Positions 1 to 64,000 of a stretch of 64,000 nt of DNA are shown piece by piece. Numbering within the stretch: the first letter of the stretch is position 1; every line of letters begins with the position of its first letter. The stretch is taken from contig NZ_JADQDR010000005.1 of NCBI RefSeq assembly GCF_015694705.1, positions 124,001 through 188,000 on the forward strand, in the 5' to 3' direction. Both the position numbers and the translations under genes were made by a program. The DNA is from Pontibacter rufus (lineage in GTDB: Bacteria > Bacteroidota > Bacteroidia > Cytophagales > Hymenobacteraceae). The notes beneath the pieces were generated by a model. The model ran no database searches. It saw nothing but the letters and a program-made list of their open reading frames with translations, and had not been told where the DNA came from.

Positions 1-1865
1 GCATCATCCAGGTAACGCGACTTCGGATACTTGTTTATCAGCTCCTGTAAAGCATTTTTGGCTCTGTCGTTTTTATCGATAATACTCAGTATAACGCCTT
101 TCTGAAACAGGGCATAATCCCTGTCCGGCGAGCTGGTCGAAATCACGCGCTCGTACAGGTTCAGGGCTTCGTTGTAGTTTTTGTTGACGTAGTAGGTATC
201 GGCCAGGCGTACGGTAGCGTCGTTATAGTTCGGGTTGCTTGGCTTTATCGCATCCAGGTAAGCCTTGAAATGCGTCATGGCCTTGTCGTACTGCTTGGTG
301 TTGAAATAGGCGTAGCCAATGCCGTAGCGCGACTTGATATAATAGTCTTCTTTGGGATTGGGTGCTGTGCGGAACACCGCTGCATAGCTGTTGATGGCAT
401 CGTTGTAGCGTTGCCCGATGGAGTATGCCTCGCCTTTTAAGAAATGGCTGGCAGCGGTTACTTCTTTGTCGTACGGATACTGCAGCGACTTGTCAAGCGT
501 TTGCACTGCCTGCGGGAACTTGGCGTTATTAAACAAATCCACCCCATAATAGTAAGCTACACGCTGATACGTCTGCAAAATACGCCAGCTTTTCTTTGGC
601 AGGCTCTCGATGTGGCGCATGGCCGCCGCATAGTCGTTAGACCCGAAGTAGGATTCGCTTAGCAGCCTGTCAGCTTCCTCAGCCTGCTCGGAGTCAGGAT
701 AGTTTTCGTTGAAATTTGCCAGCGCATTAATCACCTCCCGGAAGTTGCCCAGCTCATAATTCACCTGCGCATACTTGATGGTGGCCGCCTCTGTTACTTC
801 CTTGTCCTTGTCATTTTTCCGGGCCTGGTCAAATGCGGTGAGGGCAAACTGCTTGTTATCATCTTTCAGATAACTCAGCCCCAGGTAATAAGCCGCATTC
901 TGGCCTAATGAATCTTTCTGCAGCGCCACTTCCTTAAAGTTGGCGATGGCGTTTTTATAGTTGTTGTTCTTGTAATCTGTCAGCGCAATTTTATACTGCA
1001 CCACTGGCTCCAGTTTGCGCTTGCCCTCTGCAAACTGACTGAAATACTTTTCAGCTGTTTTATAATCGGCTTTCTGATAATAGGCATCACCCACCAGCAA
1101 CGCAATTTCATCGGCCTGCTGCACCGGCGGTGTCCTGGCCAGAGCCGCTTCGCCATAGCGAATCAGCTCCGCCATATTGTTTTGCTTGTACAGGATTTCG
1201 GAAATCATGTAAGGCACGATGTTGGCGTACGCCTCGTTCTTTTCCGCTATCTGTAAATCGGCCCTGGCGGCGGCATAGTCGCCATTACGGTAGGCAATAT
1301 AGCCGGCATAGTAGTTAGAGGCATAAGCAAAGCGGTGCTCGTCCTCGCGGAAGCCGGTGGTTTTATTTTTATCGAACCAGATTTTAGCGTTATCGAAATC
1401 TTTGGTGGCGAAATAAGAGTAGCCCAGTTTGAACTCCAGTTCCTTGGTTTGTTTGATACTGAGCAGGTGTAGCGGCGCATCTTTTAAAAGCTCAATAGCC
1501 TTTTTATAATCCTTCTGCTCGAAGTAGTATAGGCCGAGTTCATAGTTTGCCAGCGCTGTTTTAGGATGCGTCGGGTATTTGTGCACGAAGTTGAGGATGA
1601 GCTGCTCGGCATCGGGGTGCAACAGGTATAAACCGCTGAGGGCATAGTAATACTGCGCATCCGCTGTTTTGGCATCGTCGCCAATTAGCTCGATGTACTT
1701 TTTGAATGCTTCCTGCGCCGCGCCATACTTGGCCCGGTCAAACAGCTCCACCCCTTCGTGGAAATACTTCTCATTGGAGGCAAAAACCTGCGTATGCTGC
1801 GCCGCCGCTATGTGCGAGCCGCCCGCCAGTACCGACGCAAGCGCTACTTTGTAAGCTATCTTCAT
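1..1865 (-). CDS. Tetratricopeptide repeat protein, C-terminus cut by window edge
   Basis: The frame is open from an ATG at 1865 down to base 3, giving at least 621 residues with no stop, so the C-terminus lies outside the window. The N-terminus (MKIAYKVALASVLAGGSHIAAAQ) is a signal peptide with a likely cut after AAAQ. The rest is a long run of TPR-like helical hairpins, for example YYALSGLYLL, ANYELGLYYFEQKDYKKAIE, YYLGLSYL and RYGIGYAYFNTKQYDKAM. Large periplasmic TPR proteins like this are common in Bacteroidota and act as scaffolds; the specific partner cannot be told from the sequence. A -7 element TAACTTTG lies about 110 bases upstream on the same strand. The family call is secure, the function is not. 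Confidence 0.85.
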   Translation of the reverse strand, partial: MKIAYKVALASVLAGGSHIAAAQHTQVFASNEKYFHEGVELFDRAKYGAAQEAFKKYIELIGDDAKTADAQYYYALSGLYLLHPDAEQLILNFVHKYPTHPKTALANYELGLYYFEQKDYKKAIELLKDAPLHLLSIKQTKELEFKLGYSYFATKDFDNAKIWFDKNKTTGFREDEHRFAYASNYYAGYIAYRNGDYAAARADLQIAEKNEAYANIVPYMISEILYKQNNMAELIRYGEAALARTPPVQQADEIALLVGDAYYQKADYKTAEKYFSQFAEGKRKLEPVVQYKIALTDYKNNNYKNAIANFKEVALQKDSLGQNAAYYLGLSYLKDDNKQFALTAFDQARKNDKDKEVTEAATIKYAQVNYELGNFREVINALANFNENYPDSEQAEEADRLLSESYFGSNDYAAAMRHIESLPKKSWRILQTYQRVAYYYGVDLFNNAKFPQAVQTLDKSLQYPYDKEVTAASHFLKGEAYSIGQRYNDAINSYAAVFRTAPNPKEDYYIKSRYGIGYAYFNTKQYDKAMTHFKAYLDAIKPSNPNYNDATVRLADTYYVNKNYNEALNLYERVISTSSPDRDYALFQKGVILSIIDKNDRAKNALQELINKYPKSRYLDD

Positions 1866-1971
1866 ATGTTTCTTCACCTGCCCGCAAAGGCAAAATTGTA
1901 CTGTAATGAGAGGAAGTATAAAATCCTGTTTCAACTGCCCCGGCATCTGTTCCGCCAGGGCAAGTTGTGTT

Positions 1972-1979
1972 CAAAGTTA
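1972..1979 (-). promoter_or_regulatory. Candidate -7 element for the TPR gene
   Basis: The plus strand reads CAAAGTTA, which is TAACTTTG on the minus strand and matches the Bacteroidota TAnnTTTG element. It lies about 107 bases upstream of the ATG at 1865. No clear -33 TTG was seen at the right spacing. Confidence 0.4.
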
Positions 1980-2101
1980 GTAAAATTTAGAAAGCGGCAG
2001 CCTCCTTTTGCGACTATATTCTTCCGGCGCCGCCGGTATGATACTTATACAATGGAACAAACCTGCAGAATATTGTCTGCTGTGGAAAACTTGATGCCAG
2101 C

Positions 2102-3148
2102 TTAGCCGGCAAGCACCCGCGGTATGGGGTGCAGCATCTTGAAAACAAGCTCCCGCAGGATATCAGCCTCGCCCATATTGCCACCCGTAATACCTTTTAC
2201 CTGCAAATCGGCCACGCGCAGGTAGTGGATGATATCGATGCAGCGCTGCGGCGGAAACACACGCATGGCCTGCACATAATCCTTTACTTTCCAGGCCTGG
2301 TTGCCAAGGCTTTTCTTAAGCCCGGCCTCCGATTTATCCGGCTGCAGGTGCAGTGTCAGGATTCTGGTAAAAAAAGAAAACAGCAATGACAAATTGGGAA
2401 TCAGCGGGTTATTTTTTGGATTGGCCTCAAAGTAATGGATGATGCGGTTTGCCTTCAGCGCATCGCGCGCAATCAGCGCCGACTGCAGTTCAAAAATGTT
2501 ATACTCTTTGCTGATGCCCACGTTTTCCTGCACGGCCTGCTCGTCCAGCGTCGCACCGGGTTTCAGGTTCAGCAGCAGTTTGTCTATCTCGTTGGCCAGT
2601 CGCAACAGGTCTGCACCGATATACTCGCTCAGCATCAAAACCGCTTGTTGTGTGCCTTTTATGCCTTTGCTTTTCAGGTAATGGTTTACCCAGGCAGGCA
2701 CCTGGTTGTCGTACAGCTTTTTGGTGGTAAGCAGCACCGCGTGCTTGCCGATAGCTTTGCCCAATGCCTTGCGCCCATCCAGCGACTTATACTTGTGGCA
2801 GAAAACAAGGATGGTAGAAGGCAGCGGATTTTTCAGATAGGCCTCCAGTTGCTTCATGCCTTCCTCCTTCTCCAGGTCGGCCATACTTTGCGCCTCCTTT
2901 ACAATCACCACCGAGCGATCCGACATCATCGGGAAGCGTTTGGCCTGCAGCAGCACGGTGGGCACGTCTACGTCTTTGCCATACAGCACTACCTGGTTAA
3001 AGCCTTTCTCATGTTCCTGTAAGGCGTGCGCCTCAATGTAATCTGAAATCAGATCAATGTAGTACGGTTCTTCGCCCTGCAGAAAGTATACCGGCGCAAA
3101 AGCCCGGTTTTTCAGCTGCTCCAGAATGCTTTCGGGTGTATGCGCCAT
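2102..3148 (-). CDS. holA: DNA polymerase III subunit delta
   Basis: The product is the clamp-loader delta subunit, which opens the sliding clamp during DNA replication. The N-terminus (ESILEQLKNRAFAPVYFLQG, then EEPYYIDLISDYIE) is the typical delta start. It is followed by the Rossmann-like AAA+ fold without a working Walker A site (VLYGKDVDV, RFPMMSDRSVVIVKEAQ, TILVFCHKYKSLD) and a helical C-terminal collar (SALIARDALKANRIIHYFEANPK). The frame extends to 3190, but the residues before MAHTPESI look non-coding and overlap promoter-like DNA, so the ATG at 3148 is preferred, giving 348 residues, a normal length. It is transcribed alone, away from the accessory island at its 5' side. Confidence 0.9.
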   Translation of the reverse strand: MAHTPESILEQLKNRAFAPVYFLQGEEPYYIDLISDYIEAHALQEHEKGFNQVVLYGKDVDVPTVLLQAKRFPMMSDRSVVIVKEAQSMADLEKEEGMKQLEAYLKNPLPSTILVFCHKYKSLDGRKALGKAIGKHAVLLTTKKLYDNQVPAWVNHYLKSKGIKGTQQAVLMLSEYIGADLLRLANEIDKLLLNLKPGATLDEQAVQENVGISKEYNIFELQSALIARDALKANRIIHYFEANPKNNPLIPNLSLLFSFFTRILTLHLQPDKSEAGLKKSLGNQAWKVKDYVQAMRVFPPQRCIDIIHYLRVADLQVKGITGGNMGEADILRELVFKMLHPIPRVLAG

Positions 3149-3166
3149 AGTGGTTGTAGGGGATGT

Positions 3167-3362
3167 AAGTATAAAGCGGCAGTTGCGCACCGCTCCTGCA
3201 AATTTAAGGTATAGCTGCTAAAGTTAAAGTATAAATTGCAGGCAGGGCATTGTTGTGGGTGTAAGTATAAGGGAGCAGTTTATACCTGCCGCGGCTCCTC
3301 TCCTACAAATTTAAACCTTCCTAGAGCAAGATGAAGGGAATGTTTGAAAATAAAAAGTATAA
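3167..3362. repeat. Cluster of four AAGTATAA octamers
   Basis: Exact AAGTATAA copies lie at 3167-3174, 3227-3234, 3263-3270 and 3355-3362, all in the same orientation, between holA and the toxin-antitoxin pair. This is the densest cluster of a word that is repeated throughout the window (see findings). Confidence 0.8.
3199..3313 (-). promoter_or_regulatory. Two candidate -7 elements upstream of holA
   Basis: The plus strand carries CAAATTTA at 3199-3206 and again at 3306-3313. Each reads TAAATTTG on the minus strand and matches TAnnTTTG. The nearer one would give a leader of about 45 bases for holA. The same stretch has three of four clustered AAGTATAA octamers. Confidence 0.4.
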
Positions 3363-3368
3363 TAGGTG

Positions 3369-3435
3369 ATAAACAGAGCTATGAGAGCAGCGGGAATTTG
3401 CTGGCAATTGCCGCTGCTCTCATAGCTCTGTTTAT
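3369..3435. repeat. Long perfect hairpin, 25-bp stem
   Basis: Arms at 3369-3393 and 3411-3435 are perfect reverse complements and enclose a 17-base loop. The loop holds a further AATT/AATT pairing across a G-G mismatch. It lies downstream of the ParE-type toxin gene and could serve as a terminator, but it has no strong T tract and the stem is much longer than termination needs. It could also mark an end of the accessory island. Confidence 0.75.
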
Positions 3436-3444
3436 AGAAGGCCT

Positions 3445-3484
3445 TACCAGCAGAACCCTTTACAACAGGCGGGTTCCGCTGGTA
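3445..3484. terminator. Hairpin just after the toxin gene
   Basis: Arms at 3445-3458 and 3471-3484 (TACCAGCAGAACCC against GGGTTCCGCTGGTA) pair over 13 of 14 positions with a 12-base loop. It ends 10 bases beyond the toxin stop on the minus strand, the place expected for the module's terminator. Confidence 0.55.
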
Positions 3485-3493
3485 ATTCGATTT

Positions 3494-3796
3494 TCATACA
3501 GCTAATTTGGAAGGATTCTGCCTATTGTCGAAAAGGGTTAGAATTTCAACAGACTGCTTGTTTATTCTATAGTAGATAGTGATTTGAGAGGACAGAACCG
3601 AGCGCCTGACATTTTCCCTGTTGCTGGTCAGGGGATAAAGAAGGGGACGTTGGGAAATAAGACTGATTCTGCGGTCAATCTTTCTGAAGAATTTTGATAT
3701 CTCAGTCTCTGTCCAGTTATTGGTCAGGTATTCAATGATGTTATCAAGGTTTGATAAAGCTAGATTTGTCCAGACTATTTTATAGCCATTTTTCAT
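3494..3796 (-). CDS. RelE/ParE-family toxin
   Basis: The protein has 100 residues, the normal size for the ParE/RelE toxin fold. Typical features are the start (YKIVWTNLALSNLDNIIEYL), a middle helix (ISKFFRKIDRRISLISQRP), the strand with basic residues (ENVRRSVLSSQITIYYRIN) and the end (VEILTLFDNRQNP). ParE members act on DNA gyrase and RelE members cut mRNA on the ribosome; the sequence resembles ParE more, but the target is an inference. Its start lies inside the 3' end of the antitoxin gene (17-base overlap), so the two are translationally coupled. It sits at the holA end of the accessory island. Confidence 0.85.
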   Translation of the reverse strand: MKNGYKIVWTNLALSNLDNIIEYLTNNWTETEISKFFRKIDRRISLISQRPLLYPLTSNRENVRRSVLSSQITIYYRINKQSVEILTLFDNRQNPSKLAV

Positions 3797-4013
3797 ATCT
3801 CTTTCTTACCTCTTCATGCGCCGTAACTTTGCCATTCCGTGCATCTTCCAAACCCTGATCAATGGCATCCCTTTCTGCCGGAGATATTTCTTCCCACCAA
3901 TCAGTTTGGGTCGACTGCGTTTCTTTTAAAAGTTTTACTCTTTCGATCAGCGTTTGGTCTGTCAGTCCGGCAAGCCATTCTATAAGCTTTAATTTTTCTG
4001 CTTGAATATTCAT
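3780..4013 (-). CDS. Antitoxin of the ParE-type module
   Basis: This 77-residue protein is upstream of and overlaps the ParE-type toxin, the usual antitoxin-first order. It has a helical N-terminal part (AEKLKLIEWLAGLTDQTLIERV) and an acidic C-terminal part (DAIDQGLEDARNGKVTAHEE) followed by a basic end (VRKRYEKWL). The 'DQGLEDARNGKVTAHEEVRKR' style tail is typical of antitoxins paired with ParE toxins in Bacteroidota. It is expected to bind and neutralise the toxin through this tail and to repress the operon, although a clear DNA-binding fold is not visible here. Confidence 0.75.
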   Translation of the reverse strand: MNIQAEKLKLIEWLAGLTDQTLIERVKLLKETQSTQTDWWEEISPAERDAIDQGLEDARNGKVTAHEEVRKRYEKWL

Positions 4014-4097
4014 GACAAATTCTTTGTATCAAGTTTAATATTTTAAGTTCGTGTCCTTTATACTTTTTCTTTTTATGGCATGTTGCCTAATGGTTTA

Positions 4098-4426
4098 TTA
4101 TACGTTGCCCTTTATTTCCATCGGTCCGGCTGGTAGTGATTTATTTATTATCTTTCTGACTTGAGGAACAAGCTCATGTAGAGTCGGATGGGAGTTAGCC
4201 TCGGCATTTAATATAATTACTGCAATGGGATATATTTGAAATTCTGCTGGAATTGTAAATTCTTGTAAAATGTATATAATGCATCAAAAGCCTCCTACAG
4301 CATCAGCATTAACAATTCTATGTTCTTTTTGCTATTCGATCTCTTATCCAATACAGTTTAAACTTCATACTTAGGAAAATCTAATTTTGACTTCTTTGGC
4401 AAATTTTCGTGAAGCAACAGCTTCAT
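4098..4426 (-). pseudogene. Decayed DUF5615 (PIN-like) toxin gene
   Basis: Reading the minus strand from the ATG at 4426 gives MKLLLHENLPKKSKLDFPKY and then a stop. After frame changes the homology resumes as FDALYTFYKNLQFQQNF and then as ILNAEANSHPTLHELVPQVR and KIINKSLPAGPMEIKGN, ending at TAA 4098-4100. This follows the layout of DUF5615 PIN-like toxins (MKLLLDENLP..., FDALxTFDKNLQxQQNF..., LHELVPxV). Breakage is by one early stop and at least two frameshifts, and the acidic residue of the usual DEN motif is His. The total span of about 110 codons equals an intact member. Homology is from memory of the family. Confidence 0.75.
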
Positions 4427-4458
4427 AAATTTTATCGGTGCTTCCTGAGGTTAAAATC

Positions 4459-4602
4459 TTATGAGCAATCAATCGCGCTGATGGCCTGTTCATTAGAAAA
4501 ATTTTGAAAATCCTCTAGAGACGCATTAATAGACATACCTTTTCTAAATGCCAGAACAGAGTCCAAGCGGAATCCAAGTCCCGCTAAATACCGGTTATCC
4601 AT
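4459..4602 (-). pseudogene. Remnant of the DUF433 antitoxin partner
   Basis: Translation from 4602 gives 47 residues containing LDSVLAFRKGMSINASLEDF followed by QNFSNEQAISAI. This resembles the DUF433 helix-turn-helix core, in which a 'GMSIEEILEDFPNLTREQI' style segment is conserved. The N-terminal part of the domain is missing or unrecognisable, and the frame stops 32 bases before the DUF5615 remnant. DUF433 and DUF5615 proteins are usually encoded side by side as antitoxin and toxin, and finding both supports the call. It begins 78 bases beyond an attC-like site and so would be the next gene cassette. Confidence 0.65.
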
Positions 4603-4679
4603 TCTGTGACTAAGGATCAAGGGTTACATATTATATGTTCAAATAAATGAAACTGACACATCAATTGACTTTTAGGTTT

Positions 4680-4749
4680 GCGTATAACGTGCTGGTGCAG
4701 CCGGTGGGCGAGGCGTAGCCGAGCATAAAGGCTGAACTTTGTTACCTGC
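4680..4749 (-). repeat. attC-like recombination site A (70 bp)
   Basis: On the plus strand the ends are GCGTATAAC (4680-4688) and GTTACCTGC (4741-4749), with inner arms GTGCAGCC and GGCTGAAC around a core CGAGGCGTAGCCGAG. Length and core are shared with site B. The site follows the 253-residue lipoprotein gene and overlaps its stop codon. The GTTACCTGC end is complementary to GCAAGTAAC, the start of the same cassette at 5513-5521, in 8 of 9 positions, as expected for an integron cassette. Confidence 0.7.
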
Positions 4750-5503
4750 TGTTATTTATTTTCTCAATCCAGTCTTCTTCAAACCTATCTGGTATAGTAT
4801 CAGTCTCCCACGAATAAATGTGTCTGAAATAGTACTTATTGCCCCTGCTGTTCCTTACCAACTTAAATTGTCCGTTGTCTTGCCTTCTGTAGATTACAAA
4901 TTCTGTGGTATCAACCAGCATTTCATTTCTCCCATGGAAAGTCTTGCTTAGATAGTCTACTTCATCTGAGTTAGAAAAGCGGTATAGGTCTAAATCATAC
5001 CCTGTCCCAAATCTGCCGAAGTAGTTTGTCTTCTTGTTTGTAATATCATAAATGAGCTGATAGTTGACACCACACCCTAGTCCAGTACATGGAGAGGAAG
5101 TCAGTAGTAGCCCCAACAGCTCGTACTCCCCAAAGTTGTAGTACTTGACCTGTTGAAGATAGTTGACAAAATTCACACTGTCTTTGTCTGTATCCCAGAC
5201 GTCGTTGAGGGTTACAGCTTTGCTAGTGTTTACTTTATTTCCATTAATAATAAATTCAAGTCCCCCTTCTGGGGTATGCTCCCATATTAGTTCTACATCA
5301 AGGAAGCTAATTCGCTCCTGACTGATGTTGTTTACAGTAACAGTTGGCTCAATTCGCTTCTGCTCCAGATACTCTTCGATTATTTTTTCATACTTATTCG
5401 TTTCAGCTTTGCTGCCGCTACTCATATTAGTTATAATGCCCTTGCTGCATGAGTATAAAAATAAAACCCCTACTATTATAATTATGTATTTAATTGAATT
5501 CAT
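4742..5503 (-). CDS. Unknown lipoprotein in an attC-like cassette
   Basis: The product has 253 residues and is not recognised. The N-terminus (YIIIIVGVLFLYSC) is a lipoprotein signal with Cys as the modified residue, so it should be anchored to a membrane, probably facing the periplasm. The mature part is rich in aromatic and charged residues, with a Cys pair in SSPCTGLGCGVNYQL that could form a disulphide. It is AT-rich compared with the flanking core genes. It sits alone between two attC-like sites, its stop codon lying inside site A and its start about 17 bases after the end of site B, so the gene fills one cassette. No promoter of its own is visible. Confidence 0.75.
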   Translation of the reverse strand: MNSIKYIIIIVGVLFLYSCSKGIITNMSSGSKAETNKYEKIIEEYLEQKRIEPTVTVNNISQERISFLDVELIWEHTPEGGLEFIINGNKVNTSKAVTLNDVWDTDKDSVNFVNYLQQVKYYNFGEYELLGLLLTSSPCTGLGCGVNYQLIYDITNKKTNYFGRFGTGYDLDLYRFSNSDEVDYLSKTFHGRNEMLVDTTEFVIYRRQDNGQFKLVRNSRGNKYYFRHIYSWETDTIPDRFEEDWIEKINNSR

Positions 5504-5512
5504 ATTCTAGTT

Positions 5513-5582
5513 GCAAGTAACGTTTAGTACAGGCTGCGAACGAGGCGTAGCCGAGGATGGAGCCTGTGCCGTGTTGGGAAAA
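5513..5582 (-). repeat. attC-like recombination site B (70 bp)
   Basis: On the plus strand the ends are GCAAGTAAC (5513-5521) and GTTGGGAAAA (5573-5582). Inner arms ACAGGCT and AGCCTGT pair perfectly, and the core is CGAGGCGTAGCCGAG, identical to site A. The site lies 12 bases downstream of the 132-residue gene on the minus strand. GTTGGGAAAA is the exact reverse complement of TTTTCCCAAC at 6005-6014 just before that gene, the complementarity predicted when a circular cassette is opened between G and TT. Confidence 0.75.
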
Positions 5583-5594
5583 GGCTTTCTTTCA

Positions 5595-5993
5595 CTACTC
5601 TTTTATATCGTCTGTTAACTTCACCTCACTATCAACCAAAACTTTAAAGTGTTCCTCTGTTAGTTTGAAGTAATCAGGGTTTAGAATCACATAATCGCTG
5701 TGGTCATAAGACTCGCCAATTAATTTACCTCCGACTCTAAAGAAGGCATGGTAAAAATCTGCGTCGCTAAAGTAATCAGCAAGAACATCTATTATTTCAG
5801 CCTTATTCTTTTCAGTTAAAGTAATCTGCCATTCAGAATTTACAAAAGGAAGAAGCTTTTTTGCTCTTAGACTTTTTTCAGGGTTATATTCTTCTTCAGT
5901 CCAAGTAGAATTTAGTGTAATAGTACAGTCTGCCTGGCAGCTATCAATGATGGCTATAAGTTTATTCAGAAACTGAAACTTTGATAATTTCAT
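5595..5993 (-). CDS. Unknown 132-residue cassette protein
   Basis: Not recognised. It has no signal peptide or membrane segment, so it is probably cytoplasmic. The N-terminal half contains FLNKLIAIIDSCQADCTITL, with two Cys four residues apart, and the rest is acidic (ADYFSDADFYHAFFRVGG, then YVILNPDYFKLTEEHFK). It has the general look of small proteins carried as mobile gene cassettes. The start ATG at 5993 lies 12 bases inside the cassette boundary at 6005-6014, and the stop is 12 bases before attC-like site B, so the gene occupies the whole cassette. It faces away from tyrS. Confidence 0.7.
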   Translation of the reverse strand: MKLSKFQFLNKLIAIIDSCQADCTITLNSTWTEEEYNPEKSLRAKKLLPFVNSEWQITLTEKNKAEIIDVLADYFSDADFYHAFFRVGGKLIGESYDHSDYVILNPDYFKLTEEHFKVLVDSEVKLTDDIKE

Positions 5994-6004
5994 AGCTTAG
6001 TGCT

Positions 6005-6044
6005 TTTTCCCAACTATTTGATAACAGGAACTACTCCTGCTATC
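6005..6044. other. Outer boundary of the cassette array and adjoining hairpin
   Basis: TTTTCCCAAC (6005-6014) is the exact reverse complement of the inner end of site B at 5573-5582. Next to it, at 6020-6029 and 6035-6044, lies an inverted repeat (GATAACAGGA against TCCTGCTATC, one mismatch, 5-base loop). This could be a remnant of another site, an attI-like sequence or a plain terminator. Confidence 0.4.
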
Positions 6045-6162
6045 TGCATTATGTATAGAGTTGGTAACTTCCTCATCTCCATTATCATCATCCAATATAG
6101 CAAAATAAGTATAAAGTATAGCTATATTCTACCGGTGCAATCCCAATCTCACAACTCTTTTT

Positions 6163-6170
6163 TATCTTTG
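6163..6170 (+). promoter_or_regulatory. Candidate -7 element of tyrS
   Basis: TATCTTTG matches TAnnTTTG and lies 25 bases upstream of the tyrS ATG, giving a short leader of about 20 bases. Confidence 0.55.
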
Positions 6171-6195
6171 CCCCGAACAGACGAAACAGGCATAC

Positions 6196-7500
6196 ATGAA
6201 TTTGATAGAAGAATTGCGTTGGAGAGGCATGCTCCATGATTTCATGCCAGGTACCGAAGAGCAACTGGCCAGCGGCATGACGTCCGGTTACATCGGCTTC
6301 GACCCAACCGCTACATCCCTGCACATCGGCAACCTGGCTACCATTATGCTGCTGGTGCACCTGCAGCGCGCGGGCCACAAACCCATTGCGCTGGTAGGCG
6401 GCGCTACAGGTATGATCGGTGACCCTTCCGGCAAATCGGCGGAACGCAACCTGCTGGACGAAGCAACGCTGCAAGCCAACCAGCAAGGTATAAAAGCGCA
6501 GCTCGAGAAGTTCCTGGATTTTAACAGCGGCGCCAATTCTGCCGAAATCGTGAACAACTACGACTGGTTTAAAGAGTTCAGCTTTTTGGGCTTTTTGCGC
6601 GAAGTGGGCAAGCACCTGACGGTAAATTACATGATGGCGAAAGATTCGGTGAAGAAACGCATCAGCGCCGATGAGGAAGGCGACCGTGCCGAGGGCCTGT
6701 CGTTTACCGAGTTCTCGTACCAGCTGATACAGGGCTATGACTTTTACCACCTCTACAAGTATAAAAACGTGCGCCTGCAGATGGGTGCTTCTGACCAGTG
6801 GGGCAACATCACCACCGGTACCGAACTGATACGCCGCATCGACGGTGGCAAAGCCTTTGCGCTGGTGGGCAAGCTCGTTACCAAAGCAGACGGCACCAAG
6901 TTCGGTAAATCGGAAGGCGGCAACGTATGGCTTGATCCCGAACTGACTTCGCCTTACAAGTTTTACCAGTTCTGGCTGAACCTCTCCGATGAGGAAGCAC
7001 AGAAACTGATAAAGGTGTATACACTGCTCTCAGAACAGGAGATAGAAAGCATATACGAAGAGCACAAATCGGCTCCGCATCTGCGTGCGCTACAGAAAGC
7101 CCTGGCTAAGGATGTTACAATTCGCGTGCACTCCGAAGAAGCATACATGGCGGCTGTGGAAGCATCAGAAATTTTATTCGGAAAAGGTGATTTGGCTACG
7201 TTAAAGGGCCTGAAAGAGGATGTTTTGCTGTCGGTGTTCGAAGGTGTGCCGCAGATAGAGGTGGCAGCAACGGCTTATGAGCAAACAGGCACCGTCAGCG
7301 ATTTGCTGTCGGATGTAACCGGCGGACAGGTTTTCGAATCTAAGGGCGAGGCCAAGCGCATGATCAAGAATGGCGGCGTGAGCATCAACCGCGAAAAAGT
7401 GCTTAACCCCGACGATGCCGTGGCCTTTGATCTGTTGCAGCAAAAGTACCTGGTGGTGCAGAAAGGAAAGAAGAACTACTACCTTATTACAGTAAAGTAG
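6196..7500 (+). CDS. tyrS: Tyrosyl-tRNA synthetase
   Basis: The enzyme charges tRNA-Tyr with tyrosine in the cytoplasm. The 434-residue protein has the class I signatures: the HIGH motif in [11 protein letters not shown] (near residue 46) and the KMSKS variant KFGKSEGG (near 236). Tyrosine-binding elements include [20 protein letters not shown] (near 190-207). The C-terminal S4 RNA-binding domain is seen in [19 protein letters not shown]. Length is normal for the bacterial TyrRS-S type. It has its own -7 element and is closed by a strong hairpin terminator. It forms the boundary between the cassette island and the conserved core. Confidence 0.97.
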
Positions 7501-7515
7501 CTTATTATAAACCAT

Positions 7516-7560
7516 TTAACACAAAAAAGGCGCCCAAATTGGACGCCTTTTTTGTGTTAA
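7516..7560. terminator. Bidirectional terminator between tyrS and the H1-like gene
   Basis: Arms at 7516-7532 and 7544-7560 (TTAACACAAAAAAGGCG and its complement) form a perfect 17-bp stem with an 11-base loop. A/T runs within both arms make it a terminator for both convergent genes. Confidence 0.9.
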
Positions 7561-7576
7561 GCCTGCGGGCTTAAAC

Positions 7577-7768
7577 TTATTTCTTTTCTGTGCTGGAGTT
7601 TTTTGCATCCTGCACTTCCTTGCGGATATCCTGGGCCATGTTTTTCAGGTCCTGCATACCTTTACGTACACGTGTACCGGCAGCTGCGTTGTTTTTCTCG
7701 TAGAACTTTTCGAAATCAGATTCTAAAGACATTACAAGATCCTTGAGTTTGTTGAAGTTGTTGCTCAT
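7577..7768 (-). CDS. Histone H1-like (Hc1 family) protein
   Basis: This 63-residue, lysine-rich helical protein begins MSNNFNKLKDLVMSLESDFE and continues KFYEKNNAAAGTRVRKGMQD, LKNMAQDIRKEVQ. The segment around AAGTRVRKGMQDLKNMAQDIR is strongly conserved among small Bacteroidota proteins annotated as histone H1-like. These are thought to be nucleoid-associated, but here the Lys/Ala-rich tail is very short, so DNA binding is by family membership only. It converges on tyrS and is transcribed alone. Confidence 0.85.
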   Translation of the reverse strand: MSNNFNKLKDLVMSLESDFEKFYEKNNAAAGTRVRKGMQDLKNMAQDIRKEVQDAKNSSTEKK

Positions 7769-7874
7769 CTGTGTTATTGATTAAGGTGAAATAATAGGTT
7801 TAACTGCTCTAATATACACAATAAATGATAACAAGCAAAAATTAAGGATTTATAATATAGGCCCTTGAATCAAA

Positions 7875-9113
7875 CTAGGCCGTTACTGCCGGACTTGAAT
7901 ACAAACCCTTATCCAGTTTTTGTGATATTTTTTCGAAAGCTGCAATTGTTTCTTCCACATCCTGCAGGGTATGAATGGCAGTCGGGATAAGGCGCAGCAT
8001 AATCACGTCTTTAGGCACTACCGGGTACACCACAATAGAACAGAAGATATTATAGTTTTCGCGCAGGTCAAGCGTCAGCTGGGTAGCATCCGAAATCTGG
8101 CCGTTCAGGAATACAGGCGTTACAGGTGACTCTGTGGTGCCAATGTTGAAGCCTTTTTCACGCAGGCCGCTTTGCAGCGCATTTACCACTTCCCAAAGTT
8201 TATCCTTCAGTTCAGGATTGGCACGCAACAGTTCCAGGCGCTTCAGGGCTCCTGCCGTAACCGGCATCGGCAACGACTTGGCGAAAATCTGCGAACGCAT
8301 GTTGTAGCGCAGGTACTCTATCACCTGCTCGTTGGAGGCTACAAAAGCCCCGATGCTGGCCATTGATTTGGCAAACGTAGAGAAATATACATCAATGCCA
8401 TCCTGGGCGTTCAGGTACTCTCCCGTGCCGGCGCCTGTCGCGCCCATCGTGCCGAAGCCGTGTGCATCGTCTACAAACAGGCGGAAGCTGAATTTCTCTT
8501 TCAGCGCAACTATTTTATCCAGGCTGCCCAGGTTGCCGGACATTCCAAATACGCCTTCCGTAATTACCAGAATAGCGCCGCCCGTGTTCTCAGCCCAGCG
8601 CGTGGCGCGCTCCAGCTGTTTTTCCAGGCTTTCCATATCATTGTGTGAGTACACAAAACGCTTGCCCTGGTGCAGGCGCACGCCGTCGATGATACAGGCA
8701 TGCGATTCAGCATCATACACAATCACATCGTGGCGATCAACCAGCGCATCTATAATAGACACAACCCCCTGGTATCCGAAATTGAGCAACATGGCATCCG
8801 GCTTCTTTACAAAATCCGCCAGTTCAGACTCTAACTGCTCGTGCACGTTAGAGTTACCCGACATAATACGGGCACCCATTGGCGTAGCCATTCCCCATTC
8901 GGCAGCAGCTTCAGCATCAGCTTTACGCACTTCGGGGTGGTTGGCCAATCCCAGATAGTTGTTAAGGCTCCACGTCAGCACCTCTTTCCCCCTGAACTTC
9001 ATACGCGGAGCAATGTCTCCCTCCAGTTTCGGAAACGTGAAATAGCCATGCGCATAATGTGAGTGGCTGCCTAAAGGACCTCTGTTGGTCAACAACTTTT
9101 CGAATAAATCCAC
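7875..9113 (-). CDS. Serine palmitoyltransferase-type alpha-oxoamine synthase
   Basis: This is a PLP enzyme (412 residues) of the alpha-oxoamine synthase group, which condenses an amino acid with a fatty acyl thioester. Key features: substrate loop TPMGARIMSGNSNVHEQLE, the PLP-stacking His region YDAESHACIIDGVRLH, the cofactor Asp in FVDDAHGFGTMG, and the Schiff-base Lys in STFAKSMASIGAF. In Bacteroidota close homologues make either 3-ketodihydrosphingosine from serine (sphingolipids) or the cysteate-derived base of sulfonolipids (capnines); the sequence alone does not decide. The only start in the right place is GTG at 9113; no in-frame ATG lies just upstream. A -7 element TAAATTTG lies about 85 bases upstream. 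Confidence 0.88.
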   Translation of the reverse strand: MDLFEKLLTNRGPLGSHSHYAHGYFTFPKLEGDIAPRMKFRGKEVLTWSLNNYLGLANHPEVRKADAEAAAEWGMATPMGARIMSGNSNVHEQLESELADFVKKPDAMLLNFGYQGVVSIIDALVDRHDVIVYDAESHACIIDGVRLHQGKRFVYSHNDMESLEKQLERATRWAENTGGAILVITEGVFGMSGNLGSLDKIVALKEKFSFRLFVDDAHGFGTMGATGAGTGEYLNAQDGIDVYFSTFAKSMASIGAFVASNEQVIEYLRYNMRSQIFAKSLPMPVTAGALKRLELLRANPELKDKLWEVVNALQSGLREKGFNIGTTESPVTPVFLNGQISDATQLTLDLRENYNIFCSIVVYPVVPKDVIMLRLIPTAIHTLQDVEETIAAFEKISQKLDKGLYSSPAVTA

Positions 9114-9197
9114 TTGTGTAATGATTAAGTTATCGGGATATTTTGAATTTTAGCATTCGCGCTGCGATTTCAAACGAATTCAGCCATCGCAGCGCCA

Positions 9198-9205
9198 CAA
9201 ATTTA
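9198..9205 (-). promoter_or_regulatory. Candidate -7 element of the palmitoyltransferase-type gene
   Basis: CAAATTTA on the plus strand reads TAAATTTG on the minus strand (TAnnTTTG). It lies in the divergent region shared with the biotin carboxylase gene. Confidence 0.45.
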
Positions 9206-9320
9206 TGTTTTATATGCTTCATAAACAATTGATATCCGGCCGCGGGAACACCTTTTTCGTAGGCCCGCTTTTAAGTATGGCCTCAATCTCTTTTCTTTGA
9301 TGGTGATTAAAAAATGCTTC

Positions 9321-10823
9321 ATGAGAAAAATAAATAAAATACTGGTAGCCAACCGCGGTGAAATTGCCCTGCGGGTGATGCGCACAGCCCGTGAAATGGG
9401 CATAAAAACGGTAGCCATCTTCAGCGAAGCCGACCGCAATGCCCTGCACGTGCGCTTTGCCGATGAAGCCGTATGTGTGGGAGGCCCCAAATCCAGTGAA
9501 TCATACCTGCGCGGCGATAAGATCATTGAAGTGTGCCGGCAGCTGCAAGTTGATGCCATTCATCCGGGCTACGGCTTTTTGTCAGAGAATGCCGGTTTTG
9601 CGAAAATGGCTGCGGCAGCCGGCATCATCTTTATTGGCCCTTCTCCCGAAGCTATCGAATTGATGGGCAGTAAGCTGGCCGCAAAAGCTGCCGTAGCCAA
9701 ATATAATATTCCGATGGTGCCCGGCACCGAAGAGGCAATTACGGATGTAGAGGCAGCCAAACTGATTGCGCAGCAGGTAGGCTTTCCTATACTTATCAAG
9801 GCAAGCGCGGGCGGCGGCGGCAAAGGCATGCGCGTGGTGGAGCGCGTTGCTGATTTTGAGGAGCAAATGCAGCTGGCCGTAAGCGAGGCAACTTCAGCTT
9901 TCGGCGACGGCTCGGTGTTTATCGAGAAGTATATCGGTTCGCCGCGCCACATCGAAATACAGGTGCTGGGCGATACACACGGTCATACCGTAAGCTTGTT
10001 TGAGCGCGAATGCTCCATACAGCGCCGCCACCAGAAAGTAATTGAAGAAGCGCCTTCTGCTATACTGACACCCGCGCTTCGGGAGGAAATGGGCCGCTGC
10101 GCCGTGAACGTAGCCAAAGCCTGTGATTATGTGGGTGCCGGCACGGTGGAGTTTCTGCTGGATGAAAACATGAACTTTTACTTCCTGGAGATGAACACCC
10201 GCCTGCAGGTAGAGCATCCGGTAACAGAGCAGATCACAGGCCTGGACCTGGTGAAAGAGCAGATCCTGATTGCAGAAGGCCAGCCGCTGGGTTTCGCGCA
10301 GGAAGATTTACACATCAACGGCCATGCCCTGGAGCTACGCGTGTATGCCGAAGATCCGGCTAACAACTTCCTCCCGGACATTGGCCGACTTGAGACGTAC
10401 AAGCGCCCGCAAGGCCCTGGCGTGCGCGTGGATGATGGCTTTGAACAAGGTATGGATATCCCGATTTACTATGATCCTATGATTGCCAAACTGGTAACCT
10501 TCGGCAAAGACCGCCAGGAAGCCATAGACAAAATGCTGCGCGCCATTGATGAATACCAGATAACGGGTATAGAAACGACGCTCTCCTTCGGCAGGTATGT
10601 GCTGCAGCATCCGGCATTCGTAAGCGGTCATTTTGATACCAAGTTTATTGAGCGGTATTTTACGCCGGAGGCCTTAAGGGCCAAAGAAGATGAGGCCGCA
10701 GATGAGGTTGCAGCTGTATTGGCTGCCGTACTCCTGAATGCGCGCAAGCCAGATAGTGCTACGGCAACTATCGCGTCTTCAGTTCCTGCTGTTTCCGGCT
10801 GGCGCAAAAACCGCTTAAAATAG
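9321..10823 (+). CDS. accC: Biotin carboxylase subunit (acetyl/propionyl-CoA carboxylase)
   Basis: The enzyme carboxylates biotin on its carrier protein using ATP and bicarbonate. Motifs in order: ILVANRGEIALRVMRTAR at the start, HPGYGFLSEN, the ATP-grasp Gly loop KASAGGGGKGMRVV, RECSIQRRHQKVIEEAPS and EMNTRLQVEHPVTE. The C-terminus runs some 50 residues beyond the usual AccC end and is Ala-rich without a biotinyl domain. The upstream in-frame ATG at 9297 would add eight unlikely residues, so MRKINKIL at 9321 is preferred, giving 500 residues. No accB or carboxyltransferase gene is adjacent, so whether it serves acetyl-CoA or propionyl-CoA carboxylase cannot be decided. Confidence 0.93.
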   Translation: MRKINKILVANRGEIALRVMRTAREMGIKTVAIFSEADRNALHVRFADEAVCVGGPKSSESYLRGDKIIEVCRQLQVDAIHPGYGFLSENAGFAKMAAAAGIIFIGPSPEAIELMGSKLAAKAAVAKYNIPMVPGTEEAITDVEAAKLIAQQVGFPILIKASAGGGGKGMRVVERVADFEEQMQLAVSEATSAFGDGSVFIEKYIGSPRHIEIQVLGDTHGHTVSLFERECSIQRRHQKVIEEAPSAILTPALREEMGRCAVNVAKACDYVGAGTVEFLLDENMNFYFLEMNTRLQVEHPVTEQITGLDLVKEQILIAEGQPLGFAQEDLHINGHALELRVYAEDPANNFLPDIGRLETYKRPQGPGVRVDDGFEQGMDIPIYYDPMIAKLVTFGKDRQEAIDKMLRAIDEYQITGIETTLSFGRYVLQHPAFVSGHFDTKFIERYFTPEALRAKEDEAADEVAAVLAAVLLNARKPDSATATIASSVPAVSGWRKNRLK

Positions 10824-10834
10824 GCCCCGTTTAC

Positions 10835-10896
10835 AAGAGCCACTAAGTATAAAGGCGCTGTAGTTTACTGCAGCGCCTTTATACTTAGTGGCTCTT
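10835..10896. terminator. Terminator built from paired AAGTATAA octamers
   Basis: Arms at 10835-10860 and 10871-10896 are perfect 26-base reverse complements with a 10-base loop. Each arm carries the octamer (AAGTATAA at 10845-10852, TTATACTT at 10879-10886). It lies between the convergent biotin carboxylase and bshB1 genes. Confidence 0.9.
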
Positions 10897-10950
10897 CTAT
10901 ATTTATACTTTATGCACCTGCTCTTTCGGATTTGTAATTACCAAGTGCTG

Positions 10951-10985
10951 AAAGCCCTCGCAGCGTGCGCAGCTCCTGCGAAGTC
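10951..10985. repeat. REP-like hairpin repeat, copy 1
   Basis: CCCTCGCAGCGTGCGCAGCT followed by CCTGCGAAG. It aligns with a second copy at 13925-13960, with changes on both sides of the stem that keep pairing (GC against GC here, AC against GT there) and an almost unchanged loop. Confidence 0.5.
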
Positions 10986-10995
10986 AATGCTATAC

Positions 10996-11715
10996 TTACA
11001 CCAAATCAAACAGGCTGCGCACACCTATCAGGCGCTCCTTTGTGAAGCCCTCGCCATACTTAGCGCCAATGGCATGGCCCAGTTCGAGCGCGCGCGCTTC
11101 GATAAACAGCAAAAACTCCGGCGAAGAGATATAGGTGTTGGGTGAGCTGTCGTCGGGGTTGTAAAACTGGGATTTAAAAGCGCGGATGGTTTCCATCTTC
11201 TGTTCCCAGTAAGGTGTAATATCCACCACCACATCAGGAGTTATCAGCCGATCCTGAATATAATGATATACTACTTTGGGCCGCCATACCTCCTGTTGCT
11301 GTCCTTGTGCATCCGTTGTTTCAATCATTCTGAGGCCGGATTTAAAACAGGCTTCCGATACAAGTTCTGAACCGCGCCCATGATCCGGATGCCGGTCATG
11401 TATGGCGTTCATCAGCACGATTTCCGGTTGGTACTGGCGCAGCTTCTCAATTATTTTAAGTTGATGCGCCTTGTCGTTTATGAAGAAGCCATCGGCAAAG
11501 CCCAGATTATCCCGCACCTGCAGTCCCATCACTTTGGCGGAAGCCTCCGCCTCGGCAGCCCTTGTTTCGGCAGTGCCGCGTGTGCCCAACTCCCCCAATG
11601 TTAAATCAACAATGCCCACTTTTTTCCCGGCTGCAATGTGCGCAATCAGGGTGCCGGCGCAGCCAAGCTCTACATCATCTGGATGCGAGGCAAAAGCAAG
11701 AATATCAAGTTTCAT
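10996..11715 (-). CDS. bshB1: Bacillithiol biosynthesis deacetylase BshB1
   Basis: A LmbE/PIG-L-type zinc deacetylase of 239 residues that removes the acetyl group from GlcNAc-malate, the second step of bacillithiol synthesis. The zinc motif AHPDD variant is FASHPDDVELGCAGTL at the N-terminus, and the downstream metal His lies in NAIHDRHPDHGRGSELV. The end (EARALELGHAIGAKYGEGF) is characteristic of BshB1. The frame opens at 11757, but MKLDILAF at 11715 is the family start and avoids overlap with the upstream gene, leaving 16 bases between the two, which suggests co-transcription with the M23 peptidase gene. Bacillithiol production is common in Bacteroidota. Confidence 0.93.
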   Translation of the reverse strand: MKLDILAFASHPDDVELGCAGTLIAHIAAGKKVGIVDLTLGELGTRGTAETRAAEAEASAKVMGLQVRDNLGFADGFFINDKAHQLKIIEKLRQYQPEIVLMNAIHDRHPDHGRGSELVSEACFKSGLRMIETTDAQGQQQEVWRPKVVYHYIQDRLITPDVVVDITPYWEQKMETIRAFKSQFYNPDDSSPNTYISSPEFLLFIEARALELGHAIGAKYGEGFTKERLIGVRSLFDLV

Positions 11716-11731
11716 GTGTGTTCTGCTATAA

Positions 11732-12778
11732 TTATCTGATACGCAGCTTTTTACCAACGCGCAGCGTAGTACGGGTACTGATGCCGTTCAGCCTGGTTAG
11801 CTGGCTTACCTTTACGCCATACTTCTTAGCAATACCCGATAAGGTATCACCGCTGCGAATAGTATGGTACGAAGACCTGCGGGCTGTGCTTTTCTTGGCT
11901 TTCGCTTTGTTGTAGTAATCAAACAAAGCTGAGGTAATCTGAAAATTCTTGCCCTTCAACAGGTAATCGGGGAAATCGTACAGGTTCTCCGGATCAATCG
12001 GGTTGCCTTCGTAGCGCACTTCATAATGCAGGTGTGGTCCGGAACTGCGGCCTGTGCTGCCACCGAGGCCGATTACATCACCCGCCTTCAGAAACTCGCC
12101 TACTTTGGCAATGGGCTTGCTCATATGGCCGTAAAGTGTTTCCAGGCCGTTGTAATGGCGCACTACAATGTAGTTGCCATAGCCGCCGCCGTCCCATTTA
12201 TTGATGCGGACCACGCCGTCGAATGCTGCGCGGATGGTGTCCCCGGTATCCAAATCCAGGTCTGTGCCATAGTGCCAGCGATAACCCCGGTAAGCAAAAT
12301 GGCTGGTAACCGGCGTTTCGGCAAGAGGCATTTTATAGTTGCGGTTCAGGGCCGGCTCGTAGAGTTTAATATCTATGGTATCTTTCAGCTCCCGTCCATC
12401 CATGCGATAGGGATTGATGTTGTGCGTGTCCCAGATAGAATAATAGCCGGCAATCTTAATCCAGGTCGAGTCTATCAAAACCTCCTCTGATACTTCTACA
12501 ATATGCTGCTCGCCTAAATCTAGCTCAGACGTATCTTCACTTACAATGGAAAGTTCTTTTTTAGGATTGAAATACAGCGACTTATCCGCGTCTGAATTTT
12601 CATCCGGGAACTCCTCATACTTAATCAGAATGGTTGTATCCGGCCGTACGTACTGAATCTTAGGCGTTTTCACCTTAAAGAGGTCTTTCACTTTGGTCTG
12701 GGCATCTGCCTCAGACGTGCAGACAAACAGACTCAGTAAAAAAAGTACAACAGATACCGGTGCTTTTTTTATTAACAT
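11732..12778 (-). CDS. Secreted M23 peptidase with C-terminal LysM
   Basis: This 348-residue exported protein has a signal peptide (VSVVLFLLSLFVCTSEADA). The LytM/M23 catalytic domain runs over about residues 150-265, with zinc ligands in YRWHYGTDLDLDTGD and GPHLHYEVRYEG and the core around YGNYIVVRHYNGLETLYGHM. A LysM peptidoglycan-binding repeat closes the protein (YHTIRSGDTLSGIAKKYGVK). It is predicted to cut peptide cross-links in peptidoglycan or to act as a division or separation factor. Metal ligands look intact, so it is probably active. bshB1 follows 16 bases downstream. Confidence 0.92.
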   Translation of the reverse strand: MLIKKAPVSVVLFLLSLFVCTSEADAQTKVKDLFKVKTPKIQYVRPDTTILIKYEEFPDENSDADKSLYFNPKKELSIVSEDTSELDLGEQHIVEVSEEVLIDSTWIKIAGYYSIWDTHNINPYRMDGRELKDTIDIKLYEPALNRNYKMPLAETPVTSHFAYRGYRWHYGTDLDLDTGDTIRAAFDGVVRINKWDGGGYGNYIVVRHYNGLETLYGHMSKPIAKVGEFLKAGDVIGLGGSTGRSSGPHLHYEVRYEGNPIDPENLYDFPDYLLKGKNFQITSALFDYYNKAKAKKSTARRSSYHTIRSGDTLSGIAKKYGVKVSQLTRLNGISTRTTLRVGKKLRIR

Positions 12779-12917
12779 TTAACATTTATTTTAGCTTTCT
12801 AAAGCTATCGGGCATGTAATTTACGCCTTGAATAACTCTGAAAAAGCTCTTTTATTGTATCCAGCCAGATGCGGCTATGCAAAATACCAACAGGTATGTA
12901 ACGGAATACAACTTTTA

Positions 12918-13856
12918 TTAATGCAAATCGCGTGCAGCCAGGTAACGTTCGGCGTCCAGGGCAGCCATACAACCTGATCCTGCAGCAGTTACAGCCTGGC
13001 GGTAAGTAAAGTCCTGCACATCGCCGCAGGCAAAAACACCGTCAATATTGGTTTTGGATGTACCAGGAATGGTTTTGATGTAACCATTCTCATCCAGGTT
13101 CAGGTAACCGGCAAAAATATCAGAGTTGGGCTTGTGGCCGATAGCAACAAAGAATCCTTTTACCGGAATCTCGCGCAGTTCGCCTGTTATGGTGTTTTTC
13201 ACGCGTACGGCTTCCACACCATCAGTGCCCAGTATCTCATCCGTCATGGTGTTCCAGAGGATCTCTATGTTCCTGGTCTTTTTTACACGTTCCTGCATTA
13301 TGAGCGAGGCGCGCATTTCTTCACGGCGCACAATCATGTATACTTTGCTGCACAAGTTAGCCAGATAGGTTGCTTCTTCAGCGGCCGTATCCCCTGCCCC
13401 CACAATGGCGACATCCTGACCCCTGTAAAAAAAACCATCGCACACTGCGCAGGCCGATACACCGATGCCATTGAATTTTGCTTCCGACTCCAGGCCCAGC
13501 CATTTGGCCGAAGCGCCGGTTGAAATAATTACGGTATGGGCTTCAATTACCTTCTGATCATCTATAACTACCTTGTGCGGCTGTGACGAAAAGTCAACGG
13601 AAGTTGCAATGCCATAGCGCACATCAGTGCCGAAGCGCTCTGCCTGCTGCTTAAAGTCCTCCATCATCTGTGGGCCATTAACCCCCTGAGGATAACCAGG
13701 ATAATTTTCTACGTCGTTTGTGATTGTCAATTGGCCGCCGGGTTGCAGGCCTTGGTATAGAACTGGTTCAAGACCGGCGCGGGAGGCATAGACAGCTGCC
13801 GTATAGCCGGCAGGCCCGGAACCGATAATGAGACATTTCACTCTCTCTATTTCCAT
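12918..13856 (-). CDS. trxB: Thioredoxin-disulfide reductase
   Basis: The flavoenzyme passes electrons from NADPH to thioredoxin. The 312-residue protein has the FAD motif CLIIGSGPAGYTAAVYASRA at the N-terminus, the redox pair CAVC in GVSACAVCDGFF, the NADPH motif VGAGDTAAEEATYLA and the second FAD site DGVFACGDVQDF. The first in-frame ATG at 13871 adds five residues before MEIERVKC; the latter at 13856 is preferred. A -7 element TATATTTG lies about 27 bases upstream. With bshB1 nearby it may also support bacillithiol-linked thiol balance, though they are not co-transcribed. Confidence 0.96.
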   Translation of the reverse strand: MEIERVKCLIIGSGPAGYTAAVYASRAGLEPVLYQGLQPGGQLTITNDVENYPGYPQGVNGPQMMEDFKQQAERFGTDVRYGIATSVDFSSQPHKVVIDDQKVIEAHTVIISTGASAKWLGLESEAKFNGIGVSACAVCDGFFYRGQDVAIVGAGDTAAEEATYLANLCSKVYMIVRREEMRASLIMQERVKKTRNIEILWNTMTDEILGTDGVEAVRVKNTITGELREIPVKGFFVAIGHKPNSDIFAGYLNLDENGYIKTIPGTSKTNIDGVFACGDVQDFTYRQAVTAAGSGCMAALDAERYLAARDLH

Positions 13857-13882
13857 ATAAACTGGGTGCATAAATCAGGATG

Positions 13883-13890
13883 CAAATATA
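13883..13890 (-). promoter_or_regulatory. Candidate -7 element of trxB
   Basis: CAAATATA on the plus strand reads TATATTTG on the minus strand and matches TAnnTTTG, with a leader of about 20 bases to the chosen ATG. Confidence 0.5.
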
Positions 13891-13924
13891 CAAACTTTCT
13901 GAGCATTTGCCGCAGGATCACTCT

Positions 13925-13960
13925 AAAGTCCTCACAGCGTGCAAAGCTCTTGTGAGTGTC
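13925..13960. repeat. REP-like hairpin repeat, copy 2
   Basis: Second copy of the element at 10951-10985: CTCACAG, loop CGTGCAAAGCTC, TTGTGAG. Relative to copy 1 the stem has G-to-A and C-to-T changes on opposite arms, so pairing is kept. It lies in the intergenic region between trxB and the sigma factor gene. Confidence 0.5.
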
Positions 13961-14086
13961 TGGTTTTGCGTTGTAGCAGGCAAGACGCTCGCAGGTCCGG
14001 AAGACACCGCAAAGTCTGAGTGGAACTTTTATCATTCAGTTTAACAGGATTCATTGAAAGCATCAATTCGGATGTATGCTTTTCAT

Positions 14087-14124
14087 AAAAACAAAACCCC
14101 GGCTTTGCGGCCGGGGTTGTTTTC
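14087..14124. terminator. Terminator of the sigma factor gene
   Basis: AACCCCGG (14095-14102) pairs with CCGGGGTT (14111-14118), flanked by an A-rich run upstream and GTTTTC downstream. On the minus strand the stem is followed by TTTTGTTTTT, a good terminator tail, 14 bases after the sigma factor stop. Confidence 0.8.
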
Positions 14125-14138
14125 TTGTTTATACCTGC

Positions 14139-15002
14139 TTAACCCAAGTATGGCTTCAGGGCTTTGCTGCGGGAAGTATGGCGGAGCCTGCGAATAGCTT
14201 TCTCTTTGATCTGGCGTACACGCTCGCGGGTCAGGTTAAATTTTTCACCTATTTCTTCCAGCGTCAGTGAATGCTCACCGTTGAGGCCAAAGTATAAAGT
14301 AATTACATCAGCTTCACGCTTGGTTAAAGTAGAAAGAGCACGCTGTACTTCTTTGCGCAGCGAGTCATTCATCAGGCCGGTATCAGGCGATTCTTCGTCC
14401 TCGTTCTCCAGTACGTCGAGCAGGCGGTTTTCTTCACCCTGCACAAAAGGGGCATCCACAGATACGTGGCGGCCGGATATTTTAAGCGTATCCACCACTT
14501 CGGCGGTAGTCAGCTCTAAAACCTCAGCAATTTCTTCAGGAGAAGGCTCCCGCTCAAATTTTTGTTCCAGTTCAGAAAAGGACTTGGAAATTTTGTTAAG
14601 GGAACCCACACGGTTGAGTGGCAGGCGCACAATGCGCGACTGCTCAGCCAGCGCCTGCAGGATCGATTGGCGAATCCACCATACGGCGTAAGAGATGAAC
14701 TTAAAACCTCTTGTTTCGTCGAAGCGTTTGGCTGCCTTAATCAGACCTAAGTTGCCCTCGTTGATCAAATCGCCCAACGACAATCCCTGATTCTGGTACT
14801 GCTTGGCAACTGATACGACGAAACGCAGGTTGGCTTTTGTTAATTTCTCAAGCGCAAACTGATCTCCTTCCCTTATTCTTTGAGCTAACGTAACCTCCTC
14901 ATCGGGCGTAAGCAAATCTACCTTGCCAATCTCCTGTAAATACTTATCGAGCGACTGGCTTTCGCGGTTAGTAATCTGTTTGCTTATCTTGAGTTGTCTC
15001 AT
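14139..15002 (-). CDS. rpoD: Primary RNA polymerase sigma factor
   Basis: The protein has 287 residues, the compact form of the group 1 sigma factor found in Bacteroidota, without the long region 1.1. Region 1.2 is [20 protein letters not shown]. Region 2 runs over about residues 55-120, with [20 protein letters not shown] and [19 protein letters not shown], which melt and bind the -7 element. Region 3 lies over about 130-205. Region 4 ([20 protein letters not shown], then [20 protein letters not shown]) reads the -33 element. It is the factor expected to use the TAnnTTTG elements noted across this window. Confidence 0.95.
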
Positions 15003-15124
15003 TAGAATACAATATTATCAAAAAAGTAAAAATCTTTATCTATGCTCGGATTGGTAACACCAGAAAGCAGGGCAAAAGTTCTGCTGTTCTTTAATTAAAC
15101 ATGTGATTCCAGAAGTACAATGGC

Positions 15125-15175
15125 TATATATAAAGCTCCCGGCGCATACTTAATGAGCGCCAGGAGCTTATATAA
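15125..15175. terminator. Hairpin terminator after pnp
   Basis: A long imperfect stem with TATATAAAGCTCCCGGCGC on the left and GCGCCAGGAGCTTATATA on the right, with one bulged A. It lies 8 bases beyond the pnp stop on the minus strand. Confidence 0.7.
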
Positions 15176-15182
15176 TAAGTTG

Positions 15183-17318
15183 TTACTTCTGATTTGCCTC
15201 TGGCTTTGGCAGAATTGCCTTACGCGAAAGTTTGAATTTTCCTGTTTTTTTATCAATATCGATAAGCTTCACTTTCACATCTTCTCCGATCTCCAGCACG
15301 CCATCCATGTTTTCAAGGCGTTCGTGTTTAATCTCTGAGATGTGCAACAAGCCGTCTTTACCGGGCATAAACTCCACAAAAGCGCCGTAAGGCTGGATGG
15401 ATTTCACCTTGCCAATGTACTCGTCGCCAATCTCCGGCTGCGCCACAATGCCCTTAATTTTGGAAACCGCACTGTCCATGGCTTCCTGGTTGCTGGCAAA
15501 AATGTTTACATGTCCACGCTCATTTTTCTCTTCGATGATAATTGTAGCACCAGTATCCTTTTGGATTTGCTGTATAACTTTCCCGCCCGGCCCGATAACG
15601 GCTCCGATAAATTCTTTATCAATTACGATGTTGAACGAACGCGGCGTATGCGGCTTGTAATCCGGATTTGGCGCAGCAATGGTTTTGTTCATCTCGCCGA
15701 GGATGTGCGCACGGCCTTCTTTTGCCTGGGCTAATGCTTGGCTTAGCACGTCATAAGACAAACCTTTCACCTTGATGTCCATCTGGCAGGCCGTGATACC
15801 ATTTTTGGTGCCTGTCACTTTAAAATCCATATCTCCCAGGTGATCTTCATCGCCCAGAATATCAGAAAGGACAGCAAATTTGCCTGTTTGCTCATCTGTA
15901 ATAAGGCCCATAGCAATACCCGAAACAGCATTCTTTATCGGCACACCGGCATCCATCAGCGCCAGGCTGCCCGCACAAACGGTTGCCATAGATGATGAAC
16001 CATTCGATTCTAAAATATCGGAAACGATACGGATAGTATAGGGATTAGCATCTTCCGGCGGAAGCACTTTTTTGAGGGCACGCAGCGCCAGGTTGCCATG
16101 CCCAACTTCGCGACGGCCAGGACCGCGGTTAGGTTTTACCTCGCCGGTAGAGAAAGCAGGGAAGTTATAGTGCAGCAAGAATTTATTTGTACCAGACACC
16201 ATGGCACTGTCGATCATCTGCTCGTCCAGTTTGGTACCCAGGGTTACGGTTGTCAGCGATTGTGTTTCGCCGCGGGTAAAGATTGCAGAGCCATGCGTAG
16301 CCGGCAGGTAGTTCACCTCCGACCAGATAGGGCGGATTTGATTCAGTTGGCGGCCATCCAGACGTATGCGATCGTTGAGCACCATGTTGCGAACGGCTTC
16401 TTTCTCTACATCGTGGAAGTATGTTTTTATTAGGCCCATGTCGTAGCCGTGATCTTCGGGCAGGCTGGCCACAAATTCGTTCAGCACCGCAGCAAAGCCT
16501 TCTTTGCGGCCGGTCTTACTGGTATCGCCTTTTTTAGCTACTTCGTAAGCACCCGCGTAAGTGGCGTCGTATACTTTCTGGCGCAGCTCTTCATCGTGTG
16601 TCTCGTGAGAGAAAGTACGTTTTTGCTGGGACCCAACCATTTCAGCCAAATCCAATTGTGCCTGACACTGTACTTTAACAGCTTCGTGGGCGTACTGAAT
16701 AGCTTCCAGCATTTCCTCCTCAGATACTTCGCTCATTTCACCCTCTACCATCACCACGCTGTCGATAGAAGCACCCACCATCAGGTCGATGTCTGCGCGC
16801 TGCAGATCAGAGATGTTCGGGTTGATTATCAGTTTGCCATCAATGCGGGCTACGCGCACTTCAGAGATAGGGCCGTTGAAAGGGATATCCGATACAGCCA
16901 GGGCAGCAGAAGCAGCCAGGGCGGCCAGAGCATCAGGCGCAACTTCCGGATCGGCAGAGATCAGGTTGATGGTCATCTGGGTTTCAGCATGGTAATCAGA
17001 CGGGAACAGCGGGCGCAGCACACGGTCTACCAGGCGCGAAACAAGTATTTCATAGTCAGACAAGCGGGCTTCTCTGCGCAGGAAACCACCGGGAATTTTA
17101 CCGGCAGAAGCAAATTTCTCCTGGTAATCAACAGATAAAGGCAAAAAATCCACGCCCTCACGGGCCTCTTTGTTGGAAACCACCGCTGCCAGCAACATGG
17201 CATTACCCAGTTTTACAACGACAGAGCCGTCAGCCTGCTTGGCTAGTTTCCCGGTTTCAATGGTTATCTCCCGGCCATCCGGAAGAAGTATAGTTTTAGT
17301 TATTGCGTTCTGAGACAT
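15183..17318 (-). CDS. pnp: Polynucleotide phosphorylase
   Basis: The enzyme degrades RNA from the 3' end with phosphate. The 711-residue protein has two RNase PH domains (N-terminal with [20 protein letters not shown]; second with [17 protein letters not shown]), a KH domain ([18 protein letters not shown]) and a C-terminal S1 domain ([17 protein letters not shown]). All parts are complete. The start is set at MSQNAITKT (17318), not the earlier MMFKQLK frame start. It lies 130 bases downstream of rpsO in the same direction, the usual rpsO-pnp order, with a hairpin terminator in between. Confidence 0.96.
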
Positions 17319-17406
17319 CTTCAATTGTTTAAACATCAAAAAGACAGGGCACCCATTGCATCCACTGTCGGGGTACTGGCAAAATGAAAGGGGAAGGCCT
17401 AAAAAA

Positions 17407-17439
17407 GTTTAGGGAATCCCTTGTAAGAATTCCCTAAAC
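17407..17439. terminator. Hairpin between rpsO and pnp
   Basis: GTTTAGGGAAT (17407-17417) pairs perfectly with ATTCCCTAAAC (17429-17439), loop 11 bases. On the minus strand it is followed by CTTTTTT, so it is a terminator or attenuator just beyond rpsO. Confidence 0.85.
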
Positions 17440-17447
17440 CCAATAGC

Positions 17448-17723
17448 TTATTTTCGGATACCAAGCTCACTGATGATAGCTCTGTATCGTTCGATATCGT
17501 TCTTCTGCAGGTAGTTCAGCAATCTTCTTCGCTTACCAACCAGTTTCAGGAGACCTAAACGGGTGCTGAAATCCTTCTTATGGATTTTCAGATGCTCCGT
17601 GAGGTCAGCAATGCGGGTGGTGAAAAGGGCGATTTGAGACTCGGCAGAACCTGTATCTGTGGTAGATTTAGTAAAGCCGTGCTTTTCAAAAATTTCTTGT
17701 TTCGCTTCAGTAGTTAATTTCAT
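17448..17723 (-). CDS. rpsO: 30S ribosomal protein S15
   Basis: A 91-residue ribosomal protein that binds 16S rRNA in the platform of the small subunit. Conserved parts are [21 protein letters not shown], the RNA-contact segment [20 protein letters not shown] and [14 protein letters not shown] -7 element TATCTTTG lies about 52 bases upstream. pnp follows in the same direction, after an intervening terminator. Confidence 0.97.
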
Positions 17724-17774
17724 TGCGTATAAATATCAATCTGTTTTTCCTGGCAAAATATGCTGTATAAGCCG

Positions 17775-17782
17775 CAAAGATA
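17775..17782 (-). promoter_or_regulatory. Candidate -7 element of rpsO
   Basis: CAAAGATA on the plus strand reads TATCTTTG on the minus strand, a full match to TAnnTTTG, about 52 bases from the rpsO start. Confidence 0.55.
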
Positions 17783-17835
17783 AGGATTTTAATTAAACTT
17801 AAAAATTACCGCCTAATATCTTTTTATACTATAAT

Positions 17836-19251
17836 CTAAATTTTATTGCGGCGCAGGCGTGCCAAAAACTTACGCCAGAAATCTATCTCCAGCAGGCTGG
17901 AGTCGTTGCGGGCCTGGTACAAAAAGAAAAGACCTATGGGCAGCAGAATGGCATTGGCCCCCCACATACCCAGTCCAACGGGTATCAGCCCTTCGCGGCC
18001 CCACTTCTCTCCAAGTATGGTCATCACATATAATAGTATAAAAAACATGATGGAGATAAGCACCGGTACGCCCAGTCCCCCTTTTTTGATGATGGCACCC
18101 AGCGGCGCGCCGATCAGGAACATGACAAGTATGGCCGCAGACTGGGTATACTTACGCCATATTTCAATTTCATAGTTATTGGCTTCGCGTTTGGTGGCCG
18201 TGATGCGCTCCAGGTAATCGGCTGTAAAGGTTTTGATGTTGCGGGCTTTGTTTGTTGCCGTTTCCAGCATAACTATCTGGGGGGCATCCAGCTTACGCTT
18301 TACCTTATGCCCGACAAGCTTCAGCCCATTTTTAACCTGTCCGGTATCTGCTTTAAAATACATGTAATAGGGATCAATGTTTGGAGCATACTTATTCTGG
18401 TCTTTTACATTGCTGAGCCTGAGCGAGTCTGTTACCTGCTTGAGCTGGTCGATATTCTTCATCATCTTGTTGTCTGAAAAATATTCCTCCTTGGTGCGGT
18501 CCAGGTCAAAGGAAGCCAGGCTCATTACAATCTTGCTCTCGTCAAATTTCTGGCGGGTAAACTGGTCGTTGTTGTTCCGGTAACTCACGGGGCCACCCCT
18601 GTCGATGTACATGTTACCATCAAAAAGCTCCAGCACCAGGTAGCTGTCGTTGTGCTCAGTATACATGCGGCCGGAGTCAGCCAGAATAACTTTGGTATTG
18701 GAGCCTCCATCTGTGTGATCATAAATCATCACATCGCGCAGCGATTTGCCGTCGGCCAGTTTCTTGTTTATTTTGATGCTGTAACCGGGCAGCCCATTGT
18801 AAAAAGCGCCTTCCTTGAAGTTCATGGTCGGTTTTTTCTGGCGTATGTCCCAGAGCAGGCTATAGGCTTTGAGGTTTGCCTTGGGCACCACCAGGTTGTT
18901 GAAGAAAAAAGCGCCTATAGAAAGGATGAACACAAAAATAAAAACAGGACGCAGAATACGGGGCAGGGCAATACCTGCTGATTTAATGGCTGTCAGCTCA
19001 TGGTGTTCTCCCATGGTGCCAAACGTCATGAGCGCAGACAGCAACACGGCCAGGGGCATTGCCACAGGCGCCATGTTCATGCTGAAGTAAAAGATCAGCT
19101 CCCCGAAAACAGCCGCTCCCAGATCCTTGCCAACCAGTTCGTCGAGGTATTTGAGAATGTACTGCGTGAGCAGGATGAACTCAACAACAGCAAACGTAAG
19201 TATAAAGGGGCCGATAAATGACCGGAAAATAAGCTTGTCTAATTTCTTCAT
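17836..19251 (-). CDS. LptF/LptG family lipopolysaccharide export permease
   Basis: An inner-membrane permease of the YjgP/YjgQ family, part of the ABC transporter that pulls lipopolysaccharide out of the inner membrane. The 471-residue protein has three N-terminal helices (FIGPFILTFAVVEFILLTQY; APVAMPLAVLLSALMTFG; VFIFVFILSIGAFFFN), a large periplasmic jellyroll region at about residues 120-360, and three C-terminal helices (AAILVMFLIGAPLGAII; GVPVLISIMFFILLYVM; ILLPIGLFFLYQ). Whether it is LptF or LptG is not clear. It is alone; its upstream neighbour encodes a START-like protein. Confidence 0.92.
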   Translation of the reverse strand: MKKLDKLIFRSFIGPFILTFAVVEFILLTQYILKYLDELVGKDLGAAVFGELIFYFSMNMAPVAMPLAVLLSALMTFGTMGEHHELTAIKSAGIALPRILRPVFIFVFILSIGAFFFNNLVVPKANLKAYSLLWDIRQKKPTMNFKEGAFYNGLPGYSIKINKKLADGKSLRDVMIYDHTDGGSNTKVILADSGRMYTEHNDSYLVLELFDGNMYIDRGGPVSYRNNNDQFTRQKFDESKIVMSLASFDLDRTKEEYFSDNKMMKNIDQLKQVTDSLRLSNVKDQNKYAPNIDPYYMYFKADTGQVKNGLKLVGHKVKRKLDAPQIVMLETATNKARNIKTFTADYLERITATKREANNYEIEIWRKYTQSAAILVMFLIGAPLGAIIKKGGLGVPVLISIMFFILLYVMTILGEKWGREGLIPVGLGMWGANAILLPIGLFFLYQARNDSSLLEIDFWRKFLARLRRNKI

Positions 19252-19321
19252 GTGGGCCTGTGCGGCAACGTAGGGTTCTTGTTATCTTGTTTTGAATAAC
19301 AAGCAGTAACCAAAAATCGTG

Positions 19322-19329
19322 CAAAGATA
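19322..19329 (-). promoter_or_regulatory. Candidate -7 element of the LptF/LptG gene
   Basis: CAAAGATA on the plus strand reads TATCTTTG on the minus strand (TAnnTTTG). The leader of about 70 bases contains a small hairpin with arms CTTGTTAT and ATAACAAG. Confidence 0.5.
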
Positions 19330-19351
19330 AGCAGACCAGGCAGATTGTAAA

Positions 19352-19756
19352 CTACCCTCCTACTATTTCACGCAGCTTTTGCATCAGGTGCTCCCATAAT
19401 TCCTCCAACTCCTCCAGGTCATCTTCATCCGAGTAGTCCATCACTTTCAGAAACTGCTCTTCCGTCAGTTCGCTTGATTCGATGGAAAAATCGATAAAAG
19501 GTGCATCAACCGTTTGCTTTTTATCTTCGTCCAGGAAAATAAAGCGAACGGAGCGGTTGGTACGATGACCGGTCATTTCGGCATAATGGCTGCGCCCGTC
19601 CCAGATAAAGTTAAAGATCTTGTCTTCGTTTATCACCACGTTGTCGCAAAACCACTGCGACAGCCCGCTGGCTGTGCTCAGGTATGGGTAAAGCAGTTTA
19701 GCGGAAGCATTGATAGGAAACTCCCGGACAAACTTTACTTTGGTAACTTTCGTCAT
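19352..19756 (-). CDS. START-like (SRPBCC) domain protein
   Basis: A 134-residue cytoplasmic protein with the START-like helix-grip pattern seen in AHSA1/SRPBCC proteins: an early strand (KVKFVREFPINASAKLLYPY), the LSQWFCDNVVI segment, a central sheet (KIFNFIWDGRSHYAEM) and a long amphipathic C-terminal helix (ELEELWEHLMQKLREIV). The stretch EQFLKVMDYSDEDDLEELEE is very acidic. Orthologues are widespread in Bacteroidota, often beside the LptF/LptG permease gene as here, but their ligand is unknown. It is separated from that gene by about 100 bases containing its own -7 element. Confidence 0.8.
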   Translation of the reverse strand: MTKVTKVKFVREFPINASAKLLYPYLSTASGLSQWFCDNVVINEDKIFNFIWDGRSHYAEMTGHRTNRSVRFIFLDEDKKQTVDAPFIDFSIESSELTEEQFLKVMDYSDEDDLEELEELWEHLMQKLREIVGG

Positions 19757-19847
19757 AATAGGTATGGTAAGTGTCTGAGTAAGTATAGTATTTATTTTTG
19801 GTTGTATAAATATCTTAAAAATAAAATATTTTTTTTCGCGTCTATAC

Positions 19848-19879
19848 TTGTTTATTGGCTTAACATTGCGTTATATTTG
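19848..19879 (+). promoter_or_regulatory. Promoter of tRNA-Met
   Basis: TTG at 19848-19850 and TATATTTG at 19872-19879 are separated by 21 bases, fitting the Bacteroidota -33/-7 arrangement. Transcription would start a few bases before the tRNA. Confidence 0.65.
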
Positions 19880-19889
19880 CACCCGATTC

Positions 19890-19963
19890 GGCGGGGTAGC
19901 TCAGATGGTTAGAGCGCAGGATTCATAACCCTGAGGTCGGCAGTTCGATTCTGCTCCCCGCTA
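19890..19963 (+). tRNA. tRNA-Met (anticodon CAT)
   Basis: A 74-base cloverleaf. The acceptor 5' strand GGCGGGG pairs with CCCCGCT (last pair G-U). The D arm is in GCTCAGATGGTTAGAGC, the anticodon loop is TTCATAA, and the T arm is GGCAG-TTCGATT-CTGCT. The genome does not encode CCA directly after the discriminator A. Because pair 1-72 is G-U rather than the C/A mismatch of initiators, this is an elongator; a tRNA-Ile with lysidine-modified CAT is possible but less likely. A terminator follows. Confidence 0.92.
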
Positions 19964-19974
19964 CACTTATTAAC

Positions 19975-20013
19975 AAACCCTTTGTAAGTATAAACTTGCA
20001 GAGGGTTTTTTAT
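19975..20013 (+). terminator. Terminator of tRNA-Met
   Basis: AAACCCTTTGTAAGT (19975-19989) pairs with ACTTGCAGAGGGTTT (19994-20008) with two mismatches, followed by a T run. An AAGTATAA octamer spans the left arm and loop (19986-19993). Confidence 0.85.
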
Positions 20014-20093
20014 TTGATAAGGTTATATTTAACTGCATTATCAGTACAGATTTGCCTGATTATAATTTTCCTCAAAAATAATAAAATAAAATA

Positions 20094-21371
20094 ATGAAGC
20101 ACCTATACCTTCTTTTGCTGGCCTTGTTGCCCCTGCAGCACCTGCCGGCCCGGGCCAATGCGCCTGAAGTATATTATCTGCTGAAGCCTGACCGTGTTTT
20201 TGACGGAGCGCAAATGCACGAGGGGTGGCAGGTGCTGGTACATGGCAATAAAATTGAGGCGGCGGGCCCCAACATACAGGCACCGGCTACGGCAACAGCC
20301 ATCGACCTGACAGGTATGACGCTGCTGCCCGGGCTGATTGAAGGCCACAGTCATTTGTTTCTGCACCCTTACAACGAAACAAGTTGGAACGATCAGGTAC
20401 TCAAAGAATCTAGGGCGGAGCGCACGGCACGCGCTGTTGTACATGCCGAGAAAACGCTGCTGGCAGGCTTTACCACGGTGCGGGATTTGGGTACTGAAGG
20501 CGCCGCTTACGACGATGCAGGTCTGAAGCAGGCTATTAACAAAGGTGTTGTACCCGGGCCCAGAATGCTGGTTGCCACCAAAGCCATAGTAGCTACAGGA
20601 AGCTATGGCCCCAAAGTATTTAGCGCAGATCTGGATGCACCGGTTTTAGGTGCAGCAGAGGCAGATGGTTATGATGCTCTTATTAAGGAAGTACGCACGC
20701 AAATCGGCAAAGGCGCCGATATCATCAAAGTATACGCCGATTACCGCTGGGGATCAAATGGCGAGGCGCGCCCGACTTTTACAGAGGAGGAATTTAAAAC
20801 CATTGTGGCGGTTGCCAACAGCAGCGGCCGCCCTGTGGTGGCACACGCTTCAACGGCAGAAGGTATGCGGCGGGCCATTATGGCAGGGGTATCCACCATA
20901 GAACATGGCGATGCTGCGACACCGGAAATTTTCAGGCTGATGAAGAAAAAGAATGTTGCCTTCTGCCCTACCCTGGCCGCGGGCGATGCCATTGCGCAGT
21001 ATGGCGGGTGGCAGAAAGGTACACAGCCGGAGCCGGTGCGCCTGCAGGAAAAACGCCGGAGCTTTGCAGAAGCCATGAAAGCGGGCGTAACTATTTGCAT
21101 GGGCGGCGATGTGGGTGTTTTTCCGCATGGCGACAATGCCCGGGAGATGGAAATGATGGCAGCCTATGGCATGAAGCCGCTGGATGTGCTGCGTGCAGCA
21201 ACAGCCGTAAATGCCACTGTCTTCGGCATCAGCGACAAAGTAGGCAGCATTAAACCCGGCCTATTGGCCGACCTGGTAGCAGTAGAAGGAGATCCGGCTG
21301 CCAATATCAGCCAGATCAGGCAGGTGCGGCTTGTAATGAAGGATGGTGCACTCTATTTAAATACGAAGTAA
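20094..21371 (+). CDS. Secreted amidohydrolase (imidazolonepropionase-like)
   Basis: A 425-residue metal-dependent amidohydrolase with a signal peptide (YLLLLALLPLQHLPARANA), so it acts in the periplasm or outside. Metal-site signatures in order: GLIEGHSHLFLHP (HxH), the bridging-Lys region IIKVYADYRWG, VVAHAST, TIEHGDAA and CMGGDVGVFPHGD (Asp). The C-terminus (GSIKPGLLADLVAVEGDPAA) is the usual amidohydrolase composite-domain ending. Relatives include Xaa-Pro/Xaa-Arg dipeptidases and imidazolonepropionase-like enzymes; the substrate cannot be assigned. It is a single-gene unit ending in a long hairpin. Confidence 0.88.
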   Translation: MKHLYLLLLALLPLQHLPARANAPEVYYLLKPDRVFDGAQMHEGWQVLVHGNKIEAAGPNIQAPATATAIDLTGMTLLPGLIEGHSHLFLHPYNETSWNDQVLKESRAERTARAVVHAEKTLLAGFTTVRDLGTEGAAYDDAGLKQAINKGVVPGPRMLVATKAIVATGSYGPKVFSADLDAPVLGAAEADGYDALIKEVRTQIGKGADIIKVYADYRWGSNGEARPTFTEEEFKTIVAVANSSGRPVVAHASTAEGMRRAIMAGVSTIEHGDAATPEIFRLMKKKNVAFCPTLAAGDAIAQYGGWQKGTQPEPVRLQEKRRSFAEAMKAGVTICMGGDVGVFPHGDNAREMEMMAAYGMKPLDVLRAATAVNATVFGISDKVGSIKPGLLADLVAVEGDPAANISQIRQVRLVMKDGALYLNTK

Positions 21372-21470
21372 GAATTACGCGTTTGGAAAAAGCTGCGGTT
21401 AGGACATAAGTATAAAAAGCATCTTTTAAATGTTTCCCTACTTTCATTTGAAAACCTGAAGTATAAATAA

Positions 21471-21529
21471 GGCCAGTTTTCAACTGACGGAAGCTATTGT
21501 ATTATAGCTCCGCCAATTGAAAGCTGGCC
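21471..21529. terminator. Long hairpin between convergent genes
   Basis: GGCCAGTTTTCAACTGACGG plus AAGCTAT at 21471-21497 pairs with 21504-21529 over most of its length (a few G-U pairs, mismatches and one bulge), with a 6-base loop. It lies between the amidohydrolase and phosphorylase genes and would serve both. Two AAGTATAA octamers lie just upstream. Confidence 0.75.
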
Positions 21530-21612
21530 TCATGACAAGCTCTAAGTTGGAAACTTGAAGCAGATATAAAATGTATCCTAATCGCAGCTATTCCAAACCC
21601 GGAACCTGAACA

Positions 21613-23268
21613 CTAATAATTATACATGATATTGTAGTAATCGGCGGCCATGCGTGCGGCGGTAAATTCCGGCGTAATATCGCGCATGCTTTGCTTCATG
21701 ATGTTCATCCATTTGTCGCGCTTCAGGTAGTAGGCAGGCACAATTTCATTCTCCAGAATGTGCATCATACTTTTATAATCAGCCTCGTCCTGCATCTCTG
21801 CCGGCAGTGTGGTATCAGCAACGGGAATAATGAAGCTGTTTTCGCCATGGCGGGCAAACTCCGGAATCCATCCATCCTGGATCGAAAAATTGATTGCACC
21901 ATTCATGGCCGCTGTCATACCGCTGGTGCCGGAAGCTTCACGGGGGCGGCGGGGCGTATTCAGCCAGATATCGGCGCCGTGTTTCAGTTTACGCGACAGG
22001 TCCAGTTCATAGCCCGTGAGCACGGCAAAGTTTTTGCGCTTGTAGGATAACTTCACGAGCTTGTCGAAAGTATTTATTGCGCCGCTGTCGTAAGGGTAAG
22101 GCTTGCCGGCCCATATTACCTGCACAGGTTGTTCTTCGCGGCTGATCAGCGCGAAAAAGCGATCCAGGTCGCGCAGCAACAGATCGGCACGTTTATAAGC
22201 GGCAAATCGGCGGGCCCACACAATGGTGAGCACATCCGGCTGAAAGAGTTTGCCTGTCTGGTCAGCCACCACTTCAAAGAGATGCTGTTTCATTTCTGCC
22301 TTCCGGCGCACCAAAGCGGCATTATCATCTTCCTGCAAAGCCTGATTCAATTCTGTATCCATCCAGAAAGGGACATTCTGGGCATTCGTAATCGCTTTTA
22401 TCTCGCAAACACCCTCGTTATCATACCACATGTCGCGGGCAACCTCGCCATGCAGTTGCGACACACCATTGGCCACTTTCGAGAGGCGCAGGGCCGCTAA
22501 AGTATGGTTAAACATTTGCCCGTGCATTCCCGTAATTTCGCGCACTTCATCCAGTTGCATATTATTAAAGAAGCCCATGCGATCCAGAAAGTGAATATCA
22601 TGCTCCTCATTTCCTGCTTTTTCGGGGGTGTGGGTGGTAAACACGACATGCTTGCGCAACTCGCTTAAGTCCTGAAACTTGTCGTACAAATGAAATGTGA
22701 GCGGCAGCGCATGTCCTTCGTTCATGTGATATATTTCGGCGCCGCCCAGTGCCTCCACCACTTTAGCACCGCCTATACCGAGCACTATGCCCTGTGCAAT
22801 GCGTGTAGATGCTTCGGGATCGTAGAGCATGTGCGTGATGGTACGCGCCAGGTGATCGTTGCCCGGCACGTCCGTGGTCAGGAAATACATGGGCACTGTG
22901 CCAAACGTTTCGGGCTTAAGTACCATCGCTTTTACCAGCACCGGGTGCTCGTCAACCTGCACTGTCACCGTAATGCCGCTGTCTTCGAGGTAAGTATAAA
23001 ACTTTTGCAAAAACTGCACCCGCATTGTCTGATCCTCGTTCCGGCCCTGATCGTAGTAGCCATACTCCCACAGCATACCAATGCCTATCATGTTTTGTCG
23101 CAAATCAAAAGCGCTGCGCATGTGTGAGCCTGCCAGAAAACCCAACCCCCCCGAATAAATTTTTAAAGCCTGGTGAATGGCAAACTCCATGCTGAAGTAA
23201 GCTACGCGCTTGCTGTACCGTTCATCAATGTCGTGTGGGTGCGACCACCTGTTATACTGTGTCATCAT
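21613..23268 (-). CDS. Alpha-glucan phosphorylase homologue (GT35) lacking the PLP lysine
   Basis: A 551-residue member of the alpha-glucan family phosphorylases, normally glycogen-degrading. It is a compact form without the N-terminal DUF3417-like domain. Recognisable parts are VAYFSMEFAIHQALKIYSGG, YHMNEGHALPLTFHLYD, VFTTHTPEKAGNEEHD and WARRFAAYKRADLLL. The motif that carries the cofactor lysine in active phosphorylases (SGTxxMK) reads EASGTSGMTAAMNGAI here: Thr replaces Lys, which I checked in the DNA (codon ACA). Either the Bacteroidota compact form works differently or it is not a phosphorylase. The naming therefore follows the fold, not a proven reaction. Confidence 0.85.
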   Translation of the reverse strand: MMTQYNRWSHPHDIDERYSKRVAYFSMEFAIHQALKIYSGGLGFLAGSHMRSAFDLRQNMIGIGMLWEYGYYDQGRNEDQTMRVQFLQKFYTYLEDSGITVTVQVDEHPVLVKAMVLKPETFGTVPMYFLTTDVPGNDHLARTITHMLYDPEASTRIAQGIVLGIGGAKVVEALGGAEIYHMNEGHALPLTFHLYDKFQDLSELRKHVVFTTHTPEKAGNEEHDIHFLDRMGFFNNMQLDEVREITGMHGQMFNHTLAALRLSKVANGVSQLHGEVARDMWYDNEGVCEIKAITNAQNVPFWMDTELNQALQEDDNAALVRRKAEMKQHLFEVVADQTGKLFQPDVLTIVWARRFAAYKRADLLLRDLDRFFALISREEQPVQVIWAGKPYPYDSGAINTFDKLVKLSYKRKNFAVLTGYELDLSRKLKHGADIWLNTPRRPREASGTSGMTAAMNGAINFSIQDGWIPEFARHGENSFIIPVADTTLPAEMQDEADYKSMMHILENEIVPAYYLKRDKWMNIMKQSMRDITPEFTAARMAADYYNIMYNY

Positions 23269-23512
23269 ACTATTCTCTTATTTGCGGCTGAAGGCTGCCG
23301 TTGTTATACAGCGCCCAATATATTTATTAAAAATGATTTACTCTTTTTAGCACAAGTCCTGCCAACGTAAATATCTCGTTTAGTGTTTATAAAAAAGTAA
23401 AATATCTATACCCGAGCTCCTGAATATCTATACCCGGAGGCCCTAAATAAAGGTAAACTTTTGGATTATCCCATAACCTTGTAATTTTAGGGTCTGAATA
23501 TTTTAAAGCAAA

Positions 23513-24376
23513 ATGGAGAAAAGACTTGTGCTTGGGGCAGATATTGGTGGTTCTCACATCACAGCAGCCTTTATAGATCTGATAACACGCAGCATTTTGC
23601 CTGACACCCTTGTACGGGTTCCTGTTAACGCCCACGGCACTGCCAACGATATTCTGGCGGTGTGGTCGGGTGCAATCAAGAAGTCAGTGGATTGCCTCAA
23701 GATAAGCAGCCCCTGCATAGGTATAGCCATGCCCGGCCCCTTTGATTATGAAAACGGTGTGAGCAAGATACAGCACCAGGATAAGTATGACGCGCTTTAC
23801 AATCTGAATATTAAAACCCTGCTGGCACAGCGGCTGGGCATTGAGGCCTGCAACATCAGGCTGCTGAACGATGCGGCCTGTTTTCTGCAGGGAGAGGTTT
23901 TTGGCGGCGCAGCGCAGGGGTACTCCCGCGTAATCGGCCTTACGCTTGGTACAGGACTCGGCTCTGCACGTTATCATGCCGGCACCGCAGAAGATGCGGC
24001 CCTGTGGAGCATGCCTTTTCTGGATAGTATAGCTGAAGATTACCTGGTAACACGCTGGTTTGTGAAGCGCTACAAAGAGCTTACCGGTAAAACAGTGAGT
24101 GGCGCGCGCGAATTAGCAGAACAGGCTGACATCGACAGCGAAGTACAAAAGCTATTCGGCGAATACGGCCGTAACCTGGGCACTTTCCTGGCTAACTTTA
24201 TTCAAATGGATAATCCTGAGGCAGTAGTTATAGGCGGAAATATTGCAAAGGCGCTTAACCTGTTCCTGCCTGAGACAAAAAGCGTGTTGGCAATGCGGGG
24301 CATACATGTGCCACTATGTAAGGCTATACTTTCCGAAGAGGCTGCATTGCTGGGCGCTGCCAGTTGCTGGAAATAA
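23513..24376 (+). CDS. ROK family sugar kinase-like protein
   Basis: A 287-residue ROK protein, probably a glucokinase-type sugar kinase. The phosphate-binding start is VLGADIGGSHITAAFIDL, the catalytic Asp is in IRLLNDAACFLQGE and the second phosphate loop is GLTLGTGLGSA. The Cys-rich zinc motif (CxCGxxGC) of most ROK kinases is absent; its place is taken by AEDAALWSMPFLDSI. No helix-turn-helix is present, so it is not a repressor. It faces away from the phosphorylase homologue, and the two could handle glycogen-derived glucose. Confidence 0.85.
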   Translation: MEKRLVLGADIGGSHITAAFIDLITRSILPDTLVRVPVNAHGTANDILAVWSGAIKKSVDCLKISSPCIGIAMPGPFDYENGVSKIQHQDKYDALYNLNIKTLLAQRLGIEACNIRLLNDAACFLQGEVFGGAAQGYSRVIGLTLGTGLGSARYHAGTAEDAALWSMPFLDSIAEDYLVTRWFVKRYKELTGKTVSGARELAEQADIDSEVQKLFGEYGRNLGTFLANFIQMDNPEAVVIGGNIAKALNLFLPETKSVLAMRGIHVPLCKAILSEEAALLGAASCWK

Positions 24377-24942
24377 GGATGTCTTTTAAATTAATAAACC
24401 TCAGATTAGATTAAAAGCAGCTTCATTTACTTTAAATATTTTCCTTTCTGACGTGTGCCAAAGGTCACGACGTGCAGCCAGCCTCGCTTCCCCGGCTGTG
24501 CAGAGAATAATGCCGTATATACCTGACCTTTCCAAGGCTGTATACTGCGCGGCTTCCAACGGATAAGTTGTGCGTAAGCATGTATAAAGAGGATCGACTG
24601 TCAGGCGTTTTATAATTTTATAAACAGGCAACTCTTTTACTCTAAACACTTACTGCAAATCTGCAAGTCAGGATAAAATACTTTCAGAAAGAAACATAAA
24701 TTTTACCTTTCTCATAAAGCCCTGAAAAACTTTTCTGCAGAGCCATCCTACTGTCTCTCAGGGTACTTTACCTCACATTTAAAATTTTATAAAGGCTGCT
24801 TTAACATACTTATCCTGTTTTAAAATACATGTAATTTCATAATAAACATTGTAATATGTATAAATATATAAACAAATATAGTATATTAACGTTTTACATT
24901 TTTGATTTACTTATTTATACACTTTCAACCTAAACACACTTT
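24377..24942. other. AT-rich intergenic stretch upstream of the secreted glycosidase
   Basis: No convincing gene was found; an 82-codon open frame on the minus strand has no recognisable content. The last 130 bases are extremely AT-rich (runs such as ATATATAAACAAATATAG), which suits a promoter or regulator-binding region for the large glycosidase gene downstream. No exact TAnnTTTG element was identified. Confidence 0.5.
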
Positions 24943-27900
24943 ATGAAAAAGTATTACTTAGTGCTATTCTTGTTCATCTTTTCTAGGCTTGCATTCGCTC
25001 AGGAAAGTATTACTGTTCAGGCAAACACTGTTATCAAAGATGTGTCGCATCATCCGGTAGGTATTAATGTGGATTACCTGATGGATGACGATACTTATCT
25101 TCAGCCAGAAACGAGTACTACAAGTGCCCTGCAGGAAATGGGCGTCAAATTTTTGCGGTTTCCGGGCGGCGAAAAATCTGATAACTATATCTGGGGACAA
25201 TATCCATATACCTCGGCTAACCCTACCCTTGCATTATCAGGAGCCTGCCACTGGCCAAACGAAGACCCCAGGTTTGTGCTGGACGATCACAAGAACCTGA
25301 AGCCAACTACCCTTGACTTTGATGAGTTTATGGTCATGGTGAAAGAGACAGGAACTGAACCCTTGATTGTGGTAAATGGCGACGGATTTCACAACAATGG
25401 CGGCACCTGCGGCGGCGTACCCTCCCGCGACAGTCTGCTAATGGCAGCTAGGCAGTGGGTAAAATATGCTAACGTTGTGAAGAAATATAACATCAAATAT
25501 TGGATGATAGGCAACGAATCCTATCACAGCGCGGCTTATGACGGCGCTGTTTCAGCCAATGATTACCTGAACGATCTCATCGACTTTGCGCAGGCCATGA
25601 AAGCTGAAGATCCCAGTATTAAGATCGTAGTAAATGGCTTGTCAGACAGCTGGTGGGAAACTATTCTAAGCAACTCTACTGCCGCAGGTTTGATAGATTA
25701 CCTCGGCGTAAGTGTATATCCAATTTATAACTGGTCTACGGGTTATGATCATTACCGCACTACCTCTCCTAACTTTACCAGTAGTATAAACGTGGCCTCT
25801 AATGCTATTACAAAGTACGTAACCAATACCACGGACAGACAGCGTATTAAAGTTATCGCTACCGAATATAATACGATTGACTGGGCAGAAGGTGGATGGC
25901 TTAATCGCAACGATGTGGGGCATGCCCTGGTAGCCTTTGATATGCTCGGTAAGCTTTTACAGGTACCTAAACTGGATTTGGCTTTCTTCTGGAATACCAG
26001 GTATGTAGACAACCGTGAAATACCATTTAATGTATTCGATGCCCTGAGCAGCACCGGAAAGATGCAGGCGAATGGGTTAGCACTATCAGTATGGGGAAAA
26101 TACCTGCTGAATGATTTAGTTACAGTAAACAGTACAGCCAGTATTGTTTCTTATGCATCTAAAAGTGCGACCGGGCTAAACGTCTTTCTGTTAAACAAAG
26201 ACACGCAAGCCCATACTGTCGATCTTAATATAAATGATTTTGTCACCTCAGGCACGGCCGAAAGGTTTACGTATCAGGGCACATCAACCTCAGATACGGC
26301 TCCTGTTTTCGCACCATCAGATCCAGTGGCATCGCTATCTTCCGGCACCTCACAGTATTCCTTGCAAGTAGAACCTGCATCTATTACCGTGCTTAGATTT
26401 ACGAAAGCTATAGAAGTAAGCCAGCAGGTGTCGAGCCTGACGTTGGTGAATGCAGACAACGAAGCAGACCTGCAGGCGCTGGTGAACGGGAGCACTTTGA
26501 ACCTGGCAACGCTGCCCACCAGGAGCTTCAACATCCGGGCCAACACCAATCCTGCTACTGTGGGCAGCGTAAAGTTTACCTTAAGCGGCACACAGAGCAA
26601 AACGGCTACGGAAAGCGGCAAGCCTTACGCCCTGTTCGGCGATGACGTGCATGGCGACTACTACGCCTGGACGCCTGCTGTGGGAAGCTATACTTTAACA
26701 GCCACACCTTACACTGCCGCCAAAGGCGCAGGCACGGCAGGCACTACCCTGACGGTGAGCTTCACAGTGGTGGACCAGGCCCCGGAAGAGAACCAGCCGC
26801 TGATAAGCAACGTGTCTGCCACCACAGGCAATGCTTACACGGTCACAGATGTGGCAGCAGGCAAACTCATGTATACCGACCGTACTTACAAAATCACGTC
26901 TGTGCCTGCTTCTCTTGCTGGTGCATCGCTGATTCAGACGGCCAACAATGATAAATGGAATACCAGTACTTCGCTGCTGAGTTTCCGCCTGGCACAGAAA
27001 GCGACTGTCTACATCGCTTACGACCCGAGAGGCACCACGCTTCCTGCCTGGCTGAGCGGCTGGCAGAAGCTATCGGATAGATTAGGGGTAGATGATTCTA
27101 AAATCAGCAGCATGGATTTGTACAGCAAGAGCTTTGAAGCAGGAGAAGTAACGCTGGGCGGCAACAAGGCAAGCCCTGCTGCAGGCGCAGAGAACAACTA
27201 CCTGGTGCTGGCGCTGGCTGCTGTCACTCCGGCCACCTCTTCTGCGCTGGTGAGCAACGTCGCTGCTGCGAGCGGCCGCAGCTACAGCCTGGCAGAAGCA
27301 CAGGCTGGCGAGCTCATGTATACTGACCGTACTTATCAGATTACATCTGTGCCATCTTTTTTGCAGAATGCAGCGCTGATTCAGCCGGCCAATGACGATA
27401 AAAAAAGCACGAGCACTTCGCTGCTCTCTTTTGAGCTGTCGGAGCAGGCGGTTGTCTATGTGGCTTACGACCCGAGAGGCACCACGCTACCAGGCTGGCT
27501 GAGCGGCTGGCAGAAGCTCAGCGACAGATTAGGTGTGGATGATTCGCAGATAAGCAGCATGGACCTCTACAGCAAGAGCTTTGAAGCAGGAGAGGTAACG
27601 CTGGGTGGTAATCTGGCCAGTCCGGCAAGAGGTGCTCAGACGAATTACCTCGTCATTGCTGTACCCGCTAATCAGACGCTCACTGCCACACAAATTACAG
27701 CAGCGGTTGCGACAGAGAAATCCTCTCAGAACCCGAGTCTACGCGTATTTCCTAATCCAAATACGGGAAACCAGATATGGGTTGAACTCGGCAATTTGAC
27801 AAAAGAGGAGCAGGTCGCAATAACACTTTTTGAGCCGGTAACAGGCCGTAAATTGTTTAGGTACAGCTTCCGGGCCGATAGCTCCGGCGGCACTTCTTTC

Positions 27901-27999
27901 CAATTGCCTCTGAAACAAGCCTTAAAGCCAGGTTTATATCTGATAAACGTTGTTACAAAATCGGGAAAAGAGTATGCCAAGCTACTGGTTACGCAATAA
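24943..27999 (+). CDS. Large secreted glycosidase (clan GH-A, arabinofuranosidase-like) with T9SS tail
   Basis: A 1018-residue exported protein with a signal peptide (YYLVLFLFIFSRLAFAQ). Residues 20-485 form a TIM-barrel glycosidase resembling GH51/GH39 arabinofuranosidases: MGVKFLRFPGGEKSDNYIWG near the start, the acid/base Glu in YWMIGNESYHSA and the nucleophile Glu in VIATEYNTIDWAEGG. An Ig-like or carbohydrate-binding-like module (about 490-610) follows, then two near-identical modules of about 140 residues (619-757 and 767-909). The C-terminal 90 residues (SLRVFPNPNTGNQIWVE ... GLYLINVVTKSGKEYAKLLV) are a type A T9SS sorting domain, so the protein is exported across the outer membrane. 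Substrate specificity is inferred. Confidence 0.85.
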   Translation: MKKYYLVLFLFIFSRLAFAQESITVQANTVIKDVSHHPVGINVDYLMDDDTYLQPETSTTSALQEMGVKFLRFPGGEKSDNYIWGQYPYTSANPTLALSGACHWPNEDPRFVLDDHKNLKPTTLDFDEFMVMVKETGTEPLIVVNGDGFHNNGGTCGGVPSRDSLLMAARQWVKYANVVKKYNIKYWMIGNESYHSAAYDGAVSANDYLNDLIDFAQAMKAEDPSIKIVVNGLSDSWWETILSNSTAAGLIDYLGVSVYPIYNWSTGYDHYRTTSPNFTSSINVASNAITKYVTNTTDRQRIKVIATEYNTIDWAEGGWLNRNDVGHALVAFDMLGKLLQVPKLDLAFFWNTRYVDNREIPFNVFDALSSTGKMQANGLALSVWGKYLLNDLVTVNSTASIVSYASKSATGLNVFLLNKDTQAHTVDLNINDFVTSGTAERFTYQGTSTSDTAPVFAPSDPVASLSSGTSQYSLQVEPASITVLRFTKAIEVSQQVSSLTLVNADNEADLQALVNGSTLNLATLPTRSFNIRANTNPATVGSVKFTLSGTQSKTATESGKPYALFGDDVHGDYYAWTPAVGSYTLTATPYTAAKGAGTAGTTLTVSFTVVDQAPEENQPLISNVSATTGNAYTVTDVAAGKLMYTDRTYKITSVPASLAGASLIQTANNDKWNTSTSLLSFRLAQKATVYIAYDPRGTTLPAWLSGWQKLSDRLGVDDSKISSMDLYSKSFEAGEVTLGGNKASPAAGAENNYLVLALAAVTPATSSALVSNVAAASGRSYSLAEAQAGELMYTDRTYQITSVPSFLQNAALIQPANDDKKSTSTSLLSFELSEQAVVYVAYDPRGTTLPGWLSGWQKLSDRLGVDDSQISSMDLYSKSFEAGEVTLGGNLASPARGAQTNYLVIAVPANQTLTATQITAAVATEKSSQNPSLRVFPNPNTGNQIWVELGNLTKEEQVAITLFEPVTGRKLFRYSFRADSSGGTSFQLPLKQALKPGLYLINVVTKSGKEYAKLLVTQ
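26797..27669 (+). repeat. Tandem duplication of a 140-residue module inside the glycosidase
   Basis: Copy 1 begins at 26797 (PLISNVSATTGNAY) and copy 2 at 27241 (SALVSNVAAASGRSY). Shared segments include LMYTDRTY, ITSVP, TSTSLLSF, AYDPRGTTLP, WLSGWQKLSDRLGVDDS and ISSMDLYSKSFEAGEVTLGG, in the same order and spacing. DNA identity is high in the later parts, suggesting a recent duplication or gene conversion. Confidence 0.9.
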
Positions 28000-28373
28000 G
28001 TATCACTATGCTTTGCGTGAAGTAATAGCAAAATGAGGGATGCAGTCCTGCTTTTGGTAAGTTTTCTGTTCAGCAAGTAAAACTGCTTGCTTTATACTTA
28101 CCCTGAGAGTAATGCTACCGCTCATGAAGAGCACCGAATGTAATTTGTGGGCATATTGCTCCAAGACAGATAAAGATAATAGCCGCTTAATAAAATAAGC
28201 GGCTATTATCATTTATAGGAGCACAACCCTAAAAGTTGTGTAGGTAATAAGGACAACTTACGCGTAGCGGTACCTGTCAGGTGGCATGGATTTATCCAAT
28301 CCGGAACAAGTTTGGCTGCCTAAGCGTAAGAACAGCATAAATAATATACACAAGCAATTAACAGACACAAGCA
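28000..28373. other. Intergenic stretch with terminator
   Basis: No gene was seen. A TTATACTT octamer lies at 28092-28099, and a perfect hairpin at 28175-28210 probably terminates the glycosidase transcript. The rest should hold the promoter of the small lipoprotein gene, but no clear TAnnTTTG match was found. Confidence 0.5.
28175..28210. terminator. Hairpin downstream of the glycosidase gene
   Basis: GATAATAGCCGCTTA (28175-28189) pairs perfectly with TAAGCGGCTATTATC (28196-28210), with a 6-base loop. Confidence 0.8.
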
Positions 28374-28658
28374 ATGAAAACATCTACATCCACATATAGC
28401 AAAATCGCTTCAGCAGGCTTTATGCTGCTTTTCCCTATCATGTCCGGTTGCTCCGTATTTTCCGGAAATGACTTGTCCGATTCGCCGGCCGTGGCTGCAC
28501 AGCAGCAAAGGATAGAAGCACTCAAAGCAGATGTGAAAGAAGCCGAGCGATATACAGAAGAGGCAGAACAGCGAGAAAAAGCAGCCAAGAGTCGCCTTAA
28601 AGCTGCTGAACATGAGCTAAAAGCAGCTGAGGCACAGGCCAAACGCAGAGGCTACTAA
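28374..28658 (+). CDS. Small coiled-coil lipoprotein
   Basis: A 94-residue protein with a lipoprotein signal (FMLLFPIMSGC, Cys at about 26). The mature part is one long charged helix (AAQQQRIEALKADVKEAERY, then TEEAEQREKAAKSRLKAAEH) with heptad character, likely a coiled coil. It resembles in plan, not in sequence, small Lpp-type envelope lipoproteins. It is a single gene closed by a strong terminator. Function is unknown; structural or tethering roles are only suggested by the shape. Confidence 0.75.
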   Translation: MKTSTSTYSKIASAGFMLLFPIMSGCSVFSGNDLSDSPAVAAQQQRIEALKADVKEAERYTEEAEQREKAAKSRLKAAEHELKAAEAQAKRRGY

Positions 28659-28744
28659 AATTTTATAACTGAACCGCACGTTTCGTCTTTGTCAGATAAG
28701 AGCAAATAAGCTGCTGCTTATCCGGGAGGAACCGGCAAGTTCTT

Positions 28745-28792
28745 ATAATTCAAAAGCCACTTATCGGGTGATAAGTGGCTTTTGAATTATAG
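28745..28792. terminator. Strong terminator after the small lipoprotein gene
   Basis: A perfect 22-bp stem (28745-28766 with 28771-28792) and a GGGT loop. A/T-rich outer ends on both sides allow bidirectional action. Confidence 0.85.
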
Positions 28793-28928
28793 AGATATTC
28801 CGAAATAGGGATTCCCCTCCTGCATCGCTAAAAAATAAGGGTGAGGAATATCTGCCTTACAATGTGCTTAGCTGCATTCTCTCAAGAGATAAAGTTTTTC
28901 AAGAGTAATGCAGTAAATGTTTGGCTTT

Positions 28929-29156
28929 TTAGTAGCGGAAGAGGAAATTAGTGCCGTTCCGTATCCATTTCTCGAAGAAAGAGTTATCGTTATACTCACC
29001 TGAAAGTAGTTCAAAGCCATCTGTGTTCTTGTTGGAGCGTGAGTCCATGAAACTGGCTAATGAATCCTGGTTATTTGGCTCCCACTCCTGCCCTTTTTGC
29101 AAAGCGACACACAGGTATTCGCGTGTTGTGTTATCAACTAAATATTTTCTGTTCAT
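28929..29156 (-). CDS. Small hypothetical protein (75 residues)
   Basis: Not recognised. The frame has a normal ATG and a plausible composition: NRKYLVDNTTREYLCVALQK, GQEWEPNNQDSLASFMDSRS and a C-terminal FEKWIRNGTNFLFRY. It has no signal peptide or membrane segment. It stands alone, facing away from the P1 peptidase gene. It could be a genuine small cytoplasmic protein; its lack of overlap with any other gene is the main support. Confidence 0.5.
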   Translation of the reverse strand: MNRKYLVDNTTREYLCVALQKGQEWEPNNQDSLASFMDSRSNKNTDGFELLSGEYNDNSFFEKWIRNGTNFLFRY

Positions 29157-29499
29157 TTATGTAAGTTATGCATAAATATTCGGATAACAACAATTTATCA
29201 GAAAAATATTGTTTTTTATTTATCAAACAATACTCCTCCTCCAGAAGAATACAAATTTTGCCGGATTACCAAATGGAAGATGATGCTGCCATGATAAATA
29301 CTTATTTGGCTTTTTAACCTGATAGCTATATTATTTAGTACCAAAATTATACCTTAACAGTTAAATAGTATACTGTCTTCTTTGCAACTCCCCACTTTGC
29401 ATGCCTGAACATTGTCATTAAAGCCCAGGTATAAACAAGAATCATAAAGATGAACCGAAACTTTTCTGATACATTTACTTCTGGCAGATATTAAAATAA
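29157..29499. other. Divergent intergenic region
   Basis: AT-rich region between the small hypothetical gene and the P1 peptidase gene, which are divergently oriented. No RNA gene, repeat or exact -7 element was found; it presumably holds both promoters. Confidence 0.4.
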
Positions 29500-30636
29500 A
29501 TGAGATCAGTTTTTATATTTCTCTTGATGATTGCTTCAACATCGCAGACGTGGAGCCAGGAACACAGGCGGGCACGGGACTATGGTATCCATATTGGCGT
29601 GCTGCCTACGGGAGACAACAACGCTATTACCGATGTAAGTGGCGTAAAAGTAGGCCATACTACCATCATCCATGGAAATCATACACGGACTGGCGTTACA
29701 GCGATTCTGCCCCATGAGGGGAATATTTTTCAGCAGAAAGTGCCGGCTGCTGTATATGTTGGCAATGGCTTCGGGAAATTGGCTGGCAGCACGCAGGTGC
29801 AGGAACTAGGCAATCTGGAAACGCCTGTTATCCTTACCAATACGCTAAGTGTCGGAACGGCCATGAATGCTGTGGTGGACTGGATATTGCAGCAGGCTGG
29901 CAACGAAGACGTGCAGTCAGTAAATGCGGTTGTAGGAGAAACAAACGATGGCTACCTGAACGACATACGCGACAGACAGGTAACCGAAAAGCACGTAACC
30001 GCCGCCATAACGCAGGCCAAAGGGGGCGCCGTGGCCGAAGGTAACGTAGGCGCCGGGACAGGCACGATGTGCTTTGGCTTTAAAGGCGGTATCGGAACGT
30101 CTTCGCGACAGCTACCCGAAAGCCTAGGCGGCTATAGCGTCGGGGTGCTCGTACAAACTAACTTCGGCGGCGTGTTGCAGATCGGCGGGGTGCCGGTTGG
30201 CGAGGAGTTACAACAGTTTTACCTGAGCCAGCACCTGCAAGACCATGCGGACGGCTCATGCATGATAGTAGTGGCCACAGATGCTCCCGTGGATGCCCGT
30301 AACCTGGAGCGCATCGCCAAACGCGCCATCATGGGGCTGGCTAAAACCGGCGGTATTGCCTCGAACGGCAGCGGCGATTATGTTATAGCTTTCTCCTCTC
30401 ACCCTGGTGTACGTGTGCCGCATACTTCCGCCTCCAAAACACAAACCGTGACTTTGCTTCGTAATGATGAAATGTCGCCGTTGTTTATGGCCACCATCGA
30501 AGCCACGGAAGAGGCGATTATCAACTCGCTGTTTATGGCAGAGACCATGGAAGGAAAAGAACAGCACAAAGCACAATCCCTGCCGCTTGATAAAGTTATT
30601 CAAATATTAAGAAAGCACAATGCCATCAATCCCTAA
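29500..30636 (+). CDS. Secreted P1 family (S58, DmpA-like) peptidase
   Basis: A 378-residue exported protein (signal FIFLLMIASTSQTWSQ) of the DmpA/BapA aminopeptidase family, whose members are self-cleaving Ntn-type hydrolases. Family features are the start RARDYGIHIGVLPTGDNNAI, TDVSGVKVGHTTI, the Asn-rich VGETNDGYLND and the Gly-rich GNVGAGTGTMCFGFKGG. At the self-cleavage point, where the family usually has Ser (or another residue) before Asn, this protein has GVLVQTNFGG, so Thr is the presumed nucleophile. The C-terminus overlaps the start of the next gene by 17 bases, indicating co-expression. Confidence 0.88.
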   Translation: MRSVFIFLLMIASTSQTWSQEHRRARDYGIHIGVLPTGDNNAITDVSGVKVGHTTIIHGNHTRTGVTAILPHEGNIFQQKVPAAVYVGNGFGKLAGSTQVQELGNLETPVILTNTLSVGTAMNAVVDWILQQAGNEDVQSVNAVVGETNDGYLNDIRDRQVTEKHVTAAITQAKGGAVAEGNVGAGTGTMCFGFKGGIGTSSRQLPESLGGYSVGVLVQTNFGGVLQIGGVPVGEELQQFYLSQHLQDHADGSCMIVVATDAPVDARNLERIAKRAIMGLAKTGGIASNGSGDYVIAFSSHPGVRVPHTSASKTQTVTLLRNDEMSPLFMATIEATEEAIINSLFMAETMEGKEQHKAQSLPLDKVIQILRKHNAINP

Positions 30637-31477
30637 ACTATATGCCTTTCTGCGTGGCGAAATCTTACCCTTAGATGAGGCCTTCCTGCACGTAAGCGAC
30701 CTTTCCATTCAGAGAGGTTACGGTGTTTTTGATTTCCTGAAAGTGCAGGACGGGCACCCCTTGTTTATGAATGAGTACCTGGCCCGCTTTTACGAATCGG
30801 CCAGGCTGATGGGATTGTCTGTTCCGGTACCCGATCATACGCTGAAAGCAGCCATACATGAACTTATTCTCAAGAATAACCTGCCCCTTTCAGGTATAAA
30901 AATGATTCTGACAGGAGGTTACTCCGCGAATGGCTATAATCCGGCTGCCCCTAACCTGATTATCCTGCAGCAGCCCCTTTCGTTACCAGACCAGGCGCTG
31001 GTTCATAAAGGCATCAAAATAATTACACATGCGTACGTGCGCGAATTAGCTCAGGCCAAAACAATCAACTATACGATGGGTATCCGGCTCATCAACGAAA
31101 TAAAGGCAAGAGGAGCAGATGATGTCCTTTATCACCACGAAGGTATTGTAACAGAGTTGCCGCGCTGCAATTTTTTTATCATAAAGCAGGACAAGACGGT
31201 GGCCACGCCCGGACAGGATGTGTTGCCGGGTATCACCAGGAAGCACGTGCTGGAGCTGGCCGGCAGCAAGTATAAAACGGAAGAAGGAACCATTACCCTG
31301 GACGATGTTTTTGCAGCCAAAGAAGCTTTTCTCACCAGCACCACGAAAAGAATACTTCCTGTGGTGCAGGTAGATGACATGATAATCGGTGACGGGAAAC
31401 CAGGGCCAGTTTCCCTTTCGTTGCTTGCAGATTTAATTTCGCTGGAGCAGGCGCAACTCGCGACAGGAAAAAAGTAA
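30620..31477 (+). CDS. Class IV aminotransferase
   Basis: A 285-residue PLP enzyme of fold type IV (branched-chain or D-amino acid aminotransferase, or aminodeoxychorismate lyase). It contains the early Arg region DLSIQRGYGVFDFLKV, the cofactor Lys in AKTINYTMGIRLIN (Lys after Ala), ITELPRCNFF-type Glu (VTELPRCNFFIIK) and LTSTTKRILPVVQVD near the end. It overlaps the P1 peptidase gene by 17 bases. A joint role in peptide or D-amino acid turnover is possible but only inferred. It is followed by about 400 bases before tamB. Confidence 0.85.
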   Translation: MPSIPKLYAFLRGEILPLDEAFLHVSDLSIQRGYGVFDFLKVQDGHPLFMNEYLARFYESARLMGLSVPVPDHTLKAAIHELILKNNLPLSGIKMILTGGYSANGYNPAAPNLIILQQPLSLPDQALVHKGIKIITHAYVRELAQAKTINYTMGIRLINEIKARGADDVLYHHEGIVTELPRCNFFIIKQDKTVATPGQDVLPGITRKHVLELAGSKYKTEEGTITLDDVFAAKEAFLTSTTKRILPVVQVDDMIIGDGKPGPVSLSLLADLISLEQAQLATGKK

Positions 31478-31880
31478 CATTAGCTACAAAACTCAACTAC
31501 AGCTTTCCGGAAATCTGACAGACGCAGAAAAAATTTATAAGCCAGTTAGTTAATCTTGTTCTTTCCATAGGTATAAAGGGGAAAAACTTACCGGAAATTT
31601 ATTTCCTTGTAGTATATGTATCTGGCAATCACCAAAGTATAATCCGCCAGAGCAGTCAATTCAGCGGCTGGTATAAAATCCGGGCATCTCCAATCCTTTC
31701 ATAGGTAAAAAAGCCTTTTCTACCAGTTTCCGGCAATATTCTGCTGCCTCCTTCTATCCTTCTGCCTGTAAATACGTATGGCAATACAGCACTCTAAATT
31801 TAAAAGCCATCGCATCTGCCAAACATATAGGAAAAGTTGTACTGGAGGTACTGCTCTGGATACTTCTGTTTATTATAGGA
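31478..31880. other. Region upstream of tamB containing its missing N-terminus
   Basis: The first part holds an AAGTATAA octamer (31635-31642) and no gene. From 31677 the tamB frame is open without any ATG, GTG or TTG until 31881, and encodes a clear membrane anchor (KVVLEVLLWILLFIIGL). An ATG at 31778 starts a different frame that would enter the tamB frame if one A of the run at 31802-31805 were absent. Confidence 0.65.
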
Positions 31881-34800
31881 TTGATTGTACTCATAGTGGT
31901 GGCTTTGCAGTTTCCGCAGGTACAGAACTATGTGGCACACAAAGGTGCCTCCTACCTCTCCGACACACTCGATACTGAAGTCAGGATTGGCGGTTTTACC
32001 ACCGACTGGCGCAATGCTATTGTACTGAAAGATGTATATGTGGAAGATCAGCAGCAGGACACCTTATGGTACAGCCAGCGCCTGGGTATTGACATAATGT
32101 TGTGGTCGCTGCTGCAGGGCGAAGTAAACATCGGCCGTATCAGCCTGGAGCACGCCACCGCCAACTTACACATCCGCCCTGACAGCTCCTCTAACTTCGG
32201 ATTTATTATGGAGGCATTTGCCACGGATACCACGGTAGCTCAACCTGTTGACACCACTTCCTCTGCCTTAGCCATTAACCTGGATGTGATAAACCTGGAA
32301 GACGTACATGTAAACTTCCGGGATGAACCAGGCGGGAACTGGATAAAAGGACATGTGGGCCATTTGCTCACCACCATGGAGGAACTGGATTTGGATGCAC
32401 AGCGCTACCTGGTGGATGAAGTGGAGCTGGAAAACACAGCTTTCAGCTATACACAAACCAAGCTGCCGCCGCCTGATACAACAGAATCCGAGCCACTGGA
32501 AATGGAATTCGGGATCAACCGTGTTGCTTTAGATAATGTGAAGCTAAATTATAACAGCCAGCCTGCTGAGCAAAGCATTGCCTTGAATATAGGTCAATCG
32601 GAACTGGAGGCCCAAAAGATTGACCTGATAAATGCACGCATAGATCTGGATAAGTTTGCGTTGCACAACACAGATGTAATTTATAAGCAGGACAAGTATA
32701 AACCGACAGACTCGCTGGCGGTGAACCCGCAGAAAACTGTGCAGGAACTTGATTCGGCGGTAGAACAGGCCAGCGGCGAACCGGCTAACTGGATTGTAAC
32801 GCTGGACGCACTGGATGTATCGGATCTAGATGTGAAGTTCGACAACTTTAATGCCCCCGCACAACCGCAGGGCATGGATTACGATCACCTGCTGTTCCGG
32901 AACATTGCAGTAGATGCCAATGATATTTATTATAGCCTTAACCGTACCACGGTTGATCTGAACCAGTTGAAGCTACAGGAGAAAAGCGGCTTTCAGGTGA
33001 AGAACTTCCAGGCTGCGATAACATTCGACTCCACCCATACCGAACTGGCAAATCTTGATCTCGTAACCGGCAACAGCCACCTGCAGCGCCACCTGGCTGT
33101 TGGCTATCCGTCGCTGGATGCTGTTGCAGAAAACCCGGAGCAACTTACCCTGGATCTGGATATTCAGAACAGCGTTATTGGGATGCAGGATGCTTTATAC
33201 TTTGCCCCTTACCTGGCTGAGAACCCTTCCTTTAAAAGTATAGCCAAAGCAAACCTGCAAGTGGACGGGCAGGTGGAAGGAAGCCTTGAGAATCTGCATG
33301 TGCGGCAACTGAACATGTCCGGCCTGCAGGGCACCGAGATCGCCGTAACCGGAGACATCCGGAACGCAACTGATCCAAATAAGCTATACATGGATTTGCG
33401 CATTAACCAGTTGGCAACTACCCGAACGGATATCAGGGCGCTGACGCCTCCGGGTACGCTCCCTACCAACATCCGCATACCGGCACAGCTCAGCATGACG
33501 GGCACTTACAAAGGCAGCCTGACAGCATTTGATGCCAATGCAGATCTGCGCAGCAGTTACGGCAACATGAAAGCCGTGGTAAACATGGACCCGGGCCCTG
33601 CAGGTTCAGAGCCATTTACAGCCAGCATAAGCACCAACCGTTTTAACCTGGGCCAGCTGTTTACCGACAGCCTGGGCGTAGGAATTATTGCGCTCAATGC
33701 CACTGCAAAAGGAACAGGGCTTACACCCGAAACCATGCGGGCACAGGTGAAAGCCGATATCAAGACGCTGGAGTATAATAATTATACTTACAACAACATC
33801 GATGTAAATGCCAACATCAACCGCAACCTGTATACTGTTGCGGCCACTGCAGAAGATAAGAACCTAGACTTTGATCTGAAAGGCGATTTTAACCTGCGCA
33901 ATAGCGATCAACCATCATATACCTTTGACCTCGATCTGGACGAAGCCAACCTGATGGCACTAAACTTTTATCCGGAGCAGTTGAGCGTAACAGGAAACAT
34001 GACCGGCAGCTTTACGGGCATGGAGCCCAGCACCATAAGCGGCACCCTGGAGGCAGAAGATCTGGTAATAACACTGAATGAAAATGTATATCCCCTTGAC
34101 TCTTTGGCATTGACGCTGCAGCAAAACGGAGAAGGAGCCGCCATTCTGCTGCAGTCGGAGTTGCTGAATGCGGATATGCAGTTCCAAAATACACTGGCTA
34201 CGCTGCCCATTGCACTGCAAAAGCATTTTTCTGATTACTTCGACCTGCAGCCTGACCCACCATATCCTGCAGAAACCAACCTGGAAGATTTTAAAGTGCA
34301 ACTGCAACTGAAGGATACAAAGTTACTTACCGCTTTTGTGCCCGGGCTGGAGAAACTTGCAGCAGCAAACCCCATCACGGCTACTTATAATGGCGAAACG
34401 CAGGCACTGCAGTTGGATGGCACCATCAATACCATTACTTATACCGGTTATACTTTAAAAGACCTTGCGTTACAAGTGCGTGGCGACGAGAATGCACTGA
34501 ACTATAGCATCAACCTCGAACAATTGATATCACCATCCCTGAAAGTAGATAATGTTTCTTTCACAGGCGCTGCGCGCGATAATGATATGACAATCAAACT
34601 GGCGGTGGCTGGTAACGGCGAACACGAGCAGTTCGTAATTGGCGGCCTGCTCAACAGCTTAGGGCCCGGCTACCGCTTTTCCTTTAACCCCGACCAGCTT
34701 GTAATTAACGGCGACAGATGGACAGTGCCTGCAGAAAACTACCTGCAATATGATACCAACCTGCTATATGCCAACAACATTCAGTTGCAACATGACAACA

Positions 34801-36872
34801 GCTATATTGCTCTGAATAGTACGGGACCACTGGGACCAAATGCACCTTTAAATGTACAGTTCAGCAACTTCAAGATTGGTTACCTGCTGGAAACATTCCA
34901 GCGGGAAGACAGCCTGGCAGCAGGCACTATTAATGGCACCGCCACTATTAATAACCTGATGGCCGGCACCATGAGCTTTACCTCGGATTTATCTGTAACG
35001 AAGTTTGCCTTCCAGGGCGTACCCGTGGGTGATATAGCGCTGCAAGCCAGCAGCCAGGGTCTTAACCGCTACAACGTGGATGCTTCGCTTACCAGCAATG
35101 GCAACCAGTTGCTTGTTGACGGCTTTTATGAATCGCAGCCAAATGCCAGCCTCCTGAACTTTGATGTAAATGTGGCAAACCTGAACATGGCTTCTTTCCA
35201 GGGCTTTACAGCAGGTATGGTGAAAGATATGGGTGGCAGCGCCAGTGGCAGGTTGCATATTACCGGCACCCTGGATGACCCTGCCATACTTGGCCAGCTC
35301 AATTTTAACCAGGCACAGTTTAATGTAGCGATGCTCGACGCACTTTACCGGCTGGAGGATGAGCGGCTTGTGTTTAACGAGCAGGGCATCAACTTCCCGG
35401 ATTTCACGCTCACTGATTCGCTGGGCAACGATCTGGTGGTGAATGGAAATATCCTGACGAAGGATTATGTAGATTATCGTTTTGATCTGACCGCCAGTAC
35501 CGACAAATTCCTGGCCATGAACTCTACGGCAGCGGACAATGATTTATACTATGGAACTGTACTTATGGCTGCTGATGCATCCATTACGGGAGATCTGGCC
35601 CGTCCGGAGCTGAAAATAAATGTACGGGTGCTGGATGGCTCTGCTTTTACAGCTGTGGTTCCTGCCGATGAAGTCGGCGCTGCGGAACGGGAAGGCGTCG
35701 TAGAATTTGTAAATCTTAATCCATCGCTCACCGCCATTATCGATGGACAGCAGGAAGCGGATACGGCCCAGACTGGTTTTGTAGGAGCTGATATAGAAGT
35801 GGAAGTAACGGTTACGGATGCCACGCCTATTACCATTGTCATTGACCCAACTACCGGCGACAACCTGGTGGTACGTGGCACAGCAGACCCGCTGTTTGTA
35901 GGCATAACCCCCAGCGGACAGATAAACATGACCGGCCGCTACGTTATTACAGACGGCAAGTATAGTATGGACTTTTATAATCTGGCTTCCCGTGAGCTGG
36001 ATATTAAGGAGGGCAGCTACATAGCCTGGACTGGTGACCCTTTGCAGGCGGACCTGCAGATAACGGCCGTTTACACCGTAGAAACTGCCCCGCTAGAACT
36101 GGTTGCTACCCAAATAGAGACGCAGGATCCGGCTTTACGCAACCAGGTTCCTTTCCAGGTGTTCGTGATCGTGGAAGGCGAAATTATGAAACCTGAGATC
36201 AGCTTCAATATTGAGATTCCGGAAGAAAAAAGAGGCCAGGTGCCGGCTGTGGTTACTACCAGTCTGGGAAATTTAAGGCAGGATGAATCGGAAATGAACA
36301 AGCAAGTCTTTTCGTTGCTGGTACTGGGCCGCTTCATGGCGCCTGATCCGCTGGCAAGTTCCGGAGGCGGATTTGCTGCCTCAGCCCGCAACAGTTTAAG
36401 CCAGATAATGACCGACCAGCTCAACCAGCTCACCAACAAGTATGCCGGTGGATTAGGCCTCGAACTGGGCGTAAACTCCTATGAAGATTATTCTTCCGGC
36501 TCGGCACAAGGCCGCACTGATCTCAATGTGGCTCTGCGCCAGCAGTTCCTCGATGACCGTCTTACTGTGCGCATAGGCAGCGACATAGGACTGGAAGGAC
36601 AAGGCGAAGCAAACAAAGCAGCAGGTGGCTTCGGGGGCGACATTTCAATCGAATACTCCATTACGAAAGATGGCAGGCTACGCGTGCAGGGCTTTCAGCG
36701 CAACGAATATGCCGGCATCCTGGAAGCCACCGATGTGCGCACTACGGGAGTTTCCCTTATCTATGTGCGTGACTACAATAACTTCTCCGACCTTTTCCGA
36801 AGCCTGGAGGCAAGGATGGCAAAAGAGAAACAAAAACGCATAGAAGCAGCAGAACTTAGATCTCAGGAATAG
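31881..36872 (+). CDS. tamB: TamB-like translocation and assembly module protein (5' end uncertain)
   Basis: A very large (1663 residues or more) periplasm-spanning AsmA/TamB-like protein, inner-membrane anchored and thought to carry lipid or help outer-membrane assembly. The N-terminal part (ALQFPQVQNYVAHKGASYLS, then RIGGFTTDWRNAIVLKDVYV) is typical. The long middle is beta-rich repeats, and the C-terminal DUF490/TamB domain includes GNILTKDYVDYRFDL, SGQINMTGRYVITDGKYSMD and LLVLGRFMAPDPL. The TTG at 31881 cuts the membrane helix in half; the rest of that helix is encoded upstream with no usual start codon, so the true start is unresolved (see findings). The TamA-like gene follows after 12 bases. 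Confidence 0.88.
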   Translation: MIVLIVVALQFPQVQNYVAHKGASYLSDTLDTEVRIGGFTTDWRNAIVLKDVYVEDQQQDTLWYSQRLGIDIMLWSLLQGEVNIGRISLEHATANLHIRPDSSSNFGFIMEAFATDTTVAQPVDTTSSALAINLDVINLEDVHVNFRDEPGGNWIKGHVGHLLTTMEELDLDAQRYLVDEVELENTAFSYTQTKLPPPDTTESEPLEMEFGINRVALDNVKLNYNSQPAEQSIALNIGQSELEAQKIDLINARIDLDKFALHNTDVIYKQDKYKPTDSLAVNPQKTVQELDSAVEQASGEPANWIVTLDALDVSDLDVKFDNFNAPAQPQGMDYDHLLFRNIAVDANDIYYSLNRTTVDLNQLKLQEKSGFQVKNFQAAITFDSTHTELANLDLVTGNSHLQRHLAVGYPSLDAVAENPEQLTLDLDIQNSVIGMQDALYFAPYLAENPSFKSIAKANLQVDGQVEGSLENLHVRQLNMSGLQGTEIAVTGDIRNATDPNKLYMDLRINQLATTRTDIRALTPPGTLPTNIRIPAQLSMTGTYKGSLTAFDANADLRSSYGNMKAVVNMDPGPAGSEPFTASISTNRFNLGQLFTDSLGVGIIALNATAKGTGLTPETMRAQVKADIKTLEYNNYTYNNIDVNANINRNLYTVAATAEDKNLDFDLKGDFNLRNSDQPSYTFDLDLDEANLMALNFYPEQLSVTGNMTGSFTGMEPSTISGTLEAEDLVITLNENVYPLDSLALTLQQNGEGAAILLQSELLNADMQFQNTLATLPIALQKHFSDYFDLQPDPPYPAETNLEDFKVQLQLKDTKLLTAFVPGLEKLAAANPITATYNGETQALQLDGTINTITYTGYTLKDLALQVRGDENALNYSINLEQLISPSLKVDNVSFTGAARDNDMTIKLAVAGNGEHEQFVIGGLLNSLGPGYRFSFNPDQLVINGDRWTVPAENYLQYDTNLLYANNIQLQHDNSYIALNSTGPLGPNAPLNVQFSNFKIGYLLETFQREDSLAAGTINGTATINNLMAGTMSFTSDLSVTKFAFQGVPVGDIALQASSQGLNRYNVDASLTSNGNQLLVDGFYESQPNASLLNFDVNVANLNMASFQGFTAGMVKDMGGSASGRLHITGTLDDPAILGQLNFNQAQFNVAMLDALYRLEDERLVFNEQGINFPDFTLTDSLGNDLVVNGNILTKDYVDYRFDLTASTDKFLAMNSTAADNDLYYGTVLMAADASITGDLARPELKINVRVLDGSAFTAVVPADEVGAAEREGVVEFVNLNPSLTAIIDGQQEADTAQTGFVGADIEVEVTVTDATPITIVIDPTTGDNLVVRGTADPLFVGITPSGQINMTGRYVITDGKYSMDFYNLASRELDIKEGSYIAWTGDPLQADLQITAVYTVETAPLELVATQIETQDPALRNQVPFQVFVIVEGEIMKPEISFNIEIPEEKRGQVPAVVTTSLGNLRQDESEMNKQVFSLLVLGRFMAPDPLASSGGGFAASARNSLSQIMTDQLNQLTNKYAGGLGLELGVNSYEDYSSGSAQGRTDLNVALRQQFLDDRLTVRIGSDIGLEGQGEANKAAGGFGGDISIEYSITKDGRLRVQGFQRNEYAGILEATDVRTTGVSLIYVRDYNNFSDLFRSLEARMAKEKQKRIEAAELRSQE

Positions 36873-36884
36873 ACATTTATATTT

Positions 36885-39263
36885 ATGACGACCACCATAC
36901 CCCGTAAACTGCTGCTACCCCGCTACACCATGTTACCCGTGTTGCTGCTGGTGCTGTTTTCCGGCTGCAATATCACCAAAACAGTACCCGAAGGCGATGC
37001 CTTGTTTGCAGGCTACAAAGTGAAGGTAAAAGGAGAGAAAGACAGCAGCAACAGAGAGGGAGAACTGGAAACCAGTTTAACTGAGATTGTTCACCCCAAG
37101 CCCAATGCCTCTATACTTGGCCTGCGCCCGAAGCTCTGGATTTACAACACCTTTTATACCGAAAAAGAAAAGGGAATTAAGCACTGGATACAAACAAAAT
37201 TTGGCGAACCGCCCGTGTTGCTCTCGGCCGTTGATACCAGCAGTATTAATGCGACCATGGGCACTTTCCTGGAAAACAAAGGGTACTTTAACAACACAGT
37301 AGCAAGCCAGACAACCGTAGAGAACAAAATGGCTACTATCGACTGGACAGCTTTTGTGAGTGAGCCTTACCGCATCCGCAAGATCGAGTATACCCTGAAC
37401 GACTCGCTGCCGGTACAACACGACATTAACCAGACACGGCCCGGATCTTTACTCCTACCCGGCGACCCTTATGATTTGCAGACCATGATGGATGAGCGCA
37501 CCCGCATCGATCAGCAACTGAAGGAAGAAGGTTACTTCTATTTCAGCCCAGATTTGCTAATCTTTAGTGTTGATACAACTATAGGCAACCGGCAGGCCGA
37601 TGTGCTCCTGCGCTTAAAAAACAGTGCGCCTGCCCAGTCCCTGCAGCCATACACGATAGATGATGTGTATATATTTGCCAACTACACCCTCGGCGACAGC
37701 CTGGGCGCCAATGATACCATAGATGTAAGGGGCTATCATTATATCCCGGATGAGAATTATGTAAAAGCAAAGTATCTGCTGAAAAGCGTGTTCCTGAAAA
37801 AAGACAGCCTCTATGCCCGCCAGGATCACCTGCTTACCACCAGCCGCCTGATGGGCCTGCCAGCTTATAAGTTTGTGAATATAAATTACGAACAGGACAC
37901 TACGCAGAACAACAAACTCGATACTTTTATTTACCTCACGCCGGCCTTTAAAAAATCGTTGCGGGCAGAAGCAAAGATGGTGAGCAAGTCGAATAATTTT
38001 GCCGGGCCGGGCCTCACCATATCGTTCCGGAACCGGAATGCCTTTAAAGGTTCTGAACTGCTTAATGTAGAATTTACCGGTAATTTTGAAAGCCAGGTAG
38101 GCGGACGGGTTACCAGCGCTACAGCCGAGGGAGAAGATGCAAGCACCAAGAGCGGCCTGAACTCTTATGAAGTGGGCGTACAGACTACCTTAACTTTTCC
38201 ACGGATTGTTTCGCCATTCAAATTACACAACCTGCGCACCGAATTTGTTCCTAAAACCAGGATGGCGCTTGGCTTCGATTTCCTGAACAGGGTGCAGTAT
38301 TTTCAGATGAACTCTTTCAACGCCTCTTATGCCTATAACTGGCGTCCCAGGAAAACCATCACCCACGATGTTACGCCCATCAACTTACAGTATGTACAAT
38401 TATCGAACAGAACGGAGGCGTTTAATACGATTTTAGCGGAGCGGCCATACCTGGAGCGCAGTTTCCAGAACCAGTTTATCATTGGTTCCATTTACCAGCT
38501 CACGTACAGCACGCAGATGTTTGAGAATCGGACACACCAGTTCTTCGACAACCTGACTGTAGATGTATCGGGCAACCTGCTGAATGCGGCACAATCGCTT
38601 GGAGGCACGGATGCGCCAACAGAAGATTTGCCGCGCACCATCTTTGGGCAGGCGTATTCGCAGTATACCCTTGTGCAGAATGATTTCCGGTACTACCTGA
38701 ACCTGACCGAAGAATCCCAGCTGGTAACGAGGCTTGCTGTAGGCGTGGGATATCCTTACGGTAACTCGACGACCCTGCCTTATGTAAAACAATTTTCTAT
38801 CGGCGGTCCAAACAGCATCAGGGCATTCCGGGCGCGCAGCGTAGGACCCGGCACATATAACATTCCTGATTCTCTGGCTACCTCCTACTTCGACCAGCTG
38901 GGAGATATCAAGCTGGAAGCTAATTTAGAGTATCGCTTCCCGATTGTAGGATTTTTTAAAGGAGCTGTTTTTGTGGATGCCGGTAATATCTGGCTCATCA
39001 ACGAATCTGTAGATGCTAATGGTGAACCTGACCGTAAAGGCGGCAAATTTGAAGCAAAAGATTTTATGAGTGAACTAGCTATCGGCACGGGTGTGGGTTT
39101 GCGCATTGATGTAGGCTTCTTCGTTATCCGCCTCGATTTGGGTATACCGGTGCAGGTGCCTTACCTGCCCAAAGGCGAGCGTTTTGTACTGGGTGACTTT
39201 AACCCAACCTTTAGCGGCGAAAACAGCATGGTGCTGAACATCGGCATTGGCTATCCTTTTTAA
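36885..39263 (+). CDS. tamL: TamL-type outer membrane BamA-family lipoprotein
   Basis: A 792-residue member of the BamA/TamA family that is also a lipoprotein (VLLLVLFSGC), as in Bacteroidota TamL. POTRA-like domains occupy about residues 40-380 (GTFLENKGYFNNTVASQT; QQLKEEGYFYFSPDLLIF), followed by the 16-strand barrel. Barrel hallmarks are GGPNSIRAFRARSVGPG, the usual lid-lock region, and a C-terminus NIGIGYPF ending in Phe. It pairs with TamB, 12 bases upstream, to form the outer-membrane end of the module. Confidence 0.92.
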   Translation: MTTTIPRKLLLPRYTMLPVLLLVLFSGCNITKTVPEGDALFAGYKVKVKGEKDSSNREGELETSLTEIVHPKPNASILGLRPKLWIYNTFYTEKEKGIKHWIQTKFGEPPVLLSAVDTSSINATMGTFLENKGYFNNTVASQTTVENKMATIDWTAFVSEPYRIRKIEYTLNDSLPVQHDINQTRPGSLLLPGDPYDLQTMMDERTRIDQQLKEEGYFYFSPDLLIFSVDTTIGNRQADVLLRLKNSAPAQSLQPYTIDDVYIFANYTLGDSLGANDTIDVRGYHYIPDENYVKAKYLLKSVFLKKDSLYARQDHLLTTSRLMGLPAYKFVNINYEQDTTQNNKLDTFIYLTPAFKKSLRAEAKMVSKSNNFAGPGLTISFRNRNAFKGSELLNVEFTGNFESQVGGRVTSATAEGEDASTKSGLNSYEVGVQTTLTFPRIVSPFKLHNLRTEFVPKTRMALGFDFLNRVQYFQMNSFNASYAYNWRPRKTITHDVTPINLQYVQLSNRTEAFNTILAERPYLERSFQNQFIIGSIYQLTYSTQMFENRTHQFFDNLTVDVSGNLLNAAQSLGGTDAPTEDLPRTIFGQAYSQYTLVQNDFRYYLNLTEESQLVTRLAVGVGYPYGNSTTLPYVKQFSIGGPNSIRAFRARSVGPGTYNIPDSLATSYFDQLGDIKLEANLEYRFPIVGFFKGAVFVDAGNIWLINESVDANGEPDRKGGKFEAKDFMSELAIGTGVGLRIDVGFFVIRLDLGIPVQVPYLPKGERFVLGDFNPTFSGENSMVLNIGIGYPF

Positions 39264-39319
39264 GAGACAACCGGATTATGCGGCTGTTTTTGAATCTTAA
39301 AGCAGCATCATTCACACTT

Positions 39320-39377
39320 CAGGCGAAGTATAGCACAGCAAGTATAACGTTATACTTGCTGTGCTATACTTCGCCTG
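39320..39377. repeat. Perfect 58-bp palindrome without spacer
   Basis: Bases 39320-39348 are the exact reverse complement of 39349-39377, so the palindrome has no loop. It contains AAGTATAA (39340-39347) and TTATACTT (39350-39357) back to back around the centre, and a further AAGTATAG/CTATACTT pair. It lies between the convergent tamL and mechanosensitive channel genes and can act as a bidirectional terminator. Confidence 0.95.
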
Positions 39378-39383
39378 CATCTT

Positions 39384-40310
39384 TTAAAGCAGCCCATCAG
39401 GCGGCAGCGGCGACTGCGTTCCGGGCGGTGTCTGGTAAAACCTGGTGGTAGGATAAGCAAACTGAATATCAGGTGCTGCCAGAAACTGTGTCAGCACTTC
39501 TACCCAAATCAGGTTTTCACTGTTCCTTCTGCCTGCTATTTTGCTCAGATACCGCACCGTGAGCTGGATGCCGTTATCCACTACTTTAACATATAGCTTC
39601 GGTTCTAAATTATCGAAAAAGATAAGGTGCCGCTGCGAACGCTTCTTAACTTGTTGCAGGGTAGCCTCAGAAAGCTTTTCACAGTGCCGGCCGGTTACTT
39701 CCAGCAAAATAACACGCGCTTTCTGCCAGTTGCTTTCAAAAGTAATATGCACGGGTACTTCGTGCCAGATAAAAGGGAAGCCATAGTTGTAGTTGGCCTG
39801 CGGCGTTGTAAACAGCCTGCCATTCGGGATGTGCACCACCCGGCCTGTCGGCTGATCGCCCTGCACCCATTCCCGTACTTCGTTCAGCGTAAACTGAAAC
39901 AGCCGGATATCAATTACGTCTCCCACATGATCACCGAACTGTATGCGATCACCAATCCGGAAAGGGCGCTTCCATACTATAAACAGCCAGCCGGCCATAT
40001 TCAGCAAAGGCTCTCTTAGTGCCACCACCAGGCCGGCAGAAAGCAAGCCCAGGAAGGTAGCAATAGACTGCAGACCTTCGAACCAGATGTTGACCAAAAG
40101 CAGCAGGCCCAGTCCTGTGGTAAAGTAATTGGTAGTTTTACGCCATTGGTACTGCTTCCGGATATCGGGCTGGCGTTTTACAACCAGGCGAAGCAGGAAC
40201 CTGTTGAACAACAGCAGGGTGAGCAACACAATTACTGTGAGCAATACGTGCTCCTGAAATATAACCGTCAGGCCGGTTACTTCTTCTATCCAACGATAAA
40301 TGTGGTGCAT
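39384..40310 (-). CDS. MscS family mechanosensitive ion channel
   Basis: A 308-residue inner-membrane channel. Predicted helices are VLLTVIVLLTLLLFNRFLL, FTTGLGLLLLVNIWF and the pore-lining SIATFLGLLSAGLVVALREP. The adjoining beta domain is clear (WKRPFRIGDRIQFGDHVGDV, IDIRLFQFTLNEVR), and VVHIPNGRLFTTPQANY belongs to the upper C-terminal cage. Small MscS proteins release solutes on osmotic downshock. It converges on tamL across the 58-bp palindrome. Confidence 0.92.
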   Translation of the reverse strand: MHHIYRWIEEVTGLTVIFQEHVLLTVIVLLTLLLFNRFLLRLVVKRQPDIRKQYQWRKTTNYFTTGLGLLLLVNIWFEGLQSIATFLGLLSAGLVVALREPLLNMAGWLFIVWKRPFRIGDRIQFGDHVGDVIDIRLFQFTLNEVREWVQGDQPTGRVVHIPNGRLFTTPQANYNYGFPFIWHEVPVHITFESNWQKARVILLEVTGRHCEKLSEATLQQVKKRSQRHLIFFDNLEPKLYVKVVDNGIQLTVRYLSKIAGRRNSENLIWVEVLTQFLAAPDIQFAYPTTRFYQTPPGTQSPLPPDGLL

Positions 40311-40428
40311 CGGCTTTTTACCTTTTCCTTACGCACAGCGCCTTCTTAAAGATAACCCAAACAAAGTATAAGCAACTGCTGCCGCTGCGTTAATGGTGTG
40401 TGATACCTGACCAGGATAAAACTTGCTC

Positions 40429-40457
40429 TTGCCTGTGCTCAGAATCTGTTACCTTTG
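40429..40457 (+). promoter_or_regulatory. Promoter of pepD
   Basis: TTG at 40429-40431 and TACCTTTG at 40450-40457 (TAnnTTTG) are separated by 18 bases. This predicts a leader of about 80 bases, in which an octamer TTATACTT also lies. Confidence 0.55.
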
Positions 40458-40545
40458 CACTTTATTGGTTTCCGGGTGATAAGCTCAAAATAAACTTTTC
40501 TGTATACGCAGGTATAAATTTATACTTCTCTAAGCACCATAACCT

Positions 40546-42009
40546 ATGAACGAAAATGTAAGAAGTCTTGAGCCAAAGGCCCTATGGAACTATTTTGCTG
40601 ACCTGAATGCCGTGCCGAGACCATCCAAAAAAGAAGAACGTGTCATTCAATTCATCAAAAATTTTGGCGAGCAACTAAACCTGCCGACGATGGTAGATGA
40701 AATCGGAAACGTCATCATCAAAAAACCGGCTACGCCCGGCATGGAAGACCGTGAAACTGTAGCGCTGCAAAGCCACCTGGACATGGTACATCAGAAAAAC
40801 GCCGACACGAACTTCGACTTCAATACTGAGGGTATCCGCATGTATGTAGACGGTGATTGGGTGAAAGCAGAAGGCACCACATTGGGCGCAGACAATGGTA
40901 TTGGCGTAGCCAGCATTATGGCGCTGCTTGCTTCTACGGATTTGGCGCACCCCGCTCTGGAAGCCTTGTTTACCATAGATGAGGAAACCGGTATGACAGG
41001 CGCGATGAACCTGAAAGGCGGCCTGCTGGACGCGGGCATTATGCTGAACCTGGATACCGAGGATGACCGGGAACTGACCATCGGCTGCGCTGGCGGCATT
41101 GATGTAACCGCTATAGGTACTTATGCCGCAGAAGCGGCGGACAGGGAGGCCAAAGCCTATAAACTAACGATTAAAGGCCTGACCGGCGGCCACTCCGGCA
41201 TGGACATTCACCTAGGCCGCGGCAATGCCAATAAACTCATAAACCGCCTGTTATTCCATGCCGCCGCAAACATCAATCTACGCATCAGTTCTATAGATGG
41301 TGGTGGCTTGCGCAACGCCATTCCGCGCGAGTCGTTTTCCATCGTAACCGTTCCGGCCGCAGAGGAAGCGGCTTTCCTGCAGCTCATTTCGGAACAGGAG
41401 GCGATACTAAAAACTGAGTACGCTACGACAGATCCGGGGCTGCAGGTGCTGCTTGAGCCAGCAGAGATACCCATAGAAGTGTTGCCTGCTGATTTCCAGT
41501 ACAAGCTGCTCCGTGTGCTTTATACCTGCCCGAATGGCATTTACCGCCTTAGCCCTGATATAGAAAACCTGGTGCAAACCAGCAACAACGTAGCGCGCGC
41601 GCAGGTGCAGGAGGGCTTGTATACCATCCTGTGCCTTACCCGCAGCTCCGTAGATTCTGAGAAAATGGATCTGGCCGCCGCCATCCGCAGTGCTTTGGAG
41701 CTGATGGGTGCCGAGGTAACCCTCACCGGCTCTTATCCCGGCTGGACACCCCGCCCTGATGCTGACATTGTGCGTATCATGCGTGATTTATACCAGGATA
41801 TGTTTGGTGCAGCGCCGGACGTAAATGCCTGCCATGCCGGCCTGGAATGCGGCATACTGGGCGCTAACTATCCGGATATGGAGATGATTTCTTTTGGCCC
41901 GAACATACGCGGCGCGCATTCTCCGGATGAAAAAGTGCAGATCAGTTCGGTGCAGAAATACTGGAACTTCCTGATAGAAACGCTGAAGCAGATCCCGGAA
42001 AAAGTGTAG
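40546..42009 (+). CDS. pepD: Aminoacyl-histidine dipeptidase (M20C)
   Basis: A 487-residue cytosolic zinc peptidase cutting dipeptides such as Xaa-His. Metal and catalytic motifs are QSHLDMVHQKN (HxD), ADNGIGVASIMALL (Asp), the Glu pair in TIDEETGMTGAMNL, LNLDTEDDRELTIG and the last His in GAHSPDEKVQISS. The dimerisation lid (GLTGGHSGMDIHLGRGNANK) is complete. The length and motif order are typical for PepD. It has its own promoter and a terminator right after the stop. Confidence 0.95.
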   Translation: MNENVRSLEPKALWNYFADLNAVPRPSKKEERVIQFIKNFGEQLNLPTMVDEIGNVIIKKPATPGMEDRETVALQSHLDMVHQKNADTNFDFNTEGIRMYVDGDWVKAEGTTLGADNGIGVASIMALLASTDLAHPALEALFTIDEETGMTGAMNLKGGLLDAGIMLNLDTEDDRELTIGCAGGIDVTAIGTYAAEAADREAKAYKLTIKGLTGGHSGMDIHLGRGNANKLINRLLFHAAANINLRISSIDGGGLRNAIPRESFSIVTVPAAEEAAFLQLISEQEAILKTEYATTDPGLQVLLEPAEIPIEVLPADFQYKLLRVLYTCPNGIYRLSPDIENLVQTSNNVARAQVQEGLYTILCLTRSSVDSEKMDLAAAIRSALELMGAEVTLTGSYPGWTPRPDADIVRIMRDLYQDMFGAAPDVNACHAGLECGILGANYPDMEMISFGPNIRGAHSPDEKVQISSVQKYWNFLIETLKQIPEKV

Positions 42010-42037
42010 CTTTATACTTACCAGCTTATTTTAAAGG

Positions 42038-42060
42038 AGCCGCTGCCTAACGCAGCGGCT
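42038..42060. terminator. Terminator between pepD and the DUF3570 gene
   Basis: AGCCGCTGC (42038-42046) pairs with GCAGCGGCT (42052-42060), followed by TTTT. It ends just before the DUF3570 stop and serves pepD. Confidence 0.85.
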
Positions 42061-42062
42061 TT

Positions 42063-43277
42063 TTACTGCCCGGAAGGTATCGAGAAACCTAAGTCGGTGC
42101 TGATGATGAAGGCATGCAGGCCATCGTTGCGCCAGTATTGGGCGGCACGCAGTTCTATACTTTTAAACAGGGTGCTATTGCCTGATATAGGCATATTAAA
42201 TTTTGAAATGCCGAAAAGCGGGGAATAACGCACCCCAAGCCCTGCTTTATGGCTGTTTAAATCCGATAAGTCGTAATCGGAAGTATAAAATTCCTCAGAA
42301 AGCAGGTGCCTGCCATACGGAGCAAAATAATTTGCGCCCGTTTGGGTATAGAATCTGTAGAAAGGATATATGGAAAAGAAAGGTCCTATTTTAATGGGAG
42401 TTTCCAGCTCCAGCGTATGAGACGATATGCCCCAACTGTCGTTATAAAAACGGTAGAACAGGCGGGCGGTTAAGTAATCTCCGGCATAATAATTCAGGCG
42501 CAGCCCAAACGGGAATTTAAAGCGATTAGCAGGCAGTTGCTCCACCTGCGGTTTCTCCTGATCCTGGAAGTAAACCCGGTGAAATGTAGTGGAAAGCAGC
42601 CCTGTCTGGTACACCAAATCTGAAGAAAAAGACAGCTGTAACCGCTGGTTGATAACCTGCGACAGCGTTGCGGAGAAATTATAAGACTGGCGCTTGTTAG
42701 CAGAAACCAAATCGCCCTGCCCGCGCAGCTCAATCGGGTAAATAACCTTGATGGCATCCATGAAAATCTCCCCGGCCAGGCTCAGCTCCCGGTTCCCGTC
42801 CCGCGACCCTTTGGTCCAGCCGGCTCCTACCGAAAAGGAAGTATAATCATACTCTTTGGACGCGCCGATGTTTATACTTCTGATAACATGATGCAGGTTG
42901 TTGTTGCGGCTCAGGCCAATGTTGATGTGTGTGCGGGTATCGGAGCTGGAGGCTGAAGATACCTCAAAAGGGTCAATGTTGTCGGTTGAAGCGGAAGAAT
43001 AAAAGTCCATCCCAAAGTTTACGTGCAGGCTGGTTACGGTATCGAGCGGCACGTTTACAATGATGGTGGGCGTCACGTCAGTCAGTTGCTCGGTGCCGAT
43101 GCCGCCGGTAACAGGAGAGTGATCGCCGTCCTGTGTATAATAGCTGGCCAATATGTTTACGTCTGCCGGAGATACCTGCTGAAAAAATTTGGGATCTTTG
43201 GCGGTGCCCTGTGCCATTGCTGCCGTGGCCATACTACAGGCTGCCAGTAGCCATACATACTTTAGTTGCATCCGCAA
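42063..43277 (-). CDS. DUF3570 protein, probable outer membrane barrel
   Basis: A 404-residue exported protein (signal LKYVWLLAACSMATAAMAQ). The mature part resembles DUF3570: an early VNILASYYTQDGDHSPVTGG segment and many alternating beta strands (LRLNYYAGDYLTARLFYRFY; IYPFYRFYTQTGANYFAP; YDLSDLNSHKAGLGVRYSP) ending near ISTDLGFSIPSGQ. It is therefore likely to be an outer membrane barrel. Function is unknown. It overlaps the DUF4266 gene by 16 bases (or 10 if the second Met is used) and is the last gene of a coupled set with apbE. Confidence 0.85.
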   Translation of the reverse strand: MRMQLKYVWLLAACSMATAAMAQGTAKDPKFFQQVSPADVNILASYYTQDGDHSPVTGGIGTEQLTDVTPTIIVNVPLDTVTSLHVNFGMDFYSSASTDNIDPFEVSSASSSDTRTHINIGLSRNNNLHHVIRSINIGASKEYDYTSFSVGAGWTKGSRDGNRELSLAGEIFMDAIKVIYPIELRGQGDLVSANKRQSYNFSATLSQVINQRLQLSFSSDLVYQTGLLSTTFHRVYFQDQEKPQVEQLPANRFKFPFGLRLNYYAGDYLTARLFYRFYNDSWGISSHTLELETPIKIGPFFSIYPFYRFYTQTGANYFAPYGRHLLSEEFYTSDYDLSDLNSHKAGLGVRYSPLFGISKFNMPISGNSTLFKSIELRAAQYWRNDGLHAFIISTDLGFSIPSGQ

Positions 43278-43489
43278 CCTCCTCCTACTTTTCCGCCATT
43301 GGCGCCGGAACCTCCTTCGCGGTATGACTCAAAGTTTACTTCAAAGGTTTCGGGCTTGCGCATGCTCAACTGCATTTCTTCCTCGTTCAGGTAGGCTTTC
43401 TGATAAGGCTTTACGGCTTCGCAGCTGCTCATCAGCAGTAACAGCCCTGAGGCAACCAGCAGCAGTCTTTTATTGATTTTTGCTTTCAT
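43262..43489 (-). CDS. DUF4266 small lipoprotein with Gly/Cys tail
   Basis: A 75-residue protein with a lipoprotein signal (LLLVASGLLLLMSSC). The short mature part keeps the DUF4266 pattern: EAVKPYQKAYLNEEEMQL, then PETFEVNFESYREG, and a C-terminus of glycines and cysteines (GGSGANGGKVGGGCGCN). The two tail Cys could bind a metal or cofactor, or undergo redox reactions. It overlaps apbE by 4 bases and the DUF3570 gene by about 16, which suggests tightly coupled translation. The role of the family is not known to me. Confidence 0.85.
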   Translation of the reverse strand: MKAKINKRLLLVASGLLLLMSSCEAVKPYQKAYLNEEEMQLSMRKPETFEVNFESYREGGSGANGGKVGGGCGCN

Positions 43490-44550
43490 TGTGCTTTCTC
43501 TTTGGCCTCCTTCTTACCTGTTCTTCGCATTAAGGGTTGATTCTTATAATAATGTAGGTGCAGGTTATCTGATGTCAGCAGTTCATCCTTATCCGTTATC
43601 AGCAGGCATTCCACGCCTTTTAACTGGTTAATCAGGCCCAATCCTTCCTCCGCTCCCATCACCGATACAGCGGTAGCCAGCGCATCAGCCAGCTCGGCAT
43701 TGGGGCAAACAATGGTTACGCTCTTCAATCCTGATACGGGGTAGCCGGTGCGCGGGTCTATGATGTGGGAGTACCTTTTGCCGCCAATTTCCACGTACTT
43801 CTCATAGTTGCCGGACGTCACCACGGCTATTTCGTCGGCGGTGAGCCACGAGAAAACCTCGTCTTTTTCAGCTGGGTCGGCAATGCCCACATACCAGGAT
43901 TCGCCATTTGCCTGTTTGCCCCAGGTCGTCAAATCGCCGGCGGCATTTACCACGCCGCCAGGTATGCCCATGCTGCGCATCAGGTCGCGGGCCCGGTTAG
44001 CGGCATAGCCTTTGCCTATCGCCCCAAAGCCAATCTTCATGCCCGGCTCACTTAAAAATACGCTATGGCTGGCCAGATCAAGTATAATCTTTTCGTAGCC
44101 GATTTTAGAAACAGAAGCGGCCACTTCCTGCGAATCTGGCAGGCTTTGCATGGTGCCATCAAAATGCCATACTTTGTCAATAGCGGCAAAGGAAATATCA
44201 AAAGCGCCGTTCGTCAGGCGTGACAGGCGGAGGCAACGGCTGATGAGATCGTATAGTTCCTCATCAACGACCACTGGCCTGATGCCTGCTGCACGGTTTA
44301 TTTCACTGGTCTGGGAGGTGGGTTGCCACTCCGAAATCAGAGCTTCAATGCGTTGTGTTTCCCTGATGCCCGTCTCAATTGCTTCCCATGCTTTCTGTTC
44401 GTCTTTGGTAACAGCCGCAAACTCAAAGCGGGTGCCCATCAGCAACAGCACTTTTTTATACTGATGCGGCTCTTTGTCAGGCAGGCGTTGTGCCCAACTT
44501 ACAGGCGAAAACAGCATAAAACAAAGTAGGAGCAGAAAAAAGCGGGCCAT
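43486..44550 (-). CDS. apbE: FAD:protein FMN transferase (ApbE)
   Basis: A 354-residue exported enzyme (signal FFLLLLCFMLFSPVSWAQ) that attaches FMN covalently to Thr or Ser of target proteins outside the cytoplasm, with Mg as cofactor. Family motifs are LMGTRFEFAAV near the start, IGFGAIGKGYAANRARDLM, GGVVNAAGDLTTWG, SHIIDPRTGYPVSG and DALATAVSVMGAEEGL. No gene in the window encodes a known flavinylated subunit (RnfG/NqrC), so the partner is probably in this cluster, or elsewhere. It is coupled by a 4-base overlap to the DUF4266 lipoprotein gene. Confidence 0.92.
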   Translation of the reverse strand: MARFFLLLLCFMLFSPVSWAQRLPDKEPHQYKKVLLLMGTRFEFAAVTKDEQKAWEAIETGIRETQRIEALISEWQPTSQTSEINRAAGIRPVVVDEELYDLISRCLRLSRLTNGAFDISFAAIDKVWHFDGTMQSLPDSQEVAASVSKIGYEKIILDLASHSVFLSEPGMKIGFGAIGKGYAANRARDLMRSMGIPGGVVNAAGDLTTWGKQANGESWYVGIADPAEKDEVFSWLTADEIAVVTSGNYEKYVEIGGKRYSHIIDPRTGYPVSGLKSVTIVCPNAELADALATAVSVMGAEEGLGLINQLKGVECLLITDKDELLTSDNLHLHYYKNQPLMRRTGKKEAKEKAQ

Positions 44551-44569
44551 GTGCGTTAGTGTTTATACC

Positions 44570-44614
44570 AACACGAAGCCCACGCTGCAATGGTTACAGC
44601 GTGGGCTTCGTGTT
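44570..44614. repeat. Hairpin between the thioredoxin and apbE genes
   Basis: AACACGAAGCCCACGCTG (44570-44587) pairs perfectly with 44597-44614 (18-bp stem, 9-base loop). No T tract follows on either strand, so it may be a transcript-stabilising or partial terminator hairpin within one operon. Confidence 0.8.
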
Positions 44615-44632
44615 TGAACATTATATGGCAAA

Positions 44633-45106
44633 TTATTTCAAAAGCGATTTCAGGTGCGCCACATACTTTTCGGGTCCGCCGGGCAGGTAGCCGGTTTTAG
44701 CCAGCACATTTCCATCAGCATCCGTTAGTACCACCAGTGGAAACAGACCTTCTTTGTCATACTTGGCAGCCAAGGCCTCGTTGTGTTTCATCTGTTCGGC
44801 AGGTAAGTGGTTTTTCTTTAGTCTCGGAAAGTCCAGTTCCAGCAGTACCAGGTTGTCTTTGGCATATTGTGCGAATTCCTCCGATTCCCATACTTCCTTG
44901 TGTAACATAATGCAGGGTTTGCACCAATCAGAACCGCCAAAAACCATCATGATAGGCTTGTGCTCCGCCTTAGCTTGTTTCACTGCTTCATCATAATTAT
45001 GTTGCCAACTGACGGTATCCTCACCTGGTGTTGCTGCAAAGGTGCTGCCAAAAGCAAAGAGAAATACTAAAGTCAGATAGCTTAAAAAGAGATGTTGTTT
45101 TTTCAT
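44633..45106 (-). CDS. Exported thioredoxin-fold protein
   Basis: A 157-residue protein with a signal peptide (LSYLTLVFLFAFGSTFAAT). The thioredoxin active site is WCKPC within VFGGSDWCKPCIMLHKEVW, and the cis-Pro region is GLFPLVVLTDADGNVLAK. This is the thioredoxin_7-like plan of periplasmic disulphide reductases and chaperones. The frame opens at 45184, but MKKQHLFL at 45106 gives the natural signal peptide. It is upstream of and co-oriented with apbE, DUF4266 and DUF3570, so it may maintain the Cys tail of the lipoprotein. Confidence 0.88.
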   Translation of the reverse strand: MKKQHLFLSYLTLVFLFAFGSTFAATPGEDTVSWQHNYDEAVKQAKAEHKPIMMVFGGSDWCKPCIMLHKEVWESEEFAQYAKDNLVLLELDFPRLKKNHLPAEQMKHNEALAAKYDKEGLFPLVVLTDADGNVLAKTGYLPGGPEKYVAHLKSLLK

Positions 45107-45271
45107 GTAGTGTTGTTCTGGTTTTGTAAATGAAGATTTTTGAACCGGATATACTTTAAACCCAGGCTGCTGCAGTAAGTTCAACTATAGTGCCAATTAC
45201 AAAACAACTTTGCATCAGGATGGCTTTATTTTGAGTATCAGCGTTTCATTCATAATTCCTGAACCATATGG

Positions 45272-45300
45272 AAGTATAAAATCACATCGGTTTTATACTT
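45272..45300. terminator. Terminator formed by paired octamers
   Basis: AAGTATAAAA (45272-45281) pairs with TTTTATACTT (45291-45300). It lies just beyond the end of the GH3 gene on the minus strand, followed there by additional T-rich DNA, and a third octamer occurs at about 45313. Confidence 0.7.
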
Positions 45301-45319
45301 GCCATCCGGGAGTTTATAC

Positions 45320-47629
45320 TTATGGCACCACTGTAAAGTCTGCAGCTTTCACATCCTGCGAACTGGTGCCGACATATACTTTAAAATTGCCGGGTTCCAG
45401 CACATATTCTAAATCATTGTTGTAAAATTTCAGGTCTTCGGGCGTAATCCGGAAAGCAATGGTTTTGCTTTCGCCTTTCTTCAGCAAGATCTTTTGAAAG
45501 CCTTTCAGCTCTTTTACCGGTCTGGTGATGGAGCCCACCACATCCTGAATATAAAGCTGCACCACTTCTTCGCCATGGTAGTTGCCGGTATTTTTCACAT
45601 CTACTTTCACGTCCAGCGTTTCGGTTGGGCTGATGGTAGTTTTACTGAGTTGCGGCTGCGAATAGCTGAAAGTAGTATAACTCAGTCCATAGCCGAAGGG
45701 ATACAGCGGATCGTTGGTTACGTCCAGGTAACGGGATTTATACTTGTCCAGCAGCACGCCGGCGTATGGCCGGCCGGTATTTTTATGGTTGTAATAAATC
45801 GGAATCTGTCCTACCACCTGCGGAAAGGTGGCCGTTAATTTACCGGACGGATTATAGTTGCCGAACAGCACGTCGGCAATGGCATTCCCTGCCTGCGTAC
45901 CGGCGAACCAGGTTTCGAGCATGGCATCGGCATTTGCATCTTCCCAGGTCAGCGTCAGCGGACGGCCGTTCATCAGCACGATTACCAGGGGCTTGCCCGT
46001 TTTCTTCAGCGCTTTGAGCAGTTCCAGTTGTTTGCCCGGCAGGCCAATGTCGGCGCGGCTGGCAGCCTCACCCGTCATGCCCTGCGACTCTCCTACTGCC
46101 GCTATAATCACATCCGCACTCTGCGCTGCCTGCACCGCCTCGGCAATCATAGCTTCGGATGATCGATTATCGATTTCCAGTTCGCCGCCGTGGGCATTCA
46201 GCCGGTCAATCATCTGCTGATCGTCGGTAAAGTTGGCGCCTTTGGCATACACTATTTTCACATTATTTCCGGCTACATTCCGGATACCCTGCTCCAGCGA
46301 TACTGCCTGTTTCCAGTCACCGGCGCCGCTCCAGCTGCCAATCATGTCGCGCTGATTTTTGGCGAGTGGCCCGATAAGGGCGATGGTTCCGGTTTTTTTC
46401 AGGGGTAGTGTTTGCTGCTCGTTTTTGAGCAGCACCATACTTTCGCGGGCAATTTCGCGGGCAGCCTCCAGGTAGGCCGGCTTCATTAAAGTGCTTTGCG
46501 AACGATTTGCATCAACATAGCGATAGGGATCTTCAAAGAGGCCCAGTTTATACTTAGCCTCCAGGATGCGGCGGCAGGCTTTGTTTACGTCTTCCTCCGA
46601 TACTATGCCTTCTTTAACCAGTTGCGGCAAATGCTTCAGAAACACCTCGCCTACCATGTCCATATCAATTCCGGCTTTCAGCGCCAGTGCCCCGACATGA
46701 GCCTCATCGCCCAATCCATGCGGAATCAGCTCGTTGATGGCGGTATAATCTGTTACTACAAACCCGTCAAAGCCCCACATATCCCGCAGCACTTTCGTCA
46801 TGAGCCATTTGTTGGCTGTGGCCGGCACACCGTTTATGTCGTTAAACGATGACATCACACTGCCCACACCGGCATCTACAGCGGCTTTATAAGGCGGCAG
46901 GTATTCATTAAACATGCGGTTCAGGCTCATGTCTACGGTGTTGTAGTCGCGACCGGCTTCGGCAGCGCCGTACAGCGCAAAGTGCTTCACGCAGGCCATC
47001 ACCGTGTTATTGGCTGACAAGTCATTCCCCTGGTAGCCGTTCACCATGGCCCTGGCCACCTGTGAGCCCAGGTAAGTATCTTCACCCGCACCTTCGGCAA
47101 TGCGGCCCCAGCGCGGATCACGGGCAATGTCCACCATCGGCGAGTATACCCAGTTCAGCCCGTCGGCGCTGGCTTCATCTGCTGCAATCCGTGCACTCCG
47201 CTCCACAGCGCCCATGTCCCAACTCGAAGCAACTCCCAACGGAATCGGGAAAATAGTGCGGTGCCCGTGCACCACATCGTAGCCAAAGAGCAGCGGAATT
47301 TTTAACCTGGAGTTATTCACAGCCAACTCCTGTAATTTGCGAACGGCTATGGGCGTAAAGGTATTTAGCACGCCGCCCACATTGCCCTTGCGGATATTCT
47401 CATCCACGTTTTCGCTTACAACCGGCCCTGTCACGTCAAAGCCGACCGACACCAGGTTTAGCTGCCCAACCTTTTCTTCCAGCGTCATTTTAGCCATCAG
47501 CTGATCTATAAACTGGTTCATCTCCTGCTGGTTTACGGATGTAGCCTGCGGCGGCTGTGTTTGTTTCTGTGCCTGGCAACCCGACAGACAGGCAGCAATT
47601 ACCAGCGCTGTAAATATAGACCGCTTCAT
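45320..47629 (-). CDS. bglX: Beta-glucosidase, glycoside hydrolase family 3, lipoprotein
   Basis: A 769-residue GH3 enzyme with a lipoprotein signal (TALVIAACLSGC). The N-terminal barrel has KIPLLFGYDVVHGHRTIFP, VKHFALYGAAEAGRDYN and the nucleophile Asp in GFDGFVVTDYTAINEL (near residue 300). The alpha/beta sandwich follows (IALIGPLAKNQRDMIGSWSG; VIIAAVGESQGMTGEAASR), and the end is an FnIII-like domain (YGLSYTTFSYSQPQL). It is the last gene of the polysaccharide utilisation locus. With two GH144 enzymes upstream it is a good candidate for releasing glucose from beta-1,2-linked oligosaccharides (sophoro-oligosaccharides); this is inference. Confidence 0.92.
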   Translation of the reverse strand: MKRSIFTALVIAACLSGCQAQKQTQPPQATSVNQQEMNQFIDQLMAKMTLEEKVGQLNLVSVGFDVTGPVVSENVDENIRKGNVGGVLNTFTPIAVRKLQELAVNNSRLKIPLLFGYDVVHGHRTIFPIPLGVASSWDMGAVERSARIAADEASADGLNWVYSPMVDIARDPRWGRIAEGAGEDTYLGSQVARAMVNGYQGNDLSANNTVMACVKHFALYGAAEAGRDYNTVDMSLNRMFNEYLPPYKAAVDAGVGSVMSSFNDINGVPATANKWLMTKVLRDMWGFDGFVVTDYTAINELIPHGLGDEAHVGALALKAGIDMDMVGEVFLKHLPQLVKEGIVSEEDVNKACRRILEAKYKLGLFEDPYRYVDANRSQSTLMKPAYLEAAREIARESMVLLKNEQQTLPLKKTGTIALIGPLAKNQRDMIGSWSGAGDWKQAVSLEQGIRNVAGNNVKIVYAKGANFTDDQQMIDRLNAHGGELEIDNRSSEAMIAEAVQAAQSADVIIAAVGESQGMTGEAASRADIGLPGKQLELLKALKKTGKPLVIVLMNGRPLTLTWEDANADAMLETWFAGTQAGNAIADVLFGNYNPSGKLTATFPQVVGQIPIYYNHKNTGRPYAGVLLDKYKSRYLDVTNDPLYPFGYGLSYTTFSYSQPQLSKTTISPTETLDVKVDVKNTGNYHGEEVVQLYIQDVVGSITRPVKELKGFQKILLKKGESKTIAFRITPEDLKFYNNDLEYVLEPGNFKVYVGTSSQDVKAADFTVVP

Positions 47630-47640
47630 AGGTTTATACA

Positions 47641-48315
47641 TTATTTGATGAGGTAGGGCGTGATTACTTTCGTCCAGATGCGGTACCCGTTGTTGTTCAT
47701 GTGCAGGCTATCCTGCAGGAAGATTTCCGGCTTCGGCTTGTTGTTGCTGCCCAGCATCCGCGGATACACATCGGCAAATTTGATGTTGGGCTGCTGCCGG
47801 ATATAAGCGCGGATTAAGTTATTTGCTTCCTGCACAATAGCATTGTACTGCTTCCGCGACGGACTTGGCTTGATGGAAATAAACACCAGCGGCACCCGCG
47901 GCAGCTCCTTCCGGATAGACTGGTATACGTCCTTAAACCTTTCCAATACTTCCGGCGCCTGTACCGTATCGGTGGCAATGTCGTTTTCGCCGGAGTAGAT
48001 TACAATTTGCTTTGGCTGGTATGGAAAAACAATATCGTTGAGATAGCGCTTCAGATCCAGCAGCGTGGAGCCGCCGAAGCCACGGTTGATGACGGTATAC
48101 TTTGGGAATGCCTGCTGCAGGTTGTCCCACATCCTGATGGAAGAGCTGCCTACAAACAGGATAGCATTTTTTGGCGGCATTTGGAGGCTGTCCTGCTGCT
48201 TAAATTGCTGTATTTCGTTCCAGAAAGGTAGATTTTGCTGCTGCGCCTTTGCTGCAGGAAGTATAAAGCAGGCTAAAAGCAGCCCCGTCAGAAGGTGTAA
48301 AAGTGGTTTTCTCAT
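47641..48315 (-). CDS. Exported SGNH/GDSL hydrolase
   Basis: A 224-residue exported esterase-like protein (signal LLTGLLLACFILPAAKAQ). All four SGNH blocks are visible: block I AILFVGSSSIRMWDNL (Ser), block II RGFGGSTLLDL (Gly), block III IYSGENDIA (Asn), and block V DSLHMNNNGYRIW (Asp/His). It probably removes acyl groups from a polysaccharide. The stop is 3 bases inside the possible upstream GH3 start and 11 from the chosen one, so it is part of the same operon. A role in removing succinyl or acetyl groups from beta-1,2-glucan is an attractive guess. Confidence 0.88.
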   Translation of the reverse strand: MRKPLLHLLTGLLLACFILPAAKAQQQNLPFWNEIQQFKQQDSLQMPPKNAILFVGSSSIRMWDNLQQAFPKYTVINRGFGGSTLLDLKRYLNDIVFPYQPKQIVIYSGENDIATDTVQAPEVLERFKDVYQSIRKELPRVPLVFISIKPSPSRKQYNAIVQEANNLIRAYIRQQPNIKFADVYPRMLGSNNKPKPEIFLQDSLHMNNNGYRIWTKVITPYLIK

Positions 48316-48318
48316 TGC

Positions 48319-50481
48319 TTATTTCTCTTTATTTATTTTTCTGATTGCCTGTTGAATTTCCGGGTTGCTCATAAATAACTTCCAAATCAGGCCACTACGG
48401 TAGTTCTCGATCATTACCGTAACAGGTGCCTGGTTTAAGCCCATGTAGAGTGGTGACACCCAGTTTTCATCCAGGTTGAAGGCGTCCCGGAAACCATAGG
48501 TGCCCCACAAAAAGCTGCCATAATTGCGGTAATAATTCTTCAGTGCCTGCATGGACTGCTCTGGCGTATACGGGAATGAAGCCAGCGCGCCTGTAGGCGT
48601 TATCTTTCCATGATCTGCATGCGGCACAGGCTCATCAGCAGAATAGCCCCAGGGACCGTCGCTGGCGGTCAGGCCCCAGCTGCGTTCACCATAACCATCA
48701 TGATGCTCCGGATTTTCGACACAATACCTGTAGTTGATAAGGGCAATGGCACGGTTGTTCCGGAAATAGTTGGTATACTTGTCCTCAATTTTATGCGGAT
48801 CAGGCCCCATAAACGAATAATGTATGAAAAAGAGCGGTCCGCCATCTGAGACACCCACAGGCAGCTGAATGCCAAAATAAGTGTTACCGTTGGTATAGGC
48901 AGCCCCTTCGCTCGTCTGGCCCCAAGCGGTTCTGTACTGCTGCGCCTTGCTGCTCTGGCTGGCCCAGCCGCTGTAATACATGCTGGCTGGTATACTATGT
49001 GTGGGTGAGGCAATGCCAAGCAGGTATACAACCATCGTTTCGTTCCAGCCGATAAGTTGGTGGCTCAGCACCCAGGCTTGATCCGGCGACCAGTGCCAGG
49101 TCAGAAAGTCTGTTTCCGGGGCTTTCCGGAACCAGTCCCATTCCACACCGCGCCATAATTTGGTGATGGTATTGCGTATTTCTTTTTCCTGCTCATTGTC
49201 TTGTGTGAAGTAAGCTTTGGCAGCCAGCAGGCCCTGCATCAGGAAAGCAGTTTCAACTAAGTCAGCGCCATTATCTTTTAGTCCGAAGAAAGGTTCTACT
49301 TTGCCAGTTTTGCCACTGATAAAATGCGGGAAAGCTCCGTGAAACTTCTCTGCTTTATCCAGAAAACGCACTATTTGCCGGAATCGCTCCACGCCCTGCC
49401 CCCGCGTAATCCACCCGCGCTCTATGCCGGTAAGTATAGCCATGATGCCGAAGCCCGAAGCGCCGGAAGCCACCATCGTGGTGCGGCCCGGAATGTTCTC
49501 CAGCGCCAGCCCGCTGTTGGGCTCTGCTCCTTCCCAATAATAACGGAAGCTGGCTTCCTGCACCATTGTCAGCAGCTCTTCATCCGTCATAGGCCTTGTG
49601 GAAGCGCTCACAACAGCTGATGTGGATGTCTCGTTATAGGCGTTGTCCAGCAGGCTGATTTTGTAGTAGAAGGTCTGCCCGACCGTGTCCACGTAATCGG
49701 CGTAGCGGCTGTAGAGCGGCGGCTGTATGGCTACCGGCCTGAAGGTCTTATTGTCAGAAGACCGGTATACTTTAATATAGCGCACTGCCGGGTCTGTTAT
49801 TTTTTGCCATACTATGTCCACATGTTTTTCATAGCCATTGGCCTGAAGTAATTGTGGCAAAACATTTATACTTGCTGCTTTCGCTGAGGGCACCAGTTCC
49901 AGCTGATCGAGGTATAATTCATGCAGCTTACCATCATCGGTCTGCTGCCGGAAAGCGATGACGTCCACTTGCTCTGGCTTCTGAAATGCCAGATCTTTAA
50001 AACTGCTGAGCGGCACCTCCACTGTTACCCACTCACCTGGTTTATAGTTCCTGATATAGTTTTGCAGCGGCAGAAACGCTGATGTCTTCTCTGCTTCGCG
50101 CATGCCAATGGCGATGGCCGGCAAGGCAGCCGGCGCTGTATTCGACTTGGCAAACAACCGGAACACCAGTTTTTGCTGAGGCTGGAAAAAGTCCATACCC
50201 CGCAGCGGGTGGTACAGCACTTCTGCCTGCCACCTGCCTCCCGGTGCCGATACATATTGCAGTTCCAGTGCATTTCCGGGCGTAAAAGACACCTCCCCTG
50301 TTACTGGTAATTTACCAGTACTGTTCTTCACCCAGCTTGGCGAAGTATAGCCGGCCGAACTGTAGAAATAGTTCTTCGGCATCGGGCTGTTGTCAAAAAA
50401 AACACGGGTATAGGGTATTTCCTGCCCCAGCGCTTTAACATGGATGAGTAATACTAAAAGAAGGTGTATACCATATTTCAT
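48319..50481 (-). CDS. GH144 endo-beta-1,2-glucanase-type protein with N-terminal domains
   Basis: A 720-residue exported protein (signal GIHLLLVLLIHVKALGQ). Residues 20-215 form a beta-rich carbohydrate-binding-like domain, 220-310 an FnIII-like domain (VDIVWQKITDPAVRYIKVY), and 310-720 the glucoamylase-like PF10091 catalytic domain used by GH144 (EASFRYYWEGAEPNSGLALE; GASGFGIMAILTGIERGW; LWRGVEWDWFRK; WHWSPDQAWVLSHQLIGWNE). GH144 founders are endo-beta-1,2-glucanases. The catalytic domain is parallel to the second GH144 in the locus, suggesting a division of labour such as long against short chains. Function by family. Confidence 0.85.
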   Translation of the reverse strand: MKYGIHLLLVLLIHVKALGQEIPYTRVFFDNSPMPKNYFYSSAGYTSPSWVKNSTGKLPVTGEVSFTPGNALELQYVSAPGGRWQAEVLYHPLRGMDFFQPQQKLVFRLFAKSNTAPAALPAIAIGMREAEKTSAFLPLQNYIRNYKPGEWVTVEVPLSSFKDLAFQKPEQVDVIAFRQQTDDGKLHELYLDQLELVPSAKAASINVLPQLLQANGYEKHVDIVWQKITDPAVRYIKVYRSSDNKTFRPVAIQPPLYSRYADYVDTVGQTFYYKISLLDNAYNETSTSAVVSASTRPMTDEELLTMVQEASFRYYWEGAEPNSGLALENIPGRTTMVASGASGFGIMAILTGIERGWITRGQGVERFRQIVRFLDKAEKFHGAFPHFISGKTGKVEPFFGLKDNGADLVETAFLMQGLLAAKAYFTQDNEQEKEIRNTITKLWRGVEWDWFRKAPETDFLTWHWSPDQAWVLSHQLIGWNETMVVYLLGIASPTHSIPASMYYSGWASQSSKAQQYRTAWGQTSEGAAYTNGNTYFGIQLPVGVSDGGPLFFIHYSFMGPDPHKIEDKYTNYFRNNRAIALINYRYCVENPEHHDGYGERSWGLTASDGPWGYSADEPVPHADHGKITPTGALASFPYTPEQSMQALKNYYRNYGSFLWGTYGFRDAFNLDENWVSPLYMGLNQAPVTVMIENYRSGLIWKLFMSNPEIQQAIRKINKEK

Positions 50482-50547
50482 ACTTTGCCGGATAAATTAA
50501 TTGCAACCTGCGGGTTTAAGATTGTATTTCGCTAAAGTTGCATCTTC

Positions 50548-52281
50548 CTATTCCACCTTTACTACTTTTGATCTTGCAGATACACCATTTTCATTAAAGG
50601 ATTCTACTGCAAAATAATAGGTCTGATCCACACCCAGGCTCCTCAGATACAGCTCATTTTCACCATACACCATCCAGGAACTATACAGTTTATCCGGCGC
50701 AATGCCCCAGAGCACATTATATCCCTGGCTTTTAGGCTGTTTGTCCCAGGAGATGCGGGCGTTGCGGCGGTCCTGCTCCCGTTTTACAGTAAAATCTTTT
50801 ACCCTGCCTGGTGCTTTGCCTTGTCCTAACCCGAACACACGCAAACCGGAGATGGCCAGGTTGGTTGTCGGAATGTGTATGTTGCTGTAACGGATGTAGC
50901 GCACCGTTTGCGGATTGCTGAGTTCCACATAATCGTTGGGTACATCTTTTAGGTTATTTTTGCGGTCTACCAGCGTTGTCCAGCTTTTACCATCTGTAGA
51001 GCCTTCTATCACATACTGATGATAGAGCCCCGGCACCCGGCCGTAGAGATCCGATTTGTAATCGTGGTAGTTCAACTGAATGGCATATACTTTGCCGGGC
51101 TTTTGCAAATCTATTTCTACCCACTGCTTCTCATCGTTTTTTGCTGCAACCCAGAATGTTTTGATGTTTTCGTCCACCAGGTTTTCGGGCTTGAAGTTCT
51201 CGAGCGTGGAGGAGACTTTCACGGGCTTGTTGTAGGACAGCACCATCCAGCCGGCAAATTCGCCCATTTTACCTGCCACAGTTTGCGCAAAATGCGGGTA
51301 ATCCCCAAAGTAGGTGTTCACATACATCAGCTCGTCCTCATCAAAGTAAGCAGGATACATGCTGATGCGGCGCTCCCAGTTGACATTCACGGAAATAGCC
51401 ATTGATGCAAAATGCCAGTATTGCCCGTTCGGGCCAACCACCGTACTGCCATGACCTGCTCCGTTTGCAAATCCGCCCGGCTTGTAAGATATAGGATTGT
51501 TTGACGCGTAAGTATAGGGCCCCAGTGGGGAATCGCTCACATACACCCCGTCGCCATATACATTAAACTCTGTGCCCGGCGCGGCATATTGCAGGTAATA
51601 TTTGTTGTTGTGCTTTGTCATCCAGGGGCCTTCAATGTAGCCTCTGGCTGTATCGCTGTGGTTCTCGCCAAAGCGCTCCCAGCCATGCTTGTCAGCCTCC
51701 AGGTTAAAGAGTTCATATGTTTTTTCGGAGGGACTGAACCGGTGGTTTCTGTTCAGCTTCTTTGCCCGTATCGGATACACATTGGAGGAGCCCCAGAACA
51801 TGTAGGCCTGCCCGTCATCATCTATAAACAGGTCCGGATCCTGCAAGTCATTCAGAATGGAAGGCACTCCTTTCCAGTCGCCTTTCTTCGGATTGTCGGT
51901 GTACAGGATGCTCATGGAGCCGGAAGGATCGCCGGCCATGTATAAAACGGAATCTTTGTAATTGTGTGCTGCCGGGGCATTAGAACCCTGAAAGTACCAT
52001 TTCTCCGGTGAAATAAAGTTCCAGTGCAGCAGATCGGTGGAATGCCAGTAGCCCATAGAGCGGGTAACAAACATGTAGTATTCGTCGCGGAATTCCACCA
52101 CAGCCGGATCAGCGCCTGAGCGATACGAAATATCTTCGTTGGAATTATAGATGGCGTAAGTATAATCGATATTCAGGGGATTGCAATAGGTGCGCATTTG
52201 CGGCGATTGCGCCCGGGCTATGGAAAAGCAGCAGAGCGTGGTTATCAGCAGGAAAGAGAACAAGTAGCGCATTTTCTTCAT
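50548..52281 (-). CDS. GH43-type glycosidase with F5/8C and FnIII domains
   Basis: A 577-residue exported protein (signal LFSFLLITTLCCFSIARAQ). The five-bladed propeller carries the GH43-type acids: Asp in RSGADPAVVEFRDEYYMF, Asp in NDLQDPDLFIDDDGQAYM and Glu in RGYIEGPWMTKHNNKYY. Next is a discoidin F5/8C-type sugar-binding domain (WVEIDLQKPGKVYAIQLNY; YHQYVIEGSTDGKSW) and an FnIII domain at the end (ARISWDKQPKSQGYNVLWG). It is in the middle of the operon between the two GH144 genes. Its link to beta-1,2-glucan is unclear, as GH43 enzymes usually act on arabinan, xylan or galactan; it may remove a side chain. Confidence 0.85.
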   Translation of the reverse strand: MKKMRYLFSFLLITTLCCFSIARAQSPQMRTYCNPLNIDYTYAIYNSNEDISYRSGADPAVVEFRDEYYMFVTRSMGYWHSTDLLHWNFISPEKWYFQGSNAPAAHNYKDSVLYMAGDPSGSMSILYTDNPKKGDWKGVPSILNDLQDPDLFIDDDGQAYMFWGSSNVYPIRAKKLNRNHRFSPSEKTYELFNLEADKHGWERFGENHSDTARGYIEGPWMTKHNNKYYLQYAAPGTEFNVYGDGVYVSDSPLGPYTYASNNPISYKPGGFANGAGHGSTVVGPNGQYWHFASMAISVNVNWERRISMYPAYFDEDELMYVNTYFGDYPHFAQTVAGKMGEFAGWMVLSYNKPVKVSSTLENFKPENLVDENIKTFWVAAKNDEKQWVEIDLQKPGKVYAIQLNYHDYKSDLYGRVPGLYHQYVIEGSTDGKSWTTLVDRKNNLKDVPNDYVELSNPQTVRYIRYSNIHIPTTNLAISGLRVFGLGQGKAPGRVKDFTVKREQDRRNARISWDKQPKSQGYNVLWGIAPDKLYSSWMVYGENELYLRSLGVDQTYYFAVESFNENGVSARSKVVKVE

Positions 52282-52293
52282 AGGATTTATACT

Positions 52294-53667
52294 TTACTTA
52301 AGTTTTGGACTTTTGAAATCTAGTTTCTTTAAACCAGCCTGCACTTCGGGGCAACTCATAAACAAATCCCAGAGCAAGCCGCTGCGCCCATTTTCGATCA
52401 TCACCACTTCCGGCCCCTGATCAATGCCAAGGTAACGTTGCGGAAACCAGTTTTTTTCTTCGCTGAAGGCATCGTAAAAACCATACTTTCCCCATACTTT
52501 ATCGCCCAGATCCTCATACAAATGCCGTATTACTTTCATCGATTCCTGGGGCGTGTATGGGTAAGACGACAGCGCTGCCGTGGGCGAAATCACACCTAAA
52601 TCGTGGGTGGGACTGTGGCCGGCGTAGCCGTCTACGGAGTAACTGGCGGTGAGGCCCCAGCAGTCTTCACCATACCCTTCGTAATTTTTCGGGTTGTCTA
52701 TGGCGTAAGCCACATTCACCAAAGTATGGTTCTGGTTATGCGTCCAGTAATCGGCATAGCGGTCTGTGAGGCCGCGCGGATCCAGTCCGAGGTAGGAGTA
52801 ATGCGCCCAGAAAAGCGGACCGACACTGCCATGGTGCCCGTTATGCTCGAGCGCAATTTTATAGCCGTAAGGCGTGGCATCTGCTCTGATGTCGCCGCTC
52901 CGTGCCCAGCCTTCGTGGTATACTTCAGGCGGTATGGTATGCGTGGGCGATGCCGCTGCCAGCACATACATAATCAGGCACTCGTTATAGCCCTGCACCG
53001 GGAAGTTCATCGCCCAGGCCTTATCCGGCGACCAGTGCCAGTACAGCACATTCTGGCCGTGGCGGTACCAGTCCCACTCCACCCCGCGCCATAGTTTATC
53101 GATTTGCGCGGCCAGGGCTTTTTCCTCTTCGTTGCCATCAGCAAAATACTGGCGTACACACAGCAGTCCCTGCACCAGAAAAGCAGTTTCCACCAAATCG
53201 CCGCCATTGTCGTTCTGGCTGAAGGGTTTCACTTTGCCGGTCTCCCCTTCCATCCAGTGCGGCCACGCACCATGAAAGCGGTCTGCCTTTTCCAGGAAAT
53301 TCGTTATCTGCTGCAGGCGTTCAAAGCCCTGTTCTCTGGTGATAAAGCCGCGCTCGATGCCGACCAGAATAGCCATCACCCCGAAACCCGTAGCACCCGT
53401 GGTCACCACATGCTGATCGTTCTGCGGATAATCATTGTCAAGGTGAATGCGCTCAGCCGCTGCGCCAGAGTTAGGCTCTGCCCCATCCCAGAAATACTGA
53501 AAAGTATTTTGCTGCACTTTTGTGAGTAGTTCCTCGTCGCTTAATCTGGTGGTATCTGCAGCCGGCGGAGTTGCTTTTGGTGTGGCAGCAGATGTGTCAG
53601 CCGGTTTGTTGTTACAACTATACAACCACAGCGGCATAGCGAGGAGTAAGTATAAGCGTTTTTTCAT
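52294..53667 (-). CDS. GH144 endo-beta-1,2-glucanase-type lipoprotein
   Basis: A 457-residue protein with a lipoprotein signal (LYLLLAMPLWLYSC), then a Pro/Ala/Thr linker and one PF10091/GH144 catalytic domain (QNTFQYFWDGAEPNSGAAAE; GATGFGVMAILVGIERGF; KLWRGVEWDWYRHGQNVLYW; TASYSVDGYAGHSPTHD). It is likely surface-anchored by lipid, next to the SusC/SusD pair, and would make the first cuts in the glucan. It lies 12 bases upstream of the GH43-type gene and 115 bases downstream of susD, with a terminator-like hairpin in that gap. Confidence 0.87.
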   Translation of the reverse strand: MKKRLYLLLAMPLWLYSCNNKPADTSAATPKATPPAADTTRLSDEELLTKVQQNTFQYFWDGAEPNSGAAAERIHLDNDYPQNDQHVVTTGATGFGVMAILVGIERGFITREQGFERLQQITNFLEKADRFHGAWPHWMEGETGKVKPFSQNDNGGDLVETAFLVQGLLCVRQYFADGNEEEKALAAQIDKLWRGVEWDWYRHGQNVLYWHWSPDKAWAMNFPVQGYNECLIMYVLAAASPTHTIPPEVYHEGWARSGDIRADATPYGYKIALEHNGHHGSVGPLFWAHYSYLGLDPRGLTDRYADYWTHNQNHTLVNVAYAIDNPKNYEGYGEDCWGLTASYSVDGYAGHSPTHDLGVISPTAALSSYPYTPQESMKVIRHLYEDLGDKVWGKYGFYDAFSEEKNWFPQRYLGIDQGPEVVMIENGRSGLLWDLFMSCPEVQAGLKKLDFKSPKLK

Positions 53668-53732
53668 CAGTTTATATTTGATAGGTTTAGCGTTTCCGCT
53701 CCATCATCAACAGGATAAACAAGTATAAAAAA

Positions 53733-53767
53733 GTTGTGGCGCCACACTTTTATTTGCGCGCCACAAC
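53733..53767 (-). terminator. Terminator-like hairpin between susD and GH144
   Basis: GTTGTGGCGC (53733-53742) pairs perfectly with GCGCCACAAC (53758-53767). On the transcribed minus strand it is followed by a run of six T. It probably stops part of the susCD transcripts, giving more SusC/SusD than enzymes. Confidence 0.75.
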
Positions 53768-53782
53768 CTGAAGTTAGTCATT

Positions 53783-55264
53783 TTAATATCCGGGATTTTG
53801 GGTCAGGGTTCCGCCACTGAGCGTAATCTGCTGCAACGGAATGGGGAAGACTTCATTTTTTCCATCTACGAAATTCTTGCCCTGCGCACGCAGCACTTCC
53901 CCGGCCCGGCCCTGACGCACCAGATCAAAGAACCGGTCTCCATTTTCCAGGGCCAGCTCTACACGGCGTTCATGCCAGATGATGTCTCGCAATTCAGCCT
54001 GATCTGTTGTTTCCACATCGGGTAAATCGGCCCTGTTGCGCACCAGGTTTAGCGCATCCAGTGCCTCCTGTGTCATTCCCAGCTCGTTGGCTGCCTCGGC
54101 ATGCATCAGCAACACCTCAGCATAGCGCAGTATTCTGATGTTCTGATCTTTACCGTATCCGCACTCGTTGGTTACAGAGCTCGGCACATAAGCCTTCTGG
54201 TTATAACGCGGATTGGAGGCAGTTTCAATAATCTTGTCTCCCTCTGGTGTAACCTCACCTCTGAACAGAATAGTGGCATCCAGCCGCTCATCACCTTCTT
54301 CAAAGGCATTTACCAGATCTTCTGTAGGCTCCACAAAGCCCCAGCCAAACTGCCCGCGTACACCCTGTACTTCTGCCCACTGGCTGTTGGATGCTTCACA
54401 GTCACCGGGTATGGTCTGCGCCTGTATCTCAAAAATTGATTCGCTGTTGTTCTCGCCCGCTATCGTAAAGATGTCGTGGTAGTTTGGGGTAAGGGAATAG
54501 CCTATGCCCATTACCTGCGCCGTCAGATCCAGTACCTCCTGCCAGTTTTCCTGGTACAACTGTACTTTTGCCAGCATGGTTAGAGCAGCGCCTTTGGTAA
54601 TACGGCCCAAATCGGTAGCACTATAGCTTACCGGCAGTACCTGGGCTGCATCGGTCAGGTCTGCTACAATCTGTTCATATACTTCTTCTTTGGAAGCCCT
54701 GGGTGGATTAAGGTTTTCGGGACTTTCCTGTTCTCCCGGCACCGGCACCTGTGTTCTCAGTGGTACGCCGCCAAACGCCCTAACCAGGTTGAAGTAATGG
54801 AAGGCTCTGAAAAACTTAGCTTCAGCAAGCAGGCGGTTTTGCAGCGTTTCGTCCATATCAATCAGTGGCACATTGGTGAGTACCTGGTTGGCCAGGTTAA
54901 TGCCCTGGTATTGCGCTATCCAATAGGCATTGATGGTTCCTTCGGTAGCAGTAAAGGTGAGATTATCAAAGTTATCCAGAAAACCCGCATCACCGGGCAC
55001 ACTGCCTTTCGATGCATTATCTGAGGTGATGGTAGTGAGGGCAAGCCAGCCAAAAGCAATGGTATTAAACTCCCGCAAATTACCATACATCGAATTGACA
55101 GCCAGTATCGCCTGATCTTCGGTTACATAAAAATCTTCGCCCACTGCTACGTCCTCCGGGTCAACATTCAGAAAATCCTCAGAACAGGAAGCTATACCTG
55201 CCAGGGCCAGTATACTGAAAAGTAGCAGGGCGTTGCGCTTTGTATTAGTTAGTATCTTTTTCAT
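53783..55264 (-). CDS. susD: SusD/RagB family glycan-binding lipoprotein
   Basis: A 493-residue outer membrane lipoprotein (LLFSILALAGIASC) that captures glycans at the surface and covers its SusC partner. Typical regions are FLNVDPEDVAVGEDFYVTED after the lipid Cys, the TPR helices (LLAEAKFFRAFHYFNLVRAF; LTMLAKVQLYQENWQEVL), and the C-terminal RYAEVLLMHAEAANELG and WHERRVELALENGDRFFDLV. The end PLQQITLSGGTLTQNPGY is also characteristic. It follows susC by 18 bases. The glycan cannot be read from the sequence; the enzymes suggest beta-1,2-glucan. Confidence 0.94.
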   Translation of the reverse strand: MKKILTNTKRNALLLFSILALAGIASCSEDFLNVDPEDVAVGEDFYVTEDQAILAVNSMYGNLREFNTIAFGWLALTTITSDNASKGSVPGDAGFLDNFDNLTFTATEGTINAYWIAQYQGINLANQVLTNVPLIDMDETLQNRLLAEAKFFRAFHYFNLVRAFGGVPLRTQVPVPGEQESPENLNPPRASKEEVYEQIVADLTDAAQVLPVSYSATDLGRITKGAALTMLAKVQLYQENWQEVLDLTAQVMGIGYSLTPNYHDIFTIAGENNSESIFEIQAQTIPGDCEASNSQWAEVQGVRGQFGWGFVEPTEDLVNAFEEGDERLDATILFRGEVTPEGDKIIETASNPRYNQKAYVPSSVTNECGYGKDQNIRILRYAEVLLMHAEAANELGMTQEALDALNLVRNRADLPDVETTDQAELRDIIWHERRVELALENGDRFFDLVRQGRAGEVLRAQGKNFVDGKNEVFPIPLQQITLSGGTLTQNPGY

Positions 55265-55282
55265 AAAGCCGTTTGAGTAAGG

Positions 55283-58249
55283 TTAGAAAGTAACATTTAC
55301 ACCCAGGTTATAGGTAGCAGAAAGCGGGTAGACGTTCCTGTCTATGCCCTGGCTTATCGGCGAACCTCCTACTTCAGGTGAAAAACCGTTGTAATCAAAC
55401 CAGGTTACCGGGTTCTGGGCATTCAGGTATATTCTAAAGTTCTGCATCTTCCAGCTGTTTACCAGCGAAGTCGGCAGGTTATAGCCTATTTGCAGGTTAC
55501 GTATCCGTATATAATCGCCGCTCTCCACATAAAAATCATTCGGATCAAGGTTGCTGCCGGTCAGATCTGCCGAAGGATAAGCGTTGGATGTGTTGGCGCC
55601 ATGCCAGCGGTTGTTAAAGAAATCTACCGAGAAGTTCTCGTTACCGTAGCGCACGTTTCTGTTGCCATTATAAATATCAACGTCGCCTACGCCCTGAATG
55701 TCTAACTGCAAGTCAAAATTTCTGTAGCGGAACCCGGTGTTAATGCCATACACGAAGCCTGGATTAGGATTACCGATGATGGTTTTATCCCGCTGATCAA
55801 TTACCCCGTCATCATTCAGATCTCTGTACCTGAAATCTCCGGGAGCGGCAGCAGGTTGGGCCGAGCCGGCAACTTCCTGTTCGTCCTGGAAAATACCGGC
55901 TACTTCATAACCATAAAAAGAACCGATTGGGTCACCTATACGCGTAATGCTAACCTGATAACCGCCCACGGGCAGGTTACCGCTATAGAATGCGTTATTA
56001 CCCGTTTCGATGTCTTTTACCTCATTGTTATTGAAGGACATGTTGAATCCGATATTGTAACCTATATCAGCCGAGATATCATTGGTCCAACCGGCAGACA
56101 ACTCAAGCCCGCGGTTCTGGAAGGTGGCGTAGTTTCCTCTTATTTCACCGGTTAACCCCAGCGAACCCAGGTTTGTGAGGCCAAAAATGGCATTCTCTGT
56201 TTTTTTGTTGTACCAGTCGGCTTCTACAGTTAACCTGTTGTTGAGGAAGCCCATCTCTAAACCTAAATCTGTCTCCTTTATCACTTCCCAGAATAAGCTG
56301 GATGTCACCGTTTCAGTAATGTTCCGCCCCGGATAAAATACGCCGTTAAAAATAGCGCCATAGCGGGAACTTGTACTTACCGGCAGCACAAAGATGCTGG
56401 AAGGTATATTGTTGTTACCCAGTTTACCCCAACTCGCCCTTACCTTGAGGTTATCGAAAATGGATTGGTTCTGCATAAAGTCTTCTTCTGTTACACGCCA
56501 TCCCAGGCCGATGGAAGGAAAGTATTCCCACCTGTCGCTGCTCGGGAACTTAGAAGAGGCATCATACCGGAGCGTAGCCGTGAGCAGATATTTGTCCTGG
56601 TAGGAATAGTTTACACGGCCAAAGTATGAGAGGAATGTATACCTGTCAGCATCGTTACTGATATTAAAAGTGCTTGGATCGCCTAAGTCCAAGTATAAGT
56701 TTGCTGCGGAACGGTATTCCACATCATTTACGGAACCGGTAAGTCCTTCTGATTTATTTTCCTGTGAGGAAGTACCCAGCAATAATGTTATATCATGATC
56801 GCCAAAGGTTTTATCATAGGTCAGAGTATTCTCCCACAACCAGCTGGAAAACTTACTTCTGGATTGGGTTAAAAGACTTCTGGATGCATATTGTACACTT
56901 GTAAGAGAATCCTGCGAACGGAAGTTGCGGTATTCGTTGATGCCATAGTTGATACCTAAACTGGTCCGGAAGGTGAAATCTTTCAGGAACTTCACTTCCC
57001 CGAAAGCATTGCCTGTCAGCTGCTGCCCGTTTGATTCCTGGTTATACCAGTCGAGTGAAGCCTGGGGATTGGCAAAGTTGCCTACATTAAAGTCGAAGGA
57101 ATCGCCATAGTTGCCATTCGCTTTCCTCACAGGAATGATGGGCGGCGCCACAAAAGCCTGGTAAAAAATATCGCCCGGAATATCAGTGGAATTGTAGTTG
57201 TTGAAAATGCCGTTGTAGCCCACCTTGATGTTATCCGTAATATTAAAGTCAGTTTGGAGCCTGGCTGTAATCCGCTTGTAGTCATTCCCTTTCACGATGC
57301 CTTCCTGGTTCAGGTAGCCGGCGCTGGCGCTGTACGTTACTTTTTCCGAGCCGCCGGACGCTGTAACCTGGTGGTTGTGAATCATGGCTGTCTGCAGGAT
57401 TTGATCGAACCAGTCAGTAGTAGGAAAGTCGCTGCGAATCAGCTCGGAACCATTTTTTTCATTAATCAGCGTGGCATATTGCTGCGCATTGGCCATTTCC
57501 AGCTTATTGGTAACACGCTGCACGCCCACATACCCATTGTAGTTGATACGTTGCTCTCCTGCCTGCCCGCGTTTTGTTGTTACCAGTACCACACCATTGG
57601 CAGCTCGTACACCGTAAATCGCAGCACTGGAAGCATCCTTCAGAATCTCTATGGAAGCAATATCAGCGGGGTTCAGAAAGCTCAGGTTGTCTACAAAAGT
57701 ACCATCCACTACATACAACGGGTCCGAACTGCCCAGAGCCGAGCCGGCCCCGCGTATCCTGATCTGCGGGGCTGCGCCGGGAGCGCCGGAATTGGTGATA
57801 GAAACACCGGCCACTTTACCCTGCAGCGCACTCACTGCGTTCTGGGAAGACTGGCGGGCTATCTCCTCTCCTTTTACAGAACTGATAGAGCCGGTTACAT
57901 CGCGTTTCTCCTGCGTGCCATAGCCGACCACCACAACCTGTTCCAGTTGTTGCGCCGAGATAGTCAGCGCCACATTAACAGTAGTTTGCCCGTTGATGGG
58001 TACCTGCCGGCGTTCGTAGCCTAAATAATCGACAACCAAAGTGCCGTCTGCCGGCGCAGAAATAGTATAATTACCATTAACATCAGTTTGGGTTCCGCTG
58101 CTTGTACCCAGCACAGCAACACCCGCTCCTATCAGGGGCTGGCCGCTGGTGGAATCCGTTACTTGTCCACTGATAGTGATCATGTCCTGTGCGAAGAGAG
58201 GACAAACGGAAAGCAGACACATCAGGAGTAGTAAAATGTTTTTCTTCAT
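55283..58249 (-). CDS. susC: SusC/RagA TonB-linked outer membrane transporter
   Basis: A 988-residue TonB-dependent glycan importer. It has a signal peptide (ILLLLMCLLSVCPLFAQ), a carboxypeptidase-D regulatory-like domain (ITISGQVTDSTSGQPLIGAG), a TonB-box region with QVVVVGYGTQEKRDVTGS, a plug (SNAVSALQGKVAGVSI-like segment; IRGAGSALGSSDPLYVVDGT) and the 22-strand barrel ending in NLGVNVTF. It lacks an N-terminal extension for anti-sigma signalling, so regulation is not through a FecR-type route. It is the first gene of the locus; no regulator gene is next to it. Confidence 0.95.
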   Translation of the reverse strand: MKKNILLLLMCLLSVCPLFAQDMITISGQVTDSTSGQPLIGAGVAVLGTSSGTQTDVNGNYTISAPADGTLVVDYLGYERRQVPINGQTTVNVALTISAQQLEQVVVVGYGTQEKRDVTGSISSVKGEEIARQSSQNAVSALQGKVAGVSITNSGAPGAAPQIRIRGAGSALGSSDPLYVVDGTFVDNLSFLNPADIASIEILKDASSAAIYGVRAANGVVLVTTKRGQAGEQRINYNGYVGVQRVTNKLEMANAQQYATLINEKNGSELIRSDFPTTDWFDQILQTAMIHNHQVTASGGSEKVTYSASAGYLNQEGIVKGNDYKRITARLQTDFNITDNIKVGYNGIFNNYNSTDIPGDIFYQAFVAPPIIPVRKANGNYGDSFDFNVGNFANPQASLDWYNQESNGQQLTGNAFGEVKFLKDFTFRTSLGINYGINEYRNFRSQDSLTSVQYASRSLLTQSRSKFSSWLWENTLTYDKTFGDHDITLLLGTSSQENKSEGLTGSVNDVEYRSAANLYLDLGDPSTFNISNDADRYTFLSYFGRVNYSYQDKYLLTATLRYDASSKFPSSDRWEYFPSIGLGWRVTEEDFMQNQSIFDNLKVRASWGKLGNNNIPSSIFVLPVSTSSRYGAIFNGVFYPGRNITETVTSSLFWEVIKETDLGLEMGFLNNRLTVEADWYNKKTENAIFGLTNLGSLGLTGEIRGNYATFQNRGLELSAGWTNDISADIGYNIGFNMSFNNNEVKDIETGNNAFYSGNLPVGGYQVSITRIGDPIGSFYGYEVAGIFQDEQEVAGSAQPAAAPGDFRYRDLNDDGVIDQRDKTIIGNPNPGFVYGINTGFRYRNFDLQLDIQGVGDVDIYNGNRNVRYGNENFSVDFFNNRWHGANTSNAYPSADLTGSNLDPNDFYVESGDYIRIRNLQIGYNLPTSLVNSWKMQNFRIYLNAQNPVTWFDYNGFSPEVGGSPISQGIDRNVYPLSATYNLGVNVTF

Positions 58250-58683
58250 AGCAGGTCGTTTTGATTTGAGTATGGTTAAAATATTATAAGGAAGGTGAAA
58301 TAGTAATCATCAGAAAAAGACCAGAATGAAAGACTGCAGAAACCTGTCTCATCCACTTTTACTAGTCATACTTGGTATACGTGTGCGGTTTTTAGTAGAT
58401 CAGTTTAGGCACCGAAAAAGAGGGCTGCTGTATGGGTTTCGGGGAGTTGGCATGGTAAATACCTGTATTCGGCAAAGATCCTGGGGTATGGCCTAACCTA
58501 TAATGCCGGCCTGTTTACCTGCCTGCGCTGCTATTTCGCCTCCAACTTGTTTACAAATGGGGATGTTGGTGTGATAAAGTATAAGACAGGGCGGCGCAGC
58601 GCAACTAAACAGGCATTATCAGGTGTAAGGCCGTAACCGTCTTTTAGCTGCCCCGTTAGCAGAGTATAAACAACCCTTAAGGC
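58250..58683. other. Divergent regulatory region of the utilisation locus and the GH15 unit
   Basis: No gene was seen. The region must hold the promoters for susC (minus) and the GH15 gene (plus). One AAGTATAA copy lies at 58577-58584. I found no exact TAnnTTTG element for either direction, so transcription may depend on an activator or an alternative sigma factor. Confidence 0.5.
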
Positions 58684-60519
58684 ATGAAAGAATATCTTCC
58701 TATTGCTGACTATGGCCTGATTGGTAACTTACATACCACAGCGCTGGTCTCCATGACCGGTTCCATTGATTATCTACCCTTTACACGGTTCGACTCCCCA
58801 ACCATTTTTGCAGCGCTGCTCGACAAAGACAAAGGAGGCTACTGGCAACTCTGCCCGGCGCATAAAGAAACCCGCCAGAAGCAGCTGTACCTCCCCGATA
58901 CCGGTGTGCTGCTCACACGTTTCTTTACACCCGACGGTATGGCAGAACTCACTGACTTTATGCCCCTGAAAGAACATGAATGCAACTGCACTGTGGTGCG
59001 CATGATCCGGGTGATAAAAGGACAGATTAAATTTAACATGACGTTAAAGCCGCGCTTTAACTATGCCCGCGATGCCCATGAACTGACACGCGAAGGCGAT
59101 GCCCTGCTTTTTACCGGCAAAGGCCCTCACAAAGTTCAGTTCCGCTTAATTACCAACCAGGAAGTGAATATACAGGACGGTGATGTAAACGCGGAGTGGG
59201 AACTGCAACAGGGCGATAAAGCTTATTTTGTGATAGAAACAGTACCGCAGCAGGAAGGCTCCTTTATGGGTGAGGATCTGTTGGATTTTGTTGAGAAGTC
59301 CTTCGACAAGACTGTTATCTTCTGGCGCAGCTGGGTTGAGCAAAGCACGTACCAGGGGCGCTGGCACGAAACCGTTATCCGCTCGGCTATTACCCTTAAG
59401 CTGATGACCTCACGCGAGTATGGCTCTACAATTGCGGCAGCCACTTTTGGCCTACCCGAGCATATTGGTGGGGGCCGCAACTGGGATTATCGTTTTACCT
59501 GGATACGCGATGCCGCCTTTACCATGTATGCTTTCCTGCGCCTCGGCTTTAGAGGTGAGGCGCAGCACTTCCTGGCATGGATTATGGAACGCTGCCGCGA
59601 ATTGCACGAAGCAGACGAACTGCAACTGATGTATACCGTAGATGGCCAGACACAGCTGCAGGAGGAAATACTCGGGCACCTGGAAGGCTATAAATGCTCG
59701 AGGCCTGTGCGCATTGGCAATGCCGCTTCCAAACAGTTTCAGCTGGACATTTACGGAGAACTGATTGATACCATTTATCTTTTCAACAAACATGGCGGAC
59801 CTATTACGTACGAGTTCTGGAAGTATGTAACCCTGTTTGTGAACTATGTGGTGCGTCACTGGCAGGACGACGACCATGGCATCTGGGAAGTACGGGCCGG
59901 CAAAAAAGACTTCCTATACTCTAAAATTATGGCCTGGGTGGCTATTGATCGGGCCATCAACATCGCCCGCGACAGGTCTTTTCCGGCCCCGATGGAAGAA
60001 TGGATGAACACGCGCAACGACATCTATAAGGAAGTATACGAAAACTACTGGAACGAGGAAAAACAGTCTTTTGTACAATACAAAGGCGCCGATGTGCTGG
60101 ACTCTTCGGTACTGATAATGACATTGGTGCGGATGTTCAGCCCGGATGAACCGCGTTTTAAAGCAACCATGGAAGCTATCGAGAAAAGCCTTGTAACCGA
60201 CTCGCTGGTGTACCGCTATAATATTGGCGCCGGGGCGGTAGACGGATTGGCGGGCCAGGAAGGCACCTTCAGCATCTGCTCTTTCTGGTATATCGAGAAC
60301 CTGTCAAAGGCCGGTAAGGTAGAAAAAGCCAGGCTGCAGTTCGAAAAAATGATGGGTTATGCCAACCATCTGGGCCTGTTCTCGGAGCAAATCGGCCTCC
60401 AGGGCGAATTGCTGGGCAATTTCCCGCAGGCATTTACGCACCTGGCACTTATCAGTGCCGCCGAGCAACTCAGCAAAGATTTAGGACATACCAAGCATCC
60501 GGTTGTAGATTTATCATGA
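58684..60519 (+). CDS. Glycoside hydrolase family 15 protein
   Basis: A 611-residue GH15 enzyme without a signal peptide, so cytoplasmic. The N-terminal beta sandwich begins YLPIADYGLIGNLHTTALVS, SMTGSIDYLPFTRFDSPTIF, as in bacterial GH15 proteins. The (alpha/alpha)6 barrel contains GGGRNWDYRFTWIRDAAFTM, and a second catalytic Glu is expected in GLAGQEGTFSICSFWYIENL. GH15 covers glucoamylase, glucodextranase and trehalase; this sequence is of the trehalase/glucoamylase bacterial type. The stop overlaps the ATG of the next gene by 4 bases, so the two act together, probably releasing and then oxidising glucose. Confidence 0.88.
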   Translation: MKEYLPIADYGLIGNLHTTALVSMTGSIDYLPFTRFDSPTIFAALLDKDKGGYWQLCPAHKETRQKQLYLPDTGVLLTRFFTPDGMAELTDFMPLKEHECNCTVVRMIRVIKGQIKFNMTLKPRFNYARDAHELTREGDALLFTGKGPHKVQFRLITNQEVNIQDGDVNAEWELQQGDKAYFVIETVPQQEGSFMGEDLLDFVEKSFDKTVIFWRSWVEQSTYQGRWHETVIRSAITLKLMTSREYGSTIAAATFGLPEHIGGGRNWDYRFTWIRDAAFTMYAFLRLGFRGEAQHFLAWIMERCRELHEADELQLMYTVDGQTQLQEEILGHLEGYKCSRPVRIGNAASKQFQLDIYGELIDTIYLFNKHGGPITYEFWKYVTLFVNYVVRHWQDDDHGIWEVRAGKKDFLYSKIMAWVAIDRAINIARDRSFPAPMEEWMNTRNDIYKEVYENYWNEEKQSFVQYKGADVLDSSVLIMTLVRMFSPDEPRFKATMEAIEKSLVTDSLVYRYNIGAGAVDGLAGQEGTFSICSFWYIENLSKAGKVEKARLQFEKMMGYANHLGLFSEQIGLQGELLGNFPQAFTHLALISAAEQLSKDLGHTKHPVVDLS

Positions 60520-61322
60520 AAAAAGAACAAAAACGTTTGCAGGACAAAGTGGCCGTTGTTACGGGGGCAAGCTCCGGAATTGGCCGGGGCATTGCACTGG
60601 CTATGGGCCGCGAAGGCGCCGGTGTTGTTATTAATTATCATGGACATCAGGAGTCTGCTGAAGAAGTAAAGCAATTGATAGAAGCAGCAGGTGGGCAGGC
60701 TGTTACCTTGCGCGCAGACGTCGGACAGGAAGCAGACGCGCAGCTGTTGATCGATACTGCCATCGGGCATTTCGGCCGGCTGGACATTCTGATAAACAAT
60801 GCAGGCATACAACGTGATGCTGCCTTTCTGGAGATGACGCTGGAACAGTGGCAAAAGGTTATAGATACCAACCTGACAGGGCCTTTTTTGTGTGCACGGG
60901 CTGCCGCACGGGAGTTCGTAAAGCAAGGCGTGCAGCCGGAACGCTCCAAAGCAGCCGGAAACATCATTTTTATCAGTTCAGTACACGATGTAATTCCGTG
61001 GGCAGGCCATGCCAACTATACCGCAGCCAAAGGGGGTGTGCAGATGCTGATGAAAACCCTGGCGCAGGAACTGGCCAAATACAAAATACGGGTAAACGGC
61101 ATCTCACCGGGCGCCATTAAAACGCACATAAATCAACAGGATTGGGAGCTGGAAGAAGGCCGCAAAAAAATGCTGTCGCAGATTCCGTATGGCCGCATCG
61201 GCAATCCGGAAGATATCGCTAACGTAGCCGTGTGGCTGGCCACCGATGAGGCCGATTACGTAACCGGAGCCACTATTTACGTAGACGGCGGCATGACGCT
61301 TTACCCATCTTTCGGGGAATAG
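60516..61322 (+). CDS. SDR oxidoreductase, glucose 1-dehydrogenase-like
   Basis: A 268-residue short-chain dehydrogenase. The cofactor motif is VAVVTGASSGIGRGIALAMG, followed by DILINNAGIQRDA (NNAG), the catalytic Ser in NIIFISSVHDVIPW and Tyr/Lys in ANYTAAKGGVQMLM (YxxxK), and the C-terminal YVTGATIYVDGGMTLYPSF. This pattern is like bacterial glucose 1-dehydrogenases, which oxidise beta-D-glucose to gluconolactone with NAD(P). It is translated from an ATGA overlap with the GH15 gene; that neighbour producing glucose fits the assignment but does not prove it. Confidence 0.87.
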   Translation: MKKEQKRLQDKVAVVTGASSGIGRGIALAMGREGAGVVINYHGHQESAEEVKQLIEAAGGQAVTLRADVGQEADAQLLIDTAIGHFGRLDILINNAGIQRDAAFLEMTLEQWQKVIDTNLTGPFLCARAAAREFVKQGVQPERSKAAGNIIFISSVHDVIPWAGHANYTAAKGGVQMLMKTLAQELAKYKIRVNGISPGAIKTHINQQDWELEEGRKKMLSQIPYGRIGNPEDIANVAVWLATDEADYVTGATIYVDGGMTLYPSFGE

Positions 61323-61455
61323 TTTCCGTTAGCTATACTTCCTAAACGGACAGAGGCCCATGCAGGAGTTTTGCCTTTCAGCTTATCACGTTTCCGACTA
61401 ACTGGCAGTTCTTCCATTAAAAAAACCAGCTACTTTCTTAGCTTCTTAAATTTTA

Positions 61456-61471
61456 ATCGTAATTTTGCGAT
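61456..61471. promoter_or_regulatory. ArsR operator overlapping the arsR -7 element
   Basis: ATCGTAATTTTGCGAT is a 16-base near-perfect palindrome 15 bases before the arsR ATG. It contains TAATTTTG (61460-61467), a match to TAnnTTTG, so a bound repressor would block the promoter. A sister copy precedes arsM. Confidence 0.7.
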
Positions 61472-61485
61472 GATAACAAAAAACG

Positions 61486-61818
61486 ATGGGCACAACTAAA
61501 ACTGCGGCTTTTACACAGGCAGACATAGCGGCAGCAAAGTATGCCAAAGCACTGGCGCATCCGGCCCGCATTGCCATACTGCGGATTCTGGTGGAGCGCA
61601 GGGCCTGCATTTGCGGCGATATTGTTGAAGAACTGCCGCTGTCGCAGTCTACTGTATCGCAGCACCTGAAAGAGCTAAAAGAGTCGGGATTGATTAAAGG
61701 CGATGTGGAAGGCAAAAAGGTATGCTACTGCATTGATGCACAGGTATGGCAACAGGCGCAGCAGGTGCTGGGCGGACTTTTTGCCGGCTATTTGCCACGC
61801 CATACTTCCTGCTGCTAA
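61486..61818 (+). CDS. arsR: ArsR-family metalloregulator
   Basis: A 110-residue winged-helix repressor of the ArsR/SmtB family. The DNA-binding part is [20 protein letters not shown], then [20 protein letters not shown] and the wing [13 protein letters not shown]. Likely arsenite ligands are the CxC of [12 protein letters not shown], further Cys in KVCYCID and a C-terminal Cys pair (HTSCC). It is expected to release DNA when As(III) binds. Matching palindromes in front of arsR and arsM indicate that it controls itself and the methyltransferase gene, 53 bases downstream. Confidence 0.9.
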
Positions 61819-61835
61819 AAATTTTATTATTATCC

Positions 61836-61851
61836 ATCGCAATTTTACGAT
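61836..61851. promoter_or_regulatory. Second ArsR operator, upstream of arsM
   Basis: ATCGCAATTTTACGAT differs from the first operator only at mirrored positions (C for T and A for G), so both fit ATCG-Y-AATTTT-R-CGAT. It is 20 bases before the arsM ATG. Confidence 0.7.
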
Positions 61852-61870
61852 AAATTAAAGTGTAAAACCT

Positions 61871-62716
61871 ATGAAAAATGCAGAAGAATTAAAGAAAATC
61901 GTTAGAGACAAGTACAGCGAAATTGCTTTGCAGCCCAGGGAGCAAAACGAAACATCTTGTTGTGGCGCCACCGGCTGCGGCACCGTAGATTACGCCATTT
62001 TTGCTGATAGCTATACTTCCCTGGACGGGTACAATGCCGACGCTGACCTGGGTTTAGGCTGTGGCTTACCGACAGAATTTGCGCAGATCAGGAAAGGCGA
62101 CACGGTAGTGGATCTGGGCTCCGGCGCAGGCAACGATTGCTTTGTGGCACGCGCCTTAACAGGAGAAACCGGCAAAGTGATAGGCGTGGACATGACGGAA
62201 GCCATGCTGGCCAAAGCCCGCGGGAATGCTGATAAACTGGGCTTTAATAACGTTGAATTTCGGTTGGGTGAGATTGAAGCCCTGCCCCTTCCGGACAATC
62301 ATGCCGATGTGGTTGTCAGCAATTGTGTACTTAACCTGGTGCCGGATAAGCAGAAAGCATTTTCAGAGATGTTCCGAGTGCTAAAGCCGGGCGGCCATTT
62401 CAGCATTTCGGATGTGGTGCTGGTGGGCGAGTTGCCGGAGGACATCGTAAAAGCCGGCGAAATGTATGCGGGTTGCGTAGCCGGCGCCATTCAGAAAGCG
62501 GAATACCTGCAGATTATACATGAGACCGGGTTTGAAAACATAACTCTTCAGAAAGAGAAAGCCATACTTGTGCCGGACGAAATACTGAAAGATTACCTGG
62601 ATGCAGCAGGCATCCGCCGGTTCCGCGAAAGCAATACCGGTATCTTCAGCATAACGGTGTATGGCGACAAACCCCTGGCATCTGCCTGCTGCACCCCTGG
62701 CTCCGGTTGCTGCTAA
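61871..62716 (+). CDS. arsM: Arsenite S-adenosylmethionine methyltransferase
   Basis: A 281-residue enzyme that methylates As(III) with SAM, turning arsenite into methylated, partly volatile forms. SAM motif I is VVDLGSGAGNDCFVARAL, then GVDMTEAMLAKAR and FRLGEIEALPLPDNHADVVV. The Cys residues used for arsenic in the family are in LGLGCGLPTEF, VVSNCVLNL and MYAGCVAGAI. The ends are Cys-rich (TSCCGATGCG early; ACCTPGSGCC last), which may help capture arsenic. The gene is under its own copy of the ArsR operator and ends at a strong terminator. Confidence 0.95.
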   Translation: MKNAEELKKIVRDKYSEIALQPREQNETSCCGATGCGTVDYAIFADSYTSLDGYNADADLGLGCGLPTEFAQIRKGDTVVDLGSGAGNDCFVARALTGETGKVIGVDMTEAMLAKARGNADKLGFNNVEFRLGEIEALPLPDNHADVVVSNCVLNLVPDKQKAFSEMFRVLKPGGHFSISDVVLVGELPEDIVKAGEMYAGCVAGAIQKAEYLQIIHETGFENITLQKEKAILVPDEILKDYLDAAGIRRFRESNTGIFSITVYGDKPLASACCTPGSGCC

Positions 62717-62720
62717 ACTG

Positions 62721-62768
62721 AACGTATCAATTCTTTCCGGCGGGTTTGCCGGAAAGAATTGATACGTT
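62721..62768. terminator. Terminator of arsM
   Basis: 62721-62741 pairs perfectly with 62748-62768 (21 bp, loop GGGTTT). It lies 4 bases after the arsM stop and also faces the small membrane protein gene. Confidence 0.9.
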
Positions 62769-62805
62769 TATCACAAGCTTCAAAAGCAAAGCGCTATTGA
62801 TGTCT

Positions 62806-63027
62806 TTAATATAGCTGCTCCTGTTTTGTATCTGGCCGGAACAGCAGCCATACCAGCAAACTGATTGGCCAGGACAGCAATGCCACCAGTAAAGCAACCA
62901 GCCATCCGGGCTTCCCTCTGCGCTCCGCGTCTTTGTAAGACCAAACAATGCTCCAGAAATAAACAACCAATACCAGCAGGCCTAGTATAAGCGCGAAAAT
63001 GCCAAATCCTGCAAATAAATCCTCCAT
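62806..63027 (-). CDS. Small two-helix membrane protein
   Basis: A 73-residue protein with two predicted membrane helices, FGIFALILGLLVLVVYFWSI and WLVALLVALLSWPISLLVWL, joined by a basic loop (WSYKDAERRGKPG). The 'YKDAERRGKPGW' loop is reminiscent of small membrane proteins of the phospholipase-D N-terminal-like type. Its function is unknown. It converges on arsM across the terminator. Confidence 0.7.
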   Translation of the reverse strand: MEDLFAGFGIFALILGLLVLVVYFWSIVWSYKDAERRGKPGWLVALLVALLSWPISLLVWLLFRPDTKQEQLY

Positions 63028-63178
63028 GTTGTTATCTTTTAAATTAAACGAGTGTGTCTACTATTTGCAACGTAACATTCTGATAGCAGGTTAATTAATC
63101 TTCAAATATGGCAAAACGAGGCAGGTAAAAATGAGATTGCCCGCTGTTATACTTCTCTTATTCAGCCCTGCCCGGCTG

Positions 63179-63508
63179 TTATTTGTCAAGCTCTTTTCCT
63201 AAGTCCTCTAACTGCTTCATAAAAGCTTCTACTTTCTCATCGGCATACGGGCCATAGGCGTTAGAAACAGTACCTTTTATTCCTGAGTTTGTCTCCAGCA
63301 CATACAGGATAGCTTCATCGCCCGGATTTGTTTCGCCCTCGAAGCGGTAAAAATTCACGATGCGTACCTGCTCCGGCGTAAACTGCTCTTGCCCATCCAG
63401 GGTGCAAAGCCGCCCATCGTCCGAAACTTTAAAATTATGCTTATAACCGTCTTTGTAGAGCTGGTTAAGGATGGTAACCATGGAGGTGAGTTCTACTTTG
63501 TCTTCCAT
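63179..63508 (-). CDS. Small conserved Bacteroidota protein of unknown function
   Basis: A 109-residue soluble protein, starting MEDKVELTSMVTILNQLYKD. Recognisable family segments are GYKHNFKVSDDGRL, IVNFYRFEGETNPGDEAILY and ETNSGIKGTVSNAYGPYAD. Homologues are widespread in Bacteroidota and often carry a misleading phosphoribosylpyrophosphate synthetase-type name, but no synthetase motif is visible. The open frame continues upstream to 63697, where the residues look non-coding, so the ATG at 63508 is preferred (63535 would add nine residues). Confidence 0.8.
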   Translation of the reverse strand: MEDKVELTSMVTILNQLYKDGYKHNFKVSDDGRLCTLDGQEQFTPEQVRIVNFYRFEGETNPGDEAILYVLETNSGIKGTVSNAYGPYADEKVEAFMKQLEDLGKELDK

Positions 63509-63864
63509 AAATATGTTTGTTAATCGTTCCTTCATACTTTTATACTTTGCTATACGCAAAAAGCCGGACGTATCGGTGGAAGATTCCGGCTTACTTATCA
63601 ACGGACATAGATGCGATATGATAACGAAACAGGGCCTTGCCCCACACGTGCAGCCTGGCGCACAAGGATACAGCTTAACTGTCAACATCATTATCACCCT
63701 GTTGCGCCATAGGCGGTAGCTTACGTTTTTTTTCTTTGGGCTTCAGAGCGATAATGCCAAGACGGCTGCTATTTTTTTGAATACTTTTATGGCGCAGCGG
63801 TATCAAAAAGCAAAAGGGGCTGTTCCGAATACCGGAACAGCCCCTTTTGCATGTAAGTAAATTG
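63509..63864. other. Intergenic stretch with one octamer and a terminator
   Basis: No convincing gene. It contains a TTATACTT copy at 63540-63547 and the perfect hairpin at 63810-63850 that ends the last gene. Confidence 0.5.
63810..63850. terminator. Terminator of the T9SS cargo gene
   Basis: 63810-63827 pairs perfectly with 63833-63850 (18 bp, loop AATAC), with A/T-rich bases next to it. It lies 14 bases past the stop of the partial gene on the minus strand. Confidence 0.85.
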
Positions 63865-64000
63865 CTAGTGTTTCACCATCAGCAGTTGGCGTATGGATAT
63901 ATCCCGGTAAGTAACCTGCAAAACATATACGCCCTGTTGCCACTTGCTGACATCTATCTGCACATCTGCCAGCATGCCGGGGGTAAGCTCAGAGGTTCTG
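63865..64000 (-). CDS. C-terminus of a T9SS-secreted protein (partial)
   Basis: Only the last 45 residues are in the window; the stop is at 63865-63867 and the start lies beyond 64000. The segment ELTPGMLADVQIDVSKWQQG followed by VYVLQVTYRDISIRQLLMVK has the form of a type A T9SS sorting domain: a 'xxGxYxLxV' strand, then a strand with basic residues, ending in a Lys-rich tail. The protein is thus predicted to cross the outer membrane by T9SS. What the rest does cannot be seen. Confidence 0.8.
   Translation of the reverse strand, partial: RTSELTPGMLADVQIDVSKWQQGVYVLQVTYRDISIRQLLMVKH

Follow-up and report, generated by a model that had tools for sequence, protein, structure and literature searches.

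An over-represented octamer of Pontibacter as a possible self-recognition word with TATA-sharing dialects

The octamer AAGTATAA is the most frequent octamer of a 64-kb window of Pontibacter DNA (the window is the whole stretch analysed), and its over-representation is confirmed. The word is best explained, with a probability of about 0.58, as the local dialect of a Pontibacter self-recognition word acting like a DNA uptake sequence. A likeness to uptake sequences had been proposed by the first-pass annotation. That comparison is made much stronger by the existence of three words that share TATA, two of them distributed by clade, and by genomes that carry two words; it is weakened by the minor part played by inverted pairing and by the lack of a convincing pilus or type II secretion ATPase.

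Exact matching finds 49 copies in the window, 29 as AAGTATAA and 20 as TTATACTT on the plus strand, in agreement with the earlier hand count; equal base frequencies give about 2, as had also been stated. Four plus-strand copies were correctly placed within 3167-3362 (3167..3174, 3227..3234, 3263..3270 and 3355..3362). Apart from these and the hairpin copies described below, plus-strand copies lie at 1914..1921, 6107..6114, 6757..6764, 14290..14297, 19198..19205, 19986..19993, 21408..21415, 21459..21466, 22992..22999, 31268..31275, 31635..31642, 32694..32701, 40364..40371, 42281..42288, 42839..42846, 44080..44087, 48259..48266, 52158..52165, 53648..53655, 53721..53728, 56691..56698 and 58577..58584. 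Minus-strand copies lie at 2787..2794, 4058..4065, 10903..10910, 28092..28099, 33195..33202, 33782..33789, 34448..34455, 40520..40527, 42012..42019, 42872..42879, 45314..45321, 45738..45745, 46548..46555, 49866..49873, 52287..52294, 63147..63154 and 63540..63547. Even spacing, a property the annotation had thought worth looking for, is not seen in the window, where copies are irregularly spaced (mean 1284, sd 1443).

Three inverted pairs are present and are predicted to fold. The inverted repeat at 10835..10896 (29-pair stem, 4-base loop; -52.1 kcal/mol, z -15.2) has one word in each arm, at 10845..10852 on the plus strand and 10879..10886 on the minus strand. The 48-base inverted repeat at 39325..39372 (22-pair stem, 4-base loop; -34.6 kcal/mol, z -12.3) carries AAGTATAG plus AAGTATAA per arm, the latter at 39340..39347 (plus) and 39350..39357 (minus). 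The third pair, 45272..45279 (plus) and 45293..45300 (minus), forms a weaker predicted hairpin (-19.7 kcal/mol, z -3.9). The pairs exist, but the statement that copies are often paired in terminators is too strong: among 341 copies in 386 kb of the window's own genome, neighbours within 60 bp are head-to-head in 10 cases and tail-to-tail in 4, about 4.5 of each being expected from uniform scatter. Same-direction neighbours at this distance are commoner than inverted ones (33, with about 9 expected), and overlapping direct copies with a period of 6 occur. A terminator consensus scan of 10700-11050 alone gave one terminator-like match, which is a different, overlapping small stem. Inverted pairing is a real yet minor feature.

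The enrichment persists in the whole genome and against higher-order backgrounds. In the own genome (5.03 Mb) there are 4293 copies (2084 and 2209 by strand), and the control, AAGTATAA read backwards, occurs 189 times (81 and 108). The 341 copies in 386 kb compare with 46.3 expected from an order-3 Markov model, 101.9 from an order-4 model whose background itself contains the word, and 16.9 from an order-2 background in which bases 1-7 of the word were masked. Synonymous-codon shuffling leaves 23.9 (sd 4.5) of the 177 coding copies, and dinucleotide shuffling leaves 5.3 of the 135 intergenic ones, so codon usage does not explain the enrichment; an origin wholly in codon pairs such as Lys-Tyr-Lys, which had been raised as a possible refutation, is rejected, as is the other refuting outcome named there, a lack of genome-wide enrichment. 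The word is sharply bounded: AAGTATA is followed by A more often than G, G more often than C, and rarely by T, and the base after the octamer shows only a mild preference. From -15 to +24 around 939 AAGTAT sites the flanks hold almost no information outside the octamer, and thus lack the conservation beyond the word by which a dispersed mobile repeat (REP, MITE) is recognised.

Words are denser between genes than within them, at 2.30/kb versus 0.55/kb in the own genome and 4.55/kb versus 0.88/kb in another Pontibacter genome, G107; the gene calls come from a simple longest-open-frame script, and 10 of the 341 own-genome copies straddle gene ends. Every class of intergenic region, the convergent class included, contains the word. 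Within genes both strands are equally used (87 coding copies on the coding strand and 90 on the opposite one). Lys-Tyr-Lys is the commonest single reading (33 of 177), and Lys-Tyr-Lys/Asn accounts for 49 of 177. The first and last tenths of genes together hold 44 of 177 coding copies in the own genome, 42 of 148 in G107 and 17 of 104 in G105, a slight excess in two of the three sets. A strand bias, also suggested as a check, is not apparent in the pooled data: 474 of 888 copies lie on the locally G-rich strand, local GC skew, weak here, being the only proxy for the replication strand. By genome the shares are 203/341 in the own genome, which leans to the G-rich strand, 150/301 in G107, 80/172 in G105 and 41/74 in G083.

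Conservation of the word in relatives, another of the proposed checks, is seen. At orthologous sites of 75-80% identity AAGTATAA is retained in 579 of 1059 cases and flanking octamers in 570 of 4236, a fourfold difference. AACTATAG gives a weaker excess at the same identity (58/191 versus 119/764 in the flanks). The pairs were drawn from 37 genomes with one assigned dialect, after dropping alignments of fewer than 400 columns or less than 75% identity and words close to the end of an alignment; they are non-independent, as both directions and shared sites are counted. Mismatches at non-retained AAGTATAA sites are spread over all eight positions; thus the word is not made by any single kind of mutation.

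The word belongs to a set. At least one of AAGTATAA, AGGTATAG and AACTATAG exceeds the control more than 10-fold in 39 of 50 Pontibacter genomes; the three have TATA in common and fit the joint frame ARSTATAR. The AAGTATA-type word characterizes 23 genomes of the genus at about 450-1470 per Mb, the lowest density being 449 per Mb in G071, and in G119 AACTATAG has a density of 1824 per Mb. Two words, each more than 10-fold over control, are present in G013, G028 and G055. On a tree of ComEC, built without G043 (open frame 220 aa), AGGTATAG forms one clade of 11 rows (support 88/99, not starred), and a single clade (100/100) unites AACTATAG with G028 and G055, both two-word genomes; the distribution of AAGTATAA takes 7 changes. 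Two dialects are stable across clades of 11 and 7 genomes. Conversion of one dialect to another in place is seldom seen: an AAG word stands at 14 of 135 AACTATAG sites in the two-word genomes and at 16 of 168 AGGTATAG sites in AAG genomes. Beyond Pontibacter, enrichment of AAGTATAA over control peaks at 2.4-fold among 100 further genomes of the family (G003, 536/226); among 177 genomes from the order's other families the highest value is about 2.1-fold (G317, 414/199). Seven genomes (G008, G023, G095, G109, G113, G125 and G127) gave no word in 20-40 kb samples; "wordless" here refers to these samples and to whole-genome counts of a few words, a scope in which other words may be missed.

Genes for part of a putative uptake route are general in the genus. 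ComEC (PF03772) scores above the cut-off in all 50 genomes, with an internal stop in G043 and G087, and in 49 of 50 a gene for a helix-hairpin-helix (HhH) protein keeps an open frame of 304-346 aa; the own-genome protein has three HHH_3 stretches. In G087 both genes are broken amid full-length neighbours, and the density, 461 per Mb, ranks second from the bottom among the 23. ComEC is broken in G043 as well, yet this genome carries 5041 words, and G071 has both genes intact yet the lowest density; both frames are also intact in the seven genomes without a word in their samples. A PF00437 search of the 50 genomes found no convincing PilB/PilT/GspE-type ATPase of a type IV pilus or type II secretion system: all 50 have short P-loop matches, none above 25.9 bits, and 3 of 50 are just over the cut-off. 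No reader protein was found among the tested neighbours of comEC and the HhH gene, which belong to other families, PhoH, a RecQ-type helicase, a sodium symporter and a cyclophilin among them. A competence cluster at either gene was likewise rejected: 15 own-genome neighbour frames of comEC were compared with the loci of 49 genomes and six were Pfam-scanned, and 10 neighbours of the HhH gene were compared with five genomes and five were scanned, all those scanned being of other families.

In the proposed mechanism a candidate surface protein would bind the word in duplex DNA and favour its import, and ComEC and the periplasmic HhH protein, for both of which the genome has genes, would take the DNA into the cell. 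Alleles bearing the word would spread by recombination until it occupied thousands of tolerant sites, a transformation-driven molecular drive. Drift in the specificity of the reader would change the dialect, and the old word, left to decay, would give rise to two-word genomes. Since no convincing type IV pilus ATPase is found, the reader may be part of a different route across the outer membrane, plausibly similar to that identified by a transposon screen in Riemerella. A broader proposal, tentative and at a little under even odds, is that Bacteroidota take up DNA sequence-specifically by a system of their own that needs no type IV pili. A reader in the outer membrane or at the cell surface would see some seven base pairs that include TATA; the specificity of this reader would drift by clade, each genome would be rewritten with the new word and groups of Pontibacter species would become genetically isolated, and the two-word genomes may be caught with the switch under way.

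Other explanations were weighed against an uptake-type word. A word made and kept by a resident DNA methyltransferase with methylation-linked mismatch repair, the dialects being methyltransferase specificities, appears unlikely: AAGTATAA and AGGTATAG are non-palindromic, and restriction-modification genes tend to be gained and lost, while on the ComEC tree two dialects persist through clades of 11 and of 7 genomes. The precedent is HIP1 of cyanobacteria, described in the available text of PMC4390886 as very frequent, linked to methyltransferases and replaced in some species by alternate palindromes with matching methyltransferases. HIP1 is itself palindromic, and a palindrome-centred ACCTAGG word found in isolated species of other genera of the family agrees with such an origin. 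A site for a nucleoid-associated or regulatory protein, each copy being selected, is less probable still. The higher intergenic density, the conservation at orthologous sites and the overlapping direct copies of period 6 would suit it; genic copies on either strand, and copies in every intergenic class, convergent included, would not, and sister clades switch word with few sites reused, so that thousands of sites would need rewiring.

Recombinational repair would offer a further source of selection if an enzyme of AddAB/RecBCD type read the word as a Chi-like site. Chi words, too, are short and non-palindromic, a PDDEXK_1 nuclease-domain protein of AddB/RecB type (about 970-1020 aa) is encoded in all 50 genomes, and the own genome has a majority of its copies on the G-rich strand (203/341). 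E. coli Chi is strongly biased to the leading strand, and here the preference is inconsistent (474/888, by the weak GC-skew proxy); near-equal strand use overall disfavours both Chi-like sites and FtsK-orienting polar sequences (KOPS), which would be polar along each replichore. The enzyme also occurs in the wordless genomes, and AACTATAG at 1824 per Mb in G119 is about eight times as dense as E. coli Chi (1008 copies in 4.64 Mb, in the accessible part of PMC1939737). A Chi-like role is therefore rated slightly below a protein-binding site, and both the HIP1-like and the Chi-like explanations are less likely than an uptake-type word. A word without function, arising from preferred codons or dipeptides or from context-dependent mutation bias, is very improbable: Lys-Tyr-Lys is indeed its commonest reading in genes, but the enrichment survives both kinds of shuffling, conservation at orthologous sites is in excess, and most one-mismatch relatives of AAGTATAA are enriched little or not at all.

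The uptake-type reading can be compared with known systems. As with the DUS of Neisseriaceae, for which the available part of PMC3630211 gives eight dialects, there is a short non-palindromic word in very many copies, with dialects that follow phylogeny and share a core (CTG there, TATA here). Three features expected of such a sequence are present: one short word in thousands of copies on both strands, core-sharing dialects by clade and a gene for the inner-membrane competence channel. Uptake by a type IV pilus finds no support in the PF00437 search, and the word is not grouped with the known pilus-based systems; the ten-base neisserial DUS is bound by the type IV pilin ComP, whereas the Pontibacter word has seven to eight bases, inverted pairs that are minor and no convincing pilus ATPase. 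The USS of Pasteurellaceae, like the present word, lies on both strands, in genes and in intergenic DNA. Uptake words there are biased to gene termini (PMC2346458, in the text accessible), and the H. influenzae USS has extra conserved parts beside its core (PMC1939737, likewise), unlike the mild next-base preference in Pontibacter. Uptake in Pasteurellaceae and Neisseria is pilus-based according to the available text of PMC7965970.

Within Bacteroidota the nearest comparison is Riemerella (Flavobacteriaceae), which, like Pontibacter, has ComEC and an HhH protein; in the portion of PMC8459023 available these are essential for transformation together with genes unlike known machineries. DUF5689, part of one essential Riemerella protein, was not adopted as the reader: it matches 22 of 50 Pontibacter genomes, is absent from the window's own, and in three inspected copies adjoins SusD-like genes. 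R. columbina favours its own DNA (PMC7965970, in part), and the k-mer table of that paper, as available, contains A/T-rich words only, left by its authors as putative uptake words. The available portions of PMC2346458 and PMC7811141 name genome-encoded uptake words for two families only, Pasteurellaceae and Neisseriaceae. Searches of the literature, mostly without subscription journals, found no report of AAGTATAA as such a word, of an over-represented word in Pontibacter or Hymenobacter or of uptake words in Bacteroidetes, and no competence report for Pontibacter. Judged by that literature, a dialect system of this kind would be new to Bacteroidota, and it would work without a type IV pilus. 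If true, such words would be known from a third and unrelated group, again with dialects, and from a phylum whose means of taking up DNA are scarcely understood; this would suggest that self-recognition words evolve repeatedly and that other receptors are possible. The two-word genomes (3 of 50) would open dialect change to direct study, and the dialects offer a covariation signal for locating the reader gene.

Several minor observations were made along with these. Some apparent words proved to be local: AATATCGA in L039 is an array, 20 of its 24 copies falling at 14.9-16 kb, those in L088 and L087 are also local arrays, and copies of AGGTAGAG in G125 are mostly local. Plasmid records searched with one window protein yielded no Pontibacter relative. 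An island with resolvase and VapE/primase genes has 2 words in 13.7 kb, which counts in favour of the uptake-type reading. CGGTATA in G115 (2.9-fold over control, 2060/710) and the AT-rich TATATAGC in G002 (37 versus 5.6 in 100 kb) are possible weak dialects. In 40 kb of G083, 20 of 74 AACTATAG copies form 10 palindromes, AACTATAGTT.

The first-pass annotation counted about 49 copies of the octamer AAGTATAA in the window (contig C17, 124001-188000), and all 49 were located. The genus is taken to be Pontibacter, since the PNPase encoded here has its nearest matches, at up to 88% identity, in named species of that genus. The window genes examined are ordinary chromosomal ones (tyrosine-tRNA ligase, PNPase, TamB/TamL and a T9SS-sorted protein, among others), and the over-representation extends across the 5.03-Mb genome, with 2084 + 2209 copies against 81 + 108 for the control, the word read backwards. 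When the word is masked from the background, it is enriched 20-fold in this genome and 65-fold in a second one, G107. Where sites are aligned on AAGTAT (386 kb of the window's genome), the next two bases show a preference, but the flanks show almost none. Position 8 tolerates A, G or C but hardly T. The base 3' of the octamer is A at 185 and T at 41 of 340 sites, and A at 171 and T at 14 of 301 in G107. At other positions, one-mismatch forms show little or no enrichment; mild exceptions occur, reaching about sixfold in the window's genome (positions 1, 2 and 7).

The word is no coding artefact. Codon usage, named beforehand as an origin that might explain the enrichment away, yields 23.9 copies (sd 4.5) after synonymous-codon shuffling compared with 177 coding copies observed; between genes, 135 copies are found against 5.3 after dinucleotide shuffling. 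Coding copies use the two strands equally (87 and 90) and fall in all reading frames; the rarest frame (6 copies) reads TAA and is therefore possible only at a gene end. Copies are some four to five times denser between genes than within them, whether the intergenic space is convergent, divergent or co-directional. Of three sets examined for position within genes, two show a slight excess in the first and last tenths. Two accessory regions examined are word-poor: an island of 13.7 kb that carries resolvase and VapE/primase genes has 2 copies, and 20 kb of a G105 polysaccharide region has 7.

Three related words serve as dialects in the genus. AAGTATAA (the AAG word) exceeds its reversed control more than 10-fold in 23 of 50 Pontibacter genomes, AGGTATAG does so 23- to 79-fold in 12, and AACTATAG (the AAC word) 32- to 51-fold in five and 10- and 18-fold in two others; 39 of the 50 carry at least one. 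Nine PNPase loci from named species agree with these assignments (AAGTATAA in five, AGGTATAG in two, AACTATAG in one, no clear word in one); P. cellulosilyticus and P. mucosus are among those with AAGTATAA, P. amylolyticus has AGGTATAG and P. fetidus AACTATAG. Among 100 further genomes of the family the ratio of AAGTATAA to its control never exceeds 2.4, and among 177 genomes from other families of the order it never exceeds 2.1; Pontibacter genomes without any dialect word show the same level (1.3- to about 3-fold). Possible weak further dialects are TATATAGC in G002 (37 vs 5.6 in 100 kb; loci L128-L130, L155 and L193) and CGGTATA in G115 (2060 vs 710 genome-wide; locus L164).

In a tree of ComEC proteins (49 rows), the 11 AGGTATAG genomes group as a single clade (88/99); a second clade (100/100) unites the five AACTATAG genomes with G028 and G055. 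The four dialect labels require 7 changes on this tree, compared with 23.8 in shuffles. AAGTATAA is scattered among the other word-bearing lineages and may therefore be the older word. Within the AACTATAG clade two words trade places, the AAG/AAC copies being 3911/2617 in G028, 4476/2002 in G055, 2125/6288 in G013 and 921/7058 in G083. In-place conversion of word sites is rare, which suggests that a new dialect occupies fresh sites while the old word decays. A changed reader, i.e., a hypothetical protein recognising the word, combined with molecular drive could bring about such a replacement.

The word is conserved among relatives, as a check proposed in the annotation bears out. Where genomes of one dialect align in the comEC region at 75-80% identity (the pairs are not independent), AAGTATAA is intact at 579/1059 sites against 570/4236 flanking octamers (4.1-fold) and AGGTATAG at 250/538 against 349/2152 (2.9-fold); AACTATAG is weakest, at 58/191 against 119/764 (1.9-fold). 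The ratios are 2.6, 2.4 and 3.9, respectively, at 80-85% identity and shrink further as identity rises. Differences hit all eight positions, mostly as transitions at 1, 2, 7 and 8.

Inverted pairs had been described as frequent in terminators. The three in the window do form hairpins, but such pairs are few overall: head-to-head pairs within 60 bp number 10 among 341 copies in the window's genome and 14 among 301 in G107, against about 4.5 and 6.8 under uniform scatter, an excess that may reflect intergenic clustering. Long inverted repeats with words nested in each arm lie at 39325-39372 and 10835-10896 of the window. Same-direction neighbours outnumber inverted pairs, chiefly as the head-to-tail overlap AAGTATAAGTATAA of period 6, which occurs 14 times per set and exceeds the uniform-scatter expectation. 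Six consecutive AGGTATAG copies overlap in this way, also with period 6, at 11072-11109 of locus L125. Genome G071, of another dialect, has at least 39 AGGTATAG copies at 64-69-base spacing (contig C1, about 1944098-1946633), which is probably a CRISPR or similar repeat array.

ComEC scores above cut-off in all 50 genus genomes, and 49 of them encode a helix-hairpin-helix (HhH) protein whose open frame spans 304-346 aa. The copy in the window's genome has three HHH_3 stretches and is comparable to the periplasmic HhH protein described as essential in Riemerella (PMC8459023). The genus genomes yielded no convincing ATPase of a type IV pilus or a type II secretion system; matches to the PF00437 profile are short P-loop hits scoring at most 25.9 bits. 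In the one-contig genome G087, ComEC and the HhH protein are both frameshifted (loci L209 and L249), whereas those adjacent frames that have homologues are not shortened; judged from these frames, competence has apparently been lost, and the word density, 461 per Mb, is the second lowest among the 23 AAG genomes. There are counter-cases: in G071 both genes are intact yet the density is 449 per Mb, and in G043 ComEC is broken yet AGGTATAG has 5041 copies. Both genes are also retained in seven genomes with no word in samples of 20-40 kb. A reader was not found among the tested neighbours of comEC and the HhH gene, and DUF5689, which matched 22 of the 50 genomes but not the window's own, was not adopted as one. 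DUF5689 genes adjoin SusD-like genes in loci L211, L216 and L217; the next gene along is PLD-like in L216 and encodes a calcineurin-like phosphoesterase in L217.

We consider it somewhat better than an even bet (about 0.58) that the AAGTATAA system works like a DNA uptake sequence, the reading first suggested for it. The Neisseriaceae dialects outlined in PMC3630211 are a close parallel, but no convincing sign of the pilus feature of those systems was found in Pontibacter, and uptake is putative; hence the word is said only to work like an uptake sequence and is not classed as one. The best rival is a word like cyanobacterial HIP1, because HIP1, according to the account in PMC4390886, likewise gives way to alternative words in certain genomes and follows methyltransferases. 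A Chi-like site, another of the early suggestions, or an FtsK-orienting polar sequence (KOPS) is spoken against by strand use unrelated to local GC skew (474/888 copies on the locally G-rich strand overall, 203/341 in the window's genome), a skew that is weak here. Literature searches on Bacteroidota uptake words, Pontibacter transformation and over-represented words returned no report of AAGTATAA; the Bacteroidota k-mer table in PMC7965970, for Riemerella and Flavobacterium, gives A/T-rich words only.

Isolated genomes from other genera of the same family are hugely enriched in another word, ACCTAGG (core CCTAGG), which most genomes of the genera concerned lack; it is perhaps a related or HIP1-like system. 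With palindromic ACCTAGGT counted on both strands, there are 5096 copies in G004, 5341 in G015, 5823 in G030, 8746 in G080 and 6326 in G137, against 5 to 124 for the reversed words. Examples are loci L056 (Hymenobacter cavernae), L142 (G004), L251 (G080) and L252 (G137).
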